Shown here: positions 1 to 40,088 of the stretch, in pieces | How the letters are laid out: the number at the start of each line of letters is the position of its first letter | How positions within the stretch are numbered: position 1 is the first letter of the stretch | Assembly: GCA_009839505.1 (NCBI GenBank) | Contig: VXPO01000103.1 | Span: forward strand, 1 to 40,088 | DNA length: 40,088 nt | Direction: 5' to 3' | From: Gammaproteobacteria bacterium | Lineage (GTDB): Bacteria; Pseudomonadota; Gammaproteobacteria; Pseudomonadales; Azotimanducaceae | Made by a program: the position numbers and the translations under genes | The notes under the pieces: generated by a model | Database searches by the model: none | Told to the model about the DNA's origin: nothing | Seen by the model: only the letters and a program-made list of their open reading frames with translations

Positions 1-960
1 GATGAGCTTGGCGTACATGGCGACGATGGTGCCGTCGCGCTTGCAGCCGATCTTGACCGTGTTGACGGTGCCCGAAGCCGGTCCGGTGGCGCGGAAGACA
101 TCCTCGCGGGTCATCACCATCTTCACCGGACGGCCGCTCTTCTGCGACAGCTTGAGCGCAAGCGGTTCCAGGTAGATGGTGGTCTTGCCACCGAAACCGC
201 CGCCGATCTCGCTGGCGATGACGCGGATGTCGCCCTCGTCCATGCCCATGGCCATGGCGGTCATGCTGCGCACGCCGAAGTGACCCTGGGTACTGCACCA
301 GACCGTGGCCTGACCGTCTTCGTTGAAGTTGCCGACACAGGCGTGGGGTTCGATATAGCCCTGGTGGACCATGGGCGTGATGAAGGTGCGCTCCACGATC
401 TCGTCCGCTTCGGCGAAGCCGGCGTCGACGTCGCCCTTGGAGATGACCTGCTGCCTGGACACGTTGGACGGCTCAGTAGGCGGTTCCGCCAGACCCTGGG
501 TGATGAGGTCTTCGTGAAGCAGGGGGGCGTTCGGACGCATGGCCTGGAGTGCGTCGGTGACCGGCTCGAGGACCTCGTAGTCGACGACCACGGCAGCGAC
601 GCCGGCTTGTGCGGCCTGGTTGGACGTGGCAGCCACCGCCGCCACGGCGTGCCCGTGGTAGAGCACCTTGTCGCTCGCCAGCAGGTTCTCGTTGAAGCCC
701 TTGCGCCCGAAGCTGAATTTCGAGCGGTCTGGGAAGTCCCCGGCGGTGATCACCGCCAACACCCCGGGGATCGCCGCCGCGGCGGAGGTGTCGATGGAAC
801 GGATTCGCGCATGGGCGTGGGGGCTGCGCACGACCTTGCCGTGGAGCATCCCCGGCATGGCGTGGTCGGCGCCGAAGTTGGCCCGTCCGGTGACCTTTTC
901 CAGTCCGTCCGGTCGCACCGGTCGGGTGCCGATGTATTTGAGTCCCTGCGCGGCGGCCAT
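1..960 (-). CDS. Xanthine dehydrogenase/aldehyde oxidase-family molybdopterin-binding subunit, N-terminal part (cut by window edge)
   Basis: The minus strand is open from an ATG at 958-960 to the window edge, giving 320 codons of a longer gene. The product begins MAAAQGLKYIGTRPVRPDGL and continues through a KVTGRANFGAD segment and a VRSPHAHARI segment, both typical of the large molybdenum-cofactor subunit of xanthine dehydrogenase, CO dehydrogenase-like and aldehyde oxidase enzymes. The GGGFGGK motif of this family occurs near residue 276. Family members hydroxylate aromatic heterocycles or aldehydes with water as oxygen donor, working with FAD and 2Fe-2S subunits that are not in this window. 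A GGAAGGAG ribosome binding site lies just upstream of the ATG. The substrate cannot be told. The gene is divergent from the RND exporter and has no visible link to the peptide clusters. The full family length would be about 750-800 residues. Confidence 0.9.
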   Translation of the reverse strand, partial: MAAAQGLKYIGTRPVRPDGLEKVTGRANFGADHAMPGMLHGKVVRSPHAHARIRSIDTSAAAAIPGVLAVITAGDFPDRSKFSFGRKGFNENLLASDKVLYHGHAVAAVAATSNQAAQAGVAAVVVDYEVLEPVTDALQAMRPNAPLLHEDLITQGLAEPPTEPSNVSRQQVISKGDVDAGFAEADEIVERTFITPMVHQGYIEPHACVGNFNEDGQATVWCSTQGHFGVRSMTAMAMGMDEGDIRVIASEIGGGFGGKTTIYLEPLALKLSQKSGRPVKMVMTREDVFRATGPASGTVNTVKIGCKRDGTIVAMYAKLI

Positions 961-1042
961 CTCTTCTCCTTCCTGATACGGGTCTTTCATCGCGCCCGTC
1001 TGAGCGCAACGAATTACTATACGATGGAAATTCGTCGATTGG

Positions 1043-3403
1043 GTGATGGGCGTGCCACCTGCGAGTGAACCTCAGCGCCGCTCAAGGAGTCGAGCGGGGG
1101 AGCAATTTGCAACGCGATTTGCTCGACGAGTGCTTGGTGCCCGCCGGCAGGTCATCTGGGGCACGCTGCTCTCGGTCGCGGTCGCGTCGGCCGGCATCGC
1201 TTTGCTCGAGTTCGAGGCCAGCTATCGCATCTTTTTCGACGAGGACAACCCGCAGCTCCTGGCACTTGAAGCGCTGGAGAATACCTACGGCAAGAACGAG
1301 AACGTCGCGTTCCTGATCGTGCCGGAGGACGGTGACGCAACGTCGGAAAACGCGCTGCGGGCCACCGTGTGGCTCACGGAAGCCGCTTGGCAGACCCCTT
1401 ATTCGAGACGCGTAGATTCGCTTGCCAACTTTCAGCACACCACCGCCGACGGCGATGACCTCTACGTCCGCAATCTTGTCGACCCGCACGAACTGGCCCG
1501 AGCCGAGGCGCGGTCACGGGTTCGCACCGTCGCCCTGTCCGATCCGCGCATCGCCGGCAGTATCCTGTCTCTGAAGGGTGACGTCAGCGTCGTAAACGTC
1601 ACCATCGAACTGCCGGAGGAGGACCTGTTGGCACCCGTGGCGGAGGTCGCGGAATTCGCCAGGTCGATCGCTTCACAGGCGGAGGAACGGTTTCCCGGCA
1701 TAGACCTGCGCATCGTTGGCACGGTCATGGTCAACCAGACCTTCATGGAAGCCTCGATCACCAGCCAGTTGATCTTCCTGCCGGCTAGCCTGTTGCTCAT
1801 GGCCGTGATCCTCGGCGTCCTCACCCGGGGCTGGCCGGGGGTTCTGACGACCTGGATCGTCATCGTCTTCTCCATCTTGGCGTCCTTAGGGCTCGGCGGG
1901 TGGGTCGGCTTGCCCTTGACCCCGCCCATCGCGCCAGCACCCACCATCGTGCTCATGATCGTCGTGGCGAACTGCGTGCATCTGCTGGTGGCCGTGCAGC
2001 AGCGATTGCGTGCCGGGGACTCCAGGCACGATGCGATCATCGAGGCCATCCGGCTCAACCTGCACCCCGTGTTCTTGGCGAGCCTCACGACGGCACTGGG
2101 GTTCTTGAGCATGAACTTCTCCGAGGTGCCGCCCTACCGTCATCTCGGGATCTTCGTCGCTTTCGGAATCGCGGCGTCCTTCGTTCTCTCCGTCACGTTC
2201 ATGCCGGCCTTGCTCTCGTACCTCCCGATCCGCGCCACAAAGAAGCGACGGCTCCCCGGACCCTCGATGAGACGCTTGGCGGATATCGCGTTGCGCCACA
2301 GGAAGGCGCTGCTTTGGGGATGGCTGGTGGTCGTCACGGCGATGATGCTGGCCGTTCCGCGAAACGAGCTCAACGACGTTCTTGTCCACTTCTTCGATGA
2401 GAGCGTGGAGTTCCGTCAGGACACGGACTTCATGGACGAGCACTTGAGCGGCAATACCCTGCTCGAGTACTCGCTACAAGCATCTGCCGAAGGCGGGGTC
2501 ACCGACCCGCTCTTTCTCGCCGAGGTCGCGAACTTCGCCGACTGGTACCGGGAGCAGCCCGCGGTTCGCCACGTGGCGGTCGTTACGGATACGTTCCTGC
2601 AACTCAACAAGAGCATGCACGGCGATGACCCGGCTGCGTACCGCATTCCGGAGAGCCAGGAACTTGCCGCGCAGTACCTGCTGCTCTACGAGCTGTCGCT
2701 TCCGCAGGGTCTGGATCTGAACAATCAGATCGACCGGTCAAGGTCGGCGACGCGGGTATCGATTTCCGCGGAGACGCTCAACTCGAAGGATGTACTTGAA
2801 CTGAACGCCCGCGCTGAAGCCTGGCTGGAGGAGAATGCGTTGCATGTGGCCGGCGTCAACAGCACCGGTCCCTCGGCCATGTTCGCCTACATCGGCCAGC
2901 GCAACATCCGCGCCATGCTGCTGGGTACGGTCGTCGTGCTGTTGGCCATTTCCGCTATTCTCCTGTTCGCCTTGCGTTCAGTTCGGCTCGGCCTGATAAG
3001 TATTGCTCCCAACCTGATTCCCGCCGTGCTGGGCTTCGGAGTCTGGGGGTTGACCGTGGGGCAGGTGGGACTCTCGCTGTCGGTGGTCGTGGCGATGACG
3101 ATCGGCATCGTTGTGGACGATACCGTGCATTTCCTCAGCAAGTACCGCCGTGCGCGGCGCGAATACGGGCAAAGCTCCGAGGAGGCGGTGCGCTATAGCT
3201 TTGACACCGCCGGCCGCGCCCTGCTCACAACGACGGTCGTGCTGGTGGCGGGGTTCGCGATCTTCGTGTTCTCGCCCTTCGTGCCCACCGCCCAGGTCGG
3301 GGTTCTGACCGCGATGATCATCGGCTTCGCCCTCATCGCCGACCTGTCGCTCCTGCCAGCGCTCTTGGCGACGGTGGACCGGCGTTCTTCGGAGGCGAAG
3401 TAG
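1043..3403 (+). CDS. RND/MMPL-superfamily exporter
   Basis: The 786-residue protein has the two-fold layout of MMPL/RND exporters. A first transmembrane helix (about residues 37-55) is followed by a large periplasmic loop, a five-helix sterol-sensing-like bundle (about 235-395), a second loop and a second bundle (about 615-775). The FDEDNPQL motif after helix 1 and GIVVDDTVHF in the second bundle, with paired membrane aspartates expected for proton coupling, are typical of these exporters. Members move lipids or lipophilic products from the inner membrane, usually with a LolA-like periplasmic partner and an outer-membrane protein. Exactly such a pair lies at 17474-19575, on the far side of cluster A. 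The start is GTG 1043 or ATG 1046, without a strong ribosome binding site. The cargo is unknown; a link to the peptide product is inference. Confidence 0.87.
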   Translation: MMGVPPASEPQRRSRSRAGEQFATRFARRVLGARRQVIWGTLLSVAVASAGIALLEFEASYRIFFDEDNPQLLALEALENTYGKNENVAFLIVPEDGDATSENALRATVWLTEAAWQTPYSRRVDSLANFQHTTADGDDLYVRNLVDPHELARAEARSRVRTVALSDPRIAGSILSLKGDVSVVNVTIELPEEDLLAPVAEVAEFARSIASQAEERFPGIDLRIVGTVMVNQTFMEASITSQLIFLPASLLLMAVILGVLTRGWPGVLTTWIVIVFSILASLGLGGWVGLPLTPPIAPAPTIVLMIVVANCVHLLVAVQQRLRAGDSRHDAIIEAIRLNLHPVFLASLTTALGFLSMNFSEVPPYRHLGIFVAFGIAASFVLSVTFMPALLSYLPIRATKKRRLPGPSMRRLADIALRHRKALLWGWLVVVTAMMLAVPRNELNDVLVHFFDESVEFRQDTDFMDEHLSGNTLLEYSLQASAEGGVTDPLFLAEVANFADWYREQPAVRHVAVVTDTFLQLNKSMHGDDPAAYRIPESQELAAQYLLLYELSLPQGLDLNNQIDRSRSATRVSISAETLNSKDVLELNARAEAWLEENALHVAGVNSTGPSAMFAYIGQRNIRAMLLGTVVVLLAISAILLFALRSVRLGLISIAPNLIPAVLGFGVWGLTVGQVGLSLSVVVAMTIGIVVDDTVHFLSKYRRARREYGQSSEEAVRYSFDTAGRALLTTTVVLVAGFAIFVFSPFVPTAQVGVLTAMIIGFALIADLSLLPALLATVDRRSSEAK

Positions 3404-3475
3404 GGGAATTGAGTGTGAATTGCCCGGTGCGAACCCTTTGTAGACTATTCCCGAGATTAGGGAGGTTGCGCGGTC

Positions 3476-4012
3476 GTGTTTAGCAATCCATTTGACTCGT
3501 TCCACAACACGGTTGCCGAAGCAAAGGAAGAGCGTGAGCATCTTGACCGACTGCTGACGATATCCACGCCGCGGGAGCGTCTGCTCGTGGCCGCAATCGC
3601 CGTGTTGTTGGTCATCCTGGCGGTGTGGCTCTTCTTCGGGAGCGTGACCCGTAGCCTTGCGTTGGGCGGAGTCTTGGACGAGCCTGGCGAGAGCCCGTCC
3701 GATCAGCAGCGGTCTCTGCAGGCGCTTGTCGTCGTCGAGCCCCACATGGCAGCTCAGATCGAAACCGGTACGGCCGCCGTGTTGGAGTTGGTGACGTCGG
3801 ACCTGCAAGTGGTGACCCTGGAGGGAGAGATCGCGACGATTGCTCTGGAACCGTCTTACTCGGAGCTGTTGGAGTCCGCCAAGCCGATGTCGGTGTACCG
3901 GATCGAACTCGCGCTGGACGAAGGCATTGATGGCGCTTCTGGCGCAATGGTCCGGATCGTCGTCGATCTCGGCAGGCAATCTCCGGCCGAGCTGTTGGGA
4001 TTGGGCAGATAA
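3476..4012 (+). CDS. Short HlyD-like adaptor of an NHLP peptide exporter (cluster A)
   Basis: This 178-residue protein starts MFSNPFDSFHNT, closely matching the 291-residue NHLM-type secretion protein at 21102 (MFNNPFRQ...). It keeps the cytoplasmic N-terminus (LDRLLTISTPRERLL against LDHLLRITAPHERVV), one transmembrane helix at about 42-60 and a C-terminal beta segment. It lacks about 110 residues present in the paralogue, including the lipoyl-like half-motifs and the coiled-coil segment. HlyD-family adaptors join an inner-membrane ABC transporter to the outer-membrane exit. No frameshift or stop explains the shortness, so it reads as a stable deletion product. It starts with GTG after an AGGGAGG site and stops 2 bases before the next gene, so it is clearly in the transporter operon. 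It may serve as a reduced adaptor or share the full-length one. Confidence 0.75.
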   Translation: MFSNPFDSFHNTVAEAKEEREHLDRLLTISTPRERLLVAAIAVLLVILAVWLFFGSVTRSLALGGVLDEPGESPSDQQRSLQALVVVEPHMAAQIETGTAAVLELVTSDLQVVTLEGEIATIALEPSYSELLESAKPMSVYRIELALDEGIDGASGAMVRIVVDLGRQSPAELLGLGR

Positions 4013-4014
4013 TT

Positions 4015-6222
4015 GTGCTGCGTGCCGACAAGGGCGTGGCGGGCAAGACCGGATCCAAACCCTTGAAGCAAAGCGTGTCCACGCCGATCTTGCTGCAGAT
4101 GCACGCGTCGGAATGTGGAGCCGCGTGCCTTGGCAGCGTCCTTGGCTATTTCGGACGCTGGGTGCCGCTGACCGAATTGCGCGACAAGTGCGAGGTCAGC
4201 CGAGACGGTAGCAGTGCGGCTAGCATCCTGCGCGCCGCCAGACACTATGGCCTCGAATGCAAGGGGCTCAGCGTACGCGCGAATCAATTGAAGATTCTCG
4301 AGTTGCCTTTGATCCTGTTCTGGCAATTCAGCCATTTTGTCGTCCTCGAAGGATTCGACGAGGGCAGTTTCCATCTTAATGACCCGTCCACCGGACGACG
4401 CAGGCTCTCTTCTGAAGAGTTCACCAAGGGCTACAGCGGAATCGCGCTTCGCTTCAAACGCAACGACGATTTCCAACCCGGAGGGGATCGCCCCGGGTTG
4501 TTCGCTCAATTGCGTGCCTTGCTCGCCGGGTCTTGGCGTGTGCTTACCGGCGTGATCGCTTGCGGGCTCATGTTGACGTTGCTTGCACTCGTCGTTCCCG
4601 CCACCTTGAGCGTCTTCGTCGACGGCGTTCTCGACAATCGCGGGCCTTGGGAGGGATTGGTGGCTGCCCTACTTGGCGCCGGTGTCTTGGTGTACATCCT
4701 GTCCTTGCTCAAGCACCGGTTCCTAAAACGCCTCGCGGTCCGCGTTTCGGTGATTGGCTACAGTGAGGGCTTGTCAAGGCTGTTGCGCTTGCCGGTCGAG
4801 TTCTTCGAGCACCGGCTGGTCGGCGATCTGACCGATCGGGTTTCTTCCACGGACCGGGTCGCGAAGAACCTGACGGACCAGTTCCTTGTGCTCATTGTCG
4901 ACATGGGGATGAGCGCGGTCCTGCTCATCGCCCTGTTGGCATACGACCCGCTGCTTGCGCTCATCGTGATCGCCCTGGCCCTCCTGCACGGACTCTTGGC
5001 GCACTTTCTCAACGGGTTCCGGGCTGTTCGAAGCCAGGCGATGAGGCGCGAACAGGGACTGTTGATTGGCGTCGGCATGCAGATGCTGAGCCATGCGGAC
5101 AACCTGCGCATGACGGGATCCGATGACCGGTTTTTCTCGCGCTGGAGTGGCCAGCAGGCGCGCGAACTGCACGCTCGACAGCTCTACTCCGAATTGGGCG
5201 CCGTCAATACGGCGCTTCCGGGCCTGATTGCCGCGTTTCGCAGCGCCGCGATCCTGGGTGTAGGGGGAAGTTTCGTCCTGGCCGGATCCATGACCCTGGG
5301 GACGCTGGTTGGGTTCTATATCCTGGCGGAGATGTTCCTGGCACCGGTCGGACGTTTCCTGGAATTCGCTGACCGACGCCAAGCGCTCGAAACCGACTTG
5401 CAGCGACTCGAGGACATTTCCAGGACCGCGGAAGATCCGGTCTTCGCGCGTCGAAGCCCGCAATCCGATTCGATTCCGACCTTCAACGGCCGGCTCCAGC
5501 TTGCCGGACGGCTTGAACTCCGGGACGTGACCTTCGGATTCAACAAGAGCAAACCGCCCCTGATAGAGGACTTCAACCTTGAGATCGGGCCGGGTCAGCG
5601 GGTCGCCGTGGTCGGCCCGAGTGGTTCCGGCAAGTCAACCCTGGCGCGGCTCGTCGCGGGAATCTACCAACCCTGGTCAGGCGAAATACTCTTCGATGGT
5701 CATCGGCGAGACCACATTCCCGAGGAAGTGCTGCGACGGTCCGTTTCCATGGTGGATCAGGACGTCGTGCTGTTCTCTGCGTCGCTGCGCGACAACATCA
5801 CGTTGTGGAACCCGGCTGTTCCGGATGAGGCCATCTTCGCGGCGACGCGAGATGCCAGCATTCACCATGAAGTCCTACTTCGACCGCAGGGCTATTCGAC
5901 GTTGGTCGAGGAAGGCGGCGTGAACTTCAGCGGCGGCCAGCGTCAACGGCTGGAAATCGCACGCGCACTGGTGGGCAATCCGACAGTGATCATTCTCGAC
6001 GAAGCGACCAGCGCCCTCGATGCGGCCACCGAGGAGTACGTCGACGATGCGCTGCGGCGGCGGGGCGTCACGTGCCTGATCGTGGCGCACCGGCTGAGCA
6101 CGGTGCGGGATTGCGACGTGATCGTCGTGCTCGACAAGGGTGTCGAAGTGCAGCGCGGAACCCACGACGAGTTGATTGCCCTGGAAGACGGCACTTACTA
6201 CAAGCTTGTGAAGTCGGGCTGA
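4015..6222 (+). CDS. NHLP-type peptidase/permease/ATPase ABC transporter (C39 leader protease), cluster A
   Basis: This 735-residue protein is a peptidase-containing ABC transporter that removes the leader of a RiPP precursor and exports the core. The N-terminal C39 peptidase has its triad at Cys34 (ECGAACL), His107 (FSHFVVLEG) and Asp123 (NDPSTGRR). A six-helix membrane domain occupies about residues 165-450. The ATPase domain has Walker A GPSGSGKST near 533, the signature SGGQRQ near 639 and Walker B ILDEATSALD near 660. Length and layout fit the NHLM bacteriocin-system transporter family. It begins with GTG two bases after the adaptor stop and overlaps the next ABC gene by one base (TGATG). 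The expected cleavage site is the Ala-Gly before the cores of the two precursors. It is closely related to the gene at 21979 along its whole length. Confidence 0.93.
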   Translation: MLRADKGVAGKTGSKPLKQSVSTPILLQMHASECGAACLGSVLGYFGRWVPLTELRDKCEVSRDGSSAASILRAARHYGLECKGLSVRANQLKILELPLILFWQFSHFVVLEGFDEGSFHLNDPSTGRRRLSSEEFTKGYSGIALRFKRNDDFQPGGDRPGLFAQLRALLAGSWRVLTGVIACGLMLTLLALVVPATLSVFVDGVLDNRGPWEGLVAALLGAGVLVYILSLLKHRFLKRLAVRVSVIGYSEGLSRLLRLPVEFFEHRLVGDLTDRVSSTDRVAKNLTDQFLVLIVDMGMSAVLLIALLAYDPLLALIVIALALLHGLLAHFLNGFRAVRSQAMRREQGLLIGVGMQMLSHADNLRMTGSDDRFFSRWSGQQARELHARQLYSELGAVNTALPGLIAAFRSAAILGVGGSFVLAGSMTLGTLVGFYILAEMFLAPVGRFLEFADRRQALETDLQRLEDISRTAEDPVFARRSPQSDSIPTFNGRLQLAGRLELRDVTFGFNKSKPPLIEDFNLEIGPGQRVAVVGPSGSGKSTLARLVAGIYQPWSGEILFDGHRRDHIPEEVLRRSVSMVDQDVVLFSASLRDNITLWNPAVPDEAIFAATRDASIHHEVLLRPQGYSTLVEEGGVNFSGGQRQRLEIARALVGNPTVIILDEATSALDAATEEYVDDALRRRGVTCLIVAHRLSTVRDCDVIVVLDKGVEVQRGTHDELIALEDGTYYKLVKSG

Positions 6223-9161
6223 TGCGAGACACGCAACCGGATTACTTACCGCTGGCCGAACTGGCCGCTCGTTCCGGCGAGTCCGTGCCCTGCGCTGGCA
6301 ATTTGCCGGTGGAGCTCGACGATCCGGACAGCGTCTGGTTCATTGATCGAGGTGCTGTAAACCTGTTCCTGGTCGAATTCCAGGGCAGCGTCGAGCAGGC
6401 GGCACCGCAGCATCTGCTGCGCCGCGAGTCGGGCTGGTTGCTTCCCGGCGTCGCGCCGGACGAACAAGACGACGAGGGCACTACGCTCAGCCTGGTCGCC
6501 AAGGGACTGCCGGGTACCCTGCTGAAACGCCTGCCGGCACGAGAGCTGTCCAGGGTTCACCCCGCGGAGCTCGCGGAACAGACCGACACTTGGCTGACCG
6601 CCATCACCGATTCGCTCTCGCGATTCGTCGGCCGCATGCCGCGCCCGACTGCCTTGGCGGAGCCGGGTCGGACACAGTCGCTGGCCCCGGGCACGCTATC
6701 CGTGCGGCGTGGCGTGGTGTGGGTGTCCCAGCCGCCGCCCGGGGCAAGCACGTTCATGGATATCGTCGACCAGGCGGAACAGGTCGAGGCAGACGACTCG
6801 GGCCAAGCCGTTGTACCGCTGACGCGGACAAGCTGGCTCACCCTGTTCGACCAGGCGACGCTTGCGGGAAAATCCACTGAGACGCTAGCCCGGGAAGGCA
6901 TGCTGCTTCCGGCCCTCGCCTCCTTCCACGCCGTTGCTCTCACCTTGGAACGCATCAACCGCCGACTGGCCGTGGTCGACGAGGCGAATCTGGAACGCGC
7001 CCGCACGACGAGCCGCCGGACTGCTGAAAGGGCCGCGCGGCAGCAGCTCTTCAACATCTACGATCTTCCCGTTGACCGCGACGCCGACGCCGAGGACACG
7101 GCCTTGGCGGATGCCATGCAGATCATCGGTCGCCATGAAGGTATCGACTTCGAGATTCCCGCCCGGTCGGGACCTTCCGGTGCTCCGATCGGCCTCGTCG
7201 ACGTTCTCGATGCGTCCGGTGTCCGCGCCCGGCGTGTTCGGTTCGACGGGCAGAGTGGCTGGTGGCGCGGGGACAGCAACGCGATCCTGGCGTTCCACGG
7301 TGAGGACGGGCGACCTGTTGCGCTGCTGCCGGGAATGTTCGGGCGCTACCGGGAGGTCGACCCGGTTAGCAAGCGCAGTGTGCGGGTTACGGCGGACCGC
7401 GCTCGGAAGCTTGCGAACGATGCTTGGATGTTCTATCGACCCTTGCCCGCGCGAGACGCGAAACCGGCGGACTTGCTTTCGATCGCGCTGCATGGATCCG
7501 CCGCCGATCTGGTGCGGCTGGTGGTTGCCGGGCTGCCTGGGGGTCTGATCAAGCTGCTTCCGGCACTGGCGCTCGGGTTCGTTGCCAATCATGTGGCGGC
7601 GGGCGGTAGCGCGGGAGCGCTCTACGCCGTGGCCGTGGCGGTGGCCGGATTCGGGCTGCTCGGTGCGATGCTGCACTTGCTGCAAAGCACGGCGATGATG
7701 CGACTCGAGGGGCGTTCGGCATCGCGTGTAGAAGCTGCTTTCTGGGACCGCCTCATGCGCCTCCCGCCGAGCGTGCTGCACCGCCATCCGTCCGGTGATC
7801 TGGCCATGTCGGGCATGACGTTTCAGAATCTTCGCGATGGCTTGCAGGGAGTCGTCGCCGACAGCCTGCTGTCGGTCGTGTTTTTGCTGCCGGTTTTCGC
7901 CGTCATCTTCTTTTACGACGCCACGCTGGGGATCGGCGCCCTCGTCTTCAGCCTGGCTTCGCTGCTACTCACGGTAGTCCTCGGGCTACGCCAGATTTCA
8001 CCCTATGGACGAATGATCAGCGCAGGACGACGCGTCGCAGGACGGTTGTTCCAGATTGTGGGCGGCATCACCAAGCTGCGGATAGAGAACGCCGAAGGGT
8101 CGGCCTTCGCAATCTGGGCGCAGGACTACCGTGAGCAAAAGCGTGCCGAACTCGAACTCGGCGGACTCGAGGGCCACTCGCGGGCGTTTGGTGCGGCGCT
8201 TCCCTATGTGGCCGCGGGCGCATTGCTTTTGGCCGTGGCGACCATGGGTGACCGGGGCGTTCCGATGGGCGACTTTCTCGTCGTCTATACCGTGTTCATC
8301 GCATTCCAATCCGCCATCGCCAGGCTCGGCGAATCCTTCGGTACGGTTGCCGCCACGCTTCCGGCGTTCGATCAGATGCGCCCGTTGCTCGGCGCACAAC
8401 CCGAAACCGAGGTCGAAGGAGAGCCGGTCGACTACTTGGCCGGCGAGATCCTCTTCGACCGCGTTTCCTTCCGTTACGATCCGGACGGTCCGCTGATTCT
8501 CGACGATGTCACGATTCGCGCCCGTCCCGGCGAGTTCATTGCCATCGCGGGCGAGTCCGGGGCCGGCAAGAGCACGCTGTTCCGGCTCGCTCTTGGAATT
8601 GACCGGCCAACAGCGGGCGCCATCTACTACGACGGACGTGACTTGAGGCACCTGAACCTGAAACAGGTACGTCGGCAAATCGGCGCAGTGCCGCAGTCGG
8701 TGGGACTCCATCCCCAGGATCTCTGGGACAACTTGGTCAGCCACCACGACGACGTGGCGACGCCGGATGTGTGGAAGGCGGTCCGCGTCGCCGAGATGGA
8801 GGACCAGATCAAGGCCATGCCCATGGGCATGATGACCATGGTGGGGACCAGTGGCGCAGTCTTGTCGGGCGGCGAGAGCCAGCGGATCACGATTGCCCGT
8901 TCGGTGATGGGCGACCCCCGGATCATGATGTTCGACGAGGCGACCAACTGGCTGGACAACGAAAGCCAGGCCAAGGTCATGCGGAATCTGACCACCCTGA
9001 CCTCCACCCGGGTTGTCATCGCGCACCGCCTGTCCACGCTGGAGCAGGCCGACCGGATCTACGTATTGCAGGCCGGAAAAGTTGTGCAGAGCGGCGCATT
9101 CAAAGACCTCATGGAGGTCGACGGAGTATTCCGGGAACTCGTCAGAAGGCAGGTTGCTTGA
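6222..9161 (+). CDS. NHLP-type ABC transporter permease/ATPase, second subunit (cluster A)
   Basis: This 979-residue protein matches the second ABC subunit of NHLM export systems. A roughly 450-residue N-terminal region starts with PCAGNLPVELDDPDSVWFID, resembling a cyclic-nucleotide-binding-like fold but with no recognisable ligand motif. A membrane domain (about 475-720) and an ATPase domain follow. Walker A is GESGAGKST near residue 777, the signature is LSGGESQR near 881, and Walker B is MFDEATNWLD, with NW replacing the usual SA. There is no C39 peptidase. The start is ATG 6222, inside the TGATG overlap with the preceding stop; the frame stays open further upstream but only through that gene's coding sequence. 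It probably forms a heteromeric exporter with its neighbour. The inverted-repeat element begins at the base after its stop codon. Confidence 0.9.
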   Translation: MRDTQPDYLPLAELAARSGESVPCAGNLPVELDDPDSVWFIDRGAVNLFLVEFQGSVEQAAPQHLLRRESGWLLPGVAPDEQDDEGTTLSLVAKGLPGTLLKRLPARELSRVHPAELAEQTDTWLTAITDSLSRFVGRMPRPTALAEPGRTQSLAPGTLSVRRGVVWVSQPPPGASTFMDIVDQAEQVEADDSGQAVVPLTRTSWLTLFDQATLAGKSTETLAREGMLLPALASFHAVALTLERINRRLAVVDEANLERARTTSRRTAERAARQQLFNIYDLPVDRDADAEDTALADAMQIIGRHEGIDFEIPARSGPSGAPIGLVDVLDASGVRARRVRFDGQSGWWRGDSNAILAFHGEDGRPVALLPGMFGRYREVDPVSKRSVRVTADRARKLANDAWMFYRPLPARDAKPADLLSIALHGSAADLVRLVVAGLPGGLIKLLPALALGFVANHVAAGGSAGALYAVAVAVAGFGLLGAMLHLLQSTAMMRLEGRSASRVEAAFWDRLMRLPPSVLHRHPSGDLAMSGMTFQNLRDGLQGVVADSLLSVVFLLPVFAVIFFYDATLGIGALVFSLASLLLTVVLGLRQISPYGRMISAGRRVAGRLFQIVGGITKLRIENAEGSAFAIWAQDYREQKRAELELGGLEGHSRAFGAALPYVAAGALLLAVATMGDRGVPMGDFLVVYTVFIAFQSAIARLGESFGTVAATLPAFDQMRPLLGAQPETEVEGEPVDYLAGEILFDRVSFRYDPDGPLILDDVTIRARPGEFIAIAGESGAGKSTLFRLALGIDRPTAGAIYYDGRDLRHLNLKQVRRQIGAVPQSVGLHPQDLWDNLVSHHDDVATPDVWKAVRVAEMEDQIKAMPMGMMTMVGTSGAVLSGGESQRITIARSVMGDPRIMMFDEATNWLDNESQAKVMRNLTTLTSTRVVIAHRLSTLEQADRIYVLQAGKVVQSGAFKDLMEVDGVFRELVRRQVA

Positions 9162-9195
9162 CTAGTGGTCGAACACACTTGAAATGACGTATCTG
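9162..9195 (+). repeat. Left terminal inverted repeat of the MITE-like element
   Basis: This 34-base repeat pairs with the complement of 9444-9477 at 32 of 34 positions. It starts with CTAG directly after the ABC transporter stop codon. Confidence 0.85.
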
Positions 9196-9443
9196 CGCGT
9201 CCACAAGCGTCCAGCCGCTAGGCGGCGCCTCGAAGGCATAGCGGGGTTACGTCGAGAGGCGCCAACAACGCGGATGGGCCGCGCTTTTAGCGCGCCTTGT
9301 GGGCGCGCCCTTCGGGTGGTCGCCGGTGCGCCCCTCGCCGCGTGTACCCACGCGCCGTTGCGCCCGCTCGACGTACCCCGGTACGAGTTCGCGACCGCGC
9401 CTGTCCGTCGCCAGCGACGGGGCGAGGAACACACCGGCGACCA

Positions 9444-9477
9444 CAGATACGCCATTGCAAGTGTGTTCGACCACTAG
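9444..9477 (-). repeat. Right terminal inverted repeat of the MITE-like element
   Basis: Read on the minus strand, this begins CTAGTGGTCGAACACACTTG and matches 9162-9195 at 32 of 34 positions. Confidence 0.85.
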
Positions 9478-9502
9478 GGTGTTCGGGGTCGACGGAGCAG
9501 CC

Positions 9503-10786
9503 ATGAAGAAACCCTTTGATCTTGCCGGTGTTCTGCATAGGAGGGCCGGCAAGGACGGCGACTTTCGTGAACGGTTTCTGGCAGACCCCAGGGACACGAT
9601 CGAGAGCGAATTCGGCGTGACGCTCCCCGAAGACCATGGGATCCACGTTCACGAAGAGACCTACAGTACGACGCATGTCGTACTTCCGCCGCGCAGCAAA
9701 CTCAGCGAGGCCGAACGCGAGGAAGCGAGAACCGGTGCAACCTCGCTCGAGTTTCTCAAGAAGACGATGCACGACCCCGCGCCACCGATTCGTCCTCCCG
9801 CACCCGAACGGGCAATCTCGCTTGCCTCGGACACCCTCGTCGGCGCGGCAAGGGAGAGCATTGGCCGCGGTCTCGACTTCCTGAAATCGACCATCGACCC
9901 GAACGGGGCCTGGCACTGCATCCGGTTCAATATCGCCGACCCGGGTATTCCCCGGCACTTCGAAAGACCCCCCTTCGTTTCGGCCCTTTGCGCGCTCGCC
10001 CTTGGCCGTTCCGACGATGCCCGGGCCAAGGCGATCTGTGCGGCCACGCGCGCCTACCTAGCCGACACGGTCGAATACCCCGGACTTTGGCGCTACTACC
10101 TCCACCTGCCCCAGGACCTGGACAGCAGCGCCCTGTGCTCAATGGTGGTTGGAAACCATCCTTGGGTTCTGCTCGGCAGGAACGTTCCGCGAATGCTGGC
10201 GAATCGGGACGACGAAGGGCGTTTCATGACGTGGGTGCTGGATGAGGACGAACCCAACGTCGTAGCGCCGTTTCGTATCGAAGCCGATCCGGTCGTCAAT
10301 GCGAATGTCATCGCCTACCTCGGCGATCATCCGGCGACGAAGGATGCGCAACGGTGGCTCGCGGCCTTGATCGACGAAGAGCGCCTAGAGGGCTCGTCCA
10401 AATGGTATCCGGACACGATCGCGATCTACTACGCAACCGCCCGTGCCATGACGCTTGCGCATCCCGCACTGGGCGAACTCCGCCCCGTGCTCGCCGAGCG
10501 TATCCTGGACCTGCGCGACGGGAAGGGGGACTTCGGCAACGTCCTGCAAACGGCCCAGGCGGTGTCGGCCCTCGACGACCTCGGCGATCTCGACCGCATC
10601 GATACCAAGCACCAGGTGGAACGGTTCATCGGCTCGCAACGGGACGACGGCAGCTGGCCGGAGATCCTTGCGTTCGGCGACCAGTCGTTGAAGTGGGGCC
10701 AGTTCGGGCAGATCGGACATGGCTCGGAGTCAGTGACTTCCGCGTTCTGTATCGAAGCCATGGAGCGCCTCGTCCGTACGCCGTGA
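9503..10786 (+). CDS. Fusion of an NHLP-like leader domain with a terpene-cyclase/prenyltransferase-fold (alpha/alpha-toroid) domain
   Basis: The 427-residue protein has two parts. Residues 1 to about 75 resemble the leader of the precursor peptides: FRERFLADPRDTIESEFGV and then THVVLPPRSKLSE, against FRAQLLADPKSTISNELGI and VHLALPPDPNITE in precursor A. Residues about 110-427 resemble squalene-hopene cyclase/prenyltransferase repeats, with a QW-type motif QRDDGSW at about 379-385. At 205-208 it has DLDS, where class II terpene cyclases carry DxDD, so the last Asp is Ser. A leader domain on a toroid enzyme suggests docking to the leader-binding machinery or to the transporter. Whether it acts on a peptide, on a terpenoid, or only as a scaffold is unknown. 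The start is ATG 9503; the frame is open upstream, but only through the inverted-repeat element. There is no counterpart in cluster B. Confidence 0.75.
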   Translation: MKKPFDLAGVLHRRAGKDGDFRERFLADPRDTIESEFGVTLPEDHGIHVHEETYSTTHVVLPPRSKLSEAEREEARTGATSLEFLKKTMHDPAPPIRPPAPERAISLASDTLVGAARESIGRGLDFLKSTIDPNGAWHCIRFNIADPGIPRHFERPPFVSALCALALGRSDDARAKAICAATRAYLADTVEYPGLWRYYLHLPQDLDSSALCSMVVGNHPWVLLGRNVPRMLANRDDEGRFMTWVLDEDEPNVVAPFRIEADPVVNANVIAYLGDHPATKDAQRWLAALIDEERLEGSSKWYPDTIAIYYATARAMTLAHPALGELRPVLAERILDLRDGKGDFGNVLQTAQAVSALDDLGDLDRIDTKHQVERFIGSQRDDGSWPEILAFGDQSLKWGQFGQIGHGSESVTSAFCIEAMERLVRTP

Positions 10787-10869
10787 AGACGAGGTCGCCA
10801 TTGGCCAGCGCCGGCGACGGCCCCAGCCCGAACATCGTCGGGAGAGACGGCACGGGACCGCGCCTGCGT

Positions 10870-10898
10870 TTGCGGGTACTTCGGCCCGGTGCTAGCAT
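10870..10898 (+). promoter_or_regulatory. Possible sigma-70-type promoter for the AlkB-GlnE/YcaO operon
   Basis: TTGCGG (10870-10875) and TAGCAT (10893-10898) are separated by exactly 17 bases in the 149-base gap before the AlkB-like gene. The match to consensus is moderate and nothing else supports it. Confidence 0.35.
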
Positions 10899-10935
10899 CG
10901 ATTCGAGCAACTACCCGTCGAGTTGAGAAGCTGCC

Positions 10936-13332
10936 ATGTCGGAAGGTTCCGCCGTAAGTGGTGGCATCGGCCCGGGCAAGGCCGACAACCCGCGCTACAT
11001 CCAGCCATCGATTCGTAACGCCCTTCCGCACTATTTGCCGTTGGGTATTTTCCCTCTGCTCATTCTCGCTGCGACCCATGGCGGCTGGTGGTTGCTGCCA
11101 CCGTTTCTTTTCATGAGCGTCTCCGGGCCTCTTGACAAGGTGCTTGGGCTCGATGGACGCAACATGGACCCGGCAAAAACGCCCGAGCGTCGCCTTCTGT
11201 GGCACAACGTCCCGGTCTGGACGTGGGCGTTGCTGTGGCCGCCGACACTGATTTTCGGCATGTGGCAGATCCTGGTCGCCAATCAGTTCGCGATTTGGGA
11301 AGGCGTGGTCTTGGTGATCCTGTTGACCATGGAAGCGCAAGCCGTATTCGTCGTCGGTCACGAAATGATCCATCGGCGTACGACCTGGGAGAGACGGATC
11401 GGCGAGTTCCTGCTCGCATCCGCCTCGTATCCGCAATATGCGACGGAGCATCTGTACATCCACCATGCCAAGGTCGGTACGCCGCATGATGTGGGATCAG
11501 CGCCGAAGGGAGAGAGTTTCTGGAGGTATTTTCCGAGGGAAGTTGCCAGCAACCTTACCAATTCGTGGAAGTCCGCTGCCGAACGCCTGGCGAGGCGACG
11601 CCTGCCGGTATGGCACTACAGCAATCCGTTCTGGCGCTACGTCATCTTCGTCGCATTCTGGTATGCCCTGGTGTTCTGGATGAGCGGAGTCTGGGCCGTA
11701 CTGGTCTTCGCGTTCCTCGGCCTTTGCTGCGTCTTCTCGATGAAGATCAGCAACTACTTCCAGCACTACGGTCTTCGCCGCGTACGCCTGCCCAACGGAC
11801 GCTGGGAGAAGGTGATGCCGCGGCATTCCTGGAGCGCCGACTGGAAGTTCAGCAACTGGATGTTCTTCAACATGCAGCGCCATGCGGATCATCACGCGAT
11901 GGCAAGCCGTCACTATCCGCTGCTCCAGGTCGGCCCCTCCGACGAGTCGCCCGAGTTGCCGGGCACGTACGCCGACATGATGAACATCGTGCTGCGTCCG
12001 AAACGCTGGTTCGCGAAGATGGATCCGCTGGTCGATCAATGGCGTGAGCATTTCTATCCGGAGATTGACGACTGGAGTGCCTACGACAGTCCGCTTACCG
12101 CGGCGCGACCCGACGCCTTCGAGGCGATCGTCGAGATCTTCGGCGCTGCTCCTCGTCTCGCCAGGTGGATCGAACGAAATTCAGAGCTTCTCGACAATCT
12201 GCAGGATCGGGAATTTACCGATCTCGACCTCCCCAAGGGATTCGGACTCGACGAGGAGAGCGAATCGATTGCACGCCGAGGGCTCGCGAGACTCTATTGG
12301 ACGCATGAGATGGGCGTTCAGGAAATGAAGGACCAGATCGCCGAGCTACCCACGGCCGATGCCAAGGAATCCGCTGAGATCGTTAGGAACTGGTCGAACG
12401 ACAAAGCGTTTCAGATCGGCATGCATGTGTTGCGCGGGAACCTGTCGCCGGGTGAGGCGAAAACGGCGCTGTCCAATCTCGCCGATGCGACGATCTCAAC
12501 CGTGCTGGCCGCCGTGGTCGCGGATTTCGTCGACCGGGTGGGACCCTTGCGCGCCGGTGGTGTCGCGGCGATTTGCTTGGGCGATCTCGCCAGTCGGGAG
12601 GTCTATCCCGGCGTTGGCGTCGACATGCTGTTTGTCCATGACGGCTGGCAGTTCGGCGAGAACGAACGACTTTGTCGGCGTTTCCGTGAGACCCTGACCG
12701 ACTTGGCGCAGGACAGTCTGTTGTTTGCACCCATTCCATCCAATGCGGAGTTCCTCTTGGCCCTGCCGCTTTCCGAGCTAGTGGAGAGCAGTAGGAACCC
12801 ACCTTCGAGCCAAGTCCCTGTTCTCGCCCGGGCGCGCTGCGTGTTCGAATGCGGCGATTCCGAAATCGGCAACCGCTTTCAGGAATCGTGGCGCGAAGTT
12901 ATTGCCCAATGGCGAGCGGACGAGCGCCTGATCGCCCAGTTGCGCGAACCACCGGCGGAACCCGCCGAGACGGATGTGTTTTCGTATGCCCACATGCGAG
13001 GCGGCTTGGAGGATGTCGAGCGGGCCGCGCGACTCTTGCAGTTGACGGACACCGATGCCCGCGAAGGCGACCCGGCGCCAACCGCGGCGGCGGTGTTCCA
13101 GGCCGCCGACACCGAGCCGCTAGCCGAAGCCGCGGCCCTATGGCGGGACCTGCAGGGCATCACGTGCCTCATCGGTGATGGGCCCGCTGCGCTCACCACG
13201 GCCGGGCAACAGGTCAAGTCCCTGGTTGCCAACGCCTGCGGTCATGAGGACTTCGGTGCGCTCGAATCGTCGGTCGCCGAAACCGCGTCCCGCGCGGCAG
13301 CCCGGATCGATGCGCTTGTTGCGCGTGCGTGA
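10936..13332 (+). CDS. AlkB-like membrane diiron hydroxylase fused to a GlnE-like (adenylyltransferase-fold) domain, cluster A
   Basis: Residues 1 to about 395 form an alkane-monooxygenase-type membrane protein. The histidine boxes are in order: HEMIH (about 142), EHLYIHH (about 171), NYFQHYG (about 273) and MQRHADHHA (about 313). AlkB itself has NYxEHYG, so a Glu is Gln here. Such enzymes hydroxylate lipid-like substrates with O2 and a rubredoxin-type electron donor; no rubredoxin is in the window. Residues about 400-798 resemble glutamine synthetase adenylyltransferase GlnE, with LARWIERNSELLDNL, then MHVLRGNLSPGEAKTALSNL, GGVAAICLGDLAS, a LARARCVFECGD segment and MRGGLEDVERAARLLQL. The catalytic [S]DLDL of GlnE reads GVDML, losing the first Asp, so nucleotidyl transfer is doubtful. 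It overlaps the YcaO gene by 4 bases. The substrate is unknown. Confidence 0.82.
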   Translation: MSEGSAVSGGIGPGKADNPRYIQPSIRNALPHYLPLGIFPLLILAATHGGWWLLPPFLFMSVSGPLDKVLGLDGRNMDPAKTPERRLLWHNVPVWTWALLWPPTLIFGMWQILVANQFAIWEGVVLVILLTMEAQAVFVVGHEMIHRRTTWERRIGEFLLASASYPQYATEHLYIHHAKVGTPHDVGSAPKGESFWRYFPREVASNLTNSWKSAAERLARRRLPVWHYSNPFWRYVIFVAFWYALVFWMSGVWAVLVFAFLGLCCVFSMKISNYFQHYGLRRVRLPNGRWEKVMPRHSWSADWKFSNWMFFNMQRHADHHAMASRHYPLLQVGPSDESPELPGTYADMMNIVLRPKRWFAKMDPLVDQWREHFYPEIDDWSAYDSPLTAARPDAFEAIVEIFGAAPRLARWIERNSELLDNLQDREFTDLDLPKGFGLDEESESIARRGLARLYWTHEMGVQEMKDQIAELPTADAKESAEIVRNWSNDKAFQIGMHVLRGNLSPGEAKTALSNLADATISTVLAAVVADFVDRVGPLRAGGVAAICLGDLASREVYPGVGVDMLFVHDGWQFGENERLCRRFRETLTDLAQDSLLFAPIPSNAEFLLALPLSELVESSRNPPSSQVPVLARARCVFECGDSEIGNRFQESWREVIAQWRADERLIAQLREPPAEPAETDVFSYAHMRGGLEDVERAARLLQLTDTDAREGDPAPTAAAVFQAADTEPLAEAAALWRDLQGITCLIGDGPAALTTAGQQVKSLVANACGHEDFGALESSVAETASRAAARIDALVARA

Positions 13333-15650
13333 AGGTGACAGCCCGGGCCCAGACCGCTCCCCGGCAGGGGATATTGACCAGGACGACTGCTGCGGACCAG
13401 GGCCTCGTGAAGGCTCCCGTGATATCCCCGCACTTGCGATTCCACCAGATCGACGAGCAGCAGACGCTGCTGGTTTCCGAGTCGTTCAACACCCTGCTGC
13501 ATGGCGAACTGTACGGTAGTCTGCTGCCGCGGCTCGACGGTGGGCACACGCCCGACGAGATTGTCGCGGCCCTGGAGAGCGACTACGCGGCCGCGGAAGT
13601 CCTATCGGCCATCGTGTCGCTCTCCGCCAAGGGCTACCTGGTCTCTGCCGACCACGGAATGGACCAGGACCGGGCCGCCTATTGGTCGTCGCTTGGTGCA
13701 TCGCCGCGCTGGGTCGAGCATCGGCTCAAGGAGTCGCGCATCGCGGTTGAAGGCGGCGATGGTCGGCTGGTCCGTTACTTGGCAGAGATGGGCGTCAACG
13801 GGGGTACCGGCGACCCCAGGCTCACGGTCGTTGTCTGCGACGACTATCTGGAGGCGCACCTTGCGCAAGTGAACCGGCGAGCGCTCGAGGCTCGAGCGCC
13901 GTGGATGCTGGTACGACCGCAGGGCATGGAGGCGCTGTTCGGCCCCATCTTTCGCGCAGATCGGCAAGGACCCTGCTGGGATTGCTTGGCGTACCGACTT
14001 CGAAGCCACCAGGAAGTCCACGGTTTTCTGCGCAACATCGCTGGCGAAGAGGGCGCTTTCAAACCGTTCGCGGCGGAACCTCGCGTCGTGAAGGGGCTGT
14101 ACGGGCTGGTCGCGGCGGAGATCGTCAAGTGGCTGGTGCTGGAAGAGGCGGCCCCGATTCACGATCAGGCGATGGCGATGAACGTCAACACGTTCGCAAG
14201 TTCGCTGCACCGGGTGACGCGCCGACCTCAGTGCCTGGCCTGTGGGGACGAAGCGCTGCATCGGCGGGACCGGTCGCCGGTTCCCGTGTGCATGCAGTCG
14301 AGTCCCAAGACTCATCTCAACAGTGGCGGCGCTCGCAACGTGACGCCGGAAGTGACCTTGTCGAAGTACCGACATCTGGTCAGTCCGATCAGTGGCGTGG
14401 TGACTTGGCTCAGGCGCACCACCGATGAGGCCGATTCCTGGCTGCATGTCTACTGGTCCGGAAGCAACCTTGGCGTGCGTGGCCGAACACTGAGTTCGCT
14501 CAGGCGCAGCCTGCGCAGCAAGAGTGCCGGCAAGGGAAGCACTCGGGAGCAGTCCGAGGTCAGCGCGCTCTGCGAGGCCGTCGAGCGCTACTCCGGCGCC
14601 TATCATGGCGACGAGATCCAAGCCAGCAAGCGATTCCTCGAATTCTCGGAAGAAGAGGCGATCCACCCAAACGATGTGCAGCTGTTCAGCGGCCACCAGC
14701 TCGACAACGCCGCGAGCATCAACGCGAAAGGCCATCCATACAACGTCGTCCCGCCGCGGCTGGAAGCCGACGCCGAAGTCGACTGGACACCCGTGTGGTC
14801 GCTCACCGCGCAGCGCCATCGCTACCTGCCGACGTCAATGCTTTACAGCATGCCGGCCGAACAGCGCGGCCCCTCGGACCTAGTCGCCGACTCCAACGGA
14901 TGCGCGGCCGGCAATACGTTGGCAGAAGCCGTCCTGCAGGGCTTCTACGAACTGGTCGAGCGCGATGCGTTCGCCATCTGGTGGTACAACGGATCGCGGG
15001 TGTCGGCGGTCGATCTCGCGAGCTTCGACGACGAATACCTCGCGTCGGCCGAGGCCCACTATGCCCGCTACGAGCGAGACCTCTGGATGCTCGACGTCAC
15101 CGCCGACCTAGGCATTCCCACGTTCGTCGCGCTGTCGCGACGACCGGATGCCCAGACGGAGGACATCATCTACGGTGCCGGTGCCCACGCCGACCCGCGC
15201 GTAGCAGCCCTGCGTGCGCTGTGCGAATTGAATCAATGTCTCACTTGGCTGCCGCGTCCCGGGAGGGGCGACGGTCGGCCGAGGATCGACGATCCGCTGG
15301 CGCTTTGGTGGTGGAAGACGGCTCGGCTCGCCGACTGCCCTTGGCTGGCGCCGGCGGCGGAAGAGCCGGCCAAACAAGGTTCAGACTATCCGCTGGTCGA
15401 GTCGTCGGACATCCGCGACGACGTGGAATACTGTCGGTCGATTGTGGAAGCCGCTGGTATGGAGTTCCTCGTGCTGGATCAGACCCGGCCTGACATCGGC
15501 ATGCCGGTGGTGCGGGTCATCGTCCCGGGCATGCGTCATTTTTGGGCACGATTTGCGCCGGGACGGCTGTACGACGTGCCCGTCGGCCTCGGACGCCGTG
15601 AGCATCCGCTCGCCGAAGCCGACTTGAACCCCGCTCCCGTGATCGCGTGA
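13329..15650 (+). CDS. Fused TOMM cyclodehydratase: ThiF/E1-like partner domain plus YcaO domain
   Basis: This 773-residue protein fuses the leader-binding, E1/ThiF-like partner (about residues 1-320) to a YcaO domain (about 335-773), the layout of fused C-D cyclodehydratases of thiazole/oxazole-modified peptides. The partner part has two CxxC pairs, Cys216/219 (GPCWDC) and Cys302/305 (QCLAC), the usual structural zinc site. The YcaO part has the ATP-site signature SEVSALCEAVER near 410. YcaO enzymes activate the peptide backbone with ATP so that Cys, Ser or Thr side chains cyclise to azolines. The C-terminus is NPAPVIA, a partial match to the proline-rich PxPxP end of azoline-forming YcaOs. 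It starts with GTG overlapping the AlkB-GlnE stop (GTGA). It is the only YcaO in the window, so it is the candidate modifier of the Cys-Cys-Cys cores of both precursors. Confidence 0.9.
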   Translation: MKVTARAQTAPRQGILTRTTAADQGLVKAPVISPHLRFHQIDEQQTLLVSESFNTLLHGELYGSLLPRLDGGHTPDEIVAALESDYAAAEVLSAIVSLSAKGYLVSADHGMDQDRAAYWSSLGASPRWVEHRLKESRIAVEGGDGRLVRYLAEMGVNGGTGDPRLTVVVCDDYLEAHLAQVNRRALEARAPWMLVRPQGMEALFGPIFRADRQGPCWDCLAYRLRSHQEVHGFLRNIAGEEGAFKPFAAEPRVVKGLYGLVAAEIVKWLVLEEAAPIHDQAMAMNVNTFASSLHRVTRRPQCLACGDEALHRRDRSPVPVCMQSSPKTHLNSGGARNVTPEVTLSKYRHLVSPISGVVTWLRRTTDEADSWLHVYWSGSNLGVRGRTLSSLRRSLRSKSAGKGSTREQSEVSALCEAVERYSGAYHGDEIQASKRFLEFSEEEAIHPNDVQLFSGHQLDNAASINAKGHPYNVVPPRLEADAEVDWTPVWSLTAQRHRYLPTSMLYSMPAEQRGPSDLVADSNGCAAGNTLAEAVLQGFYELVERDAFAIWWYNGSRVSAVDLASFDDEYLASAEAHYARYERDLWMLDVTADLGIPTFVALSRRPDAQTEDIIYGAGAHADPRVAALRALCELNQCLTWLPRPGRGDGRPRIDDPLALWWWKTARLADCPWLAPAAEEPAKQGSDYPLVESSDIRDDVEYCRSIVEAAGMEFLVLDQTRPDIGMPVVRVIVPGMRHFWARFAPGRLYDVPVGLGRREHPLAEADLNPAPVIA

Positions 15651-15659
15651 GGAGACGGC

Positions 15660-16778
15660 GTGGACATTGACGAGGCTGTCACGCTTACGCAAGACCTCCT
15701 GGCCCAAGAGGATGGAACGATGGCCGACCTGCTTGGGCACTTTCGCAACAGGGTTTCGCCGATCCTCGTTGGCGATCCGCAATGGGAGCGCATACTCGAG
15801 TGCGCGAGGCAGCACCCGATCACCATGGGTGCCCTTCCGTTCGGCTTTGAACTTCCACTGCACGAACCCGAGCCCGTGGCGGACTTCGGTGTTTCGCTGG
15901 CAAGCGGGACAGGTGCGGCCGAGTACTTTCGAGAGCGAGCGAAGACCGACGAGGCGGACGCAACGGCGAGGGCGATCACGCGCTTGTTCAGCCAGATGGA
16001 TATCGAGCATTCGCCCCTGCATGAAATCGTCGGTCGCAAGTTGATGCTGGAGTACGACATCGGCTCGGCCACGGGCAGCGACAGCGACCTGCCGGGAATG
16101 TTCCTTCGGCCCGGCGAACGCCCGATCATCGGCGCCAACGGCCAAGTGAACGACGTTCTCACGGTGGTTGATGCGCTCGTCTCCAGCGTAGGCTGGAGGC
16201 CGAGCGACGCCGAGCGGAGAAACGTCGAACGGGTCTACCTGGCGCAGCCCGAAGATACGCGCATGGACTCGTTCGGCGTGTTCCCGTCTAGGCCCCGTGC
16301 CATCCGGTTGGCGATCATGGGCTTCAAGTCGCAAGCACAGATACGTTCGTATCTGCACGATACGGGTTGGCCCGGCGGGGTCGCGGCGGTGGATTCGGTG
16401 ATTTCACGCTTCAGCGAACGTGCAGATATCGTCCGCACGGGTGCGAATATCGACGTTCTCGAAGAGGGTGTGGGGCCGACGCTTGGACTAACGCTTATCG
16501 TCAAGCAACGCTACACCAAGGATTCCCGCTATTGGCTAGACGGGCTGACCGATTGGGATCCGTTCCTGGACGCCTTGGGTCAAGAGAGCCTGGTCGTCCC
16601 CGAGAAGCTCAAGGCGGTTGCCGAGTGGGTTTCCAAACCGACGACACTCTTTGGCAAGTCGGGGCGCTACGTTCTGCTGCGCGGCATTCACCACATGAAG
16701 CTGGTCATATCCAAAGAACGCCTTCGGCAAGCCAAGGCGTACGTGTTCATGGTGCTCTCGGGGGCGGTGTCCTTTTGA
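15660..16778 (+). CDS. Unknown protein family conserved in both clusters (cluster A copy)
   Basis: I do not recognise this 372-residue protein. It is soluble, with no signal peptide or membrane helix. Its paralogue at 29564 shares the order of conserved blocks: FPFGFELPLH near the N-terminus (65-75), an LMLEYDI/LVLEYDI block, PSR..IRL, GWPG, a GVGPTLGL block, LFG.SGR, and a C-terminal RGIHH.KLV with QAKAYVF. It follows the YcaO stop by 9 bases, starts with GTG and is therefore in the same operon. Being kept next to AlkB-GlnE in both clusters argues for a biosynthetic role, as a tailoring enzyme or an accessory protein. No catalytic motif is obvious. The block GIHHMKLV with its two adjacent histidines near the C-terminus is the most conserved patch and a possible functional site. 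Confidence 0.8.
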   Translation: MDIDEAVTLTQDLLAQEDGTMADLLGHFRNRVSPILVGDPQWERILECARQHPITMGALPFGFELPLHEPEPVADFGVSLASGTGAAEYFRERAKTDEADATARAITRLFSQMDIEHSPLHEIVGRKLMLEYDIGSATGSDSDLPGMFLRPGERPIIGANGQVNDVLTVVDALVSSVGWRPSDAERRNVERVYLAQPEDTRMDSFGVFPSRPRAIRLAIMGFKSQAQIRSYLHDTGWPGGVAAVDSVISRFSERADIVRTGANIDVLEEGVGPTLGLTLIVKQRYTKDSRYWLDGLTDWDPFLDALGQESLVVPEKLKAVAEWVSKPTTLFGKSGRYVLLRGIHHMKLVISKERLRQAKAYVFMVLSGAVSF

Positions 16779-16849
16779 CGACACCCCTCGTCCGAGTTCA
16801 GGACGGTAGAGCCGCTAGCGGTGATTGAATCGCGCGGTCAGGACGAACG

Positions 16850-16888
16850 CAGTACCGCCTAGGCCCCGAGGGCGCCGAGGCGGTACTG
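16850..16888. terminator. Hairpin between convergent cluster A operon and precursor A
   Basis: A perfect 11-base stem (CAGTACCGCCT with AGGCGGTACTG) closes a 17-base loop, between the stop of the unknown-family gene (16778) and that of the convergent precursor (16924). There is no clear T-run on either side, so it may act in either direction or only stabilise 3' ends. The short palindrome CCGCTAGCGG lies just before it at 16812-16821. Confidence 0.5.
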
Positions 16889-16923
16889 CAGCACCTAGCC
16901 GGCTACGAGCCGGCGATTTGGGT

Positions 16924-17175
16924 CTACCAGCAGCAGCAGAGGCCGGCCGAGATAGCTTCGAGCTGCTCCTCGGTGATGTTCGGATCCGGCGGCAGCGCGA
17001 GATGCACGGTCTGCATGTCGCTCTCATGGATCTTGATGGTCATCGACTCGGGAATCGTGATGCCCAGTTCATTGCTGATGGTGCTCTTCGGATCTGCGAG
17101 AAGCTGCGCCCTGAATTCCTCGTCAAGGGCGGACTTCTCAACGATCTGCTGCAACATTTCGTCGCCACTTCTCAT
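16924..17175 (-). CDS. NHLP-leader RiPP precursor with core LCCCW (precursor A)
   Basis: This 83-residue precursor reads from an ATG at 17173-17175 preceded by an ideal AGGAGG site. It has a nitrile-hydratase-alpha-like leader: a helical start, FRAQLLADPKSTISNELGI, then TVHLALPPDPNITEEQLEAI. It ends SAG-LCCCW. NHLP leaders normally end in a small-residue pair cut by a C39 peptidase, so cleavage after Ala-Gly would leave the pentapeptide Leu-Cys-Cys-Cys-Trp. Three consecutive cysteines are apt substrates for the YcaO cyclodehydratase. The gene is transcribed against the rest of cluster A, with its own promoter and a hairpin after its stop. The paralogous precursor B has the same ending with Leu for Trp. 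The product could be a tri-thiazol(in)e peptide or a thiol/thiazoline metal ligand; both are inference. Confidence 0.92.
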   Translation of the reverse strand: MRSGDEMLQQIVEKSALDEEFRAQLLADPKSTISNELGITIPESMTIKIHESDMQTVHLALPPDPNITEEQLEAISAGLCCCW

Positions 17176-17224
17176 GGCAATCCTCCTATTCGCTATCGGC
17201 GTTGGATGTCGACCGACGAAGGCG

Positions 17225-17278
17225 AACGTAGCATGGCGCCACTAGGACCCTCAAGCATGCCCATGATGTATCAGTTTG
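17225..17278 (-). promoter_or_regulatory. Promoter of precursor A with motif shared with precursor B
   Basis: Read on the minus strand: CAAACTGATACA (17278-17267), 11 bases, then CTTGA overlapping a -35 element TTGAGG (17254-17249), and a weak -10 TACGTT (17230-17225) after 18 bases. The 12-base motif and its 11-base distance to CTTGA recur upstream of precursor B (32449-32438). This points to a shared activator site or UP-like element. Confidence 0.55.
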
Positions 17279-17473
17279 AATTTCCAGGACGCGTTTTGGA
17301 CGTTGCGCCTCGCATCGTCGCATCGCGGAAGCGGAGCCGTGGTCTGGCGCGGTCCGAACGGCCTGAACGCTTCGGGCCGCAGACCCCGCTGCTGTGCGCG
17401 TGGGCATGCCGCCGCCGGGTGCCGCCCGTGATTCAAGGTACAATGCAAATCGTCCATCGCGGAACCTGTGCGG

Positions 17474-18316
17474 ATGCTTCCTGACCAGATCGTTCCCAAA
17501 GTTGGTCTGTCGGCCAAGGCTGGGGGAAGGGTTTTGCACGTCTTGGTTCCCGTGTGCCTGGGCCTGGCGAATCCACAGGCCTTTGCCCAGGAAGAAACGC
17601 CGGAGGACAAGGGCTTGAGGCTCGCGCAGGAGGCGAGCGCCCGCAACGACGGCTTCGGGGATTTCACGGCTGCAATGACGATGGTGCTGCGGGACCGGCA
17701 TGGGCGGGAGAGCATCCGACAGATGCGCTTCAAGGTGCTGGAAGTGCCGGAGGACGGAGACAAGAGCCTGTTCGTGTTCGACCAACCACGAGATGTGCAG
17801 GGAACGGCTTTGTTGACCCACGCCCATGTCAATGCTCAGGACGACCAGTGGCTGTATCTGCCGGCCCTCAAGCGGGTGAAGCGCATCAGTGCATCGACTC
17901 GTTCCGGATCCTTCATGGGAAGCGAGTTCTCATACGAGGACATGAGCTCTCCGGTGGTGGAGGAGTACACCTACAAGTACCTCTACGATGAGCCCTGTGG
18001 CGAACTCACTTGCACGGTAACCGAGCAAGTTCCCTTGGCTAGGGAGTCCGGATACAGCCGCAAGGTCACGTGGCAGGACAGGGGCGAGCTTCGAGCGTGG
18101 AAGGTGGAGCTCTACGATCGTCGGGGGTTTCACCTCAAGACGCTGAGTTTCTCTGGCTACGAGCGATACTTGGATCGATACTGGCGGGCGGCCGAACAGA
18201 CGATGGTGAATCATCTAACCGGCGCCAGCACCGTGCTCAAGTGGACCGACTTTCGTTTCAATACCGATCTTAGCGAGACCGAATTCACGCAAACGGCGCT
18301 TCGACGTGTCCGCTGA
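17474..18316 (+). CDS. LolA-like outer-membrane lipoprotein-sorting-type periplasmic protein
   Basis: The 280-residue protein has a Sec signal peptide (hydrophobic run VLHVLVPVCLGLA, cleavage after AFA before QEE). The mature part has the beta-rich LolA-like fold signature of the exporter-associated family: FTAAMTMVLRD near the start, then QDDQWLYLPALKRVKRIS, SGSFMGSEFSYEDM and a C-terminal KWTDFRFNTDL. These proteins sit in the periplasm with RND/MMPL exporters and probably carry or receive a lipophilic cargo. Here the exporter itself lies at 1043. An upstream GTG at 17468 is a possible alternative start. A TACAAT -10-like element lies at 17439-17444. The stop overlaps the ATG of the next gene (TGATG), so the two are co-transcribed and divergent from precursor A. 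Confidence 0.85.
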   Translation: MLPDQIVPKVGLSAKAGGRVLHVLVPVCLGLANPQAFAQEETPEDKGLRLAQEASARNDGFGDFTAAMTMVLRDRHGRESIRQMRFKVLEVPEDGDKSLFVFDQPRDVQGTALLTHAHVNAQDDQWLYLPALKRVKRISASTRSGSFMGSEFSYEDMSSPVVEEYTYKYLYDEPCGELTCTVTEQVPLARESGYSRKVTWQDRGELRAWKVELYDRRGFHLKTLSFSGYERYLDRYWRAAEQTMVNHLTGASTVLKWTDFRFNTDLSETEFTQTALRRVR

Positions 18317-19575
18317 TGCGGCTCGGCGTCACAATCGCGGCCCGCGCGTCTTGGATCCTCGCGATTGGCGCACTGACACCCCTAGGTGCCACGGATGCCG
18401 AGGCGCAGGTTTTCGACTTGACGGGGGACGTGAGCCTTCAGGCGCGGTGGTATCCGCAATCGCCCGCTTTCCCCGGTCAGCGTTCGAGTACCGGCGGGCT
18501 CGTTCTTGAGCCGACGCTCTACGCGGAGACAACCCAAGGAACCAGCTTCACGTTCACGCCGCTCTACCGATACGACAGCGCCGATTCCCGGCGTACCCAT
18601 GCGGACGTCCGCGAAGCCTACCTGTTGATGTACGGAGATTGGGGAGAGAATGCCTGGGAGCTTCGGTTGGGCCTCGACCGCGTGTTCTGGGGGGTGGCGG
18701 AGCTGAACAACCTGGTGGACATCGTCAACCAGTTGGACCTCGTCGAACACCCGCGCAATCGACCGAAGCTCGGTCAACCCATGGCCCATCTGACGGTGTC
18801 CGGCGACTGGGGAATCGCGGAGTCGTTGCTGCTGCCGTATCACCGCGAGCGCACGTTTCCCGGGCGCGCCGGGCGGCTCCGCTCGGGTCTCCTGGTCGGC
18901 GATGACGCGCGCTACGAGAGTGGTGCCGAAGAGCGCCACGTGGATTTCGCGTTTCGCTATGGCAATACCGTCGGGTTGCTTGATTTGGGCCTAAGCGCGT
19001 TCGTTGGTACGAGTCGCGAACCATCGTTCTTCGTCGGTGATCCGACCGGGCCGTTGCCCACAACCGCTACACAACTAATCCCGTACTACGAGCAGATTCG
19101 ACAGGTTGGGGTTGATGCGCAACTCACGACCGAGGCCTTGCTCTACAAGATGGAGGTCATTCGACGCGGCGGTGCGAGCAATCTCGTCGGCCGAGAGCAG
19201 GACTACAGCGCGTTCATCTTCGGTGTGGAACGCCCTCTCTACGCGCTGTTCGACTCTCCGGCCGACTTGACGTTGCTTGTCGAATGGCACTACGACGACC
19301 GCGACCGTTTGGCCACGACCGCCTGGGCGAACGACCTGTTCATAGCGGGATTTCTTACGTTAAACGATGTGCAGGGCACAGAGTTCGTTGCTGGACTCCT
19401 CGGTGATATTCGGCATGACTCCCGTGCGCTGAGCCTGGAAGTGAAACGCCGTCTGGGGGCGAGCTGGTCTTTGCGCCTGGAGGCCATCGTGAACTTGAGC
19501 GTGGACCCGCAGGATCTGACCTACGGTGGTCGTCGGGACAGCTTCCTGGGTGTGGAGCTCTCGTTAAGCTTCTAA
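18316..19575 (+). CDS. Probable outer-membrane beta-barrel protein of the RND/LolA-like export set
   Basis: The 419-residue protein begins with a signal peptide (hydrophobic segment to about residue 30, cleavage near AEAQ). It consists of alternating amphipathic strands such as WELRLGLDRVFWG and SWSLRLEAIVNLSV, and ends in GVELSLSF, the C-terminal Phe typical of barrel proteins recognised by the BAM machinery. The arrangement resembles the DUF1302-like porin-type proteins that accompany RND exporters and LolA-like proteins. It is translationally coupled to the LolA-like gene by a one-base overlap. The substrate is unknown. A role as outer-membrane exit for the RND cargo is inferred from neighbourhood. 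Confidence 0.75.
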   Translation: MRLGVTIAARASWILAIGALTPLGATDAEAQVFDLTGDVSLQARWYPQSPAFPGQRSSTGGLVLEPTLYAETTQGTSFTFTPLYRYDSADSRRTHADVREAYLLMYGDWGENAWELRLGLDRVFWGVAELNNLVDIVNQLDLVEHPRNRPKLGQPMAHLTVSGDWGIAESLLLPYHRERTFPGRAGRLRSGLLVGDDARYESGAEERHVDFAFRYGNTVGLLDLGLSAFVGTSREPSFFVGDPTGPLPTTATQLIPYYEQIRQVGVDAQLTTEALLYKMEVIRRGGASNLVGREQDYSAFIFGVERPLYALFDSPADLTLLVEWHYDDRDRLATTAWANDLFIAGFLTLNDVQGTEFVAGLLGDIRHDSRALSLEVKRRLGASWSLRLEAIVNLSVDPQDLTYGGRRDSFLGVELSLSF

Positions 19576-19796
19576 GCCCCCGGAGGCGGCGGTGCTACGA
19601 ATCCGCAGCCCATTGCGTCCGTCGAATCGTATGGGCGACCCATGTGGTCATCCGTCTCCGTGTTGTCTGGCGGTCTGCTGCGCCTGTCCAGCTGGACGAT
19701 GGTGTTAAGGTTGCCGTGGGGTGTTAGGGTGGCTTGGACTTTGCACCGGGGTGCTACGAAGGGTAGTCGGCGGACACCTCGGCAAGGCGTGGTGGA

Positions 19797-21071
19797 ATGA
19801 TACAGCCAGGCAGTGAGTCGCTCAGAAAGATCGCGGTCGTTGGACGGGGAACCGCCGGATCACTGGCGGCCGCCAGCGTGACGCGTCTTCATCCCGACGG
19901 GGAGCACGAGTTGCACCACATCTACGATTCTCGCATCCCCGTAATCGGGGTGGGTGAGGGTAGCTGGCCTAGTCTCGTTCAGGAGCTGCATCAACTGACC
20001 AGCTTGCCCCATGAGGCCGTCCAGCAACGCTTGAAAGGCACCCGCAAGTACGGCGTGGCATTCGAGGGCTGGGGTCGGCGCAGCCGAAACTTCACCCACT
20101 ACTTCACGCCACAGCAAGTGTCCTACGCCTACCACCTTTCCGCCGACTTGATGGGTGAGTTGCTCCACGAAAGCACGCGCGCGCAGCACATCGACGCACG
20201 AGTGCTCAACATCAACCGGGTAGCGGACGGCGCAGAGGTGGAATTCGAGGGCCGGGCGCCGGAACGCTACGATCTGGTCTTTGATGCTCGCGGATTTCCC
20301 AAGGAACTCCTTCCCGAGGCGCACATCGATATCTCGTTCATCCCCACCAACACGGCTGTCATACGCCGTTGTCCCTCGATCATCGAAGAACGGCAGGATG
20401 GACCGGTAACGGAACATACCTATACCCGGGCGGTTGCGCGTCCGCACGGTTGGGTATTCGTCATTCCACTTACGGCACACACATCCTACGGCTATATCTT
20501 CAACCGCGATGTGTCGAGCGTTGGCGAAGTCGAATCCGATTTCGACGAGTTCCTCGAAGCCGATGGCGTCCCGGAGTTCGAGCAACGCGCCGTCATTCAG
20601 TTTCCCAACTATGTCCACCGACAGATATTCGATGGTGCAATCGCCCGCGTGGGAAACGCGGCGGCTTTCATGGAGCCCCTGGAAGCGACGGCGATCGTAT
20701 CCGCCCAGCTGCAGGTGGGGATGGTTCTTCAGATCCGCCTGAACCGCCCGATTGAGCATCTGGCGCGAGACGCCCCGGCGGTCAACCGGTTCCTCATCAA
20801 CAACATGCTCTGCTACGGTCTGTTCGTGGGTTGGCACTACTCGTGCGGTTCCAGCTACGACAGCGAATTTTGGCGTCACGCCCGCGGCCACGTCTGGCCC
20901 CGACACCGCGAGGCGATGGATCCCGAGGCGGTGGATTGTGCTGCGCTCAGCAAGTTCGACGAAATGATCGATCTGCTCAAGGCGCCGGTCATCGACAAGG
21001 GGGACTGGAATCGGATGTGTGCGGTCCCTCTAACCAGCTATGCCCAGATGTCCCAGGGTCTTGGCTGTTGA
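19797..21071 (+). CDS. Flavin-dependent tryptophan-halogenase-family enzyme (cluster B)
   Basis: The 424-residue protein has an FAD-binding GxGxxG (GRGTAG) near the N-terminus, where VVGRGTAGSLAA begins the fold. It keeps the residues typical of flavin-dependent tryptophan halogenases. Lys84, in RKYGVAFEGW, sits where the hypohalite-binding Lys is found. EPLEAT (Glu293-Thr298) corresponds to EPLEST with its catalytic Glu. The usual GWxWxIP is GWVFVIP (about 218-224), with Phe for the second Trp. Halogenation, or an oxidase variant of it, is plausible. It needs reduced flavin from a partner not in the window. It is the first gene of the cluster B operon, 30 bases before the HlyD adaptor. Precursor A ends in Trp and precursor B in Leu, so if it halogenates Trp it would act on the other cluster's core, or on an unrelated substrate. 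Confidence 0.83.
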   Translation: MIQPGSESLRKIAVVGRGTAGSLAAASVTRLHPDGEHELHHIYDSRIPVIGVGEGSWPSLVQELHQLTSLPHEAVQQRLKGTRKYGVAFEGWGRRSRNFTHYFTPQQVSYAYHLSADLMGELLHESTRAQHIDARVLNINRVADGAEVEFEGRAPERYDLVFDARGFPKELLPEAHIDISFIPTNTAVIRRCPSIIEERQDGPVTEHTYTRAVARPHGWVFVIPLTAHTSYGYIFNRDVSSVGEVESDFDEFLEADGVPEFEQRAVIQFPNYVHRQIFDGAIARVGNAAAFMEPLEATAIVSAQLQVGMVLQIRLNRPIEHLARDAPAVNRFLINNMLCYGLFVGWHYSCGSSYDSEFWRHARGHVWPRHREAMDPEAVDCAALSKFDEMIDLLKAPVIDKGDWNRMCAVPLTSYAQMSQGLGC

Positions 21072-21101
21072 GCGGATAGCACTGGCGCATCGAGGCAGAC
21101 G

Positions 21102-21977
21102 GTGTTCAACAATCCGTTCCGTCAGGACGCTATGGCGAGCAGGAACCAGCGCCAGCAGCTCGATCATCTGTTGCGGATCACCGCCCCGCACGAGCGAGTC
21201 GTCCTCCTCGTCGTCGGATTGATCCTCCTTGGACTCGTTGCCTGGGCGTGCCTCGGGAGCGTTCGCATCGGGGTGACAGGCAACGGCGTGCTGATCGAAC
21301 CAGGCGAACGACACGACGTGGCGTCGATCGAACCCGGAAATCTTCTCGAATACCTGGTCGCCCCGGGCGATCTTGTGAAGGTCGGCGATCCCATCGCACG
21401 GCAGAGCGTGCCGGAGCTGGATCGTGAAGTCGCCGACCTGCGCAACCGGATCGATCTCATGGAGTCGGAGGGCGGCGAGGTTGGCGAGGGCGTGGAATCA
21501 CTGGTGGCGTTGGCCCGGGTTGCCCTGTTGCAGGCGCAGACGCGGCGCGCAACCCGGCAATTGATCGTCAGCCAGATCGACGGCGAGGTCATGGCCCTGC
21601 GGTCCGCCCGGGGCGCGTACCTGCCGGTGGGCGCCGCCGTTGCGCAGATCCGCACGTCGGACGAGTCGTCGCTTGAAGCCGTATTGTTGCTTGCGCCGCG
21701 TATGGCGCGGAGGCTGAGTCCCGGGATGACGGCGGCCGTCGACGTTCTGACGCCCGCAGGCGACCCCCAACGCCTCGATGGGAAGGTTGTCGGAGTGACC
21801 CCTGGCGCCGTTCCATCGTGGCTTGCGGCGCTGCAGCCGCATGCCCCTGACCCACGGCATCGCGTCGATGTCGTGCTGGACGAGATGGACCTTGAGCTAC
21901 CGGACGGCACACCCTGCCGGGTCAGCATCCGCATCGACCGCCGACCGGCGGCGGCGCTGCTGGATCTCGTCCACTAG
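21102..21977 (+). CDS. HlyD-family secretion adaptor of NHLP peptide exporter (cluster B, full length)
   Basis: The 291-residue protein has a cytoplasmic start, one transmembrane helix (about residues 34-52), a lipoyl-like region (VASIEPGNLLEYLVAPGDLV and later VSQIDGEVMALRSARG), a short coiled-coil segment (about 106-160), and a beta-barrel C-terminus. This fits the NHLM secretion protein family, periplasmic adaptors linking the ABC transporter to an outer-membrane channel. It starts with GTG 30 bases after the halogenase-like gene and ends one base before the next start. It is the complete counterpart of the truncated cluster A adaptor and could serve both transporters. Confidence 0.85.
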   Translation: MFNNPFRQDAMASRNQRQQLDHLLRITAPHERVVLLVVGLILLGLVAWACLGSVRIGVTGNGVLIEPGERHDVASIEPGNLLEYLVAPGDLVKVGDPIARQSVPELDREVADLRNRIDLMESEGGEVGEGVESLVALARVALLQAQTRRATRQLIVSQIDGEVMALRSARGAYLPVGAAVAQIRTSDESSLEAVLLLAPRMARRLSPGMTAAVDVLTPAGDPQRLDGKVVGVTPGAVPSWLAALQPHAPDPRHRVDVVLDEMDLELPDGTPCRVSIRIDRRPAAALLDLVH

Positions 21978-21978
21978 G

Positions 21979-24183
21979 GTGTCACGTCAACCCACAACCT
22001 CGACCCCGGCGAGCGGGAAGGGCAGACGGCGTGTCACCACGCCGCTGTTGATGCAGACGCACGCGACCGAATGCGGGGCTGCGTGTCTCGGCAGCATACT
22101 GGCCTACTTCGGGCGATGGATACCATTCGCGGAGCTGCGCAGCCGCTGCGAGGTGAGTCGCGACGGTTCCACCGCCGCTGCCATCTCCCGCGCTGCCAAG
22201 TTCTACGGTCTGGACTGCAAGGGGTGGCACGGCGAACTGCGGCACCTTCGGACGTTGCCGTTGCCGCTGGTTCTTTTCTGGGAGTTCAACCATTTTCTCG
22301 TCCTCGAAGGTTTCGATCGCGACCACTTCTACCTGAACGACCCTGCCACAGGCCGCCGCAAGCTCACGGAAGTCGAGTTCAGCAAGAGCTTCACGGGGGT
22401 CGCCTTGCGTTTCGGCAAGGGGCCGGAGTTCCGCGCAGGTGGTGTCCGATTCAGTGTCCTGCGGCGCCTTCCGGACTGGTTCGCCGGCGCTTGGGGCGCG
22501 GTGGCCTTCGCCATGGGGTGCGGGCTCATGCTGTCTGCGCTGGCCTTGGCGACACCGGCGACACTTGCGGTGTTCGTGGATCAGGTGTTGGGCGCGGGTG
22601 AGCCCTGGGGAGGCGCGCTGGCGGGGGTCCTGGCCGCAGCGGCCGTCCTCGTCTACGGACTCACGTGGCTGAAAAAGCTGTGTTTGTCGCGCTTGGCCGT
22701 GCGCATCTCGGTGATTGTGGGCAACCGATGCCTGACACGACTCCTGCGACTGCCGGTGGACTACTTTGGACATCGTCTGGTCGGGGAACTGACGTCGCGG
22801 GTGCAATCTGTTGACCGGATCGCCAAGGGACTGGCGGAAAAGTTCCTTGGTGTGCTGATCGAAGTCGCGATGAGCGCGGTGTTCCTTGTTGTCATGTTCG
22901 CGTACGACGCCGTGCTCGCCGCGTTGGTCCTGGGGCTCGCGGTGCTGAACGCCATGCTCGTGTGGATGATCGCTCGAGTTCGGACCGACGAAGCTCACAC
23001 ATGGCGGCGTGAGCAGGGACTGTTGCTCGGCGTGGGCACGCTCATGCTGCACCAGTCGGACTCGCTTCGCATGACCGCCGAGGACGATGACTTCTTCGTC
23101 CGCTGGAGTGCGCACCACGCGCGCGAACTCGCCGCCCGTCAAAAGTTCGCCGAACTCGGCCACGCCAACTCGGCGATGCCCGGCCTGTTCCTGGTGTTGG
23201 GCAACGCCGTGGTGCTGGCCGTGGGCGCAGTCGAAGTCATGGCGGGTCAGTGGACGCTCGGTGGCCTCGTGGGTTTCTACATCGTCGCGGCGATGTTCCT
23301 GGAGCCCGTTGGACGTTTCGTCGAGTTTTCCGACGAACGGCAAGCGCTGGAGACGGACATGCAGCGTCTCGACGACATCCTGGAGACGGAGGAGGATCGG
23401 TCGTTTGCCCGTCGGACCAGCCGGCCCGACACCGTCGCCACCGTCGGCGGGCGCCTGAGGTTCGCCGGAAGGGTGGAGTTGCGGGAGATCACGTTCGGCT
23501 ACAACCGGGCCAAGCCGCCGCTGCTCAAGGACTTCAACCTCGTGATCGAACCCGGACAGCGGATTGCCGTGGTCGGTCCGAGCGGCTCGGGCAAGTCGAC
23601 GTTGGCGAGATTGGTCGCGGGCATCTACCAGCCCTGGTCCGGCGAGATCCTGTTCGACGGTCTAGCGCGCAACGACATACCCGAGGAAGTGCTCTCCCGG
23701 TCCCTGTCCATGGTGGACCAGGAGGCCGTGCTGTTCTCCGGAACCGTGCGCGACAACATCTGCCTTTGGAATCCTGCCTTCCCCGACGAGGCCGTGGTCG
23801 CGGCGGCAAGGGATGCCTGCATCCACGACGAGATTCTCACCCGCGTCCGCGGCTACGAGACGGACGTCGACGAAGATGGCGCCAACTTCAGCGGCGGACA
23901 GCGCCAGCGTCTTGAAATCGCTCGTGCGCTGGTAGGTGGTCCCACGGTGCTGATTCTCGACGAGGCAACGAGCGCTCTCGATGCATCCACCGAAGAGCGT
24001 GTAGACGACGCGCTGCGCCGCCGGGGTGTGAGTTGCCTGATCGTTGCGCATCGTCTGAGCACCGTTCGCGACTGCGACCAGATCATCGTCCTCGACAAGG
24101 GCGAGGAAGTGCAGCGCGGCACGCATGGCGAGCTGATGGCCGACGACAACGGCACCTACGCGCGACTCGTGAGGGTGAGTTGA
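21979..24183 (+). CDS. NHLP-type peptidase/permease/ATPase ABC transporter (C39 leader protease), cluster B
   Basis: The 734-residue protein parallels the cluster A transporter. The C39 domain has the catalytic Cys in ECGAACL, the His in FNHFLVLEG and the Asp in NDPATGRR. The membrane domain and ATPase follow, with GPSGSGKST, FSGGQRQR and LDEATSALD. It should cleave an NHLP leader and export the core. I chose GTG 21979, one base after the adaptor stop. The frame is open further upstream, but only through the adaptor's coding sequence, and the resulting N-terminus would not match the paralogue. It overlaps the next gene by four bases if that gene starts at TTG 24180. Confidence 0.92.
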   Translation: MSRQPTTSTPASGKGRRRVTTPLLMQTHATECGAACLGSILAYFGRWIPFAELRSRCEVSRDGSTAAAISRAAKFYGLDCKGWHGELRHLRTLPLPLVLFWEFNHFLVLEGFDRDHFYLNDPATGRRKLTEVEFSKSFTGVALRFGKGPEFRAGGVRFSVLRRLPDWFAGAWGAVAFAMGCGLMLSALALATPATLAVFVDQVLGAGEPWGGALAGVLAAAAVLVYGLTWLKKLCLSRLAVRISVIVGNRCLTRLLRLPVDYFGHRLVGELTSRVQSVDRIAKGLAEKFLGVLIEVAMSAVFLVVMFAYDAVLAALVLGLAVLNAMLVWMIARVRTDEAHTWRREQGLLLGVGTLMLHQSDSLRMTAEDDDFFVRWSAHHARELAARQKFAELGHANSAMPGLFLVLGNAVVLAVGAVEVMAGQWTLGGLVGFYIVAAMFLEPVGRFVEFSDERQALETDMQRLDDILETEEDRSFARRTSRPDTVATVGGRLRFAGRVELREITFGYNRAKPPLLKDFNLVIEPGQRIAVVGPSGSGKSTLARLVAGIYQPWSGEILFDGLARNDIPEEVLSRSLSMVDQEAVLFSGTVRDNICLWNPAFPDEAVVAAARDACIHDEILTRVRGYETDVDEDGANFSGGQRQRLEIARALVGGPTVLILDEATSALDASTEERVDDALRRRGVSCLIVAHRLSTVRDCDQIIVLDKGEEVQRGTHGELMADDNGTYARLVRVS

Positions 24184-27095
24184 CCGGCGTGGCCACTCTG
24201 CCGACCCTCGCCAGCCTTGCCCGCGCGTCCGGAGAGGTCGTGGCTTGCGCGGGCAACCTGCCGGTGGACCTCGGGGATCCGGATTCCGTTTGGTTCATCG
24301 ACCAGGGCGCAGTCGATCTGTTCGTGGTGGAGCGACGGGACGGGGTGGAGGAAACAGCGCCTCAGCACCTGCTGCGTGCAGCGTCGGGGCGTCTGCTGCC
24401 GGGTATTTCGCCGCTCGTCGGCGAGACAACCCTGGGTCTTGTGGCGAAGGGTCTGCCCGACACGGTCCTGCTGCGCATACCCGTGGATCGCCTGACTGGC
24501 ATCGAGCCAGCCGAGCTGGCGGAGCACGTCGACACCTGGCTGATGGACCTTTCCGCCATGCTCGCCAGGGATGTCGAACGACCCCAGCCGGATGCCTTGG
24601 TGGAGGCTGGCGAGTCGACTGCGGCCATGGTCGGGACGATTTCGAGTCGTCGCGGCGTGGTGTGGGTGTCGCCGCCGGGCGAAGGGTTGTTCCTGGGCCT
24701 GATACCGTCTGCCGACGGAGGGTCGGGGGAGGATCCTCCCGCCGAGGCGTTGCCGCTCACGTCGGACACCTGGCTTTCATTGGTCGGCAAGCGGGACGTG
24801 TCGGTCCGCACCTCGGAGTCGCTGGCCGTCGAGCGGCGCCTGCTTTCCGCGCTGCAGAGCTTCCATGCCGTCGCCTTCGCGTTGGAGCGTCTCAACCGCA
24901 GCCTCGCGGTTGTCGACCAGGCGAACTTGGACCGGGAGCGGGCGACCAGTCGCCATCTCGAAGAGGAGGGTGCTAGGAGGCGGCTGTTCAACCTCTACGG
25001 CCTGTTGGAGGAGGACACGGCGTCAGCCGATGTGGCGTTGCGGAACATCCTGCAAGTCATCGGCCGTTACACGGGGATCGAGTTCAGATTCCCGCCGGCT
25101 AGGGACTCGGATGACCCCGCTGATTCCCTGCGTGGAATCCTCGACGCCTCGGGGGTCCGAGCGCGGCGTGTCCGACTCGCCCGGGAGGATCGGTGGTGGG
25201 TCGGCGACAATGGCGCCATGTTGGCCTTCCGCGCGGACGACGGCAGGCCCGTGGCGCTCCTGCCAGGGTTTCTCGGACGCTATCGGGAGGTGGATCCGGC
25301 AACCGGTCGAAGTAGCCGGGTCACCGCCGGACGGAGCGAAACACTGGGCGGAACCGCCTGGCTTCTCTACCGCACCATGACCTCCAGGGCGGCAGGAACG
25401 AGGGATCTTTGGCGGATTGCCAAAGAGGGTCTGACCCCGGATCTGGTGCGTTTTGTCGTTGCCGGACTGTTGGGCGGTCTCGTGCTGCTGCTGCCCGCGT
25501 TGGTGCTGGGATTCGTCGCGGACGAGATCGTTCCCGCCGGGGACCCGGGGCCGCTGATGTTCGTCGTTGCCGGGCTTGCGGCATTCGGCTTGTTCGGCGC
25601 GTTGTTGCATCTACTCCAGGGAATGGCTCTCATGTCCCTTGAGGCGCGGGTGGCCACCCGGGTCGAGGCTGCGTTCTGGGACCGGCTGTTGCGGCTGCCG
25701 GCAGAGTTCCTCCGCAGGCATGCAGCTGGCGATCTCGCTGCCCGGGGCATGGCGTTCCAGGGCATCCGCGATTCCGTTCAGGGTCTCGTCGTCAACGCGG
25801 TGCTTTCCATCGTATTCCTCGCGCCGGCGTTCCTGGTCATCTTCCTGTACGACCCCGTGCTTGGCGGCGTGACGGCCGCATTCGGACTTCTTTCGCTCGT
25901 CGTCAGCGTACTGTTGGGGTTGCGCCAGATCTCGCCCCACGGTCGTGTCGTCGGCACCGTTCAGGCGCTGGCGGGCCGGCTGTTCCAACTCATCAACGGC
26001 GTCGCCACGCTCCGGGTCGACGGTGCGGAAGGCTCGGCGTTCGCGGTCTGGGCACGGCACTACCGTTCGCAGAAACGTGCGGAACTTCAACTCGGAGCGC
26101 TTCAGGGTCACCTTCAGGCCTTCGGCACGGCCCTGCCTTTGCTGGCGGGCGCGGTATTGCTGCTGGCGATGACGTTGCCGGGACGCGAAACCGTGTCGGT
26201 AGGCGGATTCCTGGTGATCTACACGGTGTTCATGGTCTTCCAGACAGCGGTGGCGCGGCTCGGGGCATCGTTCAGTGCAGTGGCCGCCGCACTGCCGGCC
26301 TTCCGGCAGATCCAACCGCTGCTTGCGGCACCGCTCGAGACTGGTGCGGACGGAGAGCCGGTCGACCGTTTGAGCGGCGAGATCCGCTTCGACCACGTCA
26401 GCTTCCGGTACGACGCCGACGGGCCGCTGATCGTCGATGATGTCTCGATCGAAGCCCGCCCGGGCGAGCTCGTCGCCATCGCCGGGGAGTCTGGTGCGGG
26501 CAAGAGCACCCTATTCAGGCTTGCCTTGGGTCTGGCCCAGCCCACCACGGGGGCCGTGTACTACGACGGCCGCGATCTTGCGCACCTCAACGTCAACCAG
26601 GTCAGACGCCAGATCGGTGCGGTGCCGCAGCAGGTTCAGCTGCATCCCCAGGATCTGTGGGACAACATCGTCGGCGACCATGAAGGCGTCACCGCGCAGG
26701 ACGCCTGGCAGGCGGCGAGGACGGCGGTGATCGATACCGAGATAGCCGCCATGCCCATGGGTATGATGACGCCGGTCGGTGCCAGCGCCAGCGTCACGTC
26801 GGGCGGAGAGAATCAGCGGATCTCGATCGCGCGGGCCTTGGTTCGCAAACCCCGCATTCTTCTGCTCGACGAGGCAACGAACTGGCTGGACAACGAGAGC
26901 CAGGCTCGAATCATGCACAACCTGGCGGCGTTGACGTCGACGCGGATCGTCATCGCGCACCGTCTGTCGACGCTCCGCCAAGCCGATCGGATCTACGTGA
27001 TGCAGGCGGGCAGGGTGGTCCAGACTGGGTCGTTCGACGAACTGGCGGGAATCGCTGGCGTGTTCCGCGACCTGATGCGCCGACAGCTCGTGTGA
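24180..27095 (+). CDS. NHLP-type ABC transporter permease/ATPase, second subunit (cluster B)
   Basis: The roughly 971-residue paralogue of the cluster A subunit has the N-terminal VACAGNLPVDLGDPDSVWFI block, a membrane domain (about 470-715), and an ATPase with GESGAGKST, SGGENQR (where the A copy has SGGESQR) and LLDEATNWLD. The start is uncertain: TTG 24180 overlaps the previous stop and has GAGG five bases before it, while GTG 24189 is three codons later. It pairs with the C39 transporter. The NW in the Walker B/D-loop region is kept in both copies and so is a lineage feature. Confidence 0.88.
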   Translation: MTGVATLPTLASLARASGEVVACAGNLPVDLGDPDSVWFIDQGAVDLFVVERRDGVEETAPQHLLRAASGRLLPGISPLVGETTLGLVAKGLPDTVLLRIPVDRLTGIEPAELAEHVDTWLMDLSAMLARDVERPQPDALVEAGESTAAMVGTISSRRGVVWVSPPGEGLFLGLIPSADGGSGEDPPAEALPLTSDTWLSLVGKRDVSVRTSESLAVERRLLSALQSFHAVAFALERLNRSLAVVDQANLDRERATSRHLEEEGARRRLFNLYGLLEEDTASADVALRNILQVIGRYTGIEFRFPPARDSDDPADSLRGILDASGVRARRVRLAREDRWWVGDNGAMLAFRADDGRPVALLPGFLGRYREVDPATGRSSRVTAGRSETLGGTAWLLYRTMTSRAAGTRDLWRIAKEGLTPDLVRFVVAGLLGGLVLLLPALVLGFVADEIVPAGDPGPLMFVVAGLAAFGLFGALLHLLQGMALMSLEARVATRVEAAFWDRLLRLPAEFLRRHAAGDLAARGMAFQGIRDSVQGLVVNAVLSIVFLAPAFLVIFLYDPVLGGVTAAFGLLSLVVSVLLGLRQISPHGRVVGTVQALAGRLFQLINGVATLRVDGAEGSAFAVWARHYRSQKRAELQLGALQGHLQAFGTALPLLAGAVLLLAMTLPGRETVSVGGFLVIYTVFMVFQTAVARLGASFSAVAAALPAFRQIQPLLAAPLETGADGEPVDRLSGEIRFDHVSFRYDADGPLIVDDVSIEARPGELVAIAGESGAGKSTLFRLALGLAQPTTGAVYYDGRDLAHLNVNQVRRQIGAVPQQVQLHPQDLWDNIVGDHEGVTAQDAWQAARTAVIDTEIAAMPMGMMTPVGASASVTSGGENQRISIARALVRKPRILLLDEATNWLDNESQARIMHNLAALTSTRIVIAHRLSTLRQADRIYVMQAGRVVQTGSFDELAGIAGVFRDLMRRQLV

Positions 27096-27107
27096 TCGGA
27101 GGGTTTC

Positions 27108-29567
27108 GTGGCGGAAGGTAGTGCCGAGTCGGGCGGGTCGGGTGTCGCAGTGCCGGGTGCCTCGCTGCCGCTGCGGCCATCGGTATGGCGCGCCATCCCG
27201 TTCTTCCTGCCGCTGGCGATCTTTCCGTTGATCGTCAACGCCGCCCTGCAGGGCGGCTGGTGGATGCTGGCGCCGTTGCTGGCCACGCTCGCCAGCAACT
27301 TGGATCCGTTGTTCGGCGTCGAGAAGCGCAACATCGATCCGAACAACACGCGCGATCGGGCACTCGTCGGGTACAAGCTGGCGCTGTGGCTCTGGGCCGT
27401 GCTCTGGCCGCCGACGCTCGTTTTCGCGCTTTGGCAGATGCTGGTGGTGGGCGACCTCGGTCTCGGGGAGGGCGTGCTCATGGCGGCGGTGCTGGCCGGC
27501 GCTGCGCAAAGCGTGTTCATTGTCGGCCACGAGTTGATCCACAAGCGGTCCGCCTGGGAGCGCCGGGTCGGCGAATTCCTGCTGTCGTCGGTGTCGTACC
27601 CGCAATACGCGTCGGAGCACGTGTACGTTCACCACGTCCTCGTCGGCACCCCCAGTGACTCGGGATCCGCACCGAAGAGCTTAAGTTTCTGGCGTTACTT
27701 TCCCAAGGAGTTGCGCGCCAATCTCGTCGGCTCGTGGGCGCTCGAGCGGGAACGGCTCGCACGGCGTCAACAGCCGAGCTGGCACTACAGGAATCCGTTC
27801 TGGCGCTACGCCGTCGAAACCGGATTCTGGTACGTGCTGGTGTACTGGATGGCCGGTGCCTGGGCCGTCCCCGTGTACGCCGTTGTTTGCCTCGGGGTCA
27901 TCCTGTCGATGAAGCTCACCAACTATGTCCAGCACTACGGGCTGCAGCGCCTGCGTCTGGCCAACGGGCGGTTCGAGCGAATGCAACCCCACCACTCGTG
28001 GCATGCGTCCTTCCGGCTCAGCAACTGGCTCTTCTTCAACATGCAGAGGCATCCCGACCACCACGCCAATCCGGATCGGCGCTACGCCCTGCTGCAATAC
28101 ACCGGCGACGACGTGGCGCCGCAACTGCCGGCGACGTACGCGGCGATGGCGGGCCTCGCCTTGGTGCCGAAGGCCTGGTTCCGCAGGATGAATCCATTGG
28201 TCGATCAGTGGCGGGCGCGGTTCTATCCGAACACGGCCGATTGGAGCGTCTACGAAAGCCGGGCCTTCGCTGCGAGACCCGACATGTTCGAGGTCATCGC
28301 CGAGATCATGGGCGCGGCGCCGAGGCTGGCGGAGCGGATCGACCGCAGTCCACAACTGCTCGATCGTCTCGGCGACGCGGAGTTCACTGATCTCGAACTA
28401 CCCGACGGATTCGGACCCGATGCCGAGTTCGAGATGTTCGCCCGCCAAGGACTGGCGCGGTTGTACTGGACGCACGAACTGGGCGTTGCCGAGATGCTGG
28501 AACAGATTGTGGAGATTCCGGTGCGCAACGTCGAGGACACGGTTGAAGCCGTCCGCTACTGGATGAACGGCAAGGCCTTCCAAGTCGGCGTACACACCAT
28601 GCGCGGCAACCTGTCTCCGCTGGAGGCAGGCCAGAGTCTCGCGAACATCGCCGAGGCGTCGATCGTCGCCCTGCTGCACGCGGTGGAAGAGGAGTTGGAC
28701 GCATCGCCGGACCAACCGGGTGGGGTGGCCGCCGTCGTACTGGGCGACTTGGCCAGCGGACAGGTTGCGCCGGGTGTGGATATCGAGTTGATTCTCGTCC
28801 ACGACGACGCCAATGCCGAACACTGCAGGAGTCTCTCCCGGCGCATTGACGCTGCGCTTCGCGATCTCTCCTCCGACAACCTGCTGTTCGCGCCGTTCGA
28901 CCCGGGGAATCTGCTGCTTGCGCCTTTCGAGCCACAGCGACGCGAACGGCGGGTTCGCGCACTGTGGGACCTCAGCGTGCACCACGGTGCCGATGGCGCT
29001 GTCGACGAAGTACTCGAACTCACCCGAGCACGGTGCGTACATTCAAGCGGTCGCGAGGAGATCGCCGACGAGTTCGAACAGGCAAGGCGCCGGATTCTCG
29101 GCAGCGCCGAAGCCCGCGAGCTGTTGATCCGGGCGCAACGGGAGCCGCGGAACACCGAGGTCGTACCCGCGCCGTTCACCACCGACGACATGCCCGGCGG
29201 GCTCTGGGAGCTCGAACGCGCGGTGCGTCGGCTCCAGGTGGGTCACGGGGTCGACAACCCGGACCTCATGGCCCTCGACGCCCAATCCATCGTCGCGGCG
29301 GCCGGCGACCGCGCCCTGATCGCCGACGACTTGGCATCCCGGCTGGCGGAAGCCGCGAACCTGTGGCGCAGTCTGCGGGGCATCCTGCTACTCGTCATGG
29401 AAGAAGCCGGCGACGTGGAAGCGGCGCCGGAGGCCACGAAGGCAGTCGTTGCCCGGGCCTGCGGCATGGCTGATTTCGATTCGCTCGGCACTGCGGTTTC
29501 CGAGATGGCGTCGCGGACCGTGGCCGACCTGGAAGCGGCGGCGGGCCGTTCGACCATGCGGCGGTGA
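27108..29567 (+). CDS. AlkB-like membrane diiron hydroxylase fused to a GlnE-like domain, cluster B
   Basis: This 819-residue paralogue of the protein at 10936 has histidine boxes HELIH (about 142), EHVYVHH (about 170), NYVQHYG (about 271) and MQRHPDHHA (about 312), all within the membrane N-terminal half. The C-terminal half again follows GlnE: RLAERIDRSPQLLDRL, MRGNLSPLEAGQSLANI, GGVAAVVLGDLASGQV, a LTRARCVHSSGREE segment and MPGGLWELERAVRRLQV. At the nucleotidyltransferase metal site it reads DIELI, so it keeps an acidic D-x-E pair where GlnE has D-x-D and the cluster A copy has G-x-D. It starts with GTG after GGAGGG and overlaps the next gene by 4 bases. Retention of the fusion in both clusters shows it is not an assembly or sequencing artefact. 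Confidence 0.82.
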   Translation: MAEGSAESGGSGVAVPGASLPLRPSVWRAIPFFLPLAIFPLIVNAALQGGWWMLAPLLATLASNLDPLFGVEKRNIDPNNTRDRALVGYKLALWLWAVLWPPTLVFALWQMLVVGDLGLGEGVLMAAVLAGAAQSVFIVGHELIHKRSAWERRVGEFLLSSVSYPQYASEHVYVHHVLVGTPSDSGSAPKSLSFWRYFPKELRANLVGSWALERERLARRQQPSWHYRNPFWRYAVETGFWYVLVYWMAGAWAVPVYAVVCLGVILSMKLTNYVQHYGLQRLRLANGRFERMQPHHSWHASFRLSNWLFFNMQRHPDHHANPDRRYALLQYTGDDVAPQLPATYAAMAGLALVPKAWFRRMNPLVDQWRARFYPNTADWSVYESRAFAARPDMFEVIAEIMGAAPRLAERIDRSPQLLDRLGDAEFTDLELPDGFGPDAEFEMFARQGLARLYWTHELGVAEMLEQIVEIPVRNVEDTVEAVRYWMNGKAFQVGVHTMRGNLSPLEAGQSLANIAEASIVALLHAVEEELDASPDQPGGVAAVVLGDLASGQVAPGVDIELILVHDDANAEHCRSLSRRIDAALRDLSSDNLLFAPFDPGNLLLAPFEPQRRERRVRALWDLSVHHGADGAVDEVLELTRARCVHSSGREEIADEFEQARRRILGSAEARELLIRAQREPRNTEVVPAPFTTDDMPGGLWELERAVRRLQVGHGVDNPDLMALDAQSIVAAAGDRALIADDLASRLAEAANLWRSLRGILLLVMEEAGDVEAAPEATKAVVARACGMADFDSLGTAVSEMASRTVADLEAAAGRSTMRR

Positions 29568-30697
29568 TCGCGCAACGCATGGGCGTTGACAACCTCTGGG
29601 CCGCGACGGAGGACTGCCTGCTCGACGAGGCGGACTCGCTGGGAGAACTGCTGGTGCGCTTACGCGCCAAGGTTCCGACCGCGCTCGTTGGCATTGCGGA
29701 GTTCGCGAGGCTCGTTGATCGCGCCAAAGACCTGCCTGTGACCGCAGCCGCCTTTCCGTTCGGCTTTGAGCTGCCGCTGCACATGGACATCCCCGCAGCT
29801 GACCTGGGCGTCTCGATCGTCGCGGGAAGCAAGACCGCGGCAACGTTCGAGGAGGCAGGGCGGGTCGCGTCCTCCGGCTCGGCGTCCGCGATCGCCCGGC
29901 TGCTCGAAGAGACTGGACGGGATGGGTCTCCTCTCGGTCGCGTCGTCGGGGACAGACTGGTGCTTGAATACGACATCGAGTCGACGCCGGGGCGAGTCCA
30001 TCCCGATCCGGGCATATTCCTCTACCCGGATGACGCGGTGCTTGTCGGTAACGGGACGCGGTTCGACGACGCGGCCCTGGTGGCCGATGCCATCGCCAGC
30101 GCGACCGAATGCCCCTTCGGCGAACCGGAACTCCGCTTGCTCCGGCGCGTGTATCGGGCGATGGACGCCAGCACCTCGGTCAGGGCGGTAGGCGCTTTCC
30201 CCTCCCGGAACAGCGGTATCCGGCTCACCGTTGCGGGATTCCGGGAAACGAAACGGGTCGTGGAGTTCCTGCACGGAGTGGGTTGGCCGGGAGATCTGCC
30301 AACGGTCACCTCGGCCCTTTCGCCGTTGGAACAAGCACGCGCATTCGCCTACCTCGGAGTTCACTTCGACCTGTGTCCCGACGGGGTCGGACCCACGCTG
30401 GGCTTGAGTTGCTACGCCGCCAAGCAGCAGTGGCTGCACGACATCCGGCATTGGACGGCGCTGCTCAACGGCATCGACGCCCAGGGCCACGTCGTAGCGG
30501 AGAAGCTGTCGGCTCTGGCGGCTGCAACCGGAACCGAGACATTGTTCGGCAGGTCCGGCCGCCTCCGGTTGGTGCGCGGAATCCACCATGTGAAGCTGGT
30601 GCTCGCCGAGGATCGGATCGAGCAGGCCAAGGCGTACGTATTCCTGCTGATGGTCGGCATGGGCCCATCGGCCGACCGCCAGCGACCCCGGGCATGA
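29564..30697 (+). CDS. Unknown protein family conserved in both clusters (cluster B copy)
   Basis: The 377-residue paralogue of the protein at 15660 has the same block order (FPFGFELPLH, LVLEYDI, PSR..IRL, GWPG, VGPTLGLS, LFGRSGR, RGIHHVKLVL, QAKAYVFL). It starts with GTG overlapping the AlkB-GlnE stop (GTGA) and ends overlapping the FAD oxidase ATG (ATGA), so it is translationally coupled on both sides. No known family was recognised. Its position directly after AlkB-GlnE here, and after YcaO in cluster A, suggests it works with the hydroxylase or on the peptide. Confidence 0.8.
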   Translation: MIAQRMGVDNLWAATEDCLLDEADSLGELLVRLRAKVPTALVGIAEFARLVDRAKDLPVTAAAFPFGFELPLHMDIPAADLGVSIVAGSKTAATFEEAGRVASSGSASAIARLLEETGRDGSPLGRVVGDRLVLEYDIESTPGRVHPDPGIFLYPDDAVLVGNGTRFDDAALVADAIASATECPFGEPELRLLRRVYRAMDASTSVRAVGAFPSRNSGIRLTVAGFRETKRVVEFLHGVGWPGDLPTVTSALSPLEQARAFAYLGVHFDLCPDGVGPTLGLSCYAAKQQWLHDIRHWTALLNGIDAQGHVVAEKLSALAAATGTETLFGRSGRLRLVRGIHHVKLVLAEDRIEQAKAYVFLLMVGMGPSADRQRPRA

Positions 30698-31962
30698 GCG
30701 GCGTCGAGGAGGAACTGAACGCCAGATCCTTCGACTTCGGGGGCATGATCCGAAGGCGGCCGGGCGCCGTGGCGGCACCAAGGAGCGTCGAGGAGCTGTC
30801 GGACCTCGTACGGAAGGCAGCGCGTGACGGAACGCGGCTGGCCATCCGCGGCGGAGGTCATTCGCAGGGAGGACAGTGCCTCACGGCCGGCGGTCTCGTG
30901 GTCGATACGATGCACCTCGATGGCCTCGAAACCCTGGGTGAAGACCTGGTCCGCGCCCAGGGTGGAACTCCTTGGGGCAAGGTCGTGGATGCGCTGCGCG
31001 GGACCGGTCGGCTGCCATGCGTGCTCGTGGACATCGGCGAAGCCACCGTGGGTGGAACGCTGTCCGCCGGAGGACTCGGTACCGCCTCGCACCGGCACGG
31101 CTTGCAGGTGGAACAGGTCGAGCGACTCGAAGTGGTGACGGGAACAGGCGAGCGGGTCGTGTGCTCGCCGACGCTGAACGCGGCTCTCTTCGATGCCGTC
31201 CGCGGTGGCCAGGGACAGTTCGGCGTCATCGCCCAGGCTTGGATTCGACTCCGCGCGGCCGGCAGCCGGATCCGGCGCTACGAGCTGATCTATCGCGACT
31301 TTGATCGGTTCGCGGACGACTTCGAGCGTGTCGTCGGGGATGGCCGGTTCGACCATCTCAGGGCGGAGACGCGTCTGCACACCGGCAAGATCATCATGGG
31401 TGCCGGGATCGAGCACGACGGCGACGTTGACGACGATGAGGTACTCGAAGAACTGGGACACGATGAAGTCGCCTCCGCCAGCGACACGGCGGATGTCGGG
31501 CAAGCCGGCATCTATCCGGCGTGGGGATTCAGCCGCAGGAATCGCCACCCCTGGAGGGACTGGCTGCTACCGTGGTCCACTCTCCGCACGCTGATCGCGC
31601 AGCCTTGGCTGACGCCGCGTTCGGTACCCCGCGCGCCGTTCAGCTGGACCGGGGTGTATCCGATAAGGACGGGACCGAATGCCGCTCCATGGGTGATGCG
31701 CCCGCAGGGAGAGCTCATCACGTCCTACTCGATTCTCGCCGTCCTGGGCGACCGCGACTGGGCGACCCGTTTGACCGGGCAGTTGCGCGAGATCGACCGG
31801 ACACTGGTCGATCTCGGTGCCAAGAGCTACCTCTCAGGCGACGTGGCGTACGGGCGCCGCGAGTGGGAAGCGCACTACGGCGACAAGCTTGAACTCGGTC
31901 GGGAGTGGAAACGGGAGTTCGATCCGAACAGCGTGTTCGAATCCAACGGCTCGTTCGGGTAG
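30694..31962 (+). CDS. FAD-linked oxidase of the cytokinin-dehydrogenase-like (vanillyl-alcohol oxidase fold) family, cluster B
   Basis: The 422-residue protein has the FAD-binding type 4 domain with IRGGGHSQGGQ near 49-59. The His in GHS is where cytokinin dehydrogenases attach FAD covalently. A second FAD segment GGTLSAGGLGTASHRHG follows, and the C-terminal substrate domain ends HYGDKLELGREWKREFDPNS. Such enzymes oxidise C-N or C-O bonds, often with O2. No McbC-type azoline dehydrogenase was found in the window, so oxidation of thiazolines to thiazoles, or of another tailored group, is a possible role. The start ATG 30694 overlaps the preceding stop (ATGA). Longer upstream reading in this frame lies over the previous gene and is not real. 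It is the last gene of the cluster B operon. Confidence 0.85.
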   Translation: MSGVEEELNARSFDFGGMIRRRPGAVAAPRSVEELSDLVRKAARDGTRLAIRGGGHSQGGQCLTAGGLVVDTMHLDGLETLGEDLVRAQGGTPWGKVVDALRGTGRLPCVLVDIGEATVGGTLSAGGLGTASHRHGLQVEQVERLEVVTGTGERVVCSPTLNAALFDAVRGGQGQFGVIAQAWIRLRAAGSRIRRYELIYRDFDRFADDFERVVGDGRFDHLRAETRLHTGKIIMGAGIEHDGDVDDDEVLEELGHDEVASASDTADVGQAGIYPAWGFSRRNRHPWRDWLLPWSTLRTLIAQPWLTPRSVPRAPFSWTGVYPIRTGPNAAPWVMRPQGELITSYSILAVLGDRDWATRLTGQLREIDRTLVDLGAKSYLSGDVAYGRREWEAHYGDKLELGREWKREFDPNSVFESNGSFG

Positions 31963-32025
31963 CGGTCCGTGGGAGCGACCTTTGTGCACGGCAGTTTGTT
32001 GAGGCGCAGTGCGGTTGTCGGCAAG

Positions 32026-32044
32026 GGCGACCACAAGGGTCGCC
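32026..32044. terminator. Hairpin between convergent FAD oxidase and precursor B
   Basis: GGCGACC and GGTCGCC form a 7-base stem around ACAAG, just beyond the stop of precursor B (32051, minus strand) and 64 bases after the FAD oxidase stop. There is no clear T-run. Confidence 0.4.
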
Positions 32045-32050
32045 TACGGG

Positions 32051-32341
32051 TCAGAGGCAGCAGCACAGGCCTGCGGCGATCGCTTCGAGCTGTTCTTCGT
32101 CGAGGTCCGGGCCGGCAGGCAACGCCATGTAGAGGGTATTCATGTCGCTTTCCAGGACCACGATGTTGATCGATTCCGGAACGTCGATCCCGAACTCCTG
32201 CTTGATGGCGGCCTTGGGATCGGAAACGAGCAACTGCCGGAAGTCCGCATCCACGACGGCCTTCTCGGTGAGTTGGGCGCGCATCTCCTCGGCGGTCTGC
32301 AGCGCCGTCTGAACGAAACCAGGTGGCATCTCTGGCTGCAT
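32051..32341 (-). CDS. NHLP-leader RiPP precursor with core LCCCL (precursor B)
   Basis: This precursor of about 96 residues has an NHLP leader (FRQLLVSDPKAAIKQEFGI, then YMALPAGPDLDEEQLEAI) and ends AAG-LCCCL. Cleavage after Ala-Gly by a C39 transporter would release Leu-Cys-Cys-Cys-Leu. Precursor A is closely similar, including the triple Cys. I chose ATG 32341 (MQPEMPPGFVQ). A longer open frame reaches 32584, but it crosses the shared promoter motif and has no leader homology. An internal ATG at 32329 is also possible. No strong ribosome binding site is seen, only GGAAG about 10 bases upstream. It lies on the opposite strand at the end of cluster B, in the same relative position as precursor A in cluster A. 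Confidence 0.9.
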   Translation of the reverse strand: MQPEMPPGFVQTALQTAEEMRAQLTEKAVVDADFRQLLVSDPKAAIKQEFGIDVPESINIVVLESDMNTLYMALPAGPDLDEEQLEAIAAGLCCCL

Positions 32342-32396
32342 CGCTGGGGGTCTTCCAAAACTACACGACACTAGGGTCGAGCGACTCAATAACGGA

Positions 32397-32449
32397 ATGA
32401 TTCGGCGCATCGACGCGGGTGTCAAGGTGGTTGACCCTGTATCAGTTTG
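32397..32449 (-). promoter_or_regulatory. Promoter of precursor B with motif shared with precursor A
   Basis: Read on the minus strand: CAAACTGATACA (32449-32438), 11 bases, then CTTGA overlapping a perfect -35 TTGACA (32425-32420), and AATCAT (32402-32397) as -10 after 17 bases. The 12-mer and its spacing to CTTGA are the same as upstream of precursor A. Confidence 0.62.
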
Positions 32450-32582
32450 GCCTGTGCGGCATCGGCGCGACAGAAACCGAGGCGGGAACCCCGGATCAGC
32501 GTTGATTTGGCGCCGAAGTTGCCGAACCATTGTTGCCCGCGCGAATCCAAGCGCCTGACGTCTCCCAACGAGGAAGAACCCC

Positions 32583-34067
32583 ATGAGCTACCAAGCCCTG
32601 CACGCGCACTTCAAGCGGATCGCGGATCTCGACCACGCCCTGTCAATCCTGTCTTGGGACGAAGCCGTCATGATGCCGGCAGGCAGCGGAGTCGTCCGCG
32701 CGGAAGCCATGGCGACCCTGGCCGGGATGGTGCACGAGCTGACGGCGGCCCCGGAAACCGGAGAGCTCGCCGAGGCGGCGGCGGCGTCGAACCTCGATGC
32801 CTGGCAGAAGGCGAACGTCTCGCGGATCGCCAGCGATTGGCGGAAGGCGCGGGCGGTTCCGGCGGACCTGGTCGTCGCCCTGTCGAAGGCGAGGTCCGCC
32901 TGCGAGCAGGCTTGGCGACCGGCGCGCGGGACGAACGACTGGAACGCGGTGGTCGACAAGCTCGAGTCGGTGGTCCGCCTCACCCGCGAACGCGCCGCCG
33001 CACTCGCCGACGTGCTCGATTGCGAACCCTACGATGCCCTCCTGGACGAGTATCAACCGGGCCTTACCCGCGCGGAGATCGAGCCGGTGTTCACGGAACT
33101 CGAGGCGGTGCTTCCCAATCTCGTCGATCTCGCACTTGCCCGGCAAGAACCCGCGGTGGTGCCGACGGGACCGTTCCCGGTGGAGCGCCAGGAGGCTCTG
33201 GCAAAGGCGTTGATGGCGGAGATCGGCTTCGATTTCGACTGCGGCAGACTCGACGTCAGCCATCACCCGTTCTGCGGCGGGGCGTTGGGCGACACGCGCA
33301 TCACGACGCGCTACAACCGGGACGACTTTCTCGAGTCCATGTTCGGCGCCCTGCACGAAACCGGCCACGCCATGTACCAGCAGGGACTGCCGGTCGAGTG
33401 GCGCGGTCAGCCTGTAGGCGATGCAGGGGGCATGGCGCTCCACGAGAGCCAGTCGCTGCTCATGGAGATGCAGGTCTGCCGCGGTGCCCCCTTCCTGGAA
33501 TTCGCCGCCCCGATCATTCAGCGCACGTTGCTCGGCGCCGAAACCTCGGCCCCCGAGTGGCAACCGGAAAACCTGTTGAGGCTCGCGTCGCGGGTCGAGC
33601 GGGGGTTCATCCGTGTCGATGCCGACGAACTCACCTACCCCCTGCACGTGATTCTGCGCTACCGCCTGGAGACCGCTTTGTTGGACGGACGCTTGGACGT
33701 GGCCGACGTCCCGGACGCTTGGAACGAGGCCATGACCGCATCCATGGGGCTGTCGACCGAGGGGAACTTCAGGGATGGCTGCATGCAGGACGTGCACTGG
33801 TTCGCCGGACTGATCGGCTACTTCCCGAGCTACACCCTCGGTGCGGTCATGGCGGCGCAGATCTTCCGCGCCGCCCGGGAGAGCATTCCGAACCTGGACG
33901 AAGCGATTCAGCAGGGCCACTTCGGCATCCTCTTCGACTGGCTTCGGCAGCACGTCCACGGTCGAGGCAGCCTGGAGCCGGCGGGGGAATTGCTCGTCGC
34001 CGTGACTGGCACGGGCCTGGACACCTCGGCTTTCCTCGATCACCTGCGTACGCGTTACGCCGCCTAG
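32583..34067 (+). CDS. M32-family metallocarboxypeptidase
   Basis: The 494-residue zinc carboxypeptidase has the HExxH motif HETGH near residue 258, the M32 blocks HPFCGG and DTRITTRY before it, and HESQS about 30 residues after, which carries the third zinc ligand Glu. M32 enzymes are cytoplasmic and remove C-terminal residues from peptides; the length fits the usual 490-500. A GAGGAAG site precedes the ATG. It is divergent from precursor B and is probably housekeeping peptide turnover. A role in trimming the RiPP product cannot be excluded but has no support beyond adjacency. Confidence 0.93.
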   Translation: MSYQALHAHFKRIADLDHALSILSWDEAVMMPAGSGVVRAEAMATLAGMVHELTAAPETGELAEAAAASNLDAWQKANVSRIASDWRKARAVPADLVVALSKARSACEQAWRPARGTNDWNAVVDKLESVVRLTRERAAALADVLDCEPYDALLDEYQPGLTRAEIEPVFTELEAVLPNLVDLALARQEPAVVPTGPFPVERQEALAKALMAEIGFDFDCGRLDVSHHPFCGGALGDTRITTRYNRDDFLESMFGALHETGHAMYQQGLPVEWRGQPVGDAGGMALHESQSLLMEMQVCRGAPFLEFAAPIIQRTLLGAETSAPEWQPENLLRLASRVERGFIRVDADELTYPLHVILRYRLETALLDGRLDVADVPDAWNEAMTASMGLSTEGNFRDGCMQDVHWFAGLIGYFPSYTLGAVMAAQIFRAARESIPNLDEAIQQGHFGILFDWLRQHVHGRGSLEPAGELLVAVTGTGLDTSAFLDHLRTRYAA

Positions 34068-34074
34068 CAAGGAC

Positions 34075-34105
34075 CACCCGTCTTGTGGAATGGCGATGAC
34101 GGGTG
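34075..34105 (+). terminator. Hairpin downstream of the M32 carboxypeptidase gene
   Basis: CACCCGTC and GACGGGTG form a perfect 8-base stem with a 15-base loop, 7 bases after the stop. No T-run follows, so it is a candidate only. Confidence 0.35.
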
Positions 34106-34140
34106 TATGTAAAGGTCGACAGCGTGCGCGGCGTAACCCG

Positions 34141-34704
34141 ATGAGCGTGTGTACAGTCCCGGTCCGCAACTGGTTGACGATCATCTGCTTGTCCAGCCTG
34201 CCGGTTGCGGGCGGCGCGGAAGAATCCGAAGCGCCTGCCGCGGATGGCTTCGAAGACGAAGCCGAAATCACGGTGGAAGCGATCCTCGCCAACCCCCTGG
34301 ACGATGACGCCTACGCCGCGTCGTCACGCTGCCTTACACCTGGCAGGTACCGGCGGATCGAGATCATGAACGACCGCATCATCGTCTTCCACGGCCGCGA
34401 AGACGATGCGTGGGTGAACTACCTGAGAAAACGCTGCCTTGGTCTCCGCCCCGACATGATCCTGACCGTGGAAAGGCAAGGTATGCGCCTATGCGCCCGC
34501 GACCGGTTTCGCGGCACGCCTCGGACCCGCGGCGGCGCGGGCTCGATGCCTTGCATGCTCGGTGACTTCCACCGGGTGCCGTCGAACAGCGTCGGCGCTA
34601 TTCGCGACGCCATCCAGGCGAGCGAGCGGACCACCACGGTCAAGCGGACAGTTGGTCCGGTCGAGCCGACTGGTCCCGAGGACGCTACCTCGCCCGAGGA
34701 GTGA
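34141..34704 (+). CDS. DUF6491-like secreted protein
   Basis: The 187-residue protein has a signal-peptide-like N-terminus (NWLTIICLSSLPVAGGA, cleavage before EESE). The mature domain contains SSRCLTPGRYRRIEIMNDR, then LRKRCLGLRPD, MRLCARDRFR and a MPCMLGDFHRV block. The spaced cysteines and order match DUF6491 proteins, small secreted proteins of unknown function common in Gammaproteobacteria and sphingomonads. The C-terminus is low-complexity and Thr/Pro/Glu-rich. ATGs at 34090 and 34096 are in frame, but the chosen start places the hydrophobic segment as a normal signal peptide. It converges on ligD with 29 bases between the stops. Confidence 0.65.
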   Translation: MSVCTVPVRNWLTIICLSSLPVAGGAEESEAPAADGFEDEAEITVEAILANPLDDDAYAASSRCLTPGRYRRIEIMNDRIIVFHGREDDAWVNYLRKRCLGLRPDMILTVERQGMRLCARDRFRGTPRTRGGAGSMPCMLGDFHRVPSNSVGAIRDAIQASERTTTVKRTVGPVEPTGPEDATSPEE

Positions 34705-34733
34705 CCCAGAACGTTGTCGGTCGGAGGCGACTC

Positions 34734-37256
34734 TCAGTGCGCCGACGAGGTGGTGGTCAACCGTTCGCCCAAACGTGCAAGGGCGCGGTCGAGGTCCGGC
34801 ACCGTGGTGAGCAGGGCGTCCATGGGGTCGCCCATGCGTTTCAGGCGGCCGACCGCGTTCTTCAGGTGGTAGTTCGAGTTCTTTAGGCGCCGGTTCAGCT
34901 CGGACCACTTGACCGGCATGGACACGGACGCCGCGGTCTCCGCACGTGCCGACAGCGGCGCTACCAGCAGTTGACCGTGGCCGTTCTGCAGGTAGTCGAT
35001 GTAGACCTTGCCGTCGCGCTGACGGACGGCGCGGTTGATGGTGCAGATGTCCCCCCGGCGGGCGACGATGACCCGGGCCAGCAGTTCGCCCAGAGTACGT
35101 GCCTGATCGTGGGTCAACTGCCGGGCCAGGGGGAGCAGGATGTGCAAGCCGCTTGCGCCGCTCGTCTTCAGGAACCCAGGTAGGTCGATCTCGTCAAGGA
35201 GTTCCTTGATGGCCTTTGCGGCGTCCAGTACGTGGACGAACGGAGCGTCCTTGGGATCGAGGTCGAGGACGCACCAGTCCGGGTGTTCGAGGTCCGTGAT
35301 GCGGCAGTGCCAGGCGTGGATCGGGATCGCACCCATGTTTGCGAGGTACACGAGCGACTCGACGTTCTGCACGACAAAATAGTTGACCTCCCGTTCGGCG
35401 GACTCGCTCCACAGGGTCTTGCGCGTCAACCAATCGGGTACGAAGGCGGGGGCGTCGCGCTGGTAGAACGACTTGCCATGGATGCCATCCGGGAACCGGG
35501 TCAGCACCAGCGGCCTGTCGGCGAGGTACGGCAGCATCCACGGGGCGACGGTCTCGTAGTAGTGGAGCAGATCCCCCTTGGTCAGGTTCTTCTCGGGGAA
35601 GAAGACCTTGTCGACATTGGTGGCGATGACCTCGCGCGCCGGTTCGACATCCACCTCGGCGACCATTGGCTCGTCGTAGGCGGTCACGCATTCGGTCGGC
35701 TTCTTGTCGTCGCGGAAGCGCACGAAGACGGGATGTCTCAACTGGCCATCGGCGGAGTACTCGCGGAACTCCACCTCGCACACCAGCACCGGATCCACCC
35801 AGCGGTAGGCGGCCCCCGGCGTCAGTTCATCGCCCGCCTTCAGTGGCGACAGGCGCTCCTTGGCTTCCCGCCGGTTCGCTTCGCCGAGCCCGGATCCGAC
35901 GCGGCCGCAGAACACCAGTTCGCCGCCCCGATACTCGGCCAGTGCCAACGCCCCGATGTCGTGGGCGTTCGACTTCACCTGTGTCCATCCGGCAACCACG
36001 AAGTCCGCCGACCGCCGGGCGCGGACCTTCCGCCAATCGGGACTTCGGCCGTTGCGATAGGGTGAGTCGGCACGTTTGCCCACGACACCTTCGAGCCCGA
36101 TTCTCGTCAGTGCCTCGAACGCCTCGATACCGTTGCCGTCGACGTGTTCCGAGTAGCGAATCGGACCGGCGGCCGGGAGCATGCGGGCGAGCAGGCTCTT
36201 GCGCAGGGTCAGCGGCTGTCCCTTGAGGTCGTGGCCGCAGGCATGGAGCAGGTCGAACGCGTAGCAGGTAACCGGGTCGTGCATCGAGGCGCGAGCGAGC
36301 GCCGCGTGGCCGCGCAGCGCCGCTCGTCGCTGCAGCCGCGAGAAGTTGGGAATGCCGCGGCCGTCGAGCACCACGACTTCGCTGTCCAGGACGAACTCGC
36401 GATAGGGCAGCGCAGCGGCGCACTTCACGATCTCGGGGAACAACGGCGTCAGGTCCACACCGCGGCGCGACCGAAGCGTCACGCTGTCGTCCTGCCGTTC
36501 GACCATCAACCGATAGCCGTCGTACTTGATTTCGTAGATCCAGCCATCGCGGTGGAACGGTTCCGAAGGCGTCGCCAGCATCGGCTCTTCGACCAAAGAA
36601 CGCGTGGACGGAGGGGGTGGCGTGATCTCGCCTAGGTGCTCGACGAAGGCGGCTTCGATGCTCTCGGCCTGGTCGAGATTCTCCACCGTGAGGCCGGAGA
36701 ACACGGAGTCGTCCGACAACTCGACATCCGTCCTGGCCCAGTCGTCACGCTCCTTGATCAGCAACCACTCCTTGCCGGTGTTCTCCTTGCCCTTGAGACG
36801 GATAAGGGTGAAACGGCCGCGGAGTTTGTGACCGTTCAATTCGAACAGGAGCTTGCCGTCCGAAAACCCGGTCGAGAAGTCCTCGAGTTCGATGTAGGTG
36901 CCCTGGTCCCAGACGATGACGTTGCCGGCGCCGTAGTTGCCGTCCGGGATGCGACCCTCGAAGTCGGCGTAGTCCAGGGGGTGATCCTCCACCAAGGCGG
37001 CGAAGCGCTTGTCCTCGGGGTCCAGGGACGGTCCCTTGGGTACCGCCCAGGAACGCAGCACGTCGTCGACCTCGAGACGGAAGTCCCAGTGGAGGCGGGT
37101 CGCCGCGTGCTGTTGGACGACGAAGAGTCGCGCAGGTCCGGTGGCACCCTCGCGCCGGACGGAGTCGAAAGGCTCGGGAGTCTCGGATGCGCGGCGTTTC
37201 TCGCGATACGCCGCTAGACTCCTTGAGCGGCGCTGATGGTCACCTGCAGGTTGCAT
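34734..37256 (-). CDS. ligD: DNA ligase D (bacterial NHEJ), phosphoesterase-ligase-polymerase
   Basis: The 840-residue protein carries all three LigD domains. The N-terminal 3'-phosphoesterase (about 40-190) has HAATRLHWDFRLE, VEDHP and the GNYGAGNVIVWDQG block. The ATP-dependent ligase (about 225-520) has EIKYDGYR with the adenylated Lys, and a VVGKRADSPYRNGRSPDW block. The C-terminal primase-polymerase (about 545-830) has VLDLDP and the SGASGLHILLPL block. It joins double-strand breaks with Ku. It is divergent from ku at 37488, across 231 bases. The PE-LIG-POL order is that of Pseudomonas-type LigD, while mycobacterial LigD begins with the polymerase. Confidence 0.96.
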   Translation of the reverse strand: MQPAGDHQRRSRSLAAYREKRRASETPEPFDSVRREGATGPARLFVVQQHAATRLHWDFRLEVDDVLRSWAVPKGPSLDPEDKRFAALVEDHPLDYADFEGRIPDGNYGAGNVIVWDQGTYIELEDFSTGFSDGKLLFELNGHKLRGRFTLIRLKGKENTGKEWLLIKERDDWARTDVELSDDSVFSGLTVENLDQAESIEAAFVEHLGEITPPPPSTRSLVEEPMLATPSEPFHRDGWIYEIKYDGYRLMVERQDDSVTLRSRRGVDLTPLFPEIVKCAAALPYREFVLDSEVVVLDGRGIPNFSRLQRRAALRGHAALARASMHDPVTCYAFDLLHACGHDLKGQPLTLRKSLLARMLPAAGPIRYSEHVDGNGIEAFEALTRIGLEGVVGKRADSPYRNGRSPDWRKVRARRSADFVVAGWTQVKSNAHDIGALALAEYRGGELVFCGRVGSGLGEANRREAKERLSPLKAGDELTPGAAYRWVDPVLVCEVEFREYSADGQLRHPVFVRFRDDKKPTECVTAYDEPMVAEVDVEPAREVIATNVDKVFFPEKNLTKGDLLHYYETVAPWMLPYLADRPLVLTRFPDGIHGKSFYQRDAPAFVPDWLTRKTLWSESAEREVNYFVVQNVESLVYLANMGAIPIHAWHCRITDLEHPDWCVLDLDPKDAPFVHVLDAAKAIKELLDEIDLPGFLKTSGASGLHILLPLARQLTHDQARTLGELLARVIVARRGDICTINRAVRQRDGKVYIDYLQNGHGQLLVAPLSARAETAASVSMPVKWSELNRRLKNSNYHLKNAVGRLKRMGDPMDALLTTVPDLDRALARLGERLTTTSSAH

Positions 37257-37287
37257 TTTGGTTCCACGGTCGGGAACGCTCCTTGAC

Positions 37288-37307
37288 GCCTCGCGTACTC
37301 GCGAGGC
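37288..37307. promoter_or_regulatory. Perfect palindromic hairpin in the ligD-ku intergenic region
   Basis: GCCTCGCG-TACT-CGCGAGGC is an 8-base perfect stem. It is framed by a longer imperfect inverted repeat, ACGCTCCTTG with CAAGGAGTGT. It lies 32 bases before the ligD start and could be an operator or part of the ligD leader. Confidence 0.35.
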
Positions 37308-37427
37308 GCGCTAGGTCGGTTCCGCGCGCCAAGGAGTGTCGCCCTCCCGGAGACGTAGCGGCAGGAATCCACTACGCCCTTGCTTGTTTGGTGTGTGCAG
37401 CACTCTTGAATCGCGCCTCGCTGCGCC

Positions 37428-37456
37428 TTGAGGACAAGCCCGAAGGCAGCTATATT
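37428..37456 (+). promoter_or_regulatory. Sigma-70-type promoter of ku
   Basis: TTGAGG (37428-37433) and TATATT (37451-37456) are separated by exactly 17 bases, and the ku ATG lies 31 bases further on. The match is good in an otherwise GC-rich region. Confidence 0.7.
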
Positions 37457-37487
37457 CGCCGTCGGCCTGACCACAGGGAGATGTCAC

Positions 37488-38333
37488 ATGGCCGCCCGCC
37501 CCATGGCTTCTGGAACGATCTCGTTCGGCCTGGTGTCGATCCCGTGCAAGCTCTTCACCACGGCCGACAATACTCGCGCTGTCCGTTTCAACTATCTCAG
37601 CAAGGACGGTTCGCGCCTGCGCCAGCAGTATATCCGCGCGTCCGACGGCGAGGTAGTCGACCGGGAGGAGCGGATTCAGGGCTACGAGTTCGCCAAAGGC
37701 CAGTACGTTACGTTCACCGACGAGGAATTGAAGGCGCTGAATGTCGTCGCTACCAATTCCATCGACATCGACGAGTTCATACCGCTGGCCGAAGTCGAGC
37801 GCATCTACATCGAGCGGGTCTACTACCTGGGTCCCGACAAGGGTGCGTCGCGTTCCTACCACCTGCTGCGCGCCGCCTTGGAAAAGACCGAACGTGCGGC
37901 TCTCGCACGTTACGCGGCTCGGGGCAAGAGCTACCTCGTGCTCATCCGGCCGATGGGCGAGGGCCTCGTCATGGAGCAGCTCAAGCACTCCGACGAGTTG
38001 CGCGGGCAGGACGAGGTTCCGCTCGACACCTGCGACGTCGAGGAGGCCGAACTCGAACTGGCGATCCAGATCATCGAGCAGCGTGCCAACGAGGCTTTCG
38101 AGCCCGAGAACTACAAGGACGAGGTGAGGGAGCGCATTCTGGAACTGATCCAGCAGAAGGTCGACGGTCAGGACATCTCCGTGGCACCGGAAGAGCAGAC
38201 CGAAACCAAGATCATCGATCTCATGGAAGCGCTCAAGCAATCCGTGGGTGACCGCAAACCCGCCAAGCGGGCCCGTCCGGCGAAGACTGCGGACGTGGGG
38301 AGGAGTACCGCGAAGAAACAGTCCAGCGGCTGA
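37488..38333 (+). CDS. ku: Ku protein (bacterial NHEJ)
   Basis: The 281-residue Ku homodimer subunit binds DNA ends and recruits LigD. The N-terminus reads MAARPMASGTISFGLVSIPC, the hallmark bacterial Ku start. The core has YYLGPDKGASRSYHLLRAAL and a RGKSYLVLIRP block, and the tail is short and basic (KPAKRARPAKTADVGRS), as expected for DNA binding. The ATG follows GGGAG by a normal spacing; an open frame upstream to 37428 overlaps the promoter and is not used. The MerR-TPR gene starts one base after its stop, and the two are probably co-transcribed. Confidence 0.96.
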   Translation: MAARPMASGTISFGLVSIPCKLFTTADNTRAVRFNYLSKDGSRLRQQYIRASDGEVVDREERIQGYEFAKGQYVTFTDEELKALNVVATNSIDIDEFIPLAEVERIYIERVYYLGPDKGASRSYHLLRAALEKTERAALARYAARGKSYLVLIRPMGEGLVMEQLKHSDELRGQDEVPLDTCDVEEAELELAIQIIEQRANEAFEPENYKDEVRERILELIQQKVDGQDISVAPEEQTETKIIDLMEALKQSVGDRKPAKRARPAKTADVGRSTAKKQSSG

Positions 38334-38334
38334 C

Positions 38335-39216
38335 GTGAACCCCGGCAGGTCACCCTTGCGGCGCACTCGTTCTCCCGGCGGGACGCGGGTTGGTGGCTAT
38401 CGCACGCGCGAAGTCGCCAAGTTGATTGGGCTCAAACCGGACATGATCCGCCGCGTGGTGCGCCACGGCCTCATCGAACCGACACGAGGCAGGGGCAACG
38501 AGTTCCGCTTCTCCTTCCAGGACATGATCCTGCTGCGCACGGCCAAGGGTCTGCTCGATGCGGATGTACCGGCGCGCCGGACCCTCTCCGCGCTGGTCAG
38601 GCTGCGCGACCGCCTTGATGTCGACGGTCGTCGACGGCCCTTGTCGTCCATGCGCATCGTCGCCGAAGGCAGCACCGTGATGGTGCGGGAGCAGGACGCA
38701 TTGTGGGACGCGGAGACGGGCCAGGGCCACTTCGCCTTCGATGTGGAGAACCTCGCCGGCGAGGTGTGCACGTTGGCGAAGCGCAACCTCGATGTCGCTC
38801 GGCAGAGCGATGATCTCGACAGCGACGATTGGTACAACCTCGGCCTCGACCTCGAGGAGACCGCGCCCGACAAGGCGCCCGAGGCCTACCGGCGGGCAGT
38901 CACGCTCAACCCCGCCAACGCGGACGCGCACGTCAACCTAGGCCGTCTGTTCCAAGTCCGGGGTGATCTGCGCCGGGCGAAGCGGCACTACCAGGCGGCG
39001 CTGGAAGCGGTTCCCGAACATCAGCTGGCGCTGTACAACCTGGGCACCGTATTCGACGAACTCGACGAACTGGACAGTGCCGTCACGTACTACCACCAGG
39101 CGCCACAGATTCCCGACGCCCACTACAACCTGGCGCGCATCTTCGAGGTCCGGGGCGACGAACTCGCCTTCCGGCGCCACATGCGCCGGTACGAATCCCT
39201 GGTCGAGAACGAATAG
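38335..39216 (+). CDS. MerR-family HTH protein with tetratricopeptide repeats
   Basis: The roughly 293-residue protein has a MerR-like winged helix (GGYRTREVAKLIGLKPDMIR to RFSFQDMILLRTA, about residues 20-75). A linker follows, then three to four TPR motifs (DDWYNLGLDLEETAPDKAPE, AHVNLGRLFQVRGDLRRAKR, LALYNLGTVFDELDELDSAV, AHYNLARIFEVRGDE). It is a DNA-binding protein with a protein-interaction array instead of the usual MerR ligand domain. I chose GTG 38335, one base after the ku stop. The frame stays open upstream inside ku and gives no conserved sequence. It may regulate or assist the NHEJ genes, by position only. Confidence 0.8.
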   Translation: MNPGRSPLRRTRSPGGTRVGGYRTREVAKLIGLKPDMIRRVVRHGLIEPTRGRGNEFRFSFQDMILLRTAKGLLDADVPARRTLSALVRLRDRLDVDGRRRPLSSMRIVAEGSTVMVREQDALWDAETGQGHFAFDVENLAGEVCTLAKRNLDVARQSDDLDSDDWYNLGLDLEETAPDKAPEAYRRAVTLNPANADAHVNLGRLFQVRGDLRRAKRHYQAALEAVPEHQLALYNLGTVFDELDELDSAVTYYHQAPQIPDAHYNLARIFEVRGDELAFRRHMRRYESLVENE

Positions 39217-39271
39217 ACGCGACTCAACCGTCGTCTCCATGGGAGGTCGGTGTGGCTGGGCCGGAGGCGAA

Positions 39272-39300
39272 CCCGGCACACAGCGAAGCGAAGTGCCGGG
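39272..39300 (+). terminator. Hairpin downstream of the ku/MerR-TPR operon
   Basis: CCCGGCAC and GTGCCGGG form an 8-base perfect stem around a 13-base loop, 55 bases after the stop. No T-run follows immediately. Confidence 0.4.
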
Positions 39301-39358
39301 CCGGCTATGGGGCGCTTTCATACAGAAACAGCCTGGACGTGATATGTCCTCTGTTTTT

Positions 39359-39377
39359 GAGATTCATTTTCATTAGC
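39359..39377 (+). promoter_or_regulatory. Fur box upstream of bacterioferritin
   Basis: GAGATTCATTTTCATTAGC, read on the minus strand, matches the 19-base consensus GATAATGATAATCATTATC at 14 positions. It is an AT-rich island in GC-rich DNA, 17 bases before the -35 element. That placement suits activation or derepression as well as direct repression by iron-bound Fur. Confidence 0.65.
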
Positions 39378-39394
39378 AATATCAATAAGTTGCG

Positions 39395-39423
39395 TTGATG
39401 AGGCCTCAGTCGGCAGGTATAGT
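39395..39423 (+). promoter_or_regulatory. Promoter of bfr
   Basis: TTGATG (39395-39400) and TATAGT (39418-39423) are spaced 17 bases apart. The ATG follows 33 bases later, with GAGGAGG in between. Confidence 0.68.
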
Positions 39424-39456
39424 CCATGGCCTGAACCCGGCGTGAGGAGGACACCG

Positions 39457-39927
39457 ATGAAGCCCCAGGATCCGAAGATCATCGACTACCTGAACCAAGT
39501 CCTGAAGAACGAGTTGACGGCGATCAACCAGTACTTCCTGCACGCGCGCATGTTCAAGGACTGGGGGCTCAAGGAGCTTGGCGAGCACGAGCATGCCGAG
39601 TCCATCGACGAGATGAAGCATGCCGATAAGCTCATCGAGAGGATCCTGTTCCTGGACGGGCTGCCGAACCTCCAAGACCTGGGCAAACTGCGCGTCGGCG
39701 AGAACGTCCCCGAGATGCTCGCCTGCGATCTGGCGCTGGAGATGGACGCGATGCCGGTTCTGCGCGAATGCGTCGCCTACTCCGAGTCGGTCTCGGACTT
39801 CGTCACCCGAGAATTGTTCGAGGACATCCTCACGTCCGAGGAGGAGCACGTGGATTGGCTGGAGACCCAGCTTGATCTGATCGAGAAGACGGGCCTCGAG
39901 AACTACCTCCAGTCGCAGATGGGGTGA
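39457..39927 (+). CDS. bfr: Bacterioferritin
   Basis: The 156-residue protein is a 24-subunit iron store. The sequence closely follows E. coli Bfr: [54 protein letters not shown] and [15 protein letters not shown]. Ferroxidase ligands (Glu in NELTA, Glu and His in DEMKHAD, Glu and His in EEEH) and the heme-ligating Met of DEMKHAD are present, so this is a functional heme-binding form. The ATG at 39457 has GAGGAGG upstream; an earlier ATG at 39442 lacks one. Control by the Fur box at 39359 is likely. The remaining 161 bases to the window end hold no recognisable gene. Confidence 0.96.
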
Positions 39928-40088
39928 CGCAGACCCGTCGCCCTCGGGCCACGCAAGGGACCGCCGCCGTGGGGATGCGACATCGCCCATTACAAACGCG
40001 GGACCCGTGCGTCGGGTTGCCCACCCTTTGCCTACCGTGCCTCGTTTGCTTGAGGACCGGCCCCGTGGACAAAGCGTGGACAACCCGA

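Follow-up and report, generated by a model that had tools for sequence, protein, structure and literature searches.

Two precursor peptides of the NHLP type, encoded in a 40,088-nucleotide stretch of gammaproteobacterial DNA (the window), end in five residues that differ only in the last one: LCCCW in precursor W and LCCCL in precursor L. This raises the question of what such short cores are turned into, and by which of the enzymes encoded around them.

Two tri-cysteine precursors

Both proteins score over the cut-off of the NCBIfam precursor model TIGR03793 (68.7 bits for precursor W and 74.9 bits for precursor L; cut-off 50.9) and both translations finish in AG followed by the five-residue core, which bears out how an earlier note had read them. 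Judged by sequence, the W system belongs to the srp clusters, whose LCCCW core has already been published; these proteusin clusters reportedly go back to a paper in J Am Chem Soc from 2021. The claim that no NHLP product with such a core has been described thus fails for LCCCW, which is the core of SrpE; for LCCCL, a rare sibling core, no description was found. Precursor W carries NITEEQL at residues 66-72 and LCCCW at residues 79-83, and in SrpE residues 66-72 read NLTEEQL (PMC10858898). Of the L(X)4L motif of SrpE, precursor W retains Leu72 and has Ile67 in place of Leu67, a residue with a role in SrpI binding in SrpE (PMC10858898, PMC10286304).

The endings recur among relatives. Across 36 further genomes of this family, the precursor ends in LCCCW (34), LSCCW (one) or MCCCL (one), and LCCCW closes 67 of the 81 precursors in loci from the best 80 of 148 relatives; because of this recurrence, an origin of the LCCC endings by chance was ruled out. 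Among the precursors examined, LCCCL itself occurs only in this genome, and MCCCL in one relative (G194), while RCCC, LCCC, LCCCF, LCCCGI, LCCCGF and LSCCx are further endings found among relatives. One locus (L131) holds two precursors, one ending in W and one in MCCCGI. Both precursors of the window are under purifying selection, with a dN/dS of about 0.11 for precursor L against its G194 relative (dS 0.74, dN 0.079) and of about 0.06 for precursor W against its relative in genome G200 (dS 0.59, dN 0.038). AGGAGG lies 5' of the precursor W start and a weak purine stretch only precedes that of precursor L.

The L side forms a lineage of its own. An origin of L as a recent local copy of W was rejected because the tree of the prenyltransferase-fold proteins described below splits the two, with a support of 1.0 at the node uniting L with MCCCL, LCCCF, LCCC and RCCC. 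The L half ends in LCCCL and lacks a C-terminal Trp core, and is therefore a sister system rather than srp proper.

Modification, tailoring and export genes

The genes around the precursors are collected in Table 1. The halogenase, the use of one YcaO for two precursors, the predicted prenyltransferase and the leader-fused terpene cyclase did not figure in the earlier note, nor did the AlkB-like oxygenases, the FAD oxidase or the different lineages of the two cores.

Table 1. Genes of the window, with positions, strand and supporting matches
Feature	Position	Strand	Remarks
MMPL/RND-type transporter, upstream of W side	1043..3403	+	PF03176
Short HlyD-like adaptor (W side)	3476..4012	+	TIGR03794 23 bits, weak
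NHLM C39 peptidase-ABC exporter (W side)	4015..6222	+	TIGR03796 830.9 bits (cut-off 853.3); PF03412
NHLM second ABC exporter (W side; start chosen)	6222..9161	+	TIGR03797 660 bits (cut-off 709.4), score taken on longer ORF from 6072
NHLP leader domain fused to class II terpene cyclase domain	9503..10786	+	ATG chosen; ORF opens at 9299
AlkB-like alkane monooxygenase domain fused to GlnE-like domain (W side)	10936..13332	+	PF00487, PF03710
YcaO cyclodehydratase with leader-binding domain (SrpC-like)	13329..15650	+	TIGR03604, TIGR03882, PF02624
372-aa protein, predicted ABBA-type aromatic prenyltransferase fold (W side)	15660..16778	+	no Pfam/NCBIfam match; model
Precursor W (SrpE-like NHLP precursor, core LCCCW)	16924..17175	-	83 aa, end EAISAGLCCCW
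LolA-like protein	17468..18316	+	PF17131 E 3.5e-58
Weak DUF1302 match (below cut-off), possibly outer membrane	18316..19575	+	syntenic in several related clusters
Flavin-dependent halogenase, SrpI-like	19797..21071	+	PF04820 E 1.3e-43
HlyD-like adaptor (L side)	21102..21977	+	TIGR03794 88.1 bits (cut-off 156.2)
NHLM C39 peptidase-ABC exporter (L side)	21823..24183	+	TIGR03796 842.5 bits, under cut-off; PF03412; true start probably near 21976
NHLM second ABC exporter (L side; start chosen)	24180..27095	+	TIGR03797 669.8 bits, under cut-off, score taken on longer ORF from 24033
AlkB-like/GlnE-like fusion (L side)	27108..29567	+	50% identical to W-side copy
377-aa paralogue of 372-aa protein (L side)	29564..30697	+	38% identity; tree
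FAD-linked oxidase, cytokinin-dehydrogenase-like	30694..31962	+	PF01565; start chosen
Precursor L (NHLP precursor, core LCCCL)	32051..32341	-	96 aa, end EAIAAGLCCCL

As had been claimed, each cluster has a C39 transporter; both match their NCBIfam model slightly under the cut-off, and Cys, His and Asp, which we take to be the C39 triad, are visible in the two proteins. The MMPL/RND-type transporter occupies a position shared with several related clusters.

The window encodes a single YcaO, over the cut-off of both TIGR03604 and TIGR03882, and a whole-genome search of the assembly (96.11% complete) returned this one only; since no other YcaO was found in the genome, precursor L must use the same enzyme as precursor W. 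In a tree of 52 sequences it lies closest to the YcaO encoded next to the MCCCL precursor of G194 (support 0.994). The thiazolines that had been suggested for the three cysteines are published chemistry for LCCCW, on which the YcaO SrpC forms three of them in SrpE (PMC10858898, PMC10286304). The halogenase has Lys84, Tyr102 and Tyr110, confirmed by script, at the residue numbers published for SrpI, in which Lys84 is catalytic and which brominates the C-terminal Trp of SrpE (PMC10858898, PMC10286304). For the FAD oxidase, PF09265 matches slightly under its cut-off and PDB entry 4ml8 with an E value of 1.5e-37; the match to its counterpart in G194 is split in two pieces.

The 372-aa and 377-aa proteins are predicted from a structure model to be aromatic-type (ABBA) prenyltransferases. 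The model of the 372-aa protein has a pLDDT of 90.4, and the top 50 of its 669 Foldseek matches listed are all prenyltransferases (best E 9.6e-6; E of 0.001 or less in 37 of the 669), with query-normalised TM-scores of 0.40-0.53 and identities of 7-14%. No sequence similarity to any known ABBA prenyltransferase family was found in Pfam or the PDB: a Pfam search of 28 family members gave two one-member DUF matches only (E 0.036 and 0.067) and the PDB sequence search was empty up to E 1.

The terpene cyclase is preceded by a domain that scores 44.4 bits against TIGR03793, below the cut-off, in which Arg occupies the position of the second Leu of L(X)4L; neither GG nor AG is found at the junction. 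Its model (pLDDT 80.3, with parts of the leader region below 50) matches the folds of AsDMS, drimenol synthase, MstE and squalene-hopene cyclase. Class II terpene cyclases of the DxDTT type have an acid motif, and DLDS(S/T) of this protein lines up with that of drimenol synthase, the counterparts being DLDTT in 9mhs and DLNTT in 9m7d; as the latter is an AsDMS D333N chain, DLNTT presumably lies at the mutated Asp. D205, L206, D207 and S208 are invariant across 21 rows. An alignment of the two AlkB-like/GlnE-like copies matches 8f6t (E 2.1e-53) and 3k7d (E 3.4e-9), and alignments to 8f6t and 8sbb show the AlkB histidine motifs and an overall match. In the AlkB-like tree the L-side protein forms a pair with a W-locus protein (0.74); the G194 contig with the L-type system has no AlkB-like gene.

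Gene content and core type among relatives

Gene content was counted around precursors of the best 80 of 148 relatives, where leaving out L131 gives 66 W and 13 non-W precursors; the counts are raw, with kinship ignored, and were kept separate for two partly overlapping locus sets. In three rows of the eight-row query alignment used in the search for relatives and in part of the whole-genome searches, the last residue is missing. Within the stretches retrieved, a YcaO gene lies near 48 of the 66 W and 12 of the 13 non-W precursors. An RCCC precursor (genome G338) has neither a YcaO nor a prenyltransferase-fold gene in the surrounding 12.4 kb of its 13.4-kb contig. In a family-profile search of 14 control genomes, the NHLP leader was found in none and YcaO in five.

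Where at least 18 kb was retrieved, the terpene cyclase lies near 31/33 W versus 0/9 non-W precursors and the halogenase near 21/33 versus 0/9, whereas the FAD oxidase, with all loci counted, lies near none of the 66 W and four of the 13 non-W precursors (all from the best 80 of 148 relatives). Seventeen genomes were also searched as a whole, which turned up the halogenase in two and the full cyclase in the same two, both LCCCW carriers, and the FAD oxidase in six, which carry LCCCL, MCCCL, LCCCF, LCCCGI (two) and LCCCGF. Brominase and leader-fused cyclase are restricted to Trp cores in the loci looked at, and the FAD oxidase to these latter five endings. By the same searches, a genome with an LCCWW precursor (G586) has neither halogenase nor full cyclase and one with MCCCGI (G591) has no FAD oxidase. 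The synteny of the W cluster is kept in related genomes.

The prenyltransferase-fold gene lies near all 13 non-W and 49 of the 66 W precursors (best 80 of 148 relatives); of the 17 W loci without it nearby, 10 were checked, and all 10 genomes carry it at another site. In the class as a whole it was found in 3/369 genomes, this one included and one of the three weakly. Its tree, for which, as for the AlkB-like tree, every fourth W sequence was taken, largely tracks core types: the L-side protein joins those of MCCCL (1.0) and LCCCF (0.92) outside the W clade, and LCCCGI, LCCCGF and LSCCx sit on the W side.

Proposed pathways and alternatives

In the model that we consider likely, the window encodes two sibling trithiazoline proteusins, probably prenylated, of which the W peptide is brominated and perhaps terpene-cyclised and the L peptide shares the W-side YcaO. 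On the W side, the YcaO would bind the NHLP leader of the LCCCW precursor and turn the three cysteines into three consecutive thiazolines, the halogenase would brominate the C-terminal Trp (steps published for SrpE and SrpI, respectively), and the C39 exporter would cut after AG and export the pentapeptide. The L system would be a diverged sister in which the LCCCL precursor is served by the common YcaO, has no C-terminal Trp for bromination, and probably has its product oxidised by its own FAD oxidase, e.g., from thiazoline to thiazole. Prenylation of both peptides followed by oxidation is predicted as probable because both systems carry a prenyltransferase-fold protein and an AlkB-like monooxygenase, and on the W side, ring closure in the prenyl chain may fall to the cyclase with its precursor-like leader domain. 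We tentatively extend this model to tri-cysteine proteusins in general, which might be terpenoid peptides: a trithiazoline tetra- to hexapeptide would be prenylated by a new ABBA-type branch, Trp versions would also be brominated and cyclised via a leader-docked terpene cyclase, and the residues after CCC would go with the tailoring set kept (halogenase and cyclase, or FAD oxidase), this genome making one of each with one YcaO.

It is unlikely, by comparison, that the prenyltransferase-fold protein, the cyclase and the AlkB-like oxygenase make a separate terpenoid or lipid that is co-exported with the peptide. The cyclase bears an NHLP-type domain and tracks the Trp core, and the prenyltransferase-fold tree largely follows core types; the strength of this alternative lies in a prenyltransferase assignment made from the fold, in proteins (prenyltransferase-fold and AlkB-like) in which no known peptide-binding domain was found, and in the MMPL-type exporter upstream. 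Other RiPPs moreover show Trp prenylation with cyclisation, and a brominase together with a prenyltransferase and a terpene synthase (PMC13290415, PMC11791876, PMC12715784). We regard it as improbable that LCCCL is a degenerating leftover, its precursor being no longer modified for want of its own YcaO. The lack of an L-side YcaO in the window, the single YcaO of the genome and the weak ribosome-binding site would fit such decay, but the dN/dS of precursor L is low, a full exporter set, the paralogous prenyltransferase-fold protein, the AlkB-like fusion and the FAD oxidase are retained, and the common YcaO has the YcaO next to MCCCL as its sister. Very improbable is the earlier suggestion that the cysteines are left unmodified as a metal-binding thiol cluster, or a variant in which they form disulfides. 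A run of three cysteines could hold a metal, yet YcaO genes accompany most precursors of both kinds, the trithiazoline on LCCCW is published, and no metal-uptake or metal-export family scored over its cut-off among those of the window ORFs that were scanned.

The preferred model of two probably prenylated siblings can be set against known systems. The W side and srp (SrpE, SrpC, SrpI) are alike in NHLP leader, LCCCW core, YcaO and halogenase with same-numbered residues (PMC10858898, PMC10286304, PMC9426513, PMC12615548), whereas the window has in addition an LCCCL precursor with its own exporters, a prenyltransferase-fold protein and an FAD oxidase. The main text of PMC10858898 contains no words beginning with prenyl, terpene, monooxygenase or desaturase, and no paper joining LCCCL or prenylation with srp clusters was found among the literature matches listed; in PMC11791876, which mentions SrpI, the prenyltransferase named is that of mpp. 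NctPC-type RiPPs, which bear a cyclised geranylgeranyl on Trp, share with the window an ABBA-fold prenyltransferase and an MstE-like class II cyclase, which form one fused enzyme in NctPC and separate genes in the window, where the cyclase is fused to the NHLP domain (PMC13290415). The mpp cluster of Moorena producens likewise groups a brominase, an ABBA-type prenyltransferase (acting on Trp), a terpene synthase and an oxygenase, but its leader is of the Nif11 type, its core that of a lanthipeptide, and no YcaO is named in the parts of these papers available (PMC11791876, PMC12715784). PalX of Paenibacillus is, like precursor W, an NHLP precursor with a C-terminal Trp, which in PalX is prenylated, although PalQ belongs to a prenyltransferase superfamily other than the ABBA fold predicted here (PMC10853753). 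In the azole proteusins MprE/MprC/MprD, the YcaO also engages an NHLP leader, via L(X)4L and helix 1, and the formation of thiazoles involves MprD with FMN (PMC12455567); no comparable oxidase family was found among the window ORFs scanned.

The available parts of the srp literature examined describe no final srp product. Should the peptide be a substrate of the prenyltransferase-fold protein and the cyclase, the trithiazoline pentapeptide with bromo-Trp described in print would be an intermediate rather than the final product, and the masses to look for would change. A terpene cyclase joined to a RiPP leader would be an uncommon means of recruiting an enzyme to its substrate. Together with the wider series of cores, the LCCCL side amounts to a natural experiment in which the tailoring enzymes change along with the residues after CCC, and enzyme-substrate rules should therefore be readable from genomes and testable with cores of 4-6 residues. 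The host bacterium is probably of sponge origin, and srp clusters recur across sponge microbiomes (PMC9426513).

Two NHLP precursors and the srp likeness of the W half

Translation bears out the two minus-strand open reading frames ending in LCCCW and LCCCL (W and L precursors) described in the earlier note. They are 51% identical and under purifying selection (dN/dS about 0.06 for W and 0.11 for L), and with a domain of a larger enzyme they make up exactly three NHLP matches in the whole genome (4.70 Mb, 181 contigs, 96.11% complete), all in the window.

Features of the two peptide clusters and neighbouring genes
Feature	Position	Strand	Remarks
Third NHLP domain	9533-9721		below cut-off; N-terminal part of larger enzyme
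Leader-fused terpene cyclase	9503-10786		class II; model pLDDT 80.3
AlkB-like monooxygenase fused to GlnE-type domain	10936-13332 and 27108-29567		alkane 1-monooxygenase E 2.1e-53; GlnE domain 3.4e-9
YcaO	13329-15650		leader-binding domain
Prenyltransferase-fold protein, W side	15660-16778	+	372 aa
W precursor	16924-17175	-	83 residues; C-terminus AISAGLCCCW; passes curated NHLP cut-off
Halogenase	19797-21071		
Prenyltransferase-fold protein, L side	29564-30697	+	377 aa
FAD oxidase	30694-31962		closest to cytokinin dehydrogenases
L precursor	32051-32341	-	96 residues; C-terminus AIAAGLCCCL; passes curated NHLP cut-off
LigD and Ku	34734-37256 and 37428-38333		adjoining; bacterial end-joining

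The W half is a srp cluster and is already known: the view that no described NHLP product has such a core fails, as LCCCW is the published core of SrpE, for which a trithiazoline and a bromo-Trp have been shown in print (PMC10286304, excerpt). Residues 66-72 of the W precursor read NITEEQL where SrpE has NLTEEQL (Leu67 replaced by Ile), and residues 84, 102 and 110 of the halogenase are Lys, Tyr and Tyr, as at the positions named for SrpI in the same excerpt, compared by residue number. From this likeness a sponge origin of the DNA may be inferred; a sponge is named in the record title of one relative (L095). A literature search for LCCCW found the srp papers and other matches that look unrelated; among the matches listed in further searches, which do not include the founding 2021 srp paper, none joins LCCCL or prenylation with srp clusters. 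What is new is the L half and the series of cores with matched tailoring genes, with the reserve that the 2021 paper may list some of them.

Lineage of the L half

The L half could have arisen as a fresh copy of the W half. This is ruled out by the 377-aa L-side protein, which is 38% identical to its W-side counterpart and groups outside the W clade with the proteins of an MCCCL (support 1.0) and an LCCCF locus (0.92); by sequence, the L half is a sister of the W half. The trees are mixed, as the prenyltransferase-fold proteins of LCCCGI, LCCCGF and LSCCx loci fall on the W side and the L-side AlkB-like protein pairs with that of a W locus (support 0.74), and parts have therefore been exchanged. 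The genome has a single YcaO, which in a tree of 52 sequences is sister (support 0.994) to the YcaO beside MCCCL in the same-genus genome G194 (81% complete), a search of which gave no W precursor. The most economical interpretation is that the W and L precursors here share the one enzyme. On the G194 contig, which has no AlkB-like gene, the FAD oxidase (L034, 16713-17944) looks frame-shifted or mis-assembled because it matches as two overlapping pieces.

Predicted tailoring enzymes and products

The 372-aa protein adjoining YcaO has no family match, its 28 relatives gave two chance-level family matches only, and the family matched no PDB sequence. Its AlphaFold2 model (mean pLDDT 90.4) retrieved aromatic-type prenyltransferases in all of the best 50 Foldseek rows (best E 9.6e-6; query-normalised TM-scores 0.40-0.53; identity 7-14%). 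The leader-fused cyclase matches AsDMS (E 1.9e-12), drimenol synthase (3.3e-12), squalene-hopene cyclase (1.2e-9) and MstE (1.6e-9) in fold; its DLDS(S/T) motif, with D, L, D and S invariant across 21 aligned rows, aligns with DLDTT of drimenol synthase and DLNTT of a D333N mutant chain. The NHLP domain that it carries in cis lacks a GG/AG junction and has Arg in place of the L(X)4L motif's second Leu, and thus may dock the enzyme rather than act as an export signal.

By family, the W peptide would carry a trithiazoline and a bromo-Trp as in SrpE, the L peptide a trithiazoline made by the common YcaO, and C39 exporters would cut after AG. Folds and gene content further predict that both peptides are prenylated, that the AlkB-like enzymes oxidise them, that a terpene chain is cyclised in the W system and that the FAD oxidase carries out an oxidation in the L system. 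Precedents, as given in excerpts of the sources, are NctPC, in which Trp is geranylgeranylated and the chain then cyclised (PMC13290415), PalQ, for which the site of prenylation is the C-terminal Trp of its NHLP substrate (PMC10853753), and the mpp cluster, which unites a brominase, a terpene synthase and an oxygenase (PMC11791876) and whose ABBA-type prenyltransferase geranylates Trp (PMC12715784). Because the prenyltransferase-fold gene also accompanies Trp-less cores, some of these systems must use an acceptor other than Trp, with Arg, the N-terminus and further sites as candidates. The best explanation, which we consider reasonably probable, is that of sibling W (srp) and L trithiazoline systems with one YcaO, both probably prenylated and oxidised and the W product perhaps terpene-cyclised. 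Confidence is lowered by the exchanged parts and by a short RCCC contig (G338) with neither prenyltransferase-fold gene nor YcaO.

Core series and gene content among relatives

A genome-contig scan found at least 148 relatives; from the best 80 of these, flanks of 66 W (Trp-ending) and 13 non-W loci were surveyed, counting loci with relatedness ignored. L131 (genome G591) was left out because it holds both types, LCCCW and MCCCGI (6569-7564, minus; 9994-10261, plus), close together in one W cluster. Terpene cyclase occurs in 43/66 W versus 0/13 non-W flanks (31/33 versus 0/9 with at least 18 kb fetched), halogenase in 32/66 versus 0/13 (21/33 versus 0/9), LolA in 19/66 versus 0/13 and FAD oxidase in 0/66 versus 4/13 (0/33 versus 2/9). 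MMPL is near 10 of the 13 non-W and 11 of the 66 W precursors, in W clusters often at greater distance. Seventeen genomes with non-W cores, three of which (this one, G591 and G586) also carry Trp-ending cores, were searched in full and agree with these counts: halogenase (a 126-residue piece in G591) and full cyclase occur only in this genome and G591, both carrying LCCCW, the remaining cyclase matches being the leader end alone, and FAD oxidase in six (LCCCL, MCCCL, LCCCF, LCCCGF and two LCCCGI). Exceptions to a strict rule are LCCWW of G586 without halogenase or full cyclase and MCCCGI of G591 without FAD oxidase. The LCCWW precursor (L196, about 5898-6233) shares its genome with LCCCGI. The prenyltransferase-fold gene is near 13/13 non-W and 49/66 W precursors, and was present genome-wide in all 10 tested of the other 17 W loci; in the class, 3/369 genomes match it, among them this one and another whose match reaches no better than E 5e-12. 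Four RCCC loci (L097, L098, L123, L149) each have two diverged copies, forming two clades.

With a cut-off of E 0.001 the two-precursor profile matches 76/206 same-family genomes, in many cases just weakly or by way of the leader-fused enzyme; with a cut-off of E 1e-12, 8/390 genomes of the order match. Precursors in 36 other family genomes end in LCCCW (34), MCCCL (G194) and LSCCW (G002, with Ser for the first Cys in a W-type precursor adjoining a halogenase 66% identical to that of the window; L069). The best 80 relatives come from metagenome-assembled genomes, whose binning may err, with the titles Gammaproteobacteria, Alphaproteobacteria, Gemmatimonadetes, Acidobacteria, Nitrospira, Nitrospinota, Binatia, Opitutales and others; their 81 precursors comprise LCCCW (67), RCCC (4), LCCC (2), LCCCGI (2) and one each of LCCCF, LCCCGF, MCCCGI, LSCCM, LSCCL and LSCCV. 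Further cores are LCCWW in G586 and one more RCCC in G338, and LCCCL is confined to this genome among the precursors read. In L054 (G021) the W-cluster YcaO, cyclase and exporter genes match as many short pieces, which suggests decay or poor assembly. Two single-contig genomes of the family (G189, G190) have 14 and 16 NHLP matches that end short of the core; each genome has one array, made up of 8 matches in the first and 10 in the second. The LigD and Ku genes of the window are apparently unrelated to the peptide clusters.
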